Source of the DNA: Labia minor
Lineage: Eukaryota > Arthropoda > Insecta > Dermaptera > Spongiphoridae
Assembly: GCA_963082975.1 (NCBI GenBank)
Contig: OY720346.1
Coordinates: 34,809,787-34,873,786, forward strand
DNA: 64,000 nucleotides
Direction: 5' to 3'
Shown here: positions 1-64,000 of the stretch, piece after piece
Layout of the letters: each line of letters opens with the position of its first letter
Position numbering within the stretch: position 1 is the stretch's first letter
Position numbers and translations under genes: made by a program
The notes under the pieces: generated by a model
The model's input: only the letters and a program-made list of their open reading frames with translations
What the model was told of the DNA's origin: nothing
Database searches by the model: none

Positions 1-793
1 ATAACAAAGTAATTCCTATTACCTATATAATAACTGTTAATTTAATGATAAAATAACAATAATAAATTAAATAAATCAATCATTTAATAAAATTATTACA
101 AATTTTATAAGTATTTATTCCTTAGTTTTTTTTTTTATTTTTTTTTTTTTTGGGGGGGGGGGGCTAGGGGTTAAGCTCTGCATTTAATTCTCTTTTTTAT
201 TTTTATGTATATACCTAAGTAAATGTATGAATCGTGTATGTGTGCTATTTTTTTAATTAGCCTCTCATTTCCAATTAATGTGGTCCGTCTTTCCAGTATT
301 CTAGAGTTGCTCTCAATTAGAATTTATTTCTTTATATATATAGAAATATTTTTTTTTTAATGTTTAATTCATTAAAATTCCCGAGTCACACTTTACCTCG
401 CAACTAATTACCTAACTAAAGGATAAAATAAGTTCAATTAATGACATTTAAGTATATTTTTAATGTTCACATTCTCGTCTCGTTTTATACATACTAATAC
501 CATGATGCTTTATTTTTACTATTTTAAACGTAACATTAAAATATACCTAAGTTCCAAAAAAAAAAAAATAAAAGAAAAATGTTCGTACTTGTTTATTTTT
601 AATTATCTCGAATGAATAAAAAATCTATTGAAAAAAAAGAAAAATTTTCAATAAGTCTGGTTTAAATAAACACGTGATCCTACTTTTGGTAAAATAATAA
701 TAATATTAATAATGAAATAATAACAAAAAATGTTTTAAAAAAAGTAATAAAAAATCTCACTGTCAGCTACGGAATCAATTTTTTTTAATTATA
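1..793. other. AT-rich non-coding DNA
   Basis: No coding region, RNA gene or recognisable repeat end is seen here apart from homopolymer runs. Composition is mostly A/T with many short stop-filled frames. Confidence 0.6.
124..163. repeat. Poly-T tract joined to a run of 12 G
   Basis: A long T tract broken by a single A is followed directly by twelve G at 152-163. Long G runs are rare in this AT-rich window. It could be a replication-slippage product or an assembly artefact. Confidence 0.7.
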
Positions 794-1418
794 TTTTTAC
801 TATCTCGCCAAAGATAGTTTTGCGATCACGAAAATTTTCGATGTCGAGATTTTGATGTTTTTATACGTTTTGAAGGTCCCTGATTCATTTTCACTAAGAT
901 TGAGAAAAATGTCTGTCTATGTGTATCTCTCTGTGTGTGTGTGTGTGTGTGTGTATGTAAACAAGATTACGCAAAAAGGGTTTGAGCTAGAATAATCAAA
1001 TTTGGTACACGGGTATTATTCAAAATTCGTAGTTTTCTATCAACTTTTGAGAAATGTAGCTCAACCGGAAGAGGGTCATTACCTACTTTCATTGTTTTTG
1101 ACCGTAAAAATAAAGATATATGTTTGATAGTTTTTCACATGATTAAAAATTGTATAAAACTGCTATATATAGAATCTCAGCTTGATTGAATCCTGGAAAG
1201 TACCGGAATTAATTTTTTAACATTGTCAATCAAGGGCCAGCAGGTGACGTGGTGCCATCAACAAAGAGCCAGCCAAACATGCGCTGGTTTAATAAATATT
1301 AGGAGTATTTACTAATTTTAATTTATAATTTAATTAATTAAATTTAATTTAAATATATGTTTATATGTGATAATTAATCCAATTCAAATTGCGAGATAGT
1401 CGAGTAGAGACACTCCCG
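794..1418 (-). mobile_element. Helentron-like family A, copy 1
   Basis: Reverse-oriented copy of a non-autonomous repeat of about 600 bp. The 3' end (left) reads TTTTTACTATCTCGCC with a terminal hairpin. The 5' end (right, 1391-1417) holds GCGAGATAGT next to a GAGTGTCTC-type palindrome, here degraded. Inside is a TG/CA microsatellite (about 930-955) and the core shared by all families (TACCAAATTTC and CTTCCGGTT on the minus strand). No protein is encoded. The structure matches HINE/DINE-1 type elements; autonomous Helentron ORFs are not present in the window. Confidence 0.8.
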
Positions 1419-1483
1419 ATTTTGATTTAATATTTAGGAAAAAATGCAGTTGCCAAAATTTTATTATTTTTTAGAATTATTCT

Positions 1484-1520
<37 letters not shown>

Positions 1521-2988
1521 GATTAATTAAGTTTTATTCTATATATATTTAATGAACAAGCAACATTCTTATCTCTGATGATGACCTTTTATTAATTATT
1601 AATTTAATAATAATAAGATAATTTGAATTGGTATTCTTTTGTTTCATATGACGAGAATGCTTTTAATAATTTTTTCCTCTCTCTCTCTCTTTGTCTATGT
1701 GTGTGGATGTGAATGGTCACAGCCAGATCATGCAAACTAATAACTCTAATAGCTACATGACGAGGAGTGTTATGTCTTGTGGTATCATCCTCTTATTCTC
1801 TTAAGAAAAGCCACTCAACATTAATTGCAATAATGGATGCTACAGAACCATGAAACATTGAAATTATTGAAGATATTCCACAACAACCACCTGCAATCCA
1901 AGTGAAGATCATTCACCTGGCTGAGCTATTTATTATTTAAAAGAAAATAAACTCGTTTATTTGATAGCATATTTTATTATATTTATTAAGGAGTTATGGC
2001 AAATTTTTAATCCTTTTTCGAATCTTTTATTATTTATTGGATAATTAATCTAAAACAACATTAAATTAATACTAATTACTCGTAATTGTTATAATATATT
2101 AATTTAATTTTTTTTTTGTAACTATCTTTATTCTAAATTGAATAATAATGGCGTATCATTAAAATTTTTACCAATAAGAAGAATATTTACTAATGATATC
2201 ATGTTTATTATATTAACATATACTTATAATTAAAACAGAACGTAGATATTCTTGCAAATTTCTTAAAAAAAAATAATAAATAAATGTTGCTGCTCATCAG
2301 TAACTCATTAGGTCTTTGAAAGCCAAAAAAAATAATATTTGAAATGACCATGTTATATTAAGTTATTTTTATAGTACCGGAAATGTTATGATGATGTCAA
2401 CGTTTTGCACCTTTAGTTAGTTATCCCTTCAGGGTACACATGTCTCTTTCTTTCTCTCTCTCTCTCTTTCATTTCATAATTATAATCATACAATTGAATT
2501 GGCATTTAATACAAATGACATTCTTAATTAAGTAATCAACAACTTACAACAGCAATATTATTACGGTAAAAAATAAATCAACAAAATAATTATTATGATT
2601 ATTATTTATAATAAATAATAAAAATTAATCATTTATTTATAATATTAAAAATTTTATTTAATGATAATGAGAAATTTAATATAATTATACTTTACTCGAA
2701 AATTTTTTATTGCAGTTACCGCATTTATGCATATTTATCTTATCTTCCGATATACAAATATTAATATTTCTACTCCCATTTCATCGTAACTTTTTTAATT
2801 TTATGATTTTTACTTTATTTGGTGGTTTAGATATTTGAAAGATGTTATTATATATACTAATGTATTTTATTAAAATATGTAATTATTATATTAAATATAT
2901 GTGGTCTATCTTGTTTAAATATTGTCGTCTTTATTGGCTATTTTTACAATATAAGGAAAGATGTAAAAATAATATAATAATAATAATT
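1419..2988. other. AT-rich DNA with simple repeats
   Basis: No gene seen. It contains a (TA)n run near 1493-1520 and short (CT)n runs near 1676-1690 and 2450-2468. The rest is low-complexity A/T. Confidence 0.6.
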
Positions 2989-3396
2989 GGGGAGGTGGCT
3001 TGGCCGAGAGTGTAGCGTGGCAACCCTCTACACAAGAAATCGGCGTTGGATTCTCACCAAGAACGGATTTTTCTAATGAATTCAATTTAACATCAGCTGC
3101 CTCCGGCTCCAGGAACTGACAAGCCCTGGTTCTATACAACCCTGCACCAGTAGGACTTCCTCAAAAACAAGCAACCATAAGCAACAATGGATCGTGATGA
3201 GAATAACTCCAGTTGGTACCCAATCCACCCGTCACCAGGAGGATCCGGATCTTCACGAGCACTCAAAAAAGAAGAATAAAAGTTAACACCTAAAGAACAT
3301 TCATATATGGGCACAATTAACATAAATACCCTTGTATATGGGAGCTTTGCGTCATCCTAGATGGTCCAGACGCAAATAATAATAATAATAATAATT
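2989..3396 (+). mobile_element. tRNA-derived SINE, copy 1
   Basis: A GC-richer block of about 400 bp. Its head looks like a decayed tRNA with a box A-like TGGCTTGGCCGAG (about 2997) and a box B-like GTTGGATTCTC (3045-3055). A middle domain (AATTCAATTTAACATC, then GCTGCC) is shared with the SINE at 51407. The 3' tail is (AAT)n. The bases (AAT)nTTGG just before the head recur after the tail, which fits a target-site duplication. Transcription would be by RNA polymerase III. It encodes no protein. Confidence 0.65.
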
Positions 3397-4462
3397 GGAT
3401 GGACCTAGTTCAAATGAATCCCAAGACTGTTGAAGGATTTGGTTGCTGAGGACAAGAATTCAGTATCACAAAGTCAAAATTTTTGGTTCATGTGACATTT
3501 CTATTACAATTATTTTTTTTAACTCATACAATAATTGGCTAAGACTCATATATAATGATAGAATAAAATAAGTTTACCAGGAAATTATGCAATATAGTTT
3601 GTTACATTATTAAAATGGTAGTCTATTAAGTTTATTTATTTATTTATTTATCTACCTATAATTCATAAAGGTCTATGAGCTTCTGGTGTTCTTCACAACT
3701 ATTATTTCAGGTAACGGCCACACCATGTTGAATGCACCATGTAAGTGTAGTTTTCAGGTTTTTTCTAAGCCTTTTCCTGAAAAAATATAACATTATTATC
3801 TTTAACTGCAAAATATATATTTTAAATTAATCTAGGAATGCAAACGACACAATGAAATAATTTTATTTTTAAATACATTTTATTGTAATATTTTACACCT
3901 ATATTTTATTAACAAATGTCAAAAATATATTTTAAAAAAACTAAGAAGTATTATTAAGTATTATAGTATTTCAAAATGAGAGTAAATATTGTTTATTTCT
4001 AAACATTTCATAAAATATTACTGTACAACAGGCTTTTTTATAGTTTTAATATAAAAATACAAGAATATAAATATTTTTTATTTAATTCTACAGAATTACG
4101 AATTAAATAATACGCCGACTGTGGCACGTAGTTGTTATTAAAATTGAATTTATACATCATGATATCATCAAAATGCTATTAAAATCAATTAATTACCCGT
4201 GAATTGGTTAGAAAGGATGTTCCATGTTGTTTTTATATTCATCCCGAATCATTTATCATGAAAATGGTAGATAGAATAAGAATATCATGTCCGAATAGAT
4301 AAAATCCAGAATTCAGTCACATATTATAATTATCTTTCGTTGTTGGTTTACTTAACAAATTTTCAAGATTGTAGACAACTTATTACCATTAATCAATTGA
4401 ATTACATATATATATATATATATATTGAAATATATAATTTCTATTGCATATATATCGTAGAT
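3397..4462. other. AT-rich non-coding DNA
   Basis: No gene or element end recognised. It includes a short (TTTA)n array near 3632-3650. Confidence 0.55.
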
Positions 4463-5326
4463 CATCGGTGGGGGAACTTTTTTAATCATTACCCCAAAAT
4501 ATTTTTGTGTAAGTTGATATTACCCGTTGGTGAAGAGCAAAAAAAAAATTAGCTGGAGTGTCTCCACTCGACTATCTCGCAATTTGAATTGGATTAAATA
4601 ATATAATATATTATATTTAAATTTAATTTAATTAATTGTAAATTATAAATAATAAATATTAAACCATCGCATGTTTGGCTTTTTGTTGATGGCACCACGT
4701 CACATGTTTACAGTGTTAAAAAATTAATTCTGGTAATTTCAGCGAATCAATAAAGCTGAAATTCTATATATAGCAGTTTTATACAATTATTAATCATCAA
4801 ATTATCAAACATATATCTTTATTTATACGGTCACTTTAGAGGAAAAAAAATCAAAACGTTGTAAGTAATGACCCTCTTCCGGTTGAGCTACATTTCTCAA
4901 AAGTTGATAGAAAACTACGAATTTTGAATAATGCCCATGTACCAAATTTCATCATTCTAGCTCAAACCGTTTTTGTGTAATCTTGGTTACATACATACAC
5001 ACACATACACACACACACACAGACATTTTTCTCAACCTTAGTGAAAATGATTCAGGAACCTTCAAAACGTATAAAAACATCAAAATCTCAACATCGAAAA
5101 TTTTCGTGATCTTACGAGATAGTAAAAAAGAAAAACAAAATCGCCTCCTTTTAGCATCATTCCAATTATATAGACCCCATGATAATTTTTAAAAGAAACA
5201 ATAACTAAAAATTTAATTTGTAAAAATACTAACAGCTTTATAAAATAGCAAAATATATACTTTTTACTCACAAGAGTTTCATTTTTACACCATTTGGGGT
5301 AATTTACCCCGGTTCCCCGACCGCTT
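4463..5326. mobile_element. hAT-type non-autonomous element, interrupted
   Basis: The left end CATCGGTGGGGGAAC pairs with the right end GTTCCCCGACCGCT as imperfect terminal inverted repeats, with a shared ATTACCCC motif just inside each. It is flanked by an 8-bp duplication, TCGTAGAT (4455-4462) and TCGTAGAA (5327-5334), seven of eight matching, the hAT hallmark. Its body is only about 290 bp once the family A insertion at 4551-5128 is removed, so it is a MITE with no transposase. The CAGCGG-type terminus is inferred from both ends. Confidence 0.75.
4551..5128 (+). mobile_element. Helentron-like family A, copy 2
   Basis: Starts with the palindrome TGGAGTGTCTCCA, then the subterminal repeat ACTATCTCGC, and ends with GAGATAGTAAAA. 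Core motifs CTTCCGGTT, TACCAAATTTC, a CATA/CACA microsatellite and AGACATTTTTCTCAACC are all present in the family order. It lies inside a hAT MITE, so it is the younger of the two. Confidence 0.85.
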
Positions 5327-5689
5327 TCGTAGAAGGATAAATAAGCGCTACAGATACGAATAGAACATCAGATAAAAAATGTATCTTTCAGAGAATATAC
5401 TAATATATTTTTAAGATTGTGTGTTTACTTTACCAAAATATTAAATCAATAAGAAATAAACTTTTATGTAAAATTGATGACACGTCATCTATAGAAAGAT
5501 TTGTTTATAAGAAAAACGAGTTCTTCATTTTAGAATTAAAGGAGATTTTTATTAAAATACCACATATTTGTATATTTTATTGATTTAATTAAATAAACAT
5601 ACAACGTTTCGACTTCTTATTTTGCAGCCGTTAACAAGTACCGTACACTTTTTCCGACTTAAATGGGATTGTTAACAATATGTTTTTCA

Positions 5690-5960
5690 ATAAAAAATTA
5701 TTTTATATTTCAACGTAATCTCCTTTGAGCACTTTACACTTTGCCGAATGTTTCTCCAATTTTTTTTATCCCTTTCAAAAATAAGATTTGTCGACGACAT
5801 CAAAATAAATTTGTTTGTGAGATGATTTCATCGTTGGAGTCAAATCTCATTCCGCCGAGCCATTTCTTCAGGTTTGGTAACAAGAAATAGTCACTCAGAG
5901 CTAAATCCGGAGAATAAAGAGAATGAGGTAGATTTTCATGGAAAAATTCACTTTTTTCCT
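5690..5960 (-). pseudogene. mariner transposase C-terminal remnant
   Basis: Minus-strand translation gives pieces typical of the C-terminus of mariner (DD34D) transposases. There is a degraded SPDL.SDYFL-like stretch with NLKKWLGG character upstream, and a final segment reading KKLEKHSAKCKVLKGDYVEI before a stop. Several in-frame stops and shifts show it is dead. Neither terminal inverted repeat was confidently found, so the element borders are unknown. The cut-and-paste function of the family is established; the fragment itself is inactive. Confidence 0.6.
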
Positions 5961-7570
5961 TTTTCTTCTCCAATCACGAGGTAGTTTGCTATTAATTCAA
6001 ACAAAAACGAAAAGACCCAGCTAGTCCAAATTTCGACAGGAGTCAGCTGCTAGTTACCTGCTAACCGCAGAAGTGTTGCTATTTCAATTAAGAGACAGGA
6101 AAATCAAAAAGACACTGACTTATTGACCTGCCTTCGCATCAACGTTTTGTACTTATACGCCTGGAAGAATTATGTTCTTTGTAAGAGATCATATATCTGA
6201 TTTTTATATCAATTATTATTATATATATTATTCTGATTTTTTCCAAATCAAAATTTTAGATAAAATAGTTAGTTACATAAATTAAAGTTTTTTTTTAAAT
6301 AATAGAATTTTATATAAATTATTTTTATAACTAAATTCTTTCTTTTTAAAGATTTTAAAAGATTTGATAATTAACAATAAAATAAAACTTTCGAAGAGAA
6401 ATATCCTTTAAATTATATTTTTCATAGAATAGGAATATTACAAAAGTTGATGATAGCTAATAACTATTTTATATTGTCGTATTATAGATGAAATAACCCC
6501 TTTAAATTATTTGTTTGTTTTTTTTTGCATTTTCTCTTCTCATAATCCACTTAATGTTCTTTTTAAGTTTATTCACAACGATTTGCATATTTCCACTCGA
6601 TTATTTTTTTTTTCTCCAAGGCAAACCTGTTGTTGGTTTTATTAGTCATTTATTTCTACTAGCTTCTGATTATCAATGCAATATCACTAGGGTCTATTTT
6701 ATAATATATTATTATTTTTTGAAAGAGAAAAGTTTACTTTCATTTATTTTTAAATTATATCCATTAATATAATGACACGTGGTAGAGTTTAAAAGGGCAG
6801 ATTATCATTATATATGTATATTATATTATATATAATCAAAATTAATAAATTACTGCAAAGAGATATATAAAAGATCTTTCAAAACATTTCTTGTTAAATG
6901 CATTCAATATAAATAGATAGAAATGTATTATTATCTCGAATTGAATAGAATTTCTGAAAATTGATATAAAATTAAAATTTATGATGCCGTCCAACCAGTG
7001 ATTTGTAAGTTGAATTATTGCATTCGCGTTTGTATTTTCTAATACTTATCACTAATATATAACAAGCCACTTGTTTTCAACAAATGCCTAAAAAAGGCAT
7101 TTGAATTATCATCATATTTAATAAATCATTTCTATATTTTTAAAATTTTCTATATTTCTATATTTAATCTATTTTATACTTCTATAATTTTCTATATTTT
7201 TAATTTTTAAGTTTTAGTTTATAATGTTAATTTTTTTTTTTGTTAAGATTTCAATTTTTCTAGTTTTTGTTTTCTTTATTTTTTTTTTAAAACTTAAAAT
7301 ACATATATTTAATTGTATCTTCACTATTTAATTATTAGTTGTTTTATAAGTTTATATCTATTGATTCTTAAATACAAAAAAAAATATTTTTCTCTTAACC
7401 TTCACTTGCAAAAAAAAACAACATATATCTTCTTAACTCTTTTTAATTTCAAATCTAAGATTTTAGTAATTTAAATAATATATATTTTTTAAGACATTTC
7501 TTACTTATTTATGTTAATTGTGTTAATTGTATTGATTAAATTTATGAAATATTTATTTGCTTCGTGTACT
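5961..7570. other. AT-rich DNA, no gene recognised
   Basis: 5961-6180 is somewhat GC-richer but gives no recognisable protein. From 6180 on it is low-complexity A/T with long T tracts. Confidence 0.5.
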
Positions 7571-7680
7571 ACATGGACTGAAAAGTCCCGGGATTTTTCA
7601 ATATTTGACGCCACCTGGAAATTAACATGATTCATTTCGAGAGGCTCATCGGTCACTAGTTTAAGTATGAAGTATCATGA
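7571..7680. mobile_element. mariner-type terminal fragment
   Basis: Begins with GGACTGAAAAGTCCCGGG, which resembles terminal inverted repeats of insect mariner-like elements (the GACTGAAAAGTCCC type). About 100 bp of GC-richer sequence follows, then AT-rich DNA. No partner end or transposase is seen nearby, so this is a truncated relic at best. Confidence 0.4.
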
Positions 7681-7765
7681 CATCCATTTGTACTTATGAA
7701 TGTTATTTATTATTATATATTTTTAATTTTTATTCTATTAAATATTCTATTAAATATTAAAGAAA

Positions 7766-8373
7766 TTAGCTGGAGTGTCTCCACTCGACTATCTCGCAAT
7801 TTGAATTCTATTAAATAACATAATATAGTATATTTTAATTAAATTAAATTAGTTAATTTATAAATTAAAATTAATAAATAATATTTCTTAAACCAGCGCA
7901 TGTTTGGCTCTTTGTTGAAGGCACCACGTCACGTGTTGACGCGTGAGATTTGCAGTGCTAAAAAATTAATTCTGGTACTTTCAGCGATTCAATCAAGCTG
8001 AAATTCTATTTTTATATAAATTTTTATCACTTGAAAAACTATCAAACATATATCTTTATTTTTACGGACAGTTTAGAGGAAAAAAAATCAAAACGTGGTA
8101 GGTAATAACCCTCTTCCGGTTGAGCTACATTTCCCAAAAGTTGATAGAAAACTACGAATTTTGAATAATACCCGTGTACCAAATTTCAAATTTAATGACT
8201 CAAACCGTTTTTGCGTAATCTTGTTCACACACACACACACACACACAGAGAGAGACATTTTTCTCAACCTTAGTGAAAATAACTCACGAACCTTCAAAAC
8301 GTATAAAAAAATCAAAATCTCGACATCGAAAATTTTCATAATCGCAATACTATCTCTGGCGAGATAGTAAAAA
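7766..8373 (+). mobile_element. Helentron-like family A, copy 3
   Basis: Full-length copy. Both ends are clear: TGGAGTGTCTCCA plus ACTATCTCGC at the 5' end, and the perfect hairpin ACTATCTCTGGCGAGATAGT followed by AAAAA at the 3' end. A (CA)n run lies at about 8226-8246. It is directly followed by a 230-bp segment that also follows copy 5 at 27 kb in the opposite orientation, so the two copies share more than the element itself. Confidence 0.87.
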
Positions 8374-8606
8374 CTGTAGAATCTTTGAAAAAATATTCAA
8401 TAATTTGGAGAAAAAGAATTACGTATTATGTATATAATTAAATGAACCCGTAGTTCTAAGAACTCAATTTCTAAAAAAAGTTTTCCTTAACTAGTAGTGA
8501 CACATTTCTATGATTATTATGATTCTTAAGCCATTTTCACCGCCTTTTCCCTGTGATCTCTTATTTTTTGGACTGTAGTTTTTTTTAAAATATTATAATT
8601 AGAATA
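8374..8606 (+). repeat. Flank segment E, copy 1, joined to family A copy 3
   Basis: Starts CTGTAGAATCTTTG and runs to TTATAATTAGAAT. A close copy (few mismatches and short indels) lies at 26990-27223 on the minus strand, again directly after the 3' end of a family A element. The 5' flanks of the two A copies do not match. No protein is encoded. It may be host DNA carried along by 3' read-through, or part of a longer variant element. Confidence 0.8.
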
Positions 8607-8740
8607 CACACACACACACAGTCATTTTTCTCAACCTTAATGAAAATGAATCAGGAACTTTCAAAACGTATATAAACATCAAAATCTCGACATCGAAAAT
8701 TTTCGTGATCGCAATACTATTTCTGGTGAGATAGTAAAAA
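8607..8740 (+). mobile_element. Helentron-like family A, copy 4 (3' fragment)
   Basis: Only the 3' portion is present, starting in the (CA)n microsatellite and running through CATTTTTCTCAACC to a degraded terminal hairpin (ACTATTTCTGGTGAGATAGT) and AAAAA. It begins exactly where segment E ends. Confidence 0.75.
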
Positions 8741-10172
8741 TTATCAACTCTGTTTAAATATGTTAAACACTATTCTAATATGAACCACGAAGAGATCATT
8801 CATGTAGGCTATTTAAATTCAGGTTGTCACATTTTAAACAGAACGCCAAAAGGGTGTGTATAAGATAATTCTATCAGATACAAAATATAAATATGTAAAT
8901 TTTATTATTTTTCAAATAGCTTTATTTTAAAGTTAAAAATTTAATTTTATATAATAAACTAAAAGATGAATATATATAGTGAAATTGATATGGATCAAAC
9001 ATATAGAAAAAAAATTAAAGCCAATATGAAAATATAAACAAGATATATCTATTAACAAGATGTGGTAAAAATATCTGACGGTTTTGAAAGTTTAAAAAAA
9101 ATTCCTTTCTATTATATTTAATTTTAGAATGTTTTGCCATTTAGAATACTTTACAAAAAAATTATATCCAAAATAATTTAAGTGTAAAAAACCACATCAG
9201 GCAAATATTCTTCCCTTCAATCAACGTATAGCTGTAGTGAGGTTTCCCATCAGATCCTGTAGCATGTTCATTCGTTGATTGATCAATAAAAAAATTTGGA
9301 TTTATGTAGTGACAGTTGACCTGATCTTTTGGCCTCCAGTATATATTTTTGTGGGTATATCTCAATACAAAGTTTTTATTTAAATAATAAAATCTATTTT
9401 TGAATTCATAAATCTATATTTTTTTTTCATTTTTAGATCTTATAAGTTTATTTCATTCATTTCTAATATATATTTAATTACTTTTACTCTGTTTAAGGAA
9501 AAGGGGGTAAAGTTAACTAGAATGTGTTACTATAGCAGTTGAAATGAACTAAATTTATACTCCTTTCTATACAACCGTCAGTTGGTTCGTAACATTATTT
9601 CTCCCTCTTTTGTGCCTCATTTATTATTTAAAATAATTAATTTACTCTGAAAAATAAGTATGGAATGAGAAATGTTTACATTTTAGTTTGAAAAGTGAAT
9701 AATGTAAATGGTGGAAACATTCATTCACTTCTAGAGATTTCCACTTTATCTCATTCCAATTTCACCCTAAAATAATATTAATACTTACCCCAATCTCAAT
9801 TTCATTCTATTAATATTGAACTTTGTATAAATCATTCCGTATTCTCTTTCACGTTTTTTTTTAATTTAATATTTATACATTTTTCTTTCCCTGAAAAATT
9901 AATTTCCTTCATATATTCCCATTTAAATTCATAAATATATATGAATTAATTAATAACATTTATTAATTCAATTATGATAAAAAGAGTAAACAAATTAATT
10001 AATTCAATAATGTCAATTAATTTATTTACACATTTAAGTATAAAAAAAATGTTAGAAGTAAAAATATACATTAAATGCAATTAAAATATTTAATTTATTA
10101 TTTTAATTTGTATAAACAATTTTATAAAAATGTTTATTGAACAACTATATTTAGAAGATATTAAAATATTAA
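8741..10172. other. AT-rich DNA, mostly featureless
   Basis: Low-complexity A/T except for a possible coding-like patch at 9170-9365. No repeat borders found. Confidence 0.5.
9170..9365 (-). other. Coding-like open stretch, unidentified
   Basis: The minus strand is open for about 65 codons with non-biased amino-acid use (tryptophan, cysteine, histidine and proline present, for example CHYINPNFFIDQ and HATGSDGKPHYSY), unlike the surrounding Lys/Asn/Ile-rich noise. No family was recognised and no clean splice pair was identified. It could be an exon, an old pseudogene or a transposon relic. Confidence 0.25.
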
Positions 10173-10415
10173 CACACTATTAGCGGGGCGGGTATTTGTA
10201 CCCGTTGCGGGGACTGCCACTTATAAGCGGGGCGGGTATTTATACCCGTTGCCACTTAATAATATATATTTTCCCTTGTGTCACTTAAAATTTGTTATTT
10301 TAAACGTTAACTAATATATATCCCTCATATAAGTGGCAACGGGTATAAATACCCGCCCCGCTTATAAGTGGCATTCCCCGCAACGGGTACAAATACCCGC
10401 CCCGCTCATAGTGTG
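10173..10415. mobile_element. Foldback MITE flanked by TTAA
   Basis: Two nearly perfect inverted arms of about 85 bp (10173-10258 and its complement ending at 10415) surround an AT-rich loop. Each arm holds two copies of a GC-rich unit, GCGGGGCGGGTATTT. Ends read CACACTATTAG and CTCATAGTGTG. TTAA lies directly outside both ends (10169-10172 and 10416-10419), the target used by piggyBac elements. No transposase. The piggyBac link rests on the TTAA flank only; the TTAA could instead be the tips of the palindrome. Confidence 0.75.
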
Positions 10416-12789
10416 TTAAAATAATTCCATTTAAAATGGAAGTTACATTTGAAAAGTATGTTAATTTCTTTCTTAATATTTATAAGTATAATTAGTTTTG
10501 AACTAAAATAAAGTTAGGGAAAAAACTTTTCAGAATAATTTTATTTGTTCAGTCAATTGAGAGTTGTTAATACGAATAATAAAATATACAATACTTTTTG
10601 AAAAACATTTATAAATTCAACTAATTAATTTTATTTTAATAAAGTATTCATTCAAACATCAATAAAATGAAATTAAATATTGCCTATAAGAAATAATAGT
10701 ATTTATTTGATTATTTAATACTTTTTTTATTTATGAGATACAATTAAAACAAAAATCAATTTAATTTTAATTCAAAATTAATAATTTTTACTTGATTTAT
10801 TATTATAATATAATAATTAAAATAAAATAATTAAAATTAATTTTAATAAACATAAAAAAAAGAAGAAAATATTTTTCAAAGTTATTTATAACAGTAGTAA
10901 ATCTGAATATTTTATCTATAGCTTTGATTTTTGGTCCAAATACGATTATAGTATGTCATGACTGATCAATCCTACCATCCTGTTTTATCACAGATAAATT
11001 AATAAATCGGTTTATGGAGTTGCCAAGCGTGGAAGCCCTAAAGCGCGATGCTCCATGCTAATTTGATTGAGCGCCTCTAGAAAGACGAAGAGGGAAGCTA
11101 AATTAAAATCGACCAACAGGCAATTTATTCCCTTTCCTTCACCATCAAAAATCAATATTTGAATTCAATGCTTTTCACATCTACTTCATATATATACGAT
11201 ATATGTATTTATATAGACATATATATATTATTATGTATACACTCAGTACTCGATTTCCAAAAATAACAATAAAAAATTATAACCATAATTATTTATTTTA
11301 TGTTTTTATATTTTTTATTAACTATTTATGATAGTTAATATATATTATAGTATACATATATAAAAAAATTTCTTAACATTATCTCTAATAATTGATTCTT
11401 TCGGATTTATATAGCGCGTTTATAATAATACATAATTATAATGATAGAGATTACAATTCTTTTTATATTCACAAAAAAAAAAATTATTATAGAAATGTAT
11501 TATTATGTAATAATAATACTAAAGTTAATTATTTATATCATATTTTTCTTAAAATATATTAGTAATTGTTTTTTTAATAATAACAAATAAACATTTTGTT
11601 ATTTTAATTCAATAAATTTGAATTTTAAATTAAATTAATGATATCTTTTTTAAATAAAAATATTTAAAAACAAAAAAATCTATATTTTGTCCAATATTAC
11701 TTATGTTCATATAATGTTACCTATTTTTCATCAAGAATAAAATTCAAAAGTAGAAATTCAATTTATTTATTCTCTTTGATACCCCAAACAATTTTTTTTT
11801 TTTTATTTATAATTAAATTAACCAAAAATAATATCAACATTATAATCGTATATTAGATTTATTTCTTATCATTAAGTTGATCGTTAAAACATTCCAAACA
11901 TGACATAGACATATATTTTTGTAGGTCTAAATAAGGTGATGACATTCTTATAAAACAAATAAAAAAAAACAAATACCCTAATATATTATCCTTCCTCGTT
12001 CCTTTGCCCGAATGAAAAAGAAGAAAGAAAAATTTTAAAAATATTTTCTTAATATAAATGTTTTATAAAAAGGTATGTAACGGTTTGTTTTTATTGAAAA
12101 TATACCGAATATTTTCTAAAACAACAGACATTTTTTTAATTTTTCATTTAATTATTGCCAACCTTTTGCTAAAGTTCAAAAAATAATTGTATTATATTTA
12201 AATTCGACAATCATGATTTATGCATTAATAATTTGTGGAATTTCAATTTTCTTCCACCATACGACTGACTACTGTTCTTCATCGAGGCTGTGATGACTTA
12301 CTTATCTTACTTAAGTAAAAAGTGGATGATCTTGTCTACCAAAAACATGTTTCACAGTAGTACTAAAACGAGATGAGTCTTTTGTAGCAAAGTCCAAATT
12401 CAGATTGTCAAGATGTGATGACCAATATGGTAGAGCATTTTAAATGTGTATCGAAGAAATTGGTTTCAAAATACTTTAGGGTAGCAAGTTCAACTTTATG
12501 ATTTAGTATGAAATAAGTAGTAAAGAGTCATATCAGTGAATCAGTAAAAACTAGCTAGACCAGAAACCTTTTCGCCATTCCAGAAAACTTTTATTAACAG
12601 GTTTTTCTTGGGACATTTTTTGTTCCTTTTTCTTGTCTCTTTAGAAAATTCGTAAGTGATATTTTATAAATGATAAAATGAATATGTAAAAAAAAAGCAT
12701 GACTAAAATTTTAGAATTGGCAAAAACTGTGTTTTGAACTTTTTTTAATATTTAATTTTATAAAAACGTTAGTAGCTAGTATTTTATTA
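10416..12789. other. AT-rich DNA, no gene recognised
   Basis: Mostly low-complexity A/T. A GC-richer patch near 11010-11130 and a mixed-composition stretch at 12250-12640 give no recognisable product on either strand. Confidence 0.5.
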
Positions 12790-13020
12790 TGAACATATTC
12801 ATTGTGGGCAATACAATTATCTCTCTGTCTCTCTGTGGCTCTTCGTTACTCGAAGTTCTTGGCCGCAGCAACCACACTTCTCCAAGTATCCCTATTCTGA
12901 GCCACAACCCTCCAATCCCTACCCTCTCCCAACCCTTCCTACATTATCCACCCACCGCATCCTTGGTCTTCCAAGCGAACGTTTCCCACTCCATTTTTTT
13001 TTATCTTATATTCGAGTCCA
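12790..13020 (-). pseudogene. LINE 3' tail (reverse transcriptase ORF end)
   Basis: On the minus strand the pieces RLEDQGCGG, then RDWRVVAQNRDTWRSVVAAA and KNF can be read across a stop and shifts. This is the usual C-terminal pattern of an arthropod LINE reverse-transcriptase ORF (a GRPRMRW...D..W..LAQDRDRWR..V..AKN-type tail). Related tails occur at 24055 (+), 29335 (+) and 29755 (-). It is 5'-truncated, as LINE copies commonly are. Confidence 0.65.
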
Positions 13021-13981
13021 ATAATAATAAATAATAATTTTTAAATAAATTTTAATATTAGTTATTAAATCAAGTGAAAACAAAAAGAAATTTCTCCCTT
13101 TAAACAAGAAAATATTTGCATAAATTTATTTTAAATTTTTTAATGTACCAGGAACTGAATGAATAAAAGTGAATTGAATGAATGAACCTGACATACTTAC
13201 GTAAATTTAAAAAAATTCTAAATTCTTTTTCTGGAGGTATTAATATTATTATTATTATTATTTTGAAATATTATAACCGTCTGGAATGATTTATACTTAT
13301 GAGATTCTATTAAATTCCATGATTCAATATATAGTAATAGATGATCATAAAATATGCACATAAAATTGATTTCTTACATAAGTATAGAATAAAGCATTAT
13401 ATCTATTTTGCACGTCTTTAGTCTAGTTAACGTCCCCTTATATTATATCCTTTCATTTAATATATATAATATTTAATTTCCAGATGGCATTGAATTTGAC
13501 GTGCCTTTTTTGTGCTTTCCATTTCCACGAACGTTTTAACCAAATCATCCAAAATGACTTTAACGGCATCATCTTATAATTTATAAAAAAAAAAATACTC
13601 ATAATTTACTATAAATCGTGCGTTCGAATTTTATTTTATTTCATTTTTTATTTTATTTTCAAAATAAATAATTAAAATACAAAGATTTTTATTTATCTAT
13701 TATCTATTTCTGAAGATATTGATTTCATAATTTATTGGCATTTCCATTCCAATAACAGGTCTCCTGTCTTTATATCCATTTATTCTTAATGTATATTTCA
13801 ATTTTAGCCTATCATTTATTTTTATAACAATTTCCCACCAAATTTAACTTATCAATCGGTTTTCTAAAAAAAAAAAAAATTTAATCAATTTTCAACATTT
13901 TGATACTAGTCTTGGGGCATTTTTTTCTCCGCTTTTATCTTTTTTTAGCTATATTTCAGTTAATTAATATATGTAGATGTA
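13021..13981. other. AT-rich DNA, no gene recognised
   Basis: No coding region or repeat border recognised; includes a short (ATT)n run near 13245-13262. Confidence 0.5.
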
Positions 13982-15166
13982 TAGTGTGATCCAGGGAGTA
14001 GTTGATACTCTCCCACTAGTTCATTAAATGTAACAAGTATTGAGCCATTTTCAGGAGGAAATAATAATTTTACTGTGGTTAATACAAAATACTTTTGTAT
14101 GAATATTGGTAAATTTACTGAGACTAATGTTTGACGCTATCTAGATTTTTTTTGCAGAAAACATTTTGCATAGTCAAGGCTAGGTAAAAATTAACTTCTT
14201 CTATTTTTAATTTTAAGTGATATTTTTATAGAAATCAATGTATTAAACTATTAAAGAATGTTATTTTTAATAGTAATTTCTGAAATTTTTATTTCTTTTT
14301 TTAAAGAGACTAAGACCGACTTGATAAACAAATTTCAGTATTTGATCGTAGTTGATCTGGATCTCAAAACTCGAACGAAATATCTACTATCAAAACCATA
14401 TTATGCATGGAATCCCTCTTCCAAAAGATAGAACGGAAGAGTTTAAGAAGAAGAAAGAGAACAAATGGGAGGGTGATATTGATGCTCAAGAAAAAAATCG
14501 GAAATAAATGTCTTCAACCTAAAAAACAAGGCATTTGACAGAGGACAATAATCTGTACCCAGTTCTTTTGATAATCATGAGACACCAGGTCCTTCTTCCT
14601 TGCCCAGCTCATTTATAGGTAATTACGACAGAATTGATTTCAACCAAGGAGGATTCATTAAATGCGATCACAGACAACAATTAAAATAATTCCAGAAAAC
14701 ATTTTATGACCCAACGAGTGAAAAAATGGACTTCAAGAAGTGGCTACCTTATATCACCATATCATTTGTAGAGAAAGGAAAAGAAAAAAGAGAATGAAGC
14801 CAGAAAAAAACTCTGATGAAGAAGGTAAGAGAAGAAAGAACAATTGAGATGAAAAAAGTAGAATTATTTAATTTTCTTTGTTTAATTAAAATAAGTTTAA
14901 AAAATTTAATCTGTATTATATTTTACCTTATTTGTCCAAAGGAAAGAAAAAGATCAACTACTGGAATGTGTCATTGATCAAAAACTAGGTGCGCCGGATC
15001 AACCACTGGCCCTACAACATTTTTCCATTGTTTCATTTAATAAATAGAGGAGCTAAATTTTCCCTTAATAGTACATAAAGAAGAAATTGTATACTGAACC
15101 TGTCTGCTGTATGAATAGTATTGCCTAGCATAGGCTTTAATTGATCAACTACTGGCTGGATCATCC
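13982..15166. mobile_element. Decayed TIR DNA transposon with repeated internal motif
   Basis: The left end GTGTGATCCAGGGAGTAGTTG mirrors the right end CTACTGGCTGGATCATCC as imperfect terminal inverted repeats of about 22 bp, flanked by TA on both sides. The motif GATCAACTACTGG, or its complement, occurs at both ends and again near 14349, 14953 and 14996, like subterminal transposase-binding sites. Inside lie coding remnants on the plus strand. The TA flank suggests the Tc1/mariner/pogo group, but the protein was not recognised. Confidence 0.6.
14561..14797 (+). pseudogene. Unidentified ORF remnant inside the 13982-15166 transposon
   Basis: One frame reads about 78 codons with a single internal TAA near 14687. 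It has coding-like composition (for example DNHETPGPSSLPSSFIGNYD and FYDPTSEKMDFKKWLPYITI). A second piece upstream, around 14405-14500, reads HGIPLPKDRTEEFKKKKENK. The spacing and the surrounding TIRs make this the probable relic of the element's own protein. No family was recognised, so no function is assigned. Stops and frame changes mean it is not functional. Confidence 0.45.
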
Positions 15167-15545
15167 TATATATTTTTAAATATATTTTTGAATACCATTC
15201 ATAATTGTAAATAAATATATTAAATAAAAACTTACAATAGAAATTTTATGAAATTTAAGTGTACATTTTTTACAATATATAAGTATTTATTATTTTTATA
15301 TTTTTTTTTAAAGAACCGCAAACGACGATTAAGATTCCTTCGTTCTTTTCCTTGCCTTTTTGAATCATTTAACTCTGTGCATATCAAATGCGTTCAGCGG
15401 TTGTCGGCAAAACTCCTTACGTTCGTAATTCTCCCAAATGATTACACGCAGATGAAGCCATTGCCCCCAGGGAGGGCAACCTGAAACAACACCTAATTGC
15501 CCCTCTAAGATCATCTTTTTACTATCCACTTGCCTTTAATCTATG

Positions 15546-15588
<43 letters not shown>

Positions 15589-16318
15589 GACGTACGCATT
15601 TATATAATTCTTAAATTACCAATAGTGTATAGACAGATCATTAATTTTAAAAATAAAATAATAAAAAACCTCTTAAAATGATCATATTATTATAAGTTTA
15701 ATGTTTCTATTCTTTCATTATTATTATACTCTTTGAACGTTTATTTTCTTGTTTAATTATTATTGTATTCTTTTGTTTCTTATATCGATATATATTATAT
15801 AAAATTAATTCAATCCAGTTTCATCATTTTTTAAGTTTTTTTATTAAGTTAATGTATATTGAAGATTGTTTTCTTGTAATTAATTGGCTGGCTTAAGGCT
15901 TTATTGATTTAACTAAACCTATTTCGATTTAATATTCTCTTCAGCAATGATTTATGAGTTGCCTTTCTAATATCTACTATTATCATTGAAATAAAAATAG
16001 TGATATGTTTAAAAAAAATAATGATAATTTATTTACTATAATTTAAAGTTTCATAAACTCAACGCAAAGGTAAAAAAAAATCTAATGAAATATGGAGAAT
16101 ATATTGATTAACAGGATGAAGAGTTTGTTCGGAAATGAGATGAGATTGTATAAAATTTCTAAATAAATGATAATAAAATAAAATTTTAAACTAAAACTGG
16201 GCTGAAAATTGTTCAAACCATTTAGAATGAACGAAATGGAATAACTAAGAATTGAATATCTTGATGTATAGTTAGAAGCTCAAAATAATTGAGGAAATAT
16301 GAAATATTTATTGATACT
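15167..16318. other. Mixed DNA with a GC-richer patch and simple repeat
   Basis: 15310-15530 is clearly GC-richer than its surroundings and open on the plus strand for about 60 codons to a stop at 15484, but no product was recognised and splice sites are not clear. The rest is A/T low complexity. Confidence 0.4.
15545..15590. repeat. (CT)n(TA)n compound microsatellite
   Basis: About twelve CT units followed by about ten TA units. Confidence 0.85.
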
Positions 16319-17147
16319 AAAGGGTCTTTCAACAAGGACGGGTCGATGTTAATAATGTGTGGCGGCCATTTTGTTTTGGCGGCATCTGTCAAATCTGTTT
16401 TTTCTGATTCAGTCACTGATGCCATCACCATGGCAAGTTACACAGTTGAGCAGCATGTGCAAATGATATAAATTTATTATCAAAATGAGTGTTCGTTAGT
16501 GCGAACGTTGCGCGCATTGCGCCCATTTTACGGCAGACGCGGTGGCCCTTCAAAATCTACTCTCCTACGATTGGTGACCAAATTTGAGACGACCGGTTCA
16601 GTAAACACCTTTACGTCAAAGGAACGCCAGATCGGCCGAGAACATCGCCGCTGTACGTGAGAGTGTTCAGGAAACTCCGAGGGAGTCGATTTCTCGCCGT
16701 GCACAAGAACTCGGCCTTTGAACTTGGGCCTGCATCCGTACATGATCCAACTGACACAGCGAACGACACAATGGACATTTTGAGGGTAGGGTTATCTCTC
16801 TCGCAGAGGTAACGTGAATTGGCCACCAAGATCGTGTGATTTGACTCCGCTAGACTTTTTCTTGTGGGGTTTTCTGAAGACGCAGGACTATACCAATAAG
16901 CCACAATCGACCGTTGCTCTAAAAGCCAACATAACGCAGGTCATCGCTCAGATACAGCCGGATCTATGCAGCAGAGTCATTAAAAATTGGACCTGTAGAA
17001 TATGTGTCACCATACCAAGCCGCGGCGGACATTTGGAGGATGTCATATTCAATCCATAATGACATAAATGGGCCTTTCAAATAAAAAATAAATTTCGTTA
17101 ATATCTCTCACGCATCTTGTTTTATTCAATTTTATCATCGACCCTTT
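16319..17147 (+). mobile_element. Broken mariner/IS630-like transposon
   Basis: The borders are suggested by AAAGGGTC on the left and its complement GACCCTTT on the right, with GGGTCGATG repeated just inside on both sides. The interior holds both ends of a transposase gene but has lost the middle, leaving about 830 bp. Confidence 0.65.
16430..17059 (+). pseudogene. mariner/IS630-type transposase pseudogene
   Basis: The N-terminus starts at the ATG at 16430 (MASYTVEQHVQMI, then a stop at 16469) and continues as YYQNECSLVRTLRAL and STLLRLVTKFETTGSV, the helix-turn-helix DNA-binding region of insect IS630-type transposases. The C-terminus reads NWPPRSCDLTPLDFFLWGF and continues to SRGGHLEDVIFNP before a stop; it carries the last acidic residue region. 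The central part with the first catalytic Asp residues is deleted. Stops and frameshifts are present. The family moves DNA by cut and paste at TA; this copy cannot make an enzyme. Confidence 0.75.
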
Positions 17148-19084
17148 ATATACGTATATATATTGAAAAATCTTTACTTGGAGAGAGAGAAGCCAAGTAA
17201 TTCAAATCTGAAAATTAGCTCTAGGCAATAAATAACTGGCCATCTTGAAAATTCTCTTGTCTATCAACTATTAACAGTACATCTAATTTCCGCCCTGAAT
17301 CTCATTAACAAAATTTATTTAATGTATTTTCAATATTTTGCACTTATAAATAATTAAATAATTCATTCATATATAATAATAAATTTCTCTTAGATTGAAA
17401 AAATATAATACTTATATTAAAATTTACAATATTTGAATCAGATGTAAATATAAATGTAAATAAGTTTTTAAATAATTATAAATTCGCTGTATATTTGGAA
17501 AATAATACTATTTAAAAAAAAATAATTTTTTATGAAAAATCATAGAGTTTAAAATACATATTTATCTACGAAATTTATACATTTCACATGTAGAACGTAT
17601 CCAGCTTTTCTATACCTTTTTCAATGACGATATACAGCATTTTTCTCTCATTATCGAATGTAGAAAAATAATATAATTGTCTTGAAAAAATATTTTACTA
17701 GTTTTATTTTAAATGGTATTTATTTTCCGAATGCTTATAGACAAACCGCTTTTATAACTTATATTTAAAATCAAAAAATATTAATAAAAGCTTAATTTTA
17801 AAAATTTTTGTTTGTAGTTCATTTTTGTAAGTAAAAATTAATATTTATATATAATATATTTAATAAATAAGAAAATTTATAATAATATTAATTTAATTCG
17901 TTTAATAATTAGCGAAGAGAATAATAAGTAAATAATAATTGTGAATTTTGAAAAATTATTATTGCGGGACACGATGATCAAATAATTATAGAAAAACATC
18001 TTTTTAATTAATAATAATTTTTATAGAATAAAAAATAAAATAATAAAGAAAATAAAAATCTTTAAGAGAGGTATAAAATGTATACTCTGTCTTTAGATAT
18101 ATTTTTTTTTATTAAACTTTCTGATATTTTCTTTTATTTTATTTCTCCCTGGAGTCACCATGAATCGTTTAATCAGTTTGCATGGCACGCACCACTGCAG
18201 AAAAACGACTGCATCAATTGGCCCAAATATTATCTTACCCAATAGAGCAAATCAACAATTTTTTTCCATCCAAAAAATTGTTATTTATTTATTTTATTTA
18301 TAATTATAATAAATATAAGAATTTTTATATTATTATACCGAAATATTTATTTTTTAGTATTTAGTATTTATTTTAGTAAGATTCCCCCCCTGCCTTCCTT
18401 TTTGTGAGGTTAAAACTACATTTAACTATTATATTATAAATATTTATATTATTATTATTGTGTTGATTATTATCATTTTATTCATATTTATATGTAAATA
18501 TAAAAAACTAATAAATACATTATTATAATTATTATTGATTCTTTAAAATTATAATTTCAACTCAATTATACCCTTTAAGTATTTGCCCGTTCACCTGACT
18601 ATTGCGAAGCTAAAGTAAATATTAGAAATGCTATAGTGTTTAAATTTTATACAAAAATTAATTCTGAGACCTATTTGAGTTACATGATTCGTTCGTTTTT
18701 TTTTTTAATTAATTTTTTTATATAACGTTCAAAGCTTTAAACGGTGAGGATAAAGTCAAAGGATGAATTTTTAATGAAATGAAAATTTTATCTTAATAAT
18801 TAAAAAATAAATCACTTAAAAAAAGTGCATTGACCTTTTTTATTGTAATTAAAAACAACATCAACAACAACCTCATTTGAAAATGTTAAGGCCAAGAGTG
18901 AACTTACCTATTTTGCGTTGCACACACAAGCTTAATCTAATTATCTTCAGGCGTTAATGACGACAGGTTTACCAGAAGAAGAAAATTTCAGATTGTTCTT
19001 CCAACAGTGGCAATTAACTCTCCTTTTTTTTCTTCTCAGCATCTTCTTCTAGGCCTCTTCCTAGTTGATGTATAATTAAGGTTA
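17148..19084. other. AT-rich DNA, no gene recognised
   Basis: Low-complexity A/T throughout with a C run near 18384-18390. No repeat borders or coding patches were found. Confidence 0.5.
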
Positions 19085-21775
19085 AATTAGTAAATATGTA
19101 GATAAATATATAAAATAAAACTATAAAAACTTGATTCAAATTCAAATTCAAAAATAATGTCAATGTTTAATATTTACTTAATTCGGAAAGGATTACATTT
19201 TTATCAATCCAGGAATTTGGAGTCATGAGTTGAGTAGATTTTATTCCCTTGGGTAGTAAAACTTTACTATTTTTATTTCTAATTAATACTTTAAATTTCT
19301 TTATTTCTTTGGCACTTCTGAACTTCTAGTTCTTGACTAGTGAATTTCTTCAAACATCACTATTTTATATAATCATCTCTATTCAATTCCTATGCTCCTT
19401 CACTTCTTTCATCTCTATCTCTGTCTTTTTATTGTTCTTTCACCAGGTCCAAGTTTCTCCCACCGATCTTTTCTCATTTGATTTACATAAAAACAATATT
19501 TTCATAAAAAAATTTTTCCATCATTTTATTCAATATTTAATCTATATATGTTTATCATTTTTAATAGAAATATAAATTTGATATTTTTTAACAGTGTCTT
19601 TAAATTGATTCAAATTATCCGTATGAAATATAAAAAGATCGGAATTATAACATTTTCTATTTACTTAAAATTTATTTGATATTTTCATCAAGTTTTTTTT
19701 CTTTTGACCATACTATTAGATATTGATGATGACTTGTTCATTATTAACTTGTTCAATTTACTTTCCTTGAAGCCTGAAGCAAATTACTATCAAGAATTTA
19801 AAAAAAAAAATTCAAAGATTGAGAGGAAATTATATTTTGTTCTCTCTTACGGTTCTCTCTCTCTCTGTATCTCTTTTGGATATTTAATTTAATCACTCAT
19901 TAAAAAATAATTTAAATGATATATCCATTTATATAATATATTATTTTTAATACTTTAATCTATTTTACCATTAGATAGGGTGTAATTTAAAAATATTATG
20001 GATCCAGAAGCTAAAAGATTACGGTTTAATTTTAAATTTTTTTGGCTAATGAGAGAATGAGAAGAAGGTATGCGAACAAGCCATATCGAATCCCATATGC
20101 ATAAATATGAAAAAAGCTACCCCGAGAGAGCAGTACTTCTGTCCCAAACTAAATGCTTTATCTCTTTTCCACTTCTTCGCCTTTCCCCCTCCTCTCCTGT
20201 TCTGAGTCCGGCTGTGTTTCGGCCATTTTTGGCCACTTGTTTACCTGCCTTTGAACTGAGCAAGTCATTTTACCCCTTCTGAGCGGAGTTGAGCCTGCTT
20301 TCTCCTTCGTTTCCATTTGGTGGATTGATCAACGGAAAAGAGTGTTTGTTTGAGCTATCTTTGATCGCGACCACGGCCATCTTACAAGAATATCGAGCGT
20401 TGAAGAAACTGGTAGCTGCAGACGAACACCGGGCTCCGAGAGAAGCAGCGTTTCAGTTCTGTGCATTGGACGCCTGGCATAATTGAAATTCCTGCCCTAT
20501 TAACCTGGTTTGATCGATTTCATACTGTTTATCTGTATATAATTTCTGTTTAATCAATCTATTAATTATTTTAAATAAAAAGCTCAGAAAAGGAATATTT
20601 GAGTGTGCTTTCTTTATACAAAGTATCACGATCCATTTTTCCTTTCGTTTGGAGTCAGTTTTTGACAAACCCTATCCCTCTTCAGGTTATTTTCGAGAGA
20701 AAATAGCCTGTAATGATTCCAACGACAATAAGAATCTCTTTCTTAGACATTCGAAATTCGAGTTGGGATTATTATGTTAATGTATTAAACAGTATGGAAG
20801 GAAGTTCTTATAGTTGCTAATCTTAAATTAAGTGGTTTATTACTTTTATACTTATATCAATAAAGATGAAATTTGGAGAAATATGAGACACAATTTGTAA
20901 TTATTTTACCTTTAAAGTTATGAATGGTTTTATTTAGTTCAAAAACAATTCGAAGACGATTATTCAATGAGTATAGAATGATATAGAATGATAATTTGAA
21001 ATCAGATGGGAGATAATTAAGAATGAAGGTTGTAAATGATTCTGAACAGTTGCAGAAATGAAGCTAATGTGACCAAAATCTTTCGAGTTCACTAGCAACA
21101 AAGAGATGAATACATCGATTAGGGGCCTATAAAAGAAATTAAATTTATCTAATTAAAATAACAATAAAAATAGAAATAAATGAATTTAGTCATTATAATT
21201 GACGAGTATAAAATTTTTTTGGCTCCATAGAACACTAAAAAATCAATTATTTATTAATATTTAATAAAATATTAAAATATATAAGCATAAAAATCGTATC
21301 ATGTTTTCACAGTTCCACTGTTAAAAATATTAAATTTATATTTCTATTAAAAATGATAAACATATATCAATTAAATATTAAATAAAATGAGAGAAAATAG
21401 ATTGATGAAAATCTTGTTTTTATGTTAATCAAATGAGAAAGATCGATGGACCTGATGAAAGAACAATAAAGAGATAGAAATAAAAGAAGTGAAACTACTT
21501 AGGAATTGAATAGAGATGATTATAAAATAGTGATAATTGAAGAAATTCACTGATCAAGAATTAGAAGTTCAGAAGTGCCAAAGAAATAAAGAAATAAGTT
21601 TTACTACCCAAAGGGATAAAAACTTACTCAACTCTTGTCTCCAAATTTCTGGATTGTGTGATAAAAATGTAATCCTTTCCGAATTAAATAAATATTAAAC
21701 ATTGACAATTTTTTTTTTTTTGAATTTCAATCAAGTTTTTATAGTTTTTTATATATGTACATATATACTAATTAC
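19085..21775. repeat. Large inverted repeat, two arms of about 0.5 kb around 1.7 kb
   Basis: The left arm (about 19085-19600) and the right arm (about 21310-21775) are reverse complements with scattered mismatches and indels. Shared blocks include AACTATAAAAACTTGATT, CGGAAAGGATTACATTTTTA and CTTTGGCACTTCTGAACTTC on the left, all found complemented on the right. The left arm has an extra stretch of about 30 bp near 19270. Either a long composite element or two copies of one MITE family in opposite orientation. No transposase was seen. Confidence 0.75.
20080..20500. other. GC-richer unique segment between the inverted arms
   Basis: About 420 bp with much higher GC than the window average. Plus-strand frames are open for about 60-70 codons (20070-20282 and 20289-20486), the second reading ATTAILQEYRALKKLVAADE near its end. 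No protein family was recognised. It could be an untranslated exon, a small conserved gene or cargo of the inverted-repeat structure. Confidence 0.35.
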
Positions 21776-21876
21776 AAATTCCACATATGTTTTTTAAAAG
21801 TACCCAGAACTAACTATTGATCAATTGAGTACAGTTTAAGGGATTAGTTATAGGAAGAGTTTCCAAGGGCTGATAG

Positions 21877-22038
21877 GAAGGGGTAAAGAGGCATTCTGCT
21901 GAATTGAACGAAGAGTGTAAGATCATTCTTCGGGATAGATTGGACAGAGGGACATCATCTCTAAGTGATACGACAGTGCCAAGATCATACATTGAAACCA
22001 AACTTAAAAGTTACTGTCCAGAAAAGATGTATAATTGA
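21877..22038 (+). pseudogene. Coding-like remnant, unidentified
   Basis: A plus-strand frame of 53 codons ends in TGA and reads SAELNEECKIILRDRLDRG followed by TVPRSYIETKLKSYC, with balanced composition. Two stops lie immediately upstream. The sequence has the feel of a retroelement Gag or transposon fragment, but this is a guess. GC-richer sequence continues to about 22140. Confidence 0.3.
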
Positions 22039-22149
22039 ATGTCTGGAAGGAACCCCAGAGAACGTCACCCGGAGTATCAACAATAGTCTCGCCTGCCCCG
22101 AACTCTATACTAGTAACAATTAATTGCTAGGCGGTGGACCCTTTAAATT

Positions 22150-23081
22150 TGCAATTGCTAAATAATATAAAGTATCTCTCCTCTAATCAACATTCGCTGG
22201 ATTCATCTTAAAATTTATTCTCGATTAACAATAAACAGAGTGGTACCAATTAAATTAAAGATCAATTTCATTAAATTTAAACCCATATTTTTAATAACCC
22301 AACCCATACTAAGCCTCCAACATGAAACCGTAAATATATATAAATTTAATCATACATAATATTTATCTTAATTTAATATTTAAACTTATTTTACTTGTTT
22401 AGTTTTTTAACCTTGGAATATTTATTATTTTTAAAATTTAAATAATTAAATACTATTATACTATTCAATTAGCATATTACACACCTCGCATTTAAATTTA
22501 ATTTTTATATTTATTTAAAAAAAACTAATTATTAAATAGCAAATATATTATTCATTAGATATATGTTCATATATTTTTTTCCCTACTTAATACTTAAGCA
22601 GATTGATTTGTAAATATTTTCATAGAGAGAGAGAGAAAGATAAATAAATTCACAGATTTGCATTAAATTAGTAAAATAACATATTTACATATCTACCATA
22701 AAATCTATTTCCTATTTATTCTATTATCTTTAAAATAATTTAATTAATTTCATGAATTATTTATTAATTCAAAAAGGAAAATTATGTTTTCTTTTTGATG
22801 CCACACAGAAATCCATATAATCAATTATTCATAGGTATACATTTATAAAGATGACAAATAATTTTCTTCCTGATTCATTTAAAAATAATAAATTATGCCC
22901 CTTCAAACATTTTATTTATTAAATTAATTTTTTTTTTAATTTATTTTTTATTGTTATAAATATTTGACATATTTGAAATTTTAAATAAATTTAAATTGAA
23001 TTTGAAAAATAATAATAAGAGTTTTTTGTGTTTCTGTTGACATTTATGTAACAATTGTTTTAATTGAGTATTTTTAAAATT

Positions 23082-23124
<43 letters not shown>

Positions 23125-24050
23125 TTATATACATATATATAATTAATAATATCTTACTTATTCTTACAAAAAAAAAAAAACATACAAATTAATTTTTTAT
23201 TTAAATTTTTAAATTTTTTTCTCTTTCAATCTTTCTCTGATACACCATATCATTTATTTTTTCTCACATTAAATCCATTCAAATTTGTTCTCCATTATTA
23301 TGATGACATAAATGCTAAAAATTTTTACATCCTATGTCATTGATGTACCATCCAACATATCCATTCTTCATTTCCCCATTCTTATCCCTAAAATATTTCT
23401 CATTCATATTCTTCCTTTCTCCACTCAAATGTTCATACTTTAGTTCTTTCTATTTTTCATTAACGATTGAGCTTTACATTTTGTAATCAATATACTACTA
23501 TTTTCATTTTTATTAAAATACTAGTAGGATGATGGGGAAGAGAGTAGTACAAAAGGGTGTTGACAATGAATAATATTTTATTTTTATTAAAAAATGATAT
23601 TAAGAAAATAATACAAGACGTATGTGTCATCATCATCAATCATCATCAACTTATTAAATTTATGTCAGTTAAATATAAACACAGCCCCCTTCCTCCATTC
23701 CTCCTCCCTCTGATCATCTTCAACCATCGTTATCGTTCTATTCCTCTTCTCCACCCTTCCCCCTATCTCTCTCTTCCTCTCTCTCCTAAATATATCATTG
23801 ATTTGATTACGGGGTTGTTTGGTTAGACAACTCGAGGGGTAAATTCTTGGCTAATAAAAAAAAATAAATCATTTTTCAAAATAAATTGAAATTTTCTAGT
23901 ATGACCATCACACATTCGATGGATTTCTTGTAAATTAAAATTACTAATAAAATTAGAGGGATACTCTTTAATTTAAAATATTTCAATTATTAAAGTTAGT
24001 AAACCTTGATTAGGAATTGCATGACCTCTATGCATCTCCAGACATAGTTA
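22150..24050. other. AT-rich DNA with simple repeats
   Basis: No gene recognised. There is a pyrimidine-rich patch at about 23690-23790 and a trinucleotide CAT-rich patch at 23628-23650. Confidence 0.5.
23086..23124. repeat. (TA)n microsatellite
   Basis: About 19 uninterrupted TA units. Confidence 0.9.
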
Positions 24051-24054
24051 GGGT

Positions 24055-24240
24055 TATAAAATCGAGAAGGCTGCTATGGGGAGGGCACGAGGCTAGAATG
24101 GGAGTGGAAGTGGACGCGGTGATTGATTGGACAATATAAAAAGGGACGTGTGAGAGATGGGAGAGGGTAGGGACACTTGGACAAATGCGGCCAAGAACTT
24201 TCGAGTTCCGTAGAGCCACAGATAGATAGATTTATTAAAT
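24055..24240 (+). pseudogene. LINE 3' tail, plus-strand copy
   Basis: GC-richer stretch whose plus-strand frames give RDGRG, GHLDKCGQEL and, in another frame, RTFEFRRATDR, the decayed form of the DRDTW...AAKNF-type LINE C-terminus also seen at 12790 and 29335. It ends in a short GATA-rich tail (AGATAGATAGA), like the tail at 29510. Frameshifted and 5'-truncated. Confidence 0.55.
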
Positions 24241-25599
24241 CAGGCATGTAAAACTCAAATGATTTCGTGGTTACATGAACTAATTTTATTTAAGTTGGGA
24301 CCACCTGTTTGGTGATATTCAAAATATTAATAAAATATTTCTTTGAGAATGATTATGCACAGGCAGAAATCAACGAGACAAATATCCTACAGGGTCTTTG
24401 AGGTTGAAGACTCATTTAAGACTCTAGTATGTTCAGTAATCGCTGTGAAAAGATATTCTTCTAAATAATGTCGATTTTTTCGATCTCAATTAGTACTTTT
24501 TGTTGACAAATAGTTCTATTAAAATTAAATATTTGAATAATAAACGATAATAAGGCCCTCTCTTTCTTGTGTCAGAACCGCGCCCAAGCTATAATTACTT
24601 TCGTCAGTTTACAATATGAGACTCGTAATAGGAGTTCTTAATGTTTCAAATGCCAATTGCAATTCCAAAACCTTTTGGCCAAATACCTATCCAAAATTGT
24701 TCTCAAACAAGCAATTTTACAACTTCTGCTTTCTTAGAATAGCATAGATTTAACACAATTATTTGTTTTCTATATAAGACTGTTACTGTGTTATGTTGTT
24801 TAGATTGTCCAACATTTATGTTAAATTTAAAACCTGACTTTGATCTTTTGATAGTAGTGTTTCTATTTTTCTAAATAAATTTCTATAATTGACTGTCACT
24901 ATGAGACCAATGATTGATTGACTGATTTAGCTGAAACTTTAACAACTATTCAGGGTCTAGTGGCATTAAAACAAACCTTTTTCAGTACTATGAATGTCAT
25001 CTTTCGGATTTATTAACTTTTTGAATGATCTGGGTATTTTTTTTTGTGTGTTTGTTTGTTTGATTTTTATCAATTTAAAAATGTTGAATAATAATAGATA
25101 ATTTTGAGTGAAAATTCACAATAAAAAAATATTATTTTAGAAAATAATAAATATCATACAATTTGAAATAATAATTATTTTAATTTTCTCTTTTAAATTA
25201 ATTTATGTTCTAGAATCTAAACCGTTTGATTGCTTGAATTCAGAATTTCTACCTAAATTATCTTTTTATTTAAAATAAAACTTTGCGTTTATTTTATTAA
25301 ATATTTTCGAAAAATGCCTTTTTATTAATACATTTTTATGAAAAATGTTTGAAAATATAATTTTAAAAATATAATTATATCTGTAAAATTCTCTTTCATA
25401 TTTTTTTCTTTTGGAGAGCAGTAAAAAATAAATTTACAAAAAAAAACCCTGTATATTAAATCTATTTATTCATTGGTTAAATTTAAACAACATATAGTAG
25501 ACTCATTTAAATACATAAAGTGAATGAACAATTTGATTAAAAACAATTCCATTAGAATAAATTATTCTTCATTTACTTTTAAATCCGTGTCAGAGTATA
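24241..25599. other. AT-rich DNA, no gene recognised
   Basis: 24540-25020 has less extreme composition but no recognised product. No repeat borders were found. Confidence 0.45.
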
Positions 25600-26030
25600 A
25601 AAAAAATGTTTCTGTTTGGTTGTCGAGTTCACATACAACCCCACCTCCCTAAACCATACCCCCTGGCTTCATCTTTCCCACACAGTCACCCCATCACTCC
25701 TCCTATAACTCACTCTCCTCCCCCATACCCGTTTCTCTAATTCGACCGACCATCACATTCTCTCTCTCTCTCTATATATATATCCCTTAACTACCATCAA
25801 CTACCCTTTTTATACAACCCTCCTCTCTCTATTTTTCTCTCTCTCTCTATTCATCGGATTTGAACACAATAGAAGTGAATTAACGACGTCATTTAAAACT
25901 CCATTCAATCCTTTTATTTTCCAAACTAGAAAATATATATTTATATAAATTAAAAAAAAACCAACATAATATATATATATACGAATAAACACCCACTCGT
26001 GTGCAAAGTGACGTCATCAGTGACAATGCT
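25600..26030. other. Pyrimidine-rich tract with CRE-like sites
   Basis: The plus strand is strikingly C/T-rich from about 25620 to 25850, including (CT)n and (TA)n runs, then returns to A/T. CGACGTCA at 25884 and the perfect palindrome TGACGTCA at 26009 lie just after it. Such strand asymmetry occurs near some promoters and 5' untranslated regions, but no adjoining gene was found. Confidence 0.35.
26009..26016. promoter_or_regulatory. Perfect CRE palindrome TGACGTCA
   Basis: The eight-base consensus site for CREB/ATF-type bZIP factors, outside any recognised mobile element here. Function is inferred from sequence only. Confidence 0.3.
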
Positions 26031-26989
26031 ATTAATTAAATTTAATATAGAAAAATAAAAAAGTTATAAAAATATACCTAAAGAGAAAAAGTTTTGATTA
26101 CCTGTTCAATTAAATTAATTTTGCTTATAAATTTACTATTACAAGACTATTACAACTTATATAAAACTGAGAATATAATAATAATAATTATTATATAGTA
26201 TATTACATCCTACATTAAGAATATTTAAATAAATTTTAACAAAATTACATGTTTTAAGTTCCATACATTCAATAACAAAATTGAACAGAAAATTGTTTGT
26301 TTATTTAAATATTTAAAATACTTTTTTATCCAAATCGAACCACTTCAAACAGCCCTAAGTAATGATTTTTTAAAATTTAATTTTACATAATAATCTTAAT
26401 TATTTTTAATATGAATACTAATAATAATGGATAAAAAAATTGTATATAATTAATTATTTTTGTTATTATTAAATAACATAAAATTAAAATAGTATCATGA
26501 TCTTACACCAATTTATTTTATTTATTTTTTTTTACCTCTATTCTCAAGGTTGGAAATAAATGAATTTATATATATAGGAATATATGAATGAATAGAGATA
26601 AATTTCTTAGATAACAAAAAGCACATTCATCATATTAATGAACCCATATATACAGGTTTAATTATAATTCAATCTATTGATACTTTAAGAAAGATTCGAT
26701 GTCATAATTCAAAGAAATGTTAATTTGTCAAATATAATTGACTATAAAGTGTCATCATTCTTTTTTTCCATTTACAATTATTTAATTTTCAATTCATATA
26801 TTTCATAAATAGTTAAGGAAAAAAAAAATTATTGATGAATTTTAAATTTTAAATTTATTGATATATAAAATGTAGATATAATAAATAATATAATAGATCT
26901 ATTAAAAAATATCAAATTTGAAAAATACTTTAATTCACACATTTCTTTTTAACTTACTGTAGAAGGTATCGTAATTAAAATAGAGATAT
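26031..26989. other. AT-rich DNA, no gene recognised
   Basis: Low-complexity A/T; nothing else is seen. Confidence 0.55.
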
Positions 26990-27223
26990 TATTCTAATTA
27001 TAATATTTAAAAAAAACTACAGTCGAAAAAAGAAGAGATCACAGGGAAAAGGCGATGAAAATGACTTAAGAATCATAATAATCAAGGAAATGTGTCACTA
27101 CTAGTTAAGGAAAGCTTTTTGTAGAAATTGAGTTCTTAGAACTACGGGTTCATTTAATTATATACATTAAACGTAATTCTTTTTATCCAAATTGTTGAAT
27201 ATTTTTTTTTGAAGATTCTACAG
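26990..27223 (-). repeat. Flank segment E, copy 2, joined to family A copy 5
   Basis: Reverse-complement match of 8374-8606, extending from CTGTAGAATCTTC (27223 downwards) to TTATAATTAGAATA. It abuts the 3' end of family A copy 5 exactly as copy 1 abuts copy 3. Unlike at 8.6 kb, no truncated A fragment follows. Confidence 0.8.
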
Positions 27224-27816
27224 TTTTTACTATCTCACCAGAGATAGTATTGTGATCACGAAAATTTTCGATGTCGAGATTTTGATTTTTATATACGTTT
27301 TGAAGGTTCGTGAGTTATTTTCACTAAGGTTGAGAAAAATGTCTCACTCTCTCTCTCTGTGTATGTATGTAGACAAGATTATGCAAAAACGGTTTGAGCT
27401 AGAATAATTAAATTTGGTACACGGGTAGTTTTCTATCAACTTTTGAGAAATTTAGCTCATCCGGAAGAGGGTCATTACCTACCACGTTTTCATTTTTATT
27501 CTTCTAAAGTGACCGTAAAAATAAAGAATTATGTTTGATAATTTTTCACATGATTAAAAATTGTATAAAACTGCTATATATTAAAATTTCAGTTTGATTG
27601 AATAGCTAAAAGTACCGAAATTAATTTTTTAACACAGCAAACCACGCGTCAACACGTGACGTGGTGCCATCAACAAAGAGCCAAACACTCGCTGATTTAA
27701 TAAATATTATTTATTAATTTTCATTTATAATTTATAATTAATCAAATTTAATTTAAATATAATATATGTTATTTAATCCAATTCAAATTTGCGAGATAGT
27801 CGAGTGGAGATACTCC
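27224..27816 (-). mobile_element. Helentron-like family A, copy 5
   Basis: Reverse-oriented. The 3' end on the left reads TTTTTACTATCTCACCAGAG and the 5' end on the right carries GCGAGATAGT and a GGAGATACTCC palindrome variant. A CT/TG microsatellite lies near 27345-27372, and core motifs are present with a short deletion near 27425. Confidence 0.85.
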
Positions 27817-28556
27817 AAATTTTAAATTTTATTTTATATCTTGAATGGATGCAAAAGAGGGAATTTGAAAATTTATTAGAAGTAAAAAAAAAAAGATTGA
27901 ATGGGAAAAAAAAGTTTGATCATATTTTTTTGTTCTTCTTGTTGTTGGTCGTGAATGGAAATTTTTTTCGTTTTTTTTTCTTCTTAGGGTGACAATTATG
28001 AATTGAATGGAGCGTGGGCGACACAATGGACCGATAAAGATACTCTACTTATACAGTCACTCTAGCCTTTTTATAGCCTTTTATGTAGATCATAGTCATG
28101 TAATTTTTTTTTATTTTTCTATTTACTATATATATTATTTCTCTCTAGATAAAATATGATCAAATTAAGTGGGCAATTGTATGCGATGCATCGTTGTAGG
28201 ATGTATACGTCCTGATAAGGAAACGCTTGACTGGAGAATGACTTTTAGTTAACCTTTGTTGTGATTTTTATTGTGAATAGCTCACACAATTCATTCTATT
28301 GATTAAATTAGAAATATTATTTTTATTTAATAACTCATATGAAAATAATAATTATAATAATACTTATAAATCTTTGCTAATATTTATAGTCCTCGTATAT
28401 ATCAGAAATACATGGGTGGTCCAAAACGATTCCGAAATAACAAATCTATATTTATTTATTAATTTTTTAATCACTGATTAACAAGGAGGAGTGAAAGAAT
28501 TCAGCTAAAAAAAACAATTGTTAATTTTGAAGGGAAAGTGATAGCAAATAATTTTT
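27817..28556. other. AT-rich DNA, no gene recognised
   Basis: Contains A and T tracts and no recognised coding region. The open frames at 27789-28026 lie in low-complexity DNA on both strands and are probably chance. Confidence 0.5.
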
Positions 28557-29196
28557 ACCGAGCGACGATAGTAAGGGAGGTATTGTTTTCACACCAAATT
28601 TCACATGTGGAGATTTTTGCATATCTCCACGAATCATGCATTTTCTTAACAGAAAAAAGTATTTTTAGCATGATGTCTGTCCGTCCGTCCGTCCGTCTGT
28701 CCGTCCGTCCGTTTAGATGTGTTCAGCTTGAACGGCTCAACGGATTTTGATGAAATTTGGTATATTTACTTAATGCATCAGTATGATGAATTGATCAACT
28801 CTTGGTGCAAATCCGGGAACCGGAAGTAGTAGTATTACCGATCGACGATAGGAAGGGAAGGGTTATTTTCACACCAAATTTCACAAGAGGAGATTTTTTA
28901 CATATCACCACTAATCATGCACTTTGTGGTGGTTTTATTCTCGAGAAAAATCATCTTTATTAGTTTTTTTCTTGATTTAAAATTATATGACGTCATCCAG
29001 CCATTCATGACGTCACAACCTGGTCTTTCATATATATTATAAATAAAATAAAATTAAAAATATTTATGTAATATCCATATCTGTTTTTTATTACATTAAT
29101 AGATATATTAAAATTATTTGAAATTGTTTCTGTACCTGGAAATTAATTTATTTCAAACCGTCGGTCGGTTCGGACCTGGCCACAGGTCAACTTATT
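28557..29196 (-). mobile_element. Helentron-like family C, copy 1
   Basis: 640 bp. Oriented by homology of its core to families A and B: the 5' end (right) carries the palindrome GACCTGTGGCCAGGTC followed by CGAACCGACCGACGG, and the 3' end (left) carries CGTCG-CTCGGT as the inverted subterminal repeat. The microsatellite is (CGGA)n, seen as (GTCC)n at 28680-28710 on the plus strand. Two TGACGTCA sites start at 28988 and 29008. Confidence 0.85.
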
Positions 29197-29334
29197 ATAA
29201 TAGTGAAGGGATTACCCTCAAAAAGAAGAAACATTATAAGATAATACTAGTTAACATTACTTCCCAAAAAAATATTATATTATTATGATCTTTCAATATT
29301 ATTATATAATGTATTATAATATATATTGGTGGAG

Positions 29335-29510
29335 AGACCGATTGGGAAATGTCCGCTTGGAAGATCAAGGACGTGGTGGGTGTACAATGTAGGAAGGGAG
29401 GTGAGAGAGATAGGAGAGGGTGAGAAGTGGATGGTTATGGCTCTGGATAGGGACACTTGGAGCTGTGGTCAAGAACTTTAGAGATTTGTAGAGCCACAAA
29501 GATAGATATT
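29335..29510 (+). pseudogene. LINE 3' tail, second plus-strand copy
   Basis: Plus-strand reading gives GRPIGKCPLGRSRTWWVYNV, then EKWMVMALDRDTW and GQEL: the GRPR.RW.DNV ... LAQDRDTW...AAKNF tail typical of LINE reverse-transcriptase ORFs, with shifts. It ends in AGATAGATA just before the border of the next repeat at 29517. Confidence 0.6.
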
Positions 29511-29516
29511 ATAATA

Positions 29517-30841
29517 TACTAGCTGCTCAGAGCTCCTTCGTCGCTCTTCACATCTAGACGGGGGCTCCGCCCCCTGTACCCCCGTGTGGTACATAGTATT
29601 TGGTTGAAAGTAGTAAAAGGTTTTCATCCATTTTGTTTCAATCAATGTATAACATAAAACATTCATTTCTTATTGTGTGATTATTTAAAATATATTTTAA
29701 TTTAATCAGTAAATTAATTATATATATTATTATTGAATATGTTATATCTATCTACTCGAAAGTTCTTGGCAGCTACAACCACATTTCTCCAAGTGTCCTT
29801 ATCATGAGCCTCTGTTCCATCTCTCTTTCGTCATTCCCTGGTGTCCTCATCTTTGGCCCATAAATGCTGGGAAGAATCCTATTCTCAAATACTCTGAATC
29901 CACTCTCATCTCCTAAGATCATAGACCATGTCTCACACTCATATAATACAACAGACAAAATAATTGTTTTATATATTTTAATTTTCATTCCCTTTTATAA
30001 TAATTTTGATGAGATAAGCCTCTTTACTGAATGATAACAGGCGTTTCCCGATTGCAACTTCGATTTAAATTCTTCTCAAATATTATTATCCTTCGTGATT
30101 ACATTCAATTTTTCTACATATTCAAATTCTACATTTTGTATGTTAATACTGCTCCTGTTTGTTTCTAAATATATTTATTTATCATTATTAATTTCAAACC
30201 TCATCTCTTTTCCTACCTCGATTAATTTTTCCTCGCTATCTGTAATTGCAATTGCCGAATCTCCTATTATATTTAAGTCGTCTGGGTCACCTAATATTTT
30301 ACAATTGATTTCCGCATCTTACTCTTTCTTTACTACCTTCAAGATATATTTTAAGATCAAAATTTTCAAATATAGAAAGAATAAATACAAAATAATTTAA
30401 GTTAAATATGATTTAAATATTTTATTATATTAATTAAAATGAGAACTTTTAGAATAAATTATTTAATTGAAATGATATTTGAATATTAGAATTTAAAATA
30501 AAAAGTTAAATATTATAATAATTCTTTGATTGCTAGTTATATACATTGTGTAAAATGAGTCCGCCAGTCAGTGGGCCACGCCTGGCCTGGCTCTTGAATG
30601 AACAACACGGAGAACTATATAAACTTTAAAAAATTAAATTCTGCGGTTATTGATTAGAATTAGATATTAATAAAATCTATAGCCTATGTTACCATAGAGA
30701 TATATAAGAATATTGTGATGTAATTTCATAGAAATCGTTTCTTATTTTTTGATGTTCATAATTCTAAATTACCGGTAAAGTGTCGGTTAAGTAGGAAATT
30801 TCTTTTTTGTTTGTTTCTATGACAGCAAAAAAGTAAACAAA

Positions 30842-30872
<31 letters not shown>

Positions 30873-30896
30873 CAAACACTCTCCTTTATATATATA
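29517..30896. repeat. Interspersed repeat with ACTAGCTGC / (ACAT)n-TATATAGAT borders
   Basis: The left border ATATACTAGCTGCTC leads into a GC-rich block with GGGGGCTCCGCCCCC (a palindrome, about 29560-29574). The right border is an (ACAT)n array (30844-30873) followed by CACTCTCCTTTATATATATAGAT. A second copy of the left border begins at 63944. The centre contains a LINE reverse transcriptase fragment on the minus strand, but whether it belongs to the same element is unclear. Confidence 0.5.
29755..30340 (-). pseudogene. LINE reverse transcriptase fragment
   Basis: On the minus strand, LGDPDDLNIIGDSAIAITDS corresponds to the catalytic palm motif region (usual YADD box, here DPDD, so the first motif residues are altered). 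It is followed by KLIEVGKEMRFEINNDK and, across stops, KIKIYKTIILSVVLYECETW and FRVFENRILPSIYGPKMR, the conserved post-palm and thumb segment of LINE polymerases. It ends with a shortened tail containing LPRTFE. At least three in-frame stops make it a dead copy. The family copies its RNA by target-primed reverse transcription. Confidence 0.8.
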
Positions 30897-31996
30897 GATT
30901 ACTCTATTATTTTGTTTATTTCTTCATTTTATCCATAGCTAAATAGTGGTATGTTAAACACTGCATATAGGTAATTCCTCAAAAAATTCATCATTATACT
31001 ATCTTTGTAATTACCTCTCAAACATTTTAAACTTTTTCAATCTACATTATATATTGATACATTATTTGTATTAATTTGTATTACATATAATTTTCTGTCT
31101 TTATACATTTATTTATTTTTTTAAAATTATCCTAATTTAAAGCCAATGAAGGCAATTATAATATATATTAATTGTTCTATGATTTTGTGTGTGTGTGATT
31201 TGTCCAATTAATTTAAAATATCCAATAAAATAATTATTTATTTTTTTTTTTACTAATTTCAAGCCTTGTTTTCAAATGAAACAACCGTAAAGAATATTTT
31301 ACAACATCAATTCTACAAATAATAGTATTTAAAATCAATCAACCTTAAAAAAAATAGAAATGATTGCCAGATCCCTCCCTATCTCTCTCTCTCTCTCTCT
31401 CATTCTTTCTTTCATTTGAAGTTCTTAAATTAATTTTTTTTTTTGACACTTTTCAATTAAGTTGATGGACGTTAATGATGAATATTTCTCTAACATGAAA
31501 TAAGTAGAAACCAAAAAGAGCAAAAAAATAATAAACATACCTAAATTAATTAATAAATTAGCACTGTTTTAGATTCATATTTTCCAAGTTAATTAATACT
31601 ATTGCTACTTGTATATTTCTTTGAAGTTCTTTGAGTTTATTAAAAAATGGCATTTTAATTATTTTTTAAAAAGTGAGTTTAAAAGTATTAAAAAATTGAT
31701 TTAATTTCTTTTTAATGAATTTAATAACTTTTAGTTATTATTGTCCCGAAACCATCATGCCTATTCTAAGCTCTTAAAATAATTCCAGAATCAATAAATT
31801 GCAGATAAATTTCAATTTGAGGAATATAAATAAAGTAGTTATAATTCAATTATATATTGAAACTCACAATTCAACATTAATCTCAATTAATTATCAAAAG
31901 TTATTTAAAAAAATCCCAAATATTTAATATCACTTATAAAAATGTTTTTTAATTATTTTGAACTTGAGATAAATATGAAAAATAAATTTATATAAG
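30897..31996. other. AT-rich DNA, no gene recognised
   Basis: Low-complexity A/T with (TG)n near 31182 and (CT)n near 31382-31400. No coding sequence seen. Confidence 0.55.
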
Positions 31997-32187
31997 AAAT
32001 TTTGGTAATTATATTACAGACGGGCCCAACAAGGTGGGTGGTTGAAACTTACTTTGAGGGGTTCCTTGAATGATTCTGAACAACTTTATATGCAACTTTT
32101 TTTATGATCTCTTTTAGTTTAATTAATAAAGTTTATTCATATTAAAGTCATTTAAACACATTTTCGGTTTTTTAAATTCGGTTTATT

Positions 32188-32817
32188 ACCGACCGACGAT
32201 AGTAAGGGAGGTATTGTTTTCACACCAAATTTCACATGTGGAGATTTTTACATATCTCCACGAATCAAGCATTTTCTTAACAGAAAAAAGTATTTTTAGC
32301 ATGATGTCTGTCCGTCCGTCTGTCCGTCTGTCCGTATAGATGTGTACAGCCTGAACGGCTGAACGGATTTTGATGAAATTTGGTATTCTTACTTAATGCA
32401 TCAGTGGGATGATTTGATCAACTTCTGGTGCAAATCCGGAAACCGGAAGTGGTAGTATTAGCGATCGACAATAGGAAGGGAAGGGTTATTTTCATACCAA
32501 ATTTCACATGAGGAGATTTTTTACATATCATCACGAATCATTCACTTTGCATTGGTTTTATACTCGAGAAAAATCATCTTTATTAGTTTTTTCTTAATTA
32601 AAATTATATGACGTCATCCAGCCCTTCATGACGTCACAGCCTGGTCTTACATATATATTATAAATAAAATAAAATTAAAAATATTTATGTTATATCCATA
32701 TCTGTTTTTTATTACATTAATAGATATATTAAAATTATTTGAAATTGTTTCTGTAGCTGGAAATTAATTTATTTAAAACCGTCGGACGGTTCGGACCTGG
32801 CCACAGGTCAACTTATT
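32188..32817 (-). mobile_element. Helentron-like family C, copy 2 (tandem with copy 3)
   Basis: 630 bp, complete at both ends. Its 5' end (right, AATAAGT... in element orientation) touches the 3' end of copy 3 with no intervening base at 32817/32818. CRE pair at 32609 and 32629. Confidence 0.88.
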
Positions 32818-33761
32818 ACCGACCGACGATAGTAAGGGAGGTATTGTTTTCACACCAAATTTCACATGTGGAGATTTTTACATATCTCCACGAATCATGC
32901 ATCTTCTTAACAGAAAAAAGTATTTTTAGCATGATGTCTGTCCGTCCGTCTGTCCGTCCGTCCGTCCGTCCGTCCGTATAGATGTGTACAGCCTGAACGG
33001 CTCAACCGATTTTGATGAAATTTAGTATATTTACTTAATGCATCAGTGGGATGAATTGATCAACTTTTGGTGTAAATCCGGAAACCGGAAGTGGTCCGTC
33101 CGTCCGTCCGTCCGTCCGTCCGTCCGTCCGTATAGATGTGTACAGCCTGAACGGCTCAACCGATTTTGATGAAATTTGGTATATTTACTTAATGCATCAG
33201 TGGGATGAATTGATCAACTTTTGGTGCAAATCCGGAAACCGGAAGTGGTCCGTCCGTCCGTCCGTCCGTCAGTATAGATGTGTACAGCCTGAACGGCTCA
33301 ACCGATTTTGATGAAATTTGGTATATTTACTTAATGCATCAGTGGGATGAATTGATCAACTTTTGGTACAAATCCGGAAACCGGAAGTGGTAGTATTAGC
33401 GATCGACGATAAGAAGGGAAGGGTTATTTTCGCACCAAATTTCACATAAGGAGATTTTTTTACATATCACCACGAATGTATTGGTTTTATCCTCGGGAAA
33501 AATCATCTTCATTATGTTTTTCTTAATTTAAAATTATATGACGTCACCCAGCCCTTCATGACGTCACAGCCTCGGGTAACGCCGGCTACTTCAGCTATAT
33601 ATTATAAATAAAATAAAATTAAAAATATTTATGTTATATCCATATCTGTTTTTTATTACATTAATAGATATATTAAAATTATTTGAAATTGTTTCTGTAG
33701 CTGGAAATTAATTTACTTCAAACCGTCGGTCGGTTCGGACCTGGCAACAGGTCAACTTATT
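32818..33761 (-). mobile_element. Helentron-like family C, copy 3, internally expanded
   Basis: 944 bp, complete at both ends but about 310 bp longer than its tandem partner because a unit of about 150 bp is present three times (32939-33388). CRE pair at 33539 and 33559. The loop of the 5' palindrome reads slightly differently (CCTGGCAACAGG). Confidence 0.88.
32939..33388. repeat. Three tandem ~150-bp units inside family C copy 3
   Basis: Each unit begins with a (CCGT)n run and continues through ATAGATGTGTACAGCC, AATGCATCAGTGGGATG and ends at CCGGAAACCGGAAGTGG. Units start near 32939, 33094 and 33248 and are almost identical, so the amplification is recent. Confidence 0.85.
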
Positions 33762-34111
33762 TTATTTTAGAAATTGTTAGATTGATACTAAAGTCATTTA
33801 AACACTTTTTCAATATTATTAATTATAAAAACAAATTTTTTATTTTTATTAATGACTAATGTATGAATGTAACTATTTCTAAAATAAAATAAACCGAATT
33901 TAAAAAACCGAAAATGTGTTTAAATCAGTCAAAATGTCAACCTAAATATGGGAAATACACTGAAAAATTAATTACTTTTTATTAATTAAACTAAAAGAGA
34001 TCATAAAAAAAAGTTGCATGTAAAGTTGTTCAGAATCATTCAAGGATCCCTTCAAAGTAAGTTCAACCACCCACCTTGTTGGGCCCGTCTGTAATATAAT
34101 TACCGAAATTT

Positions 34112-35332
34112 TACATACCTTGCCTTACCTTATTATTTTTATTATTATATATATTATATATCTCTATTTTCATCATTTTTTTTTTATTATAATTTTTACT
34201 AGAATTACTCCGGTTACTTTAAAATGAATCAACTTTATTCAACTAATTAATATTCTTCTTTATTTCATTCATTTTCAATTTGAAATGTTACGGATGCACT
34301 ATTGACAGATTATTTATATGTTATATGTAAATGAAAAATAAAATTCAAAAAAACTTGTTTTAATTATTCAAAGAAATAGTATATTAAAATTCTCAATTTA
34401 TTCCTTTTTTCAACTGTCTAAATCTAAAAGTCTATAATTTCATAATTACAACTACAAATCTTCTCTTTCTTTGTTATTATGTAGATATATCAGATTATAC
34501 TTATTATCGATCTCTTCTTTCTTTTTTTCTTAAAATTAGTATGTATTTATATACTTGTATGCAGTTTATCCTATTAATTAAACGTTATTTTTTTACATTT
34601 TTTTTATTTTATTTATATTTTTTATGATTCACAATTTATCATTAGAAAATATTTATTCAAATTTTAAATAATTATTACTATTTTAATAATATTTAAGTAT
34701 TTTTGAGGGGTGTGGTTCATTTGATGATAAAAGATGATATTGAAATGATGATTTTTTTATGAACGAAATTCCCAAACGGCTTCTAGGCAATCAATTAAGT
34801 CCCTATTTGTCCACCATGCAATGGGAATCATCATCCATCATCTCTCGAGGTTTTCCAATGTCAATTAAAACAACAACCAACCAACCAACCAACCAAACAA
34901 CCACTACTTGTTGAATAGCACAATCATCCAAATTTACAATTTAAGCTTGAATGGTTTGTTTTAACAGATCTATGATATTTTTATCTGATAGTTTTTCATA
35001 ATATAATTAATCTAAATTTATCTAGATTTATTCACTATAAAAAAATAAAATAAAATAAAAAGAATAATAAGTTTCAATAAAATAGTTCTATTTTTCTTTC
35101 TTTCACCCTTAACCAATCGGGAATCAACCCCAATGTAATATTTAATAGAGAAAATATATATTTTATTATTTTAATAAAATTTAATCAAATTACTTAATTA
35201 TTTTAAGTTGATTCTAATTTAACACATACATTTATTTTATTTATACAGCATTTTCTAGTAAGTATTATTCATATTAATAATTTTACTTTTGTTTTAAAAT
35301 CTAATGTATATTGTATATATTATTAAATGATA
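34112..35332. other. AT-rich DNA, no gene recognised
   Basis: Low-complexity A/T with a short (CCAA)n array near 34878-34895. Confidence 0.55.
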
Positions 35333-35945
35333 CAGGGTGGACCAAAAGTCCGGTAACATTTCAAATGGTTATAAAAAATACAAAAAGAGATATGAGAGAA
35401 AATGTATTTATTTATTATAAAAGTACAAAAATCAGGGTTTTATTTTTTAAAAATAACGTCGTCCAAATGTGCCCCTTGTTTAGTTTGGCACCCCCGTAAC
35501 CTAGTGCGGAAATTTTCCATCACCGCCCGACAAGTGTTTGGAGAAATGTTCTGAATTTCCTCGCATATATTTTCTTTTAATTCTTCAATAGACTGAGGGT
35601 TGTTATTAAAAACTTTACTTTGTCAATTGGTGACAAACTCGGGCTGCGGGGTGGCGAGTTAATGTCACCTCTTTTGAATATGACTTTTTGCTCATAATTT
35701 TGGCCTGAACTGAACATGTGGTAATCAGAAGGCACTATGTTTGGTGAGTACACTGGGTGGGGCAGAACTTACTATTCGAGCTGCAAAAGGGTATCCATCA
35801 CAACTCTGCACCGAGCGTTGTTCCGCAAGAGGATGAGCTGGCGTCGGTTACTCACTACTATTGCTGGTCTTTTTTTGCAACAATACGACGTTTAATTTGT
35901 TCGGTTGACCTCGGCAGACATCTGGAAGTTACAAATTATATAGTG
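35333..35945 (-). mobile_element. Tc1/IS630-type transposon remnant
   Basis: The left end CAGGGTGGACCAAAAGTCC follows a TA and matches the terminal style of Tc1/IS630 elements (compare CAGGGTGCTTC at 43457). A transposase C-terminus lies just inside on the minus strand. The opposite inverted repeat was not found, so the right limit is approximate. Confidence 0.6.
35434..35610 (-). pseudogene. IS630-type transposase C-terminal fragment
   Basis: An unbroken minus-strand reading NNPQSIEELKENICEEIQNI, then SPNTCRAVMENFRTRLRGC and GAHLDDVIFKK before a stop. This is the C-terminal end of insect IS630/Tc1-like transposases, after the catalytic core (compare the SRGGHLEDVIF end at 17059). The upstream part (35620-35945) does not continue the protein recognisably, so the gene is a fragment. 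Confidence 0.75.
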
Positions 35946-36926
35946 TGACTTTCATTATTCATGATAATATAATTAAGAATAAATAATTAAAAGATAAAAA
36001 AAAAAATTATAAAACGTTTTTCTTGTTGTCTAAATATATATAAAAATATTTTATTCCTATAAGGATTAATAAGTTAATAGATTTTTATAATTTTTTGGGA
36101 TTACTTATTGAAAATATTTTTTAATTTTAGCAATTCTCAAATGGAAATATTTTTATTTTTATTAATAATTTTAATAATATTAATAAAAATACTACCAGTA
36201 ATAAAATACACACATCATTAACTTTATTCGCTAATTACATTTAATTGATTAATTATAATTCAATTACATTTCTTCCATACCATCTAGAAACACATTTAAA
36301 TATCTACTAAAATATTCAGAAACCTAGTTCAAATTAAAGTTGATGAAAAATTTTGATTGAAATTTTTCATTTAAGAGAATAGTAAAGTTGATAAAAACGT
36401 TGTAATCGAAAAAACAGTTTAAATATCTGGAATTACTTAGATGCTACTCTTGAAAAACAAAGGTCTAAGAATATGAAAAAGGTAACTTATCTCGAGTGTC
36501 ATAGACACCATTCCCTTGAATTTAAGGTGGAGTGCTGGCTTATGACAAATAGAGAAGGAAATTAGGCAGAATACAGTGGACAATGGCTTTAAGAAATTGA
36601 TTTGCAGCATCTCATAGGGTGCAAGATGACATTAAAATTATAAACATAGAATACGGCGAGAAAATGACAAGAAAATGCTATTTTGTACTTAAGAGTTTGG
36701 GTTTGCTTGTTTATGATGCAGAGATTTTTTTTTTTCATAAATGAAGATGAAATAGAGAATTTCTACATAAAAAAAGAAAGATTTATTATTGACATTAATG
36801 ATTTTAGTTACTAAAGTGCCCATAAACGGTCAATCATAATAATAATAATAATTGTTTCTTCATTTCGGTTAATTTCACACCCCACTTGTTTAACCAAATA
36901 ATACTTATTATTATTATTTTTCAATT
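35946..36926. other. AT-rich DNA, no gene recognised
   Basis: A weakly coding-like patch at about 36430-36700 (for example ECHRHHSLEFKVECWLM with later stops) could be another old LINE piece but was not identified. The rest is A/T. Confidence 0.4.
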
Positions 36927-37825
36927 TGTAAGGAACTAATCGAGCCAAACGTTGGGCTGCCACTTTGTAAGGAGGACCGTTTCAAGTTGGGGTCACTTTG
37001 TAGACGATCCTCTTACGTTGGGTGCCAATTTATAAGGGGATCTAAGTATGGGGCACTTGTAATGACCCACGATGACCGTGAATTGTTAATTATGTTAAGT
37101 TATTGATGGGCGCCAACTTTGGATATCCCAAAGTATAAAATAGTGTTGAAAAATTAAGGGAAAAGGGAAAACACAATAATAATGTTCACATTAATTTACT
37201 TTAATTAAATAGATAAAAATTAACAAATTAAATATACAAATTTTAAATAGAAAAATAAGAAAATGTAATTCACTAATATCACTGGAATTAGCGGAAATAA
37301 TTATCACAGGGGGTGATGATAAGGATTATACACAAATAATTATATCACGGGACGTGATAAGTATAGGTTATATCAGGATGATATCACTTGTTCGACTGTA
37401 TCACAGGGTGTGATAAAAATGATTATGTACAAAATAATTATATCACGGGACGTGATAAATACCAGGTCATATCGGGATGATATCACTAGTTAAACTGTAT
37501 CACAGGGTGTGATAATAAAAATGATTATATACAAAATAATTATATCACGGGACGTGATAAATACAGGTCATATCAGGATGATATCTCACTAGTTCCACTG
37601 TCCATTCTCAACTGTTAAAAAATATTAAAACTTGGAGGGATGGATCCTCCCCTTATGTCGAAATATATCTCTATATATATATTACATTTTAAGAATAATG
37701 CGACCAAATAACTTTGTTAAAAAAATAGGGGAATATAAAAAAAAAATAAACTAAAAAATAGATAAACAAAATAAAATGTATAATAAAAAAAAATAACTAA
37801 GAATATAAATACTTTGTCCGTTACA
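36927..37825 (-). repeat. 3' LTR of the Gypsy-like element
   Basis: 899 bp, identical on inspection to the 5' LTR at 40386-41284. It contains nine dyad sites (37301-37590) and, at its U5 end (36927-37120), five decaying primer-binding-site-like units. The polyadenylation and start signals were not pinned down. Confidence 0.93.
37301..37590. promoter_or_regulatory. Nine GATA-containing dyads in three tandem blocks
   Basis: Within the LTR, TATCACGGGACGTGATA, TATCACAGGGTGTGATA and ATATCAGGATGATAT alternate in this order in three blocks of about 95-100 bp. Each is an inverted repeat with a 3-base G-rich centre, and each half carries GATA/TATC, the core of GATA-factor sites. The same array lies in the 5' LTR at 40760-41049, where it would sit in the promoter region. 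Binding is inferred. Confidence 0.6.
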
Positions 37826-37838
37826 TCCTCCCCCTCTG
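37826..37838 (-). other. Polypurine tract
   Basis: In element orientation AGAGGGGGAGGA lies directly before the 3' LTR. It is the expected primer for plus-strand DNA synthesis. Confidence 0.85.
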
Positions 37839-37869
37839 ATTCCGAGGTCTTTTGATTGAGGGATCAGCC

Positions 37870-39765
37870 TTAGGAACGGACAATTTTTGGCCTTCCTCGC
37901 TTACTTAGAGGAACTACTGGAGTAGAACGCGTGTCGTGGCTTAGACGCAATGCTGATGTATGAGGGGGAACAAGTCCTTGAGTAAATAATTGTTTTTGAG
38001 TTTGTGGTGGCTCCATAACTCCTGGTGGGCCCCGATGGGCTCTCGGAGACCCCACCAGCTGTCTATATCGGACAGCAGGATCTTCTTTGCTGATATTGGT
38101 ACCGTCCATGGGATCGACGGCCCTTTGCAGTCCATTCAAGCAACCGCCTGTGTTTATATGATGTTCAGCGAAAGCAGTTGGCTCTCCCCCTGGTTGAAAG
38201 ACAGTTTCATGTTCTTTTAATAAATGGGCAAGTTTTATGTTCTGTTCCGCAGATAGCTGAATAGTGTTTTCAACAACAGTATTATTTTCTTCAGTGGTGC
38301 AGAGATTTTCTCGAATAAATTTGTATTTTCTCTTAGGATAATTATGAAAATACCAGCGATTGTTTCGCATATCTAATACTAAACCTGCTTTTCTGAGGAA
38401 GTCAAGACCTAATAGTGATCTATTTCCACTAACATTGGGTAGGAATATCATTTCTATATGTATTATTTTATTTTTGATTTTTACAGGAACTGTAGCTAAT
38501 AACACGGAATGTATACGCTTTTTCCCGTCAGCTAGAGTTAAGGAAAGTTTTTCTACTTTAAAATGTTCTCCTCGTTGTCTTAAATAGCTGAGAAGACGCT
38601 GACCGCCAATTGAGCGAGTGGCCCCGCTGTCAACGCAAATAGAACCAGAAGCTTCATAGATGGAGGCTTCTATTAGAGCGAGTTTAGTATCTCCATTTGT
38701 AGTGACGTCACACTGCAAGGCTTGTGCGTTGGTAATTTCCTGCTTCGGATTGCAAGTTAGACACCTAGGTTTGGTGACTCCTGGAGTTCCGCAGCCGTAG
38801 CAACGAATTATTGAAGAGTCAGTCTCTTCTTTTTGTTTTTCACGAGGTTGTGAGTTTCTAATGGGTTTCCGATCATAATATTTCGATTTAGGGGGTTCGA
38901 TAGATTTATTTGAAGTAATAGTTTTTGAAAATGGGGCCCTTAAGTTATCATAGGAGTCGAATTTTTCTGCGAGATCGAGGGGATCTACCAATGTTTCCCA
39001 AGAGTCGAGGAAGTGATCTTTGCATTCGGATGAACACTTTCTCTTCATTTGATCAGCTAGGATCAAATTTTTAAGTTGATCAAAATTTTCAATTTTTAGA
39101 TCGGATAGCCAGGATTCTAGATAACCGCGTAGATTGAAGTAAAAATCTTTCCAAGTGTTTTCCGATGTCTTCTTGGAGGTGGAGAAAAGTTTTCTTATTT
39201 TATCCGTAGTTAATTTAAATCGGTGAAGTAGGAGCTTCTTAATATGTTGATAGTCTTGGGCGACTTCATTTGGTTCTCTAATTATTAGAGTGGTAATATC
39301 TGTGGGTAAGACCGAAATAAGATAAGTGACCCATGCATCCTCAGATATGCCAAGAAAATTCATTTGTCTTTCGAAAAGACGCAGATACGTATTAATATCG
39401 TCATCGTTAATTTTAAATAGAGGTAAGAATTTCAATATATCTACTTTCGGTTGAAGTGGGGTTGGTGATTCTACCTGGTTCACTACGGTTTGAATTCGGA
39501 GTTTCTCTAGTTCAAATTGTCTTTCCTTCTCCTTTTCTCTTTCTTCTCTGTCCCTTTCTAATTTCTCCCTTTCTCTTTCTTCTTTTTCCTTCCTATCCTC
39601 TATGATGGTCATAAGTAATTCCCGTGTAAGGTCTTCATCATAATCAGGCAATGACGTGATGTCATTTTTTATATCGATCCTACGAGAATCTAAATTCATA
39701 ACTATTCCTAATTCCTGTGCTAAAAGGATAAGATCCTCCTTTTTCCCTTTGCCGAAAAATGACAT
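37870..39765 (-). CDS. Gag-protease polyprotein of the Gypsy-like element
   Basis: 631 codons, uninterrupted; ATG at 39765, about 620 bp after the 5' LTR. Residues 1-50 are acidic and mixed; 55-92 form a highly charged Glu/Lys/Arg coiled-coil-like segment; about 105-285 resemble the Gag capsid region. A zinc knuckle of C-X2-C-X9-C-X2-C form (Cys322, 325, 335, 338) replaces the usual CCHC. An aspartic protease follows, with VDSGAT (Asp379) and LLGLDFL (about 451) as the paired active-site and late motifs. At about 535-540 HHINTG marks the usual start of the reverse transcriptase region, but the next residue jumps to an unrelated Pro-rich tail ending KRGRPKIVRS. This is most simply read as an in-frame deletion of nearly all of pol. 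The protein could assemble particles and cleave itself but not copy or integrate. Confidence 0.92.
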   Translation of the reverse strand: MSFFGKGKKEDLILLAQELGIVMNLDSRRIDIKNDITSLPDYDEDLTRELLMTIIEDRKEKEEREREKLERDREEREKEKERQFELEKLRIQTVVNQVESPTPLQPKVDILKFLPLFKINDDDINTYLRLFERQMNFLGISEDAWVTYLISVLPTDITTLIIREPNEVAQDYQHIKKLLLHRFKLTTDKIRKLFSTSKKTSENTWKDFYFNLRGYLESWLSDLKIENFDQLKNLILADQMKRKCSSECKDHFLDSWETLVDPLDLAEKFDSYDNLRAPFSKTITSNKSIEPPKSKYYDRKPIRNSQPREKQKEETDSSIIRCYGCGTPGVTKPRCLTCNPKQEITNAQALQCDVTTNGDTKLALIEASIYEASGSICVDSGATRSIGGQRLLSYLRQRGEHFKVEKLSLTLADGKKRIHSVLLATVPVKIKNKIIHIEMIFLPNVSGNRSLLGLDFLRKAGLVLDMRNNRWYFHNYPKRKYKFIRENLCTTEENNTVVENTIQLSAEQNIKLAHLLKEHETVFQPGGEPTAFAEHHINTGGCLNGLQRAVDPMDGTNISKEDPAVRYRQLVGSPRAHRGPPGVMEPPQTQKQLFTQGLVPPHTSALRLSHDTRSTPVVPLSKRGRPKIVRS

Positions 39766-40357
39766 TTTTAATAGGATAATTAAATTTAATGTTAACCAAA
39801 GAGAAAAAAAATTAATTAATTAATCAAAATTAAAAGTTATTTAGTCGCGTACAATTGAATTATACAATGTTTAATTATAAAATACGATAATTGTAATATA
39901 ATTTAAAAATATATAAAAGTATTTAAATATTTGAAAATATAGTGATATTTTATCAATTTTATTAATTCATTAATTTAAATATAATGTAGTAGAATAAAAT
40001 TAAAGTTTAAAAAAAAAAATTTTTACAAATTAAACATATAAATTAATTGATTATAATTAATAATAATATTAATATATTCAAACTATTTTTATTGAATTAG
40101 AATTAAATAGATAAATATTCTATTTGTTAGATAAATGTGAAAATTAAAAATAAAAAAAATAATTAACAAGTGTTAAATATATTATTATAATAGACAAGGA
40201 GATATGATTTATTTAAATTTAAAGTATAAAAGTAAAAGTTTTAAATTTTTATTTTATTAATTAAATATTAAATTGTACTATAAGTCCGTTGAGATGAAAA
40301 CGTAATGATACTGCTCACCAAAGATGAATGTACTTTTCTCAGGAGCCGTGGTGTACT

Positions 40358-40385
40358 AATCGGGCTTCAAGTTGGGCTGCCACTT
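40358..40385 (-). other. Primer binding site region
   Basis: Immediately inside the 5' LTR, element orientation reads AAGTGGCAGCCCAACTTG. It resembles the TGGCGCCCAAC-type site complementary to tRNA-Lys used by many arthropod Gypsy elements, with one extra A. The same unit precedes it inside the LTR. Confidence 0.6.
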
Positions 40386-41284
40386 TGTAAGGAACTAATC
40401 GAGCCAAACGTTGGGCTGCCACTTTGTAAGGAGGACCGTTTCAAGTTGGGGTCACTTTGTAGACGATCCTCTTACGTTGGGTGCCAATTTATAAGGGGAT
40501 CTAAGTATGGGGCACTTGTAATGACCCACGATGACCGTGAATTGTTAATTATGTTAAGTTATTGATGGGCGCCAACTTTGGATATCCCAAAGTATAAAAT
40601 AGTGTTGAAAAATTAAGGGAAAAGGGAAAACACAATAATAATGTTCACATTAATTTACTTTAATTAAATAGATAAAAATTAACAAATTAAATATACAAAT
40701 TTTAAATAGAAAAATAAGAAAATGTAATTCACTAATATCACTGGAATTAGCGGAAATAATTATCACAGGGGGTGATGATAAGGATTATACACAAATAATT
40801 ATATCACGGGACGTGATAAGTATAGGTTATATCAGGATGATATCACTTGTTCGACTGTATCACAGGGTGTGATAAAAATGATTATGTACAAAATAATTAT
40901 ATCACGGGACGTGATAAATACCAGGTCATATCGGGATGATATCACTAGTTAAACTGTATCACAGGGTGTGATAATAAAAATGATTATATACAAAATAATT
41001 ATATCACGGGACGTGATAAATACAGGTCATATCAGGATGATATCTCACTAGTTCCACTGTCCATTCTCAACTGTTAAAAAATATTAAAACTTGGAGGGAT
41101 GGATCCTCCCCTTATGTCGAAATATATCTCTATATATATATTACATTTTAAGAATAATGCGACCAAATAACTTTGTTAAAAAAATAGGGGAATATAAAAA
41201 AAAAATAAACTAAAAAATAGATAAACAAAATAAAATGTATAATAAAAAAAAATAACTAAGAATATAAATACTTTGTCCGTTACA
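40386..41284 (-). repeat. 5' LTR of the Gypsy-like element
   Basis: 899 bp, same length and sequence as the 3' LTR. As the upstream LTR it should hold the promoter; the dyad array is at 40760-41049 and the primer-binding-like ladder at 40386-40580. Confidence 0.93.
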
Positions 41285-41810
41285 AATTTAATTTATTTTA
41301 TAATAAATAATGTTAACGATCTTAAAAAATAAATAAAAAAAAAAAAACAAAAATAAATTTCTAATTTAACCTTTCTAAATTGCAGCAATGAATCGATGTC
41401 TTTTGTCGGTACCTCGTTTTTCAATTCGACGTATATTTCATCAGAGGTGTTTCTGCTTGTGCTGCCTCTTGTTATTGGTTAACCTTTTCCAATGGGCTGG
41501 GCAACCTCTCTCCCCTCTCTACCTTCCTCAAAAACAGTTCCCTTCCTCCTCTCCCTACACCCTTCTCATTCCATATCAAACTCAATTCGATAATTAATGA
41601 ACGGCTTTGACACTTGTTGGGTCTGGTGCTGCTGTCAGAATTTTATCTAAGTAAAATCTCTCTTAGAAAAAAAAAAAGATAGACACAGACTCTTACATGA
41701 CAAGAATTAACTCTCAACCATTCATATTCAAAAATTAACTAATGAGAGTGCACATTACAATTTTAAATATTCTGAAGTTTATACTACTACTATGTTTCCA
41801 TTTGAAAAAA
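41285..41810. other. Short AT-rich flank and possible exon
   Basis: 41285-41385 is AT-rich with A runs; a possible exon starts at 41386. 41610-41810 shows nothing recognisable. Confidence 0.4.
41386..41597 (+). other. Possible exon beginning with ATG
   Basis: A pyrimidine-rich stretch ending TTTCTAAATTGCAG (to 41385) is a good splice acceptor, and two bases later an ATG opens 69 codons (MNRCLLSVPRFSIRRIF, then a Cys/Leu-rich hydrophobic stretch CFCLCCLLLLVNLF) to a TAA at 41597. Composition is clearly above background. No family was recognised. The hydrophobic stretch could be a signal or membrane segment, or simply chance in pyrimidine-rich DNA. Confidence 0.25.
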
Positions 41811-42385
41811 TCTGGAGTGTCTCCAATCGACTATCTCGCAAATTTAAATTGGATTAATTATAACATATATTTTATTTAAATTAAGTTATAAATTTTAAAA
41901 TTATTGAATAATATTATTAATATTAATCCAGCGTGTATTTGGCTCTTTGTTGATAGCACCACGTCACGTTTTGGCGCGTGATTTGCAGTCGTGCTAAAAA
42001 ATTAATTTCGGTACTTTAAGCGATTCAATCAAACTGAAATTCTAATATATAGCAATTTTATACAATTTTTAATCATGTGAAAAACTATCAAACATATTTT
42101 TTTATTTTTACGGTCACTTTAGAGGAATAAAGATGAAAACATGGTAGGTGAGGATTTCTCTAAAGTTGATAGAAAACTACGAATTTTGAATAATAACTGT
42201 GTACCAAATCTCATGATTCTAGCTCAAACTGCATAATCTTATCTACACACACACACATACAGAGAGAGAGAGACATTTTTCTCAGCCTTAGTGAAAATAA
42301 CTCACGAACCTTCAAAACGTATAAAAACATCAAAATCTCGACAAAGAAAATTATCTATCTCTCTCTCTGGCGAAATAGTAAAAAT
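41811..42385 (+). mobile_element. Helentron-like family A, copy 6
   Basis: 5' palindrome TGGAGTGTCTCCA and ACTATCTCGC are present; the 3' end is GGCGAAATAGTAAAAA with a CT microsatellite intruding near 42353-42368, so the terminal hairpin is degraded. The CTTCCGGTT core is deleted near 42147. A (CA)n run lies at 42245-42256. Confidence 0.82.
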
Positions 42386-43322
42386 AATATTGATATCGGA
42401 AAAATAATGAAAAAAATCAGAAAAATTTTAAGAACCCTCTCTAACTTAAAATTTTATACTCGTATATAAAAATTTGTTTTCGTTGTATTGAGATTTTAGA
42501 CTTATTTGAAAAGTTTAATGTAATTAAGTTAATTCTTTTTTGTTTTATCAAATTTTCATATATGCAAATAATAACTCCATGTAAAGATTCAAAATTTATA
42601 TCTCAGTCTATTTAATCTAAACTCCGATAATTTTTTTTACATATTTTCAAAATACCTATATGGAATAATATTTTTGGATTGCATATTATTATAATATTTT
42701 TATATATAATATATATAAAATTTAATTTTCATATTTTTTTTAATTTCCTTTTTTTTAATTAATTTTCTATGTAAATTACAATTTTTAATATTTAATATTT
42801 GAATAAAATTCATAAGATTTTATATTCATATATATTTTGGAAGAATATGATCCCTTAGAGATCGGCTTTGAAAGTAGTAGGGGGGTTAAGAATGAGTGAG
42901 AAGAGATAAGGTCTGTTTAGACAAGTTAATTGAAAATTTCAAGAAGAGCTTTTAAAAAGTTTCCTTGGTAAGAGATAGGCTGGAGAAGGAGGGGGTGGGA
43001 TCAATGTTTATTCTTTCTAACTTGTTTAATTACTCAAATAGGGATGGTGGAAAATGGTTGGTTGAAAAAAGGGTAAGTTAATTTTTGGAAAATTTATTCT
43101 TTCTATTACATTAAAAGAAGTAAAGAACACTAATATAAAATATTTTAATATTTGAAATATGTTTCAAGAAAAAAATGATTTTAAATTTTGGTTTTTCTTT
43201 ATCTGTGAAATTACAATTTAAATCAAATTGAAGGGTGACTTTAGGACATAGTTTAGTACACAGTTTTTCAATCTATTAAGTGATATCTTTTCATAGCATT
43301 GACTTTTTTTAATATAAAAAAT
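42386..43322. other. AT-rich DNA, no gene recognised
   Basis: Nothing recognised. A purine-rich stretch at 42840-43080 gives no product. Confidence 0.5.
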
Positions 43323-43456
43323 TCGGGAGTGTCCTCCCCTACTTTCCCGCATATAAATAGGTAATTAGGTTATTATTATTATGTTTTAACAACAATAAAA
43401 ATAAACAAACTAATTAATTTAAATTATAAAGTAAAATGGTTTAACACTATTATATA

Positions 43457-43984
43457 CAGGGTGCTTCAAAAAAATGTATACACACTTTGAACTTCCATAG
43501 AAAATTTATTTACCGTTCTACAAAGTTAAATTTCAGGAAAATAGAAAGCTGAAAGTCCAATGTAAATGAAACATAAATAACAAATGTTAATATTGTTCAA
43601 ATTGGTGACCTGAAGCATCAATACAATTCTGAGTACGAGTCACCACTGATTCTGTACATCGTATCAAAACGTCCAATGAGATTTCTCTACACACTGCTTG
43701 AATCTCATTCCAAAGAATGTCTAGGTTACGTGGTTTACGTTTGTACACCTCATCTTTTACTGTGCCCCACAAGAAGAAATCCAGTGGTGTAAGGTCTGGA
43801 GAGCGTGCTGGAAACTCGAAGAAATAATTACTGATTCTTGCCTCTCTTCAGAATGCGTAGCACGCTGCTAGCACTTACATCACTTTCACGTGCCCCTTGC
43901 CTTGAAGATTTGTTAGGAGAGCGTTGAAACAGTTCCAAAACTACAATAGTTTAAAGTGTGTATACATTTTTTTGAAGCACCCTG
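43457..43984 (-). mobile_element. Tc1/IS630-type element with complete ends
   Basis: 528 bp with long terminal inverted repeats (CAGGGTGCTTCAAAAAAATG and complement, extending through TATACACACTTT) and a TA duplication on each side (43455-43456, 43985-43986). It keeps only the end of the transposase gene, so it is an internally deleted, non-autonomous copy inserted in family B copy 1. Confidence 0.88.
43587..43800 (-). pseudogene. Tc1/IS630-type transposase C-terminal fragment
   Basis: Minus strand: an LDFFLWGTVKDEVY-type stretch (from about 43785 downwards), then RKPRNLDILWNEIQAVCREI and later RTQNCIDASGHQFEQY to a stop at 43587. The LWG.VKD.VY...P..LD pattern is characteristic of the C-terminal region of these transposases. 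The catalytic Asp residues upstream are missing. Confidence 0.75.
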
Positions 43985-44984
43985 TATATTTATAATTTAC
44001 ACCTAACGCTACTTGTATAGGTAAAATGTCACTTCCGGTAGTCAGATCATGATGAAATTTGGTATCTGAATTTTTTTCATATTTTTAAATCTATATACAA
44101 AATAGGAAGCAAATAGCTCGAAGCAAACTGGTACTTTACTTGAAAGGTAAACGCAACCAGTGTAGGTAAAGTACCACTTCCGGTTAACCGATTTTGACAA
44201 AATTTTGATAGAAATCTACAAACTGTGAATAATATCGGTGTACCAAATTTCGAAGTCCTAGCTTGATTAGTTTTTGAGTAAATTTGCTCATAGACATTAC
44301 AAACATACATACATACATACATACACACACAGACATAATTCGAAAAATGTTATTTTCCGACTCAGGGAGGTCTAAAACGTCAAGATCTATCGAAATCTCG
44401 AAGTCGAAATTTTTGACGATTCCAATACTTCCCTTAAGTATACGAAGTATGCAGGAAAGTAAAAATCATGAATAATAGTTTTAAGGGAAAAATCACTAAA
44501 ACATTTTTGAGAAAACGTAATTAAAATAAATATATTTGTATTAATTTATTAGGAAATCTTATCTTATTCTATCTTGAAGGATTCTGAAGGCGTTTAAGGT
44601 TTAATAAAATAGAAGTGAAAGTCAAATCCGACTTAATGTTAAAATAAATATATACACTATTATTATTTTATAACAGATGGATAATAGAAAATCAAAAACA
44701 ATAAATAAAGAAATTAGTTTAACATTAAAAAAAAGTAGGAATAGATAATAAAATACCTCAATATAAAAATGTTAATTAAAGAATTGAATCATATATATAT
44801 ATAATATAATAGAATAATATAATATTGAAAATTGAATTTATTTCTTATCTTGATAATATATATTAATAAAATGCAAATGTTATGGGAGAAAAATAACATG
44901 TTTTTATATATGTATGTAGGCTAGAATTGATGTAAAATATAGAGAAAAAAATAGGAATTAGAATAGAAAGAGACCACTCTCTAT

Positions 44985-45256
44985 CAGGGCCGTCCTAAGA
45001 TATTCGGCGCCCGTGGGCTTCTAAAATTTTGCGCCCCTTTTTATAAGAAATTACACAGAATGGTTAGAAAAACAGATATGTATTTTGAATATCCATGATT
45101 AAAATCTTTAAAGTGATGTCACTCCGGGTTGGAGGCGACTATAAAACTACTACTTACCAATAAGAAAAAATATATAAACGAATAAAAAATGTCGCCCCCA
45201 GAAGGCTTGCGCCCTAGGGCTATAGCAAAATTAGCCCTGTGGTTAGGGTGGCCTTA
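44985..45256. mobile_element. hAT-type MITE with perfect 8-bp duplication
   Basis: Left end CAGGGCCGTCCTAAG, right end CTTAGG-type complement (TTAGGGTGGCCTTA). Flanked by CTCTCTAT on both sides (44977-44984 and 45257-45264). 272 bp; no coding capacity. GC-rich inner blocks (GGCGCCCGTGGGC, GCGCCCTAGGGC) are typical of this widespread MITE type. Confidence 0.88.
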
Positions 45257-45264
45257 CTCTCTAT

Positions 45265-48041
45265 TCTAATAAGAAAAAAAAAATTATAATTTAATTTGAT
45301 TCAATTTAATATTATTAATAGTATGATAATAAATAGGAATTTATTTTTTTAAATATGTAAGTGTTTATAGTTTATAGATTTAATAAATAAATATGCATTT
45401 TTGCTGAATAATAATTTTTTTAAGTAGTTCATAACACTTTATATTTTATATCTATTATAAGCATACAAGTATATATATTTAATATAAATATCCAGTCTTC
45501 TCAAAATAATTAAAGTTTATTTTACAAGGAAACGAAAGGCAGATCACTTAGCCTAGAAGATTAGTGAGTAATATTTATTTAGGGTAGTTTTATGTAAACG
45601 AAAAATGGCATGACAATAAAGGAATTGTATGGAGGTGTTAGGAAAGGGAAATTTGAAAAAAAGTAGTTCCAACTGTCAAACATTTCAATAATGCCAGATA
45701 GATTAGTAATAATCAATTATTTATTAATGTTCAATCCCTCAGAATTAGGCATCACTAAGCCACTGTTTAAACATAAAAACAGTTTACCAATTATATTTAA
45801 TTTTTAATTAAATGGGGTTTATCTTTCAACTAATTTGGTTTTGGGGAAGGAGAGAGAGACGTGATTTACAATTTTTACATATTTTTATATTCCATCCTCT
45901 CAAAAATACAATTTATCATAATAAAAAAGCAACCGTCTATTTTTTTATTATTATTTAAATTATTACTCAATTTATTATATATATTATTAAATAATAGTAA
46001 TTAAGTATAGAATCATTGAATTATTTTATTTTAAATATGAAAAAAGGAATGTTTTAGACTTGATTAAAAATGAATTTCACCTGAGGGAGAAAAAGATAAT
46101 AAATGAATTTCTCTCTCTTTCTCTCTATACTTATAGTATAATATATTGTATATAATTTATTAATTATATATATATGTGTGTTTAAATAAAATCACTACTA
46201 ATAACTATGTGTATAGCTGGCTATTTAAAACTAACATTTAAAAGATTTATCGCTTACATTCAATTCTTACTTACTTTTTTATATTTATATTTATTACCAT
46301 CATTTAAGTATTAATTACATTTTAAAGATAGAAACAATTTTAACTTAAAAAACTAATTTCAATTTTATCAAAAGGACCATTTATAACATTAATTATTTGT
46401 TTAAATAATAAGAACAACATTATATATATATATATATATGTTCATGTATATATAAACAAATTAACATTCACTAACATTCACATTTTTTTTAATCATTTGA
46501 TGATAATCCGCTTTTAAATTTCCATTTAAATATTTTTTTTTTACCTTAAATCTTTTCAACACGTTTAGGAAGATATTTTTTTCTTTTTCAATGTTTTTAA
46601 CATGCATTTAAAACAAGATTTCTAAGTTAATTAAGTGTATACAAAATCTTTGGTATGTTATTTTTAAAATAGCAAAAACTTTTAAGACTACTGATAATAA
46701 ATATTCACTATACCATATATTTATATTATATTTGTAGAATAATATATTATTTATATTTATATGTAGAATAATATATTATTGTATTTATATATAATAATTT
46801 CTATGATTTATTTATTTTTATCCTGAACTGAATTAATGTGATTTTAAAATACATTGTGTGATTTCTAAAAAAAATAAAATAATAATTATTATATTTATTA
46901 AAAATATTCTAAAAATTCTCATTTTAATTAATTTAATATTATATTTTGTTTATCTAATGTTTTAATTGAAATTCTTTAATTATTATTTTATATGAATATC
47001 AATTCAAGAAATAATTTTTTTTTTAAAAATATCATATTATGTTTAGTGAAGGAAAAAAAGTAAACGATAGAGTGGCGGTGTTGTCGGGCAACAGATGGAT
47101 TCCCCTGCGTTTTCCGACACGTTTCAACGTTTTGATTAGGATATTAACAGTTAATTATTATTTATTTAAGAAAAAAAAAATAATTAAAATTCCTTTCTTA
47201 TAAAGATCTGTACATATCGATGCTTCTTCTTAAAAACAATTAGAATTTCATAAAAATCCTGGGATAATTTTAAGATCACGAAGAAATATAATATACAATT
47301 TTTGCTAGTATAATCAAATATAGTGGATAAATAAATTTTTAATACAGATATATACATATATGTAAATTGATCTATACGAATAAACAGAGCGATTTAGATA
47401 AATCTCCATATAGTTTAATTTTTAGTTTGATCTAAAATGTTTAGGTATATTGATTTATTAAATATTACTTATATATAATATTAATATTCTAAATCTATAA
47501 TTATAATAATAATTCCATAAATCTATCTTTAACATTTTTTTTCGACTTTTATGATATTTAAATTATATAATTATTAATATTTTGACAGAGTCATATTATA
47601 TCCACGATTTATTTATTTAATTATAATAATACTTATTTTTCAATTTATTTTTTTTTATTTTATTATTTCCATATTACTTTGGTCTTTTTTTTATCAATAT
47701 CTTTCGAACCCACATTTTCTAGTCACTATATATTTCGACCATCTAATTCTATACTCTTCTAAATTAATGTTTTTTTTTATTTCATCACCAATCTTTCTCT
47801 CTCTTCTGTCATTCAAGTCAAGAAAGGAAAAGATAAAATTTCAAGGTGTGGGATGAATACGGTAAAATAAAAAAAAAAAAGATCAAATAAAATTATCTTA
47901 CTATTCCCCTATTTACATCAATAAATTTATTTTCTCTCCATCTCTCTTTATTTTAATGCTTTTCTTTTTCTCTCACCTATACTACATACTTGGTCTATTA
48001 TCTATTCAACCAATTCGTGTTTATTATTTTATTTTCAAAAG
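45265..48041. other. AT-rich DNA, mostly featureless
   Basis: Low-complexity A/T. A GC-richer patch at 47065-47135 was not identified. (TA)n near 46420-46438. Confidence 0.5.
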
Positions 48042-48157
48042 TGATGTTGTGATGTTATCATTTGTCGAGAGATGTATGACTGTTCGTTGGTGGCCTCCAA
48101 CACCTTCTAATATTGTACAAGCGTCAGAGTTGGAGTATAGGATGGCTCAAATTCAAG
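48042..48157 (+). other. Possible internal or first coding exon
   Basis: An open frame reads DVVMLSFVERCMTVRWWPPT and continues PSNIVQASELEYRMAQIQ, ending at a good splice donor (CAAG|GTAATC, GT at 48158). The acceptor would be TTTTCAAAAG at 48041, which is weak (AAG), so the exon may instead start at the ATG at 48052 or 48076. The amino-acid mix (Trp-Trp-Pro-Pro, Cys, Met) and codon use differ from the A/T noise around it. This is the best host-exon candidate in the window, but I do not recognise the protein. Confidence 0.4.
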
Positions 48158-48604
48158 GTAATCAGATTAAAAAAAAGTGAATGTATCTTATTTATATATA
48201 AATACTATATAACACTAGAACTCATGATTTTTTTCATTCTATTTCCTTACTAACTTTAATTGATTCCATTCATCAAGGATATTTAAATAACTAGATATTA
48301 AGAACATTAAATTATAATAGGCTATGGAATTTACAACAAAAAAAAGTGTAAGAACTTAATTAACGTTAACATAAAATAAAATATTTTCTTTAATAATTGT
48401 ATTAAAAGAGAGCATCAAAAAATATTTTGAAAAATTCTTAGATACCAGCACGTCATGAAGAACCTAAATCTTTATAGAACTTTTTTTTTTTAAATAAGAT
48501 TGGGAACAGATAATCTGCCTTTTTTTAAATTTTACACACAGGGTTGGTTCTCTTACTTGACATCCTACAGATATGTAATATATGCTATATATTAGATGTT
48601 ATTT

Positions 48605-49150
48605 ATTTTTACTACCAGAGATAGAATTGCGATCACGAAAATTTTCGATATTGAGATTTTTATGTTCTATACGTTTTAGAGGTTCCTGAGTCATTTTCAC
48701 TAAGGCTGAGAAAAATGTCTGTCTGTGTGTGTTTAAGCTGAAATAATGAAATTTGGTACACGGGCATTATTCAAAATTCGTAGTTTTCTATCAACTTTTG
48801 AGAAATGAAGCTCAACCGGAAGAGGGTCATTACCTACCACGTTTTGATTTTTTTTCCTCTAAAAGTCTAAAGTGACCGTAAAAATAAAGATATACATTTG
48901 ATAGTTTTTCACAAGATTAAAAATTGTATAAAACTTTTATATATAGAATTTCAGCTTGATTGAATCGCTGAAAGTACCGGAATTAATTTTTTAACACTGC
49001 AAAACAAGCGCCAGCACGTGCCGTGTTGCCAAACACGCGCTTATTTATTAATTTTAATTTATAATTTAATTAATTAAATTTAATTTAAATCTAATATATG
49101 TTAATTAATCCAATTCAACTTGCGAGATAGTCTAGTGGAGACACTCCAGC
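48605..49150 (-). mobile_element. Helentron-like family A, copy 7
   Basis: Reverse orientation. The 3' end on the left is TTTTTACTACCAGAGATAG with a damaged hairpin; the 5' end on the right reads GCGAGATAGTCTAGTGGAGACACTCCA. The microsatellite has shrunk to a few TG units (48720-48732). Core motifs are intact. Much of the CGTG-containing 5' part is shortened. Confidence 0.83.
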
Positions 49151-50707
49151 TTATTTATTTTTTTAACTGGGCATCCCTTATTGCTACATGTCTTTACGTA
49201 CATGCCTGTGATCACTTGTTCATATTGATTTAATCAGACTATAAAGGTATTTGTTAATTTAATGCTTCTTCATGGCTCGATCAATATACCATCTTCTCAA
49301 CAGGGTTTTTGTTAAAATAAATTTTTCATTTCTTTCTTTCTTTATTTCCATTTTTTTATGTTTTTTGTGAACAATTCAAATGTCTTTGTATAAAGTATTC
49401 TCTCTTTTGTTACTGTTGAGCTGTCATAGAATTTTGTTGAATTTTTCCTATTGAATCTCCTGTAGTGCTACTAGATCAAACATGTAATTCTTCAATATTG
49501 ATTGCAGCATCTTTTTTATGATCCTGGGAATATTTCATTATCCAAAACACAATCCATTTTTTTGCTGAAGTCGAAATCCGTTAAATCCATCTTTGATCTG
49601 ATTCTGATTGTTGAGGATTTTATCCTTTTTCCTTTTTACTGAGTTAGTGGCACGCTGCACTCCCTCTTAAGAGGATCGTCGTTTTTTATTGTAAAAGTCA
49701 GAAGACTCGTTTGTACCCCTTTCCTTCAGCCGCCTAATGACCGCAATAAAATATAAATCCTATACTTAGAGAAAAGTTTTTTCTGTTATAACCCCAATAA
49801 TTGAATTTAAAATGTGTTAAACAAATAATATTTCGACATTTTATATTATATTCTATAAAAATTTAATAATATAATTTAATAATATAATAATTTGAATATT
49901 GTATTTTTAATTAATTTGATTTTCTTATACTATATGATATTTAATTTCTTATTATTAATTAAAGTTTAACAGTTATTATATTAAATTATTATATTATTAT
50001 TATTTAAATTAAAATTCAATTATGCTGAATTTATTCAAATCTTTTGAGAAATATAATCTAATTTTTACATTTATATAATAAAAATCAGTTTTATGATGTT
50101 TTGGATTTTCTTTTACAAATTATTTCAATTAAACCACTTTGTTATAGCATGCTCTAATAGTTTTGAAAAGAACATAAATATATATCTTTATGCGGTTTTT
50201 GTGACTTTTACTTTAATTAAAGAATTTTTTATGCAATTGTTTTAAAAATTTATTTTAAAACTTTTTTACATTCAAATTAATTTTCTTTTATTTTTTTGTG
50301 TAAATATTAAAGGTCATTTTGATTAAAGACTTTTAGTTAATATATATCTCTTTCTTGAATATACCTTTTTAATTCATATATTAAAGATTAAATTATTTAA
50401 ATATAATATTTCACACAAAAGTTTAAAATTAAATATAAACTTTTTTCATTATTTTAATGTTTTTCTTTAAAAATGTATTTATTAATTATTATAGACTATG
50501 TCTTCATAGTATTATATTTAATTTTATTTATTAATTATATCGGTGTAAAAATAATTTTAATATTTTTTCTTTTTATAATTTTTTGATCGTTTCTTTAGAA
50601 TCAAAATAAGACTATTCTTATAATATTCCTAATCATAATAATAAACAATAAAAATTTATTATTTTAATAAATAAATTTTTAAAATTATTAACATTCATTT
50701 TACCTTA
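49151..50707. other. AT-rich DNA, no gene recognised
   Basis: 49460-49740 is less A/T-biased but gives no product I recognise. 49800-50700 is low-complexity A/T. Confidence 0.5.
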
Positions 50708-50956
50708 AGGTAAGTGTCCACTTGAGACAAATTCTCGAGAGAAAGTCTCGAGATTAGTTCCGAAGTGTTGTCCATTTGAGATCACTTGCGCTCTCGAGAC
50801 AGCATTTGGAGACTCGACAGTCACTGCAGTCTCGAGATCGGAAAATTTTGTGTACACTTGAGAGCTTACTCTCAAGTCTCAGTCGATTCTGTGACTTGGG
50901 TGTTAGTTTTGAGATTAATTTCTTTCAAAATGGATTCACGGCAAATCTTAGCCTTT

Positions 50957-51196
50957 CTAATTGTGCGTAAAATTATGAAAAAACGGGAAGTGAAAAAAAA
51001 GGCGTGTTATGGATCTTTCGCTGAATTTCATTTCCACTGCAATTTTCAAATTTCGAAGCAAATTCTTCGTACATTGCCATTTTTTTTCGCGATTTCTATA
51101 AAGTTTATGTTTTACATTCCATAAAAACTCTTTCTCCTCATAAAGTTCGATTAATTTAAACACTTCCTCGTCAGTCCACTCGCGCTTATCATTCAT
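50957..51196 (-). CDS. MADF/Myb-SANT-like DNA-binding fragment (copy in D1)
   Basis: 79 codons from the ATG at 51196. Residues 1-50 read MNDKREWTDEEVFKLIELYE and on to FLWNVKHKLYRNREKKW. This is the first half of a MADF-type domain (W.DEE...LI.LYEE...LWN pattern), a trihelix Myb/SANT relative. PIF/Harbinger elements typically encode such a protein next to the transposase to help bring it to the ends. The usual domain is about 80-90 residues; here the reading departs from the family after about residue 52 and ends in a Phe/His-rich tail. It probably represents exon 1 with the rest deleted. The same first 52 residues occur in the inner copy. Confidence 0.6.
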   Translation of the reverse strand: MNDKREWTDEEVFKLIELYEEKEFLWNVKHKLYRNREKKWQCTKNLLRNLKIAVEMKFSERSITRLFFHFPFFHNFTHN

Positions 51197-51406
51197 TTTT
51201 TAAAAAATTGATTTGTAATTTAAATTAAAGAAATATTTTAAATAAGCGGGAGTGTCCTCCCCTAGACTTTCCCGCATATAAATAGGTATAAAGAGTTGTC
51301 AATGAATATTTAGAATGTGTAAACTTGGTATTGATAAAGAGCCAGTTCGTATTAGTTTATTGGTGTCAAATTTGATATTTGGTAACATTTATATATATAT
51401 ATATTA

Positions 51407-51668
51407 GGGGCAGCATGGCTGAGTGGGTAGAGTACTAGATTTCTACACAGGAAGCCTGAGTTCGAATCCCAGCATAGAACTCAAGATTTTATATTTATTT
51501 AATTAATAAATAAATATAAAAATTTAATTCAATTTAACAACGGCTGCCCCACCGAAGAAGGCAAGGGGAAACCACTTCGGTCAAATTTCCCCATGAACAC
51601 CCTATGACTCCTGTGGAGTTATTAGGGCCACGACACTTCCGCTAGGAAGTTATCGACAACGAAGAAGA

Positions 51669-51670
<2 letters not shown>
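51407..51670 (+). mobile_element. tRNA-derived SINE, copy 2
   Basis: The head is clearly tRNA-like, with box A TGGCTGAGTGG (51416) and a perfect box B GTTCGAATCCC (51460-51470). The middle domain AATTCAATTTAACAAC, then GCTGCC, is shared with the SINE at 2989. The tail is (GAA)n. It is flanked by (TA)n on both sides, which hides any target duplication. The body beyond the head rules out a plain tRNA gene. Confidence 0.8.
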
Positions 51671-51707
<37 letters not shown>

Positions 51708-51736
51708 AAAGTTCTACTTCCGGTTAACTGATATTT

Positions 51737-52257
51737 TAAATGTAAAAAAAACAGATATGGATATAATATAAATATTTTTAATTTTATTTTATTTATAATA
51801 TATAAGGGCTGGCTGTGACGTCATAAAGTGCGGGGTGACGTCATATAATTTTAAATTAAGAAAAAACTAATGAAGATGATTTTTCTCGTGGATAAAACCA
51901 ATACAAAGTGCATAACACGTGGAGATATGCCCTCACGTGAAATTTGATATGAAAATAACCCTTCACTTCCTCTCTTCGATCGGCAATACTAGCACTTCCG
52001 GTTTCCAGATTTGCACCAAAAGCTGATCAATTCATCCTACTGATGTATTAAGTAAATATACCAAATTTCATCAAAATCCGTTGAGCCGTTCAGGCTGTAC
52101 ACATCTATACGGACGGACAGACAGACGGACGGACAGACATCATGCTAAAAATAATTTTTTCTGTTAAGAAAATGCATTCGTGGAGATATGTACCTAAAAA
52201 TATCCATAGGTGAAATTTGGTGTGAAAACAATACCTCCCTTACTATCGTCGGTCGGT
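51737..52257 (+). mobile_element. Helentron-like family C, copy 4 (5' truncated)
   Basis: The 3' end TACTATCGTCGGTCGGTAA is intact at 52241-52258; the 5' palindrome and subterminal repeat are missing, since the match starts near ACAGATATGGATATAA. The (GACG)n-type microsatellite is short. The CRE pair is kept at 51816 and 51836. Confidence 0.8.
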
Positions 52258-52337
52258 AAAAAAGAAACGCTACTTGTATAGGTAAAATGTCACTTCCGGT
52301 AGTCAGATCATGATGAAATTTGGTATCTCAATTTTTT

Positions 52338-52557
52338 TCATATTTTTAAATCTATATACAAAATATGAAGCAAATATCTCGAAGCAAACTGGTACTTTAC
52401 TTGAAAGGTAAACGCAACCAGTGTAGGTAAAGTACCACTTCCGGTTAACCGATTTTGACGAAATTTTGATAGAAATCTACAAACTGTGAATAATATCGGT
52501 GTACCAAATTTCGAAGTCCTAGCTTGATTAGTTTTTGAGTAAATTTGCTTACATACA

Positions 52558-52588
<31 letters not shown>

Positions 52589-52775
52589 CATACACACACA
52601 CAGACATAATTCGAAAAATGGTATTTTCCGACTCAGGGAGGTCTAAAACGTCAAGATCTATCGAAATCTCGAAGTCGAAATTTTTGACGATTCCAATACT
52701 TCCCTTAAGGTAAGTGTCCACTTGAGACAAATTCTCGAGAGAAAGTCTCGAGATTAGTTCCGAAGTGTTGTCCAT
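52338..52775 (-). other. Chance open frame across family B and the D2 end
   Basis: 145 codons open on the minus strand, but it runs through the (CATA)n microsatellite (giving VCMYVCMYVC) and the Helentron-like core, with the ends in unrelated elements. I regard it as non-coding; it is listed because it is the second longest open frame in the window. Confidence 0.6.
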
Positions 52776-53086
52776 TTGAGATCACTTGCGCTCTCGAGAC
52801 AGCATTTGGAGACTCGACAGTCACTGCAGTCTCGAGATCGGAAAATTTTGTGTACACTTGAGAGCTTACTCTCAAGTCTCAGTCGATTCTGTGACTTGGT
52901 TGTTAGTTTTGAGATTAAGTTTTGAGATTTAATTTTCAAATTTCGAAGCAAATTCTTCGTACATTGCCATTTTTTTTCGCGATTTCTATAAAGTTTATGT
53001 TTTACATTCCATAAAAACTCTTTCTCCTCATAAAGTTCGATTAATTTAAACACTTCCTCGTCAGTCCACTCGCGCTTATCATTCAT
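52754..53086 (-). CDS. MADF/Myb-SANT-like fragment (copy in D2)
   Basis: 110 codons from the ATG at 53086. The first 52 residues are identical to the D1 protein (MNDKREWTDEEVFKLIELYE onward). The later part (KSQNLISKLTTKSQNRLRLE and beyond) is read from the terminal region after the 110-bp deletion and is probably not native. The family C insertion begins only four bases upstream of the ATG, which would separate the ORF from its promoter. It is likely non-functional except possibly as a short DNA-binding peptide. Confidence 0.5.
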   Translation of the reverse strand: MNDKREWTDEEVFKLIELYEEKEFLWNVKHKLYRNREKKWQCTKNLLRNLKIKSQNLISKLTTKSQNRLRLESKLSSVHKIFRSRDCSDCRVSKCCLESASDLKWTTLRN

Positions 53087-53090
53087 TTTT

Positions 53091-53710
53091 ACCGACCAAC
53101 GATAGTAAGGGAGGTATTGTTTTCACACCAAATTTCACATGTGGAGATTTTTACATATCTCCACGAATCATGCATTTTCTAAACAGAAAAAGGTATTTTT
53201 AGCATGATGTCTGTCCGTCTGTGTGGATGTGTACAGCCTGGATGGCTCAACCGATTTTGATGAAATTTGGTATATTTACTTAATGCATCATTGGGATGAA
53301 TTGATCAACTTTTGGTGCAAATCCGGAAACCGGAAGTGGTAGTATTAGCGATCGACGAAAGGAAGGGAAGGGTTATTTTCACACCAACTTTCACATGAGG
53401 AGGTTTTTATATATATCACCACGAATGTATTGGTTTTATCCTCGGGAAAAATCATCTTCATTATGTTTTTCTTAATTTAAAATTATATGACGTCACCCAG
53501 CCCTTCATGACGTCACAGCCTCGGCTAACGCCGGCTACTTTAGCTATATATTATAAATAAAATAAAATTACAAATATTTATGTTCTATCCATATCTGTTT
53601 GTTATTACATTAATAGATATATTAAAATTATTTGAAATTGTTTCTGTAGCTGGAAATTAATTTATTTCAAACCGTCGGTCGGTTCGGACCTGGCCACAGG
53701 TCAACTTATT
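53091..53710 (-). mobile_element. Helentron-like family C, copy 5, inserted in D2
   Basis: 620 bp, complete. D1 preserves the empty site ATTCATTTTT|TAAAAAATTG, so the insertion lies exactly between two T residues without duplication. CRE pair at 53488 and 53508. The microsatellite is nearly lost (GTCCGTCTGTGTGG). Confidence 0.92.
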
Positions 53711-54214
53711 TAAAAAATTGATTTGTAATTTAAATTAAAGAAATATTTTAAATAAAAAGTATCGAGACCGACTCTCAGCTCTTCCAACATTGACGGAAGA
53801 CTGGTGACTAAATCTCGTGAGCAGGAATGATCATGTCCACTTGTGACAAGTGCAGTGTCTGATACTTGTATAGGCTTGTCTCTGAGAGCGCTCTCAGGCA
53901 CACATACATTTGAGAGTCTTGTCTCGATATCAGTCTCGAGACCAATTTGTCTCAAGTGGACACTTACCTTTATACGAAGTATGCGTGAAAGTAATAAAAA
54001 GTATCGAGACCGACTCTCAGCTCTTCCAACATTGACGGAAGACTGGTGACTAAATCTCGTGAGCAGGAATGATCATGTCCACTTGTGACAAGTGCAGTGT
54101 CTGATACTTGTATAGGCTTGTCTCTGAGAGCGCTCTCAGGCACACATACATTTGAGAGTCTTGTCTCGAGAGCAGTCTCGAGACCAATTTGTCTCAAGTG
54201 GACACTTACCTTTA

Positions 54215-55490
54215 GGCAGTTAAGAATACTTTCTACAATTTTAAACAAAACAATGGATAAATAAATAAAAATAAATTATATTTGATATTTAAATAAATCA
54301 AATCAAAGAAAAAAAGGGATAAAAAAGTATTTATTAAAAAAAAAATGAAAGATATAAAATGTAAATGAAACAGATCTAAGAATCAGTTACAAAATATCAT
54401 GAAACATTAAACATTGACAATGATTTATATTTTTGAGTTGTGACGAAAAAAAAAAATTTTTATTTCTAATGTCTAAGAAAATTTATTTTTTATATGCAAA
54501 GAAAATTTACAATGACTATATTCCAAAATTTATATATTGAAGTAAATCACAAACACCTGGATGCATTAAAAAACAACAGCACCAATATATTATATTTATA
54601 ATACATGTATAATAAATCTTTTTCACTTTTAAAGATTTTTATATTATTATATCGTATAATAATAGGCAGTTTATAGTAGGAATTTTGGATTGAAGAAGGG
54701 GGAGGGGAGTGAAACGTTTACTTTGGATTAATTTTAAGAGGAAGAAACCGAAACCGTACACTTTTATTATGTTACAAAACAAAAATTACATAAATTTAAA
54801 ATCAAAACAATATTCAGTTATTTACTTAATATAGGACAATGTTCGTTAAAGAAATGCAAGTTTGAAATTTTACTGTGATTTACCATCAAAAAGAACAAAT
54901 CTTAAATTTGTTTATTGCCTTTAAGCTTGCATTTTAAATGAATGTAAAAAAAATTTGAATTGAATTGTATAAATATAACAAAAAACAAACTAAAATTAAA
55001 TTGAAATGTATAAAGAATAAATGTTACGACAGATTTTAGTATTTGAAAGGATCGCTAAGTTGTTTTGGTCCTGGTGATTCTTTCTATTGTCCCATCTAGA
55101 GACCGTCTGGTCAACAGCCAACCTTGCCTTGTTCATGGCCTTTAAGCACTTCTCGTCGGGCTCCTGTTGTAAAAAGCACGTAGACGTAGGATGGAAGGAA
55201 GATAAAACTAATATGTTTATAATCTTCAGTTTGTGACTTCTTAACCTTTCAGTCCATATGCACATTAAAATTCTAATATTATTTTTAAATTCCTAAGAAG
55301 TCGCATTTATACATTTTAATTGAAATAATATTTTAATAATATAACTAATATAAAAATTATAATTTTTCCTATACAAAAAATGAGTTAAATAAAGCATCTA
55401 AATTGAAATAAATTTTTTTAAAAAAATTTATTTTAATTTCCACCTTGAAGCATTGCTTTTAGGAAATAAAAAAAGGTTACTATAGATATA
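54215..55490. other. AT-rich DNA with one possible exon
   Basis: Low-complexity A/T apart from the candidate exon at 54996-55163. No other feature. Confidence 0.5.
54996..55163 (-). other. Possible terminal coding exon
   Basis: On the minus strand a strong acceptor, GTGCTTTTTACAACAG, precedes base 55163. The reading EPDEKCLKAMNKARLAVDQT and VSRWDNRKNHQDQNNLAIL follows, then a stop at 54996. Composition is well above background. No family was recognised, and no upstream exon was identified. It could be a true last exon, an exon with an unseen donor, or a relic. Confidence 0.35.
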
Positions 55491-56343
55491 CGAGGGTTGT
55501 GTACATTCGATTATCGAATTTTTTTTGTTATGTTGTTAAACATGTGTTTCACATATGTTGACATTATCAGCCATTTTGGATTAGTAGTTTGTTTTTGATA
55601 ACTGAAAAAGTTAGTCACGTTTTTGGGTGTTCTTCGATTTTTTACTTAAAAAATGGATCAATGAATCTGTATTAAATTTTGCGTTAAAAATGGAATAAAG
55701 TGCTCAAACGCACTTAAAATGTTGACTGTGGCATTCGGAGGGTCTACTTTGTCTCAAAAATATGTTTATAAGTGGAGTTCAAAGCACACCAATTTCGATC
55801 AAATGTTAAGGTTTTGCTAACTCTTTTCTTCGATTACAATGGCGTGGTGCATCATGAGTTCTTTCCAACAGATCGTACTGTTAATAAGGAGTACTCAAAG
55901 GAAGTTATGCAACGTTTGCATGAAGCATTACGGCTCAAACGATCGGATTTGTGGAAAAACAAACCATGGATTCTGCATTACGATAATAAACCAGCTCACA
56001 CATCATTGCTTGTTCGTGATTTTTTGGCCAAAAATAACACCGTAATCATGCCTTAACCACCGTTTTCACCAGATTTGTCTCCCTGCGACTTTTTCCCATT
56101 CCAAAAACTGGAGAGACCAATAAAAGGAAAGCGTTTTGCTACAATTGTCGAGATAAAGTCGGAATCGAAAAACGAGCTGATGACCATATCGAAAAGAAGT
56201 GCTTCGACGATTGGAAGAAGCGTTGGCATAAGTGCATCATATCTGAGGGGAATTACTTTGAAGAGGACAAAATAGATATTGATGAATAAATAAATACTTT
56301 TTGAAATAATTCAAAATTCACCTTTTCTTTTGAGCAAACCTCC
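55491..56343 (+). mobile_element. mariner element, internally deleted
   Basis: The left end CGAGGGTTGTGTACATT and the right end GCAAACCTCC are weak inverted repeats, each flanked by TA (55489-55490, 56344-56345). 853 bp against about 1.3 kb for a complete mariner; the middle of the transposase gene is missing. Confidence 0.75.
55653..56289 (+). pseudogene. mariner transposase (DD34D) pseudogene
   Basis: The ATG at 55653 opens MDQ, then a stop and ICIKFCVKNGIKCSNALKML, the N-terminal helix-turn-helix region. After about 25 more residues the reading jumps, through a deletion, to NVKVLLTLFFDYNGVVHHEF (first catalytic Asp in FFD), WILHYDNKPAHTSLLV (second Asp) and, after an in-frame TAA at 56054, FSPDLSPCDFF (third Asp). 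A frameshift then leads to CFDDWKKRWHKCIISEGNYF near the C-terminus. The catalytic triad is readable, but the large deletion, stops and shift make it inactive. Confidence 0.88.
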
Positions 56344-56345
56344 TA

Positions 56346-59300
56346 TATCTATTTAAATGTTAATTTTTCGTAGCCAAAATTATTTATAATTAATAGGATT
56401 TTTCTGAATAATTTATTCGTTAATTTAATAGGAGGTTGCTAGATTTGTAATTCATGACAATTTTGAAGATTTCATTCTTAGCTATTAATCCATAAATTTC
56501 CATCAATATTTAAAATACTATAAATTTTATAAAAAATGTATCTATCTTTCTAATAATTTGAAAATAAATCTTAAAATTATTATTATTTATAGTAATAGGA
56601 AGTTTATTTGACTTTTTGTATATATACACTCATATGTGATCAATATTTTTTTAATGAAATATGGTATAAAAATTGATTTGAAATCACAATTGTCATTGTC
56701 AACATATTATCCTATACTTTCTATTCTCTTCACGTTCTTTTGTATCTTTACTGTCGGGCATAATATGACAAACAAATCACAGATAAAAAGAGAAATGAAG
56801 GACAAAATTCAATTGTAATTAATCCTCCCATGTTCTTTATCATAAACGTAAAGGTATATCTTATTTTTTTTTTATTATAAAGTTTTTATCAAAATAGGGA
56901 AAGTAATTTTCTTAAATGTAATGTTATACGTTCTCCATATACGGAAGACGAAACTTGATTGCTATTCATTTGCTTATTAATGAATAAACTAACCATCAAT
57001 GGTGTATTTTTTTTTCTTGTATTCCTCCTCTAATATATTTTAAATAAACATTCCATTGGTAATTGTATCCACTTTTGGATATCAATTTGACCTTTTGATC
57101 CTTTAAACCTTATCTCGATTCAATTAAAAAGCTCTTTTTATGGTAGATTAAAAGTAGAAAAAAAAATCTTTAATAAAAAGTTTATTAACTGTATCTGTAA
57201 ATTAGAGGAATTTTATTAATTAATTAAAAATGAAACTATCCTTTGGTTTTTTTTGCAACAAGAAATTATCTCATAATGTTTCGATTTTAACGATAAATAA
57301 TAAATAATTAAGATAAAATCTGATAATACACTATTTATAAAACTTTTAGAAGAGTTAAATGACTACTCAAAAAATTGCATAAACTATTTCATTATAGAAT
57401 CCTTTTATAATCAAATGCAAGTGCAGAATGCTATTAAATCAATAATACTAAAAAACAAAATTTCATTTTATTGAAATTTATAAAGATTAATTAATTTTAA
57501 CTCATTGTCAGTTTTATATAATTAAACTCTCAGCTCTTTTGATATTAATGTATAATAAATGAATTATTTAAATGTAATAATTATTTAATTTAATAAAATT
57601 AATTAATTTTAAATATTTTTTTAATTAAAATATAATATATTATTATACAAAATTATTTATTGGCTTATTGTGTGCCATAAAATCAAGCAAGAGACATTTG
57701 CCAACTGTAATGTCAGACTAACCTTCAAGATTATTGAAGGGTTTTAAGAATAAGAAAATAAAAACTGAAAACTGATAAGTATATAAGCAGTTGTAATCAA
57801 TATTCATAAGGTAGGTACATTAGATTTTTATCTGTTCATATTGTATTTATTTTTCACTTGATTCGTTTGAAATCTGTACTTTTATATGGATTGTTCTTTT
57901 TGCTCCAATTATGCTCCAATATTTTGTTTTTACATCATTTTGAGAAGAAAAGTATTTTATTTTAAAAGTCATTTACTGGAATTCAAAAACTGAAAATTTC
58001 CTGTGTATGACAGTTCCATTTATTTTAAAAAAAAACTGTTTTAGAACTTTAGACGACACATTGACTGGAGGACAGATAACATGCTATTCTCTTACTTGAC
58101 CCTTGGGGATGTAAGAAGACAAAGGGTTAGAAACTACTGACCGATTCAAATTTCTGTAGGTTTTTTTTTCATAAAATGAAAATTCATAGGAAGAAATATA
58201 ATTTCTAACCCCTTAAAAACAGTCATTCTTTTAAAAAAAGACCGAAATAGTAGAAATAGTTTGAACCCGATTATTTGTCGTTCATTTCTTGATGGGACAA
58301 TGTTTCAAATATTTCCCCTACTTACACAAGTAAGAGACGACAACTTTTTCAGTTTTAAAATGTAAAATTATTGATTTTGGAAAACTTTTTATTATTAGAA
58401 ATTGTCAAAGACTGGAACTTTAGGTGTCAATCATTGGAAAAATTATCAACAAGTGAGTAATTGCTCATTTTTTTTTTTGTTTTTTTTTTTAATATTTTTT
58501 TTTTGTGTAATAAACACCTTATAAACTAAACTTCTTATTCCTTGATCGTAATACTATTTTTTCAGCAGAATATAAAACAGATTTTAATTGAAATTGAAGT
58601 TTCATGTGACAAAAAGTTATGAGTGTCATACTCATCCTTTGGCCTATTAATTTTCTCTTAAGTATTTTTATAAAACATTGGTATGCAAAAACATAGATGT
58701 AAATTTATAGTGTAGGTAAAGAACATAATAAGGATTAACTTCTAAATTTGAAATAAAAGAACGGAAATGTTATGATGATATTCATTTGTTTGCTGAGAAT
58801 AAAGCCAAGTAAGTAAATGATATTATAAACATCTGAAAATATAAGAGATAATATGTTGTGAGGTATTGTCAGAGCAGATAAAAACTTCTTTTGACTTTTC
58901 TCCAAATCTCTGTTCTTAAACTTCCTTTAAACATTAATATTGTCCTACCTCTCCTAAAAATACATTTTCAATTAATTCTAAGAGTTTATCACAAGACATG
59001 TATGAGACATCCTGAATATTTATAATTCATTTAAAAAAAATATTACATTTAAGAAAATTTATTAATATAATCATTTTAATCAAAACAAATAAGGAATTTA
59101 CATATTTTTATCATGCTTATTAAATTATAAGAACTTTTAATTAGATAATTAATAAATTTAAATTGGATATATTAATTTAAGATTAAGATTATTAATTAAT
59201 TACGATTATTTTTTTATTTATTTGTATTAATAATAAATTTCGTTAGACTAGTAAGAAATTGAAAGAAATTCTTAAAAAGAAACTAAAATAAAAAAAGATA

Positions 59301-60223
59301 TTTATATTTAAATAAGAATTTTCAGTTTATTTCTAATTGACAGAGACAAAGCGGTTTTCGACCGGTTTATTTAAGAAAATTAAAGATTATCATGATAGAA
59401 GTAAAAAAAATTTGTTCTCATCCATATCAACATTGAAAAAAAAATACATCAAGAGAAAAATGTGAAGAAAAATTAAGACAACTTAATAAAGGATTTTCAC
59501 TTTCGTTTTCCGCTGGATCATAAATTGTATAAATCCAAAAAAAAATGGAGATTATAATATTTTAATGATCTTCAAAATGATTAGAATATAAAGAAAACTT
59601 TTTAAATATTTAATAGTTATAGATAGAGTGGAATTTATAAATGAGTTTAAAGATTTAAAATTTATAATAATAATTTCACTCATAAAAATATGTCTTTAAA
59701 ATTAAATGACAACTTTAGACGTGTGTTTTGATTCTTAGAAGCTTCCTCATTTTTTAAATAAACAGAAATAATTTTATTTTATCAAGTAAAAATTTTAAAT
59801 ATAAATTATAATCACAATTTTAATAAAAAAATAATAATTTGTTAATATTAAATAATTTATAATTTATGTATTTTACTTTTAGAAATTCAAAAATAATATT
59901 TTTAGTTTTATTTTTATTCCTTCTTAATATAGTTTTAATTTTAGAAATTTATAAAGGAATGGATATAAAATTGAGATTATTATTCCACACAACAAATGAT
60001 TTTTCTAAATTGTTATTCATATCATAATTATTTTTATATTTTATATTTTAGCTGTAATTAGTCTAGATTATTTTAAATTAATTCAGGTAATAAAAATCTG
60101 TAATGATACTTTATATAAATATTTTAATTGAATATATCATTTAAACTATAAATATATGTATATATAATAAAACACCTAAATTATATTTCAGAAATCAATT
60201 CTTCATATTTTTATAAATAATAT
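56346..60223. other. AT-rich DNA, no gene recognised
   Basis: Nearly 4 kb of low-complexity A/T. 58060-58150 and 57660-57740 have slightly mixed composition but no recognised product or repeat border. Confidence 0.5.
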
Positions 60224-60602
60224 AAAACCAAAACAAAGTGGATGATTTGTGGAGATTTGTAAAAAACCTCCTCATGTGAAAGTTGGTGTGAAAATAACCC
60301 TTCCCTTCCTATCGTCTATCGGTAATACTACCACTTCCGCTTTCTGGATATACACCAAAAGTTGATCAATTCATCATATTGATGCATTAAGTAAATACAC
60401 CAAATTTCATCAAAATCCGTTGAGCCGTTCAAGCTGTACACATCTGTTCGGACACATAGCGGACGGATGGACGGACGGACAAACATCAAGCTAAAAATAC
60501 TTTTTTCTGTTAAGAAAATGCATGATTCGTGGAGATATGTAAAAATCTCCACATGTGAAATTTGGTGTGAAATCAATACCTTCCTTACTATCGTCGGTCG
60601 GT
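60224..60602 (+). mobile_element. Helentron-like family C, copy 6 (5' truncated)
   Basis: The 3' end TACTATCGTCGGTCGGTAA is intact and the core (CACTTCCG, ACACCAAATTTCATC) and a short (GGAC)n run (60463-60480) are present. The 5' half, including the CRE pair and palindrome, is missing. Confidence 0.82.
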
Positions 60603-62099
60603 AATTAATTAATCATATTAATTAAAAATTAATAATATTCTTAAAATAAATTAAATTTTTATTATTCAATTTTTCTTTTTTTTTAGGGTTATTGATTTTT
60701 TTTAACATTTTCTTTATGAGAAATAAATAAATATTCTTAAATGTGTTTTTTTAAATCAATTAATCAATTTTTTTTTCACTCTATTTTCTGCTTGATTTTA
60801 AAATTTACCTTTTTTCCCATTTCAACCCCTTTGCCTCTCTTTTTCTTCATCTCAAGTTAATTTATACAGTAAACAAAAAAAGAAGAGCTGTTTGTTTCAT
60901 TTTTTATTTATTTATTTATTTTTTATTTTTTGTTTATCGTTATATTTTGTGGTTTTACTTTTTTCTTCTATTCGTGTGTAACTAATTCAAGGTCAAAAAA
61001 GCCAACGACAACGATGACGACGATTTTAACTAAAGGTGGTACTGAGAAATGTTTTTCGTTTACATGCAATATAAGAGCCGTTCAATAGCGATGACGATAA
61101 TGACGATGATGGTGATCTTCATGACTATTGTAGCCACTCCTAATAACAATTGGTCCTTTTGATTCTTTTACTCTTTCTCATGTTTGTGAAAGAAAAAACA
61201 TAGTTCCAGAATAGATTTATTTTCTTAATTTTTTTATAAATTCGCTTTTTAATCCATTGATAAAAATAAGAGATTGTTTTAAGATGCACTTAAACGATTG
61301 AATGAACAAAGAATGAGAGAGCAACATTCTTTCTTATTCTATTTTTTTTTTATTTTTCACCTTTCATGATTTATCCTTCGAATTCACTCATCTATGAAAC
61401 GAATTCATTTTTTTTTAAATAAATATAATTATATTATTTTTTAGAACAAAAATTTATTAGTCAGGCTATACAATACAATTGTGTTGAATCTTTTTTTTAA
61501 TTATTATAAATTTTTAATTATTATTAATTTTATTTTTAATATTTTAAGAGACTAATATTAATATTTAATTTAAAATCATTATTATTATTAATTATTATTA
61601 ATTATTATCATTTATTTTTCAGTTTTGTTTTTTTTTTGAAAAAAATTTAATTAAAATAATTTTTATATTTTAAGATTAATTTGCAAATTTCAAAATACAA
61701 ATTTAGTTTTCTAGTATTAACCACATTTGTAACAAATTTCATTTTAATCCATTCATTAAATTGATTTGTATATCTAAACCCAATTACCTTGAAACTCTGC
61801 TCAATCATAATAATTTCCCAACGATTTTAAAGTTCATATGAGTGGAAGGATAAGAGACGATCTCAAAACCTTCTATTAAATAAATTTAAGATAAGATAAA
61901 TATATAAATAATTAAAATCTTGTATTTTATTGAAAGTTTATTTTCAGGTATATTTTCATGGGCCAATGACTTAACACTTCTTTCAGGTAGAAGCAGCATT
62001 ATTTTTAACAATTAATAATGAATTTAATTTGAAAGGTTCTTTATTCATATATATAGGATCTGAAAAAATGAAATTTATTTTATTATTTTCTCAAGAAGA
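60603..62099. other. AT-rich DNA, no gene recognised
   Basis: A patch rich in GACGAT-type triplets (61005-61120) stands out but is short and not clearly coding. The rest is A/T. Confidence 0.5.
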
Positions 62100-62567
62100 T
62101 GTTCTCCGAGCGATTAAGCAAATTCATGTTGCGCTGGGACATATATTTAAAACCTCGCTACCCCCTCTTAGAAACCTATGATTGGAGATAATAAGCGAGC
62201 CATTTATTGGGTCTTCGTTCAGTGCCTAACACGCGATTGGTCGTCGAGAGCCCCCACCACTCTGCTTAGATGTCACCAGCAGGGTATAAAAAGCCGTGAA
62301 GCAGTTGGGCAGTGGCAGTTGAGCAGTTGCCAGTAGCAGTTGGGCAGTAGCCGTTGAGCAGTTGTCAGTTGTGATTCAAGACGTTAAGAAGTACATATCC
62401 GAAGAACGACGAAAATATCCGAAGAACGAAGAACCGAAGATTTCCAAGACGTTTATTTTTCCTGTGTATATATTTTTCTACAAAAACAATATATTTTTTG
62501 CTAATACTTTTCAACAAAAACGATATTTTTAATAGATCTGCTTCACTATCGAAGCCACCAACCCTAC
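62100..62567 (+). mobile_element. Possible solo LTR with TATA promoter
   Basis: About 470 bp of GC-richer DNA beginning TGTTCTCCGAGCG and ending CCCTACA, compatible with an LTR of BEL/Pao or Gypsy type. It holds a TATA box at 62285, repeats of GCAGTTG (62298-62370) and two ATCCGAAGAACGA units (about 62397-62432). No matching second LTR, primer site or coding region is seen, and no target duplication was found. It could instead be a host promoter with a first untranslated exon. Confidence 0.4.
62285..62292 (+). promoter_or_regulatory. TATA box (TATAAAAA) with downstream repeats
   Basis: A good TATA element inside a GC-richer block, with AGCAGT (initiator-like) about 15-30 bp downstream. The GCAGTTG motif recurs about eight times over the next 70 bp. 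Confidence 0.45.
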
Positions 62568-63943
62568 ATATAAATCTACATAATTACAGACAAAGCGATA
62601 CAACTAATTATTAGAAATGTTTCGGCTTTTCAAATTACTTAATCACATTTTACAATATTTTTATTTAATATAATATCCAATTTAATTCAATCTTTTTAAT
62701 CTGTGATATAGGTGTATATAAAAAAAGATTTTGACTGTATATTCCTCAGAATTTAACATTTTATTTATAAATATTTAACCAAAAAAATCCAAAAATTATT
62801 TTTTTAAAATTTATATTAATTAATCTCAACAAAGGTTCATGTTAACCATGGAAGTGGGGTCAGTCATTTAGATAGAATGTTAATATCAAGAGAATATTTC
62901 GGTGAAAACTCAAGAGTTAAACACTAATAATTAATTCAATGTGAAATCATCATTGGAAAATTATATTCATTAAAAGAGAATTAATATTTATTTATTATAA
63001 GAAAATAAATTCTTTCAGTCGAAATTTGATTTATGATTTAATCATTTGAAAGAAAATAAATACATAAATAAATAAACTAAAGATGTTATTTATTTAATTT
63101 AACTTTACCTTGAGGGCATTTTTCGAAATATGAATTTCCCGAAATAAAAATCATAATAAATGCCATAAATAAAATACCTATTAGCATCAAACTTGTCTCT
63201 TGAAGAAACTTTCAAGTTAAACGTTTAAAGATCATTAATTTAAGATTTTTTTTTCTAACATCCGATTCCCCTTCTCGCTTGCTTGCTTATCCATGATACG
63301 TCATTTTATATATGCAAATGATGAGTGTATAATAGAAGAGTTTGTTTAGATTGTCGTTAGAGGTTTGAAATTTAATCTATCTATTTTAGATATAATATCT
63401 ACAATTTTATTTTATGATTAGAATTAATTCAAAGGGCGGAGTTTTTTTTATTTTCTCTTGTTTTTTCTAAATGATACTAAAAAATAAACCTTAATTTCAT
63501 ATTATATACATCGAACAACACGAATTAATTAATTTCAAATATATAATTTAGTATATTAAAAAAAATTATATTTTGTTTATTAAAATAATAAATAATTAAA
63601 CTAAAAACAATACAAGAAGAGGAGGGTAACCTGATGGTGGACCGCCGAAATCGAAATTAAAGGGTTGAACCTATTGAAATGATAAAATAAAAATCATTTT
63701 TTAATTTTATTACAGAATCACTTATATATAGAATAGTTAAATTTATTTTTACATTCATGTACGAGTATGAACAGAGAGTATGGTCTTATAATATTTTAGT
63801 ACAATTTTGCAGAAAAAATTTAATAAAAAAAATATCATATGGATTTTGATTCATGTTAATTTCAGGTGAATATGTAATAAAAAGTAATATTTTCTAGTTT
63901 ATTTTGTTTTAACTATAAATATAGTATATATATATTTATATAT
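62568..63943. other. AT-rich DNA, no gene recognised
   Basis: Low-complexity A/T; nothing recognised. Confidence 0.55.
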
Positions 63944-64000
63944 TACTAGATGCTCAAAGCGTCTTCGGAGCTCTCCACACCTAGACGGTGACTCCGCCCC
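63944..64000 (+). repeat. Left border of a repeat, cut by the window end
   Basis: TACTAGATGCTCAAAGC leading to CACCTAGACGGTGACTCCGC matches the left border seen at 29517 (ACTAGCTGCTCAGAGC ... CATCTAGACGGGGGCTCCGC). The remainder lies beyond the window. Confidence 0.7.

Follow-up and report, generated by a model that had tools for sequence, protein, structure and literature searches.

HINEs, i.e. non-autonomous Helentrons, are known from mites, mosquitoes and flies, where they are deletion derivatives of Helentrons that encode Rep, helicase and endonuclease (PMC4067079, Thomas, Vadnagara and Pritham 2014). The DINE-1/INE-1 elements of Drosophila carry 13-bp subterminal inverted repeats (subTIRs), a partial inverted repeat by the 5′ subTIR, a conserved block A with a core of ~90 bp and a GTCY microsatellite, a conserved 3′ block and a 3′ stem-loop, and they insert at TT (PMC2374699, Yang and Barbash 2008). 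Among 11 species their subTIRs fall into five types, and D. willistoni by itself has three; the core is kept in every type (PMC2374699). In the Pacific oyster, the many Cg_HINE families have a 5′ subTIR, inverted repeat and microsatellite (GTCY in several) and a 3′ subTIR with palindrome; related families show diagnostic changes in subTIR, inverted repeat and microsatellite, and some share flanks but not the centre (PMC7492417).

The window analysed here is the whole of a 64,000-nucleotide stretch from the genome of Labia minor, in which copies of three families, A, B and C, are found. We conclude, with a probability of about 84%, that these are three diverged HINE families with a common front half and not one module under swapped ends.

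Copies in the window and in the genome

Seeding of the window gave 9 chains for A, 10 for B and 19 for C. Removal of cross-family matches and of C internal repeats left seven, two and six copies, respectively, in agreement with the counts of the first-pass annotation. The subterminal repeats and the three microsatellite types described there are present in the window copies; the AGACAT and CAATAC motifs occur in most of them and are missing from some. The length from CTTCCGGTT to TACCAAATTTC is 75 bp in 14 of 15 window matches and 59 bp in the remaining one. Strands are given below in Helentron orientation, the reverse of that of the first-pass annotation.

Family A has full-length copies at 797..1420 (+), with TTACTATCTCGCC on the 5′ side and the palindrome on the 3′ side, at 7768..8373 (−), with a 75-bp core at 8113..8187 (−; CTTCCGGTT to TACCAAATTTC on the + strand), and at 27224..27820 (+), where the core is short by 16 bp. 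Both ends are also present at 41810..42386 (−), where the core is partly lost, including CTTCCGGTT, and, by alignment, at 48604..49147 (+), which has a damaged 5′ subTIR. The copy at 4555..5111 (−) is without its 5′ tip, and only a 132-bp 5′ piece is found at 8610..8741 (−). Family B is represented at 43310..44469 (−; core at 44177..44251, −) by a HINE that lacks a C insertion and is split by a mariner-like element flanked by TA (43455-43986), and at 51247..52709 (−) by a composite of a B 5′ block with lost tip, a nested C 5′ block with core (51739..52262, −), a tRNA-like repeat and the B 3′ end. Full-length C copies lie at 28552..29197 (+; core at 28752..28826, +), at 53089..53710 (+) and at 32183..32818 (+), the last head to tail with the copy at 32813..33764 (+), which carries three tandem microsatellite-core units (32940-33391). 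At 60222..60604 (−) a C copy consists only of the 5′ block and the internal 5′-end copy, without the 3′ half. No tRNA gene or Rfam RNA was found in a search of the window.

In the genome, the spaced core CTTCCGGTT-N55-TACCAAATTTC has 33,706 exact copies, compared to none for the reversed control. The 3′ tips of C and A have 12,092 and 3,987 exact matches, and the three families together make up 11% of a 48-kb sample.

Anatomy and insertion sites

Inverted subTIRs of ~10-15 bp are found near both ends of all three consensuses (ACTATCTCGC/GCGAGATAGT in A, ACTTTCCCGC/GCGGGAAAGT in B and ACCGACCGACG/CGTCGGTCGGT in C), and by sequence each family has a palindrome near its 3′ end, outside the 3′ subTIR. 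The first-pass annotation had taken this palindrome for the 5′ end. In published mite HINEs the palindrome outside a subTIR marks the 3′ end, so that orientation was inverted. The core forms part of the 5′ block, in which subTIR, inverted repeat and microsatellite precede it. Its position behind the microsatellite differs from the order in DINE-1. Behind its core, C repeats its own 5′ end, with a tip slightly unlike the present one.

In folding comparisons, the 3′ hairpin is clear in C (z −4.1) and not significant for the A palindrome (z −1.8, matched by 13 of 200 shuffles); B reaches z −3.1, but its best fold joins the subTIR with the tip. At the 5′ end, A folds with z −5.0 and B is not significant (10 of 200 shuffles equal it), while C has z −0.2, its inverted repeat hardly pairing with its subTIR.

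T-rich 5′ flanks are found in all three families, and A flanks are T-rich on both sides. Insertion between T and T in T-rich DNA is seen in clean empty sites of B and C, the TT being either element sequence or a duplication. These sites belong to a C copy of the window, a B composite lodged in a copy of A and a C lodged in a C. The empty site paralogous to the C copy at 53089..53710 lies in the same window at 51131 (95% over 121 bp). The best A empty site, where one A copy sits within another, has a less clean end and is no more than compatible with T^T insertion in a T-run. A canonical Helitron (5′ TC, 3′ CTRR, A-T insertion, no subTIR) is ruled out by the consensus ends TTAC...CTTA (part of the A copies end in CTAA), the T-run sites and the subTIRs. 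The assignment of A, B and C to the HINEs, already made from the window alone, is borne out by the subTIRs, the 3′ palindrome and the T^T empty sites, and by a coding element of Helentron type that carries the A 5′ block and 3′ tip.

Homology among A, B and C

Consensuses were compared in four regions, with significance taken from 1000 dinucleotide shuffles; reverse-complement controls score at most 8, and the B consensus combines one full copy and one window copy. A and B match in all four regions (z 6.0, 10.7, 6.9 and 8.6). Their 5′-end score is reached by 0 of 1000 shuffles, and 40 of 47 positions are identical in the last 50 bp (z 8.6). The ~120 bp at the 5′ end of C match those of A (z 3.7, with 2 of 1000 shuffles scoring as high) and of B (z 5.2; 0 of 1000). 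The claim of the first-pass annotation that the tips differ completely is thus not confirmed. The cores give z values of 10.7 (A-B), 6.0 (A-C) and 7.3 (B-C), scores that none of 1000 shuffles reaches, and the core is the best-matching stretch in both comparisons with C. Together with its exact genome copies, this sets the shared motifs clearly apart from shuffled sequence. Two invariant runs of 11 and 9 bp in the core have P values of 0.007 (longest) and 0.0002 (both) against column shuffling, a post hoc test because the analysed stretch was cut at those very motifs.

The common ancestry proposed in the first-pass annotation is therefore supported by collinear homology, throughout between A and B and in the 5′ end and core for C. 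The middle of C does not align with that of A or B (z 0.5 and 0.7), and its 3′ end matches weakly (z 2.8 and 1.6; 8 and 106 of 1000 shuffles reach the scores). The 3′ half of C could hence have another origin, and from these alignments its replacement is possible. No clear fourth core family was found among 78 matches of a profile search of sampled DNA. Eight of the 78 lie off A, B and C, five being B's own inverted half-core and three weak others. The core strings had no match in viral contigs and none in published texts, save one string that matches in human-cell work.

Pairing of ends was followed in a sample of 327,514 bp, which is enriched for cores and not a census. Both tips could be assigned for 51 cores, and in 44 of these they belong to the same family. 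Of the seven mixed cases, six come from the C-in-B composite, found at three places, and one is a C fragment adjoining an A copy; outside such nesting or adjacency, no free hybrid that combines the 5′ block of one family with the 3′ tip of another was seen among the 51. Copies without one tip showed truncations and nested repeats, and the coding partner of A surfaced there. The composite that joins a B 5′, a C 5′ and a B 3′ end is complete at two places and partial at three more.

A coding element with the ends of family A

Elsewhere in the same genome, an A-type Helentron spans 12,171 bp, with the A 5′ block, core included, and the A 3′ tip around a frame of 2,181 aa without stops. Upstream of the frame, A consensus positions 1-490 (91%) and 283-517 (95%) are found, and downstream positions 576-618 (42/43), all on the same strand. 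The Rep, helicase-end, endonuclease-like and Ulp1-like parts of the frame were read (~4.1 of 6.5 kb are unread). The Rep part matches PF14214 (E 7e-25) and has the GSPH motif; the endonuclease-like part matches Exo_endo_phos_2 with E 2.8e-4 and 21.2 bits, below the Pfam cut-off of 27.4, and the Ulp1-like part has 19.9 bits, below the cut-off of 20.7. Relatives of the endonuclease region in the genome have 59, 45, 36 and 32% identity. Helentrons lie at C1:55797236 (+), C1:44701595 (−), C63:5288 (−), C1:66915916 (+) and C2:16284804 (+).

A second copy, near C1:44.70 Mb, shares the 3′ tip but differs in its flank, the 5′ end being seen in the first copy only. A third copy of the 3′ region (C1:7258100, 84%) has no A tip; a degenerate A 5′ end at the tip position may be nested or switched. 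Family A has, in this element, a partner encoding Rep, helicase and endonuclease (the latter below cut-off) with the same ends, the 5′ end in one copy. A looks like an internal-deletion derivative of this Helentron, which is the probable driver of the family. Since A copies are very common, what lies 4.3 kb upstream of the frame as its 5′ block may instead be a truncated A copy in its own right.

A 1,785-aa Helentron, C9, was rejected as a partner; its 14 kb hold no A, B or C end or core. Its stronger blastn matches fall in AT-rich parts of the consensuses. Of the autonomous elements that the first-pass annotation proposed to look for, one per pair of ends, that of A is probably the 12.2-kb element, and none with B or C ends was seen among the Helentrons read (A-type and C9).

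Origin of the three families

Divergence fits better than the swapping of termini envisaged in the first-pass annotation, by which the internal module of one ancestral element persisted and the ends of other Helentrons took the place of its tips. C does differ in its subTIR (ACCGACCGACG), and behind its homologous 5′ block the middle cannot be aligned and the 3′ match is weak; its poorly pairing 5′ inverted repeat (z −0.2, compared to −5.0 in A) resembles a relic of an older tip, and the existence of B 5′/C 5′/B 3′ composites means that hybrid ends could arise. However, A and B differ along the whole element, the homologous stretch extends into the 5′ tip region, and no free hybrid is seen among the two-tip cores, nesting and adjacency aside. 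Moreover, the tip of C's internal 5′-end copy is barely unlike the present tip, which speaks for drift. In view of the whole-length match of A and B, the shared 5′ tip region and the same-family tips of 44 of 51 cores, exchange of termini around a kept module is not supported as a general account, and we regard it as improbable. Capture of the same core-microsatellite sequence by unrelated Helentron families appears more improbable still. It would suit the core being the best match in A-C and B-C, and the microsatellite-core unit multiplies alone in tandem (32940-33391), but in every pair homology runs collinearly, and in equal order, as far as the 5′ end (scores reached by 0, 2 and 0 of 1000 shuffles), and no core lies clearly outside the three families among the 78 profile matches in sampled DNA.

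In the divergence that we favour, the HINEs would be moved by rolling-circle transposition with proteins from full-length Helentrons, related ones probably driving B and C. An element begins with TT and subTIR, followed by a more or less complementary inverted repeat, ~90 bp, a microsatellite started by GTCTGT and the ~100-bp core, and continues with a variable middle, the matching 3′ subTIR, the palindrome and CTTA, all within a T-run. The core would be part of an inherited 5′ block, comparable to block A of DINE-1, and not a module moved between ends; it may act in cis as part of the 5′ end. The subTIRs of the two ends probably drift in step, since a single Rep has to recognise the pair. Nesting would amplify composites, such as C inside B, and stack 5′ blocks, as in the second 5′-end copy of C.

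Such stacking might go further and renew the ends of families, a tentative idea that we think rather unlikely. An element or 5′ block would land in or before another, and the composite (C in B) would be amplified as a unit; a new family would then arise by read-through that starts at the new 5′ end and reaches the old 3′ end, or when one end is lost later. C, whose two 5′ ends follow one another and whose 3′ half is unrelated, could be a product, and the B composites, with two 5′ ends, two cores and one 3′ end, an intermediate.

Comparison with known systems

With three related families of unlike subTIRs side by side in one genome, and a coding element tied to one of them, it could be tested whether mobilisation is decided by the subTIR, the palindrome or the core. 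To our knowledge, the letters read by the Helentron protein at element ends have been little tested. The very high abundance of A, B and C also makes their annotation matter for this genome.

As in the oyster, several HINE families with the same end layout and with flanks but not the centre shared are found in one genome. Cg_HINE elements differ in having central satellite arrays, which the A, B and C consensuses lack, and in that they could not be linked to any autonomous element (PMC7492417). With the HINEs and Helentrons of PMC4067079, the families and the A partner share subTIRs, a palindrome outside the 3′ subTIR, T-rich targets (in B and C) and the GSPH Rep motif, whereas the A partner adds a Ulp1/C48-like tail after the endonuclease-like part. 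A, B and C match DINE-1 in architecture, a likeness of description and not of aligned core sequences (PMC2374699), and differ in that here three subTIR families are found together in very many copies. The family pattern itself matches published DINE-1; new here is a 12.2-kb Helentron with the A 5′ block, core and 3′ tip.

Structure and orientation of the three families

The consensus sequences of families A, B and C, non-autonomous Helentrons (HINEs), are 618, 651 and 633 bp long. Each starts with TT and a subterminal repeat (subTIR), which is ACTATCTCGC in A, ACTTTCCCGC in B and ACCGACCGACG in C, followed by an inverted repeat of greater or lesser complementarity, with GTATTG at its end, and by about 90 bp. 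ATGTCTGT then runs into a microsatellite, (GT)n/(GTAT)n in A, (GTAT)n in B and (GTCC/GTCT)n in C. After it, all families carry the core, the middle, the 3′ subTIR, a palindrome, CTTA (or, in some A copies, CTAA) and TT. At the 5′ end, A forms a strong hairpin (fold z −5.0), that of B does not reach significance (−1.8) and C has none (−0.2). The 3′ fold is good in C (−4.1) and in B (−3.1), where it is made by pairing of the subTIR with the tip, and weaker in A (−1.8).

The first-pass annotation had taken the palindrome as the 5′ end. For mite HINEs, PMC4067079 places the 5′ subTIR 2-4 nt from its end, and at the 3′ end the subTIR 38-60 bp inside with the palindrome 8-35 bp from the end. A, B and C carry their palindrome outside one subTIR; by this layout that end is 3′, and the earlier choice of strand was wrong.

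Abundance and kinship

The repeats described earlier are real: the exact core (CTTCCGGTT, 55 bases, TACCAAATTTC) was found 33,706 times in the genome (604 Mb, 71 contigs; window at C4:34809787-34873786), compared with 0 matches for the reversed control. Splitting by eye the 100 core matches listed, all from the first 3 Mb of contig C1, gave 30 A, 8 B and 62 C. Exact 3′ tips were counted genome-wide for A (3,987) and C (12,092), with 0 for the controls. The three consensuses cover 13% of the window and, in 12 samples of 4 kb taken at regular positions in contigs C1, C2, C4, C5 and C6, 5,495 of 48,000 bases (11%, a rough figure, part of the matched sequence being AT-rich), with matches in 8 of the 12. 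Full copies diverge from their own consensus by a median of 5.8% in A (n=17) and 3.8% in C (n=23).

The families were compared by global alignment against 1000 dinucleotide shuffles, leaving out the microsatellite. The core aligns in all pairs (A-B 72/102, z 10.7; A-C 63/100, z 6.0; B-C 67/98, z 7.3), as does the 5′ end (A-B 75/111, z 6.0; A-C 75/101, z 3.7, reached by 2 shuffles; B-C 78/119, z 5.2). For the middle, z is 6.9 for A-B, 0.5 for A-C and 0.7 for B-C. The last 50 bp gave 40/47 for A-B (z 8.6), 28/47 for A-C (z 2.8, reached by 8/1000 shuffles) and 27/44 for B-C (z 1.6, 106/1000). Judged from these regional scores, A and B group as sister families throughout the tested regions, and C is joined to them by the 5′ block with its core; the 3′ half of C is too different to place. 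Invariant runs of 11 and 9 bases in the core suggest constraint, in a stretch that was itself chosen by those very motifs.

Mixed tips and nesting

It had been proposed that the tips were exchanged while the internal module was kept. We surveyed the tips around 76 core matches in 327,514 bp of this genome, merged from 73 stretches including the window, a sample in which cores and Rep genes are over-represented. Tips from one family flank the core in 24 C, 16 A and 4 B cases, and one or both tips are missing in 25. Mixed tips were observed for three C cores with a C 5′ and a B 3′ tip, for three short B-core-like matches at the same places, and for one C core that has its own family's 5′ tip and the 3′ tip of A. 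These cases are explained by a C 5′ block that sits inside B at a single site and by one C fragment before an A copy; no free hybrid, with mixed-family tips outside nesting or adjacency, was seen among the 51 cores with both tips.

Nesting and stacking do occur. The composite consists of B middle 1-170, C from base 1 up to roughly position 263-269 of the 308-bp C middle, and the 3′ part of B. Of six B copies in which the start of the B middle is present, five have C at this site, in one case cut down to its first 68 bp; the window copy at 43310..44469 (minus) lacks it. In three of the C-carrying B copies, one of them with the reduced C, both tips can be read and the flanks differ, so these composites moved as units. 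Of the 8 B cores among the 100 core matches listed, 5 are accompanied on their strand by a C core at a distance of 408-454 bp. In C itself, the first ~90 bp recur in diverged form behind the core.

At window 32940-33391, microsatellite and core of a C copy stand three times in tandem (periods 154/142 bp); the core unit can thus start satellite-like growth. The B composite holds, at window 51405-51670, a tRNA-like repeat with what we take to be a TTCGAATCC box, perhaps a SINE; ARAGORN found no tRNA gene there. Within the B copy that lacks C, window 43455-43986 is a TA-flanked element, mariner-like by its inverted CAGGGTGCTTCAAAAAAATGTATACAC ends. A weak core-like motif, CGGCTGGACC...TATGAAATTT, which could be chance, lies in another repeat (L009:1044-1107, E 0.011; L080:2514-2565, E 0.052).

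Insertion sites and neighbouring elements

In all families, T predominates among the five bases that precede the 5′ tip (19 A, 5 B and 32 C tips). Downstream of the 3′ tip, T prevails in A (32 tips), whereas the listed bases mostly still belong to the element end in B (4) and C (21). Empty sites were sought with the joined flanks of 37 copies having both tips, which gave 187 matches; the many AT-rich chance matches among those listed were left aside. The C copy at window 53091-53704 has a paralogous empty site at window 51131 (95% over 121 bp), and the matches listed include a B composite within an A copy and C inside C. In these three, TTT^TTT is filled by TTAC...CTTA, the two Ts being either element sequence or duplication. 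A case of A inside A (L004) is compatible with a T-run site but less clean than those of B and C.

The window also contains an LTR retrotransposon (36922-41284) with 904-bp direct repeats (36922-37825 and 40381-41284, 99.9% identical). Its 649-aa inner frame (37873-39819, minus) has a weak gag-type aspartyl protease match below cut-off. A 122-aa frame with a MADF DNA-binding domain match (PF10545, E 8.6e-6; 52757-53122) overlaps the end of a C copy.

A probable coding partner of family A

The Rep profile PF14214 has 104 matches in the genome. One, at C1:47868109 (minus), lies in an open frame of 2,181 aa, of which the Rep part and the C-terminal 619 aa were read, about 4.1 kb of the frame lying outside. 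Its Rep motif, VEFQMRGSPHEHIFLW (Pfam Rep E 7e-25), matches the GSPH form given for Helentrons by Thomas et al. (PMC4067079). The C-terminal 619 aa, which form a single open frame, begin with a helicase end that matches PIF1 chains in PDB (E 5e-8). Next comes a part resembling an endonuclease, with two matches under the cut-off: Exo_endo_phos_2 (E 2.8e-4) and, much further under it, an exonuclease-III-like one (E 4.1e-4). It is followed by a Peptidase_C48-like (Ulp1) tail at L084:2393-2999 (minus; E 7e-4, just below cut-off). Helitrons and Ulp1 are reportedly named together in earlier papers (PMC2836005, PMC10175614), and no novelty is claimed for this tail.

On the same strand, the frame is preceded by the A 5′ block, including microsatellite and core (A 1-490 at 91%, 283-517 at 95%), and followed by the last 43 bp of A (42/43) without the A middle. 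The 12,171-bp span also holds a nested C and one nested repeat. Family A therefore looks like an internal-deletion derivative, in which A 1-517 has been fused to the final 43 bp of the coding element. Given the high copy number of A, the upstream block might possibly be a separate truncated copy, but the A tip without its middle is found at two places, which counts against this at the 3′ end. The second place is C1:44693910, known from its 3′ side, where the junction recurs at 99% (query 100-348, to the last tip bases) in a different flank, with a Rep match 4.5 kb and a 98% endonuclease match 0.7 kb away.

A second Helentron-type Rep-helicase (1,785 aa, DUF6570, GSPH motif) lies at C9:34490001-34504000 (L081, L082), with near-identical Rep regions in L076-L078. 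No endonuclease match follows its helicase, and no A, B or C ends were found in this stretch.

Proposed mechanism and known relatives

In the accepted scheme for Helentrons, Rep cuts the element, a strand is peeled off, a 3′ palindrome marks its end and entry is into a T-run. Most likely, this scheme would apply here: Rep would nick the 5′ end of an A, B or C element, helicase would help to peel off the single strand, the 3′ palindrome would serve as its end mark, and the strand or a circle would go into a T-run. The core, kept by short copies although it has no visible coding sequence itself, would belong to the 5′ end as a cis-acting part, or may have been retained neutrally. The subTIRs are alike within and unlike between families, which would be expected where a single protein has to recognise the two ends.

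PMC2374699 describes DINE-1s with a common ~90-bp core and GTCY microsatellite and a subTIR varying by species, including three subTIR types in D. willistoni. Lepidopteran Hel-2 is reported in PMC4344730 to have (CTGT)n behind the 5′ subterminal repeat and canonical Helitron ends; that paper also cites a study of how Lep1 Helitrons create ends. HINEs are treated as deletion derivatives of Helentrons in PMC4067079. These DINE-1 and HINE parallels, together with that of the oyster HINEs, place A, B and C in an already known kind of element. According to PMC7492417, the oyster HINEs have the same layout as A, B and C, and related oyster families likewise differ in subTIR, inverted repeat and microsatellite.
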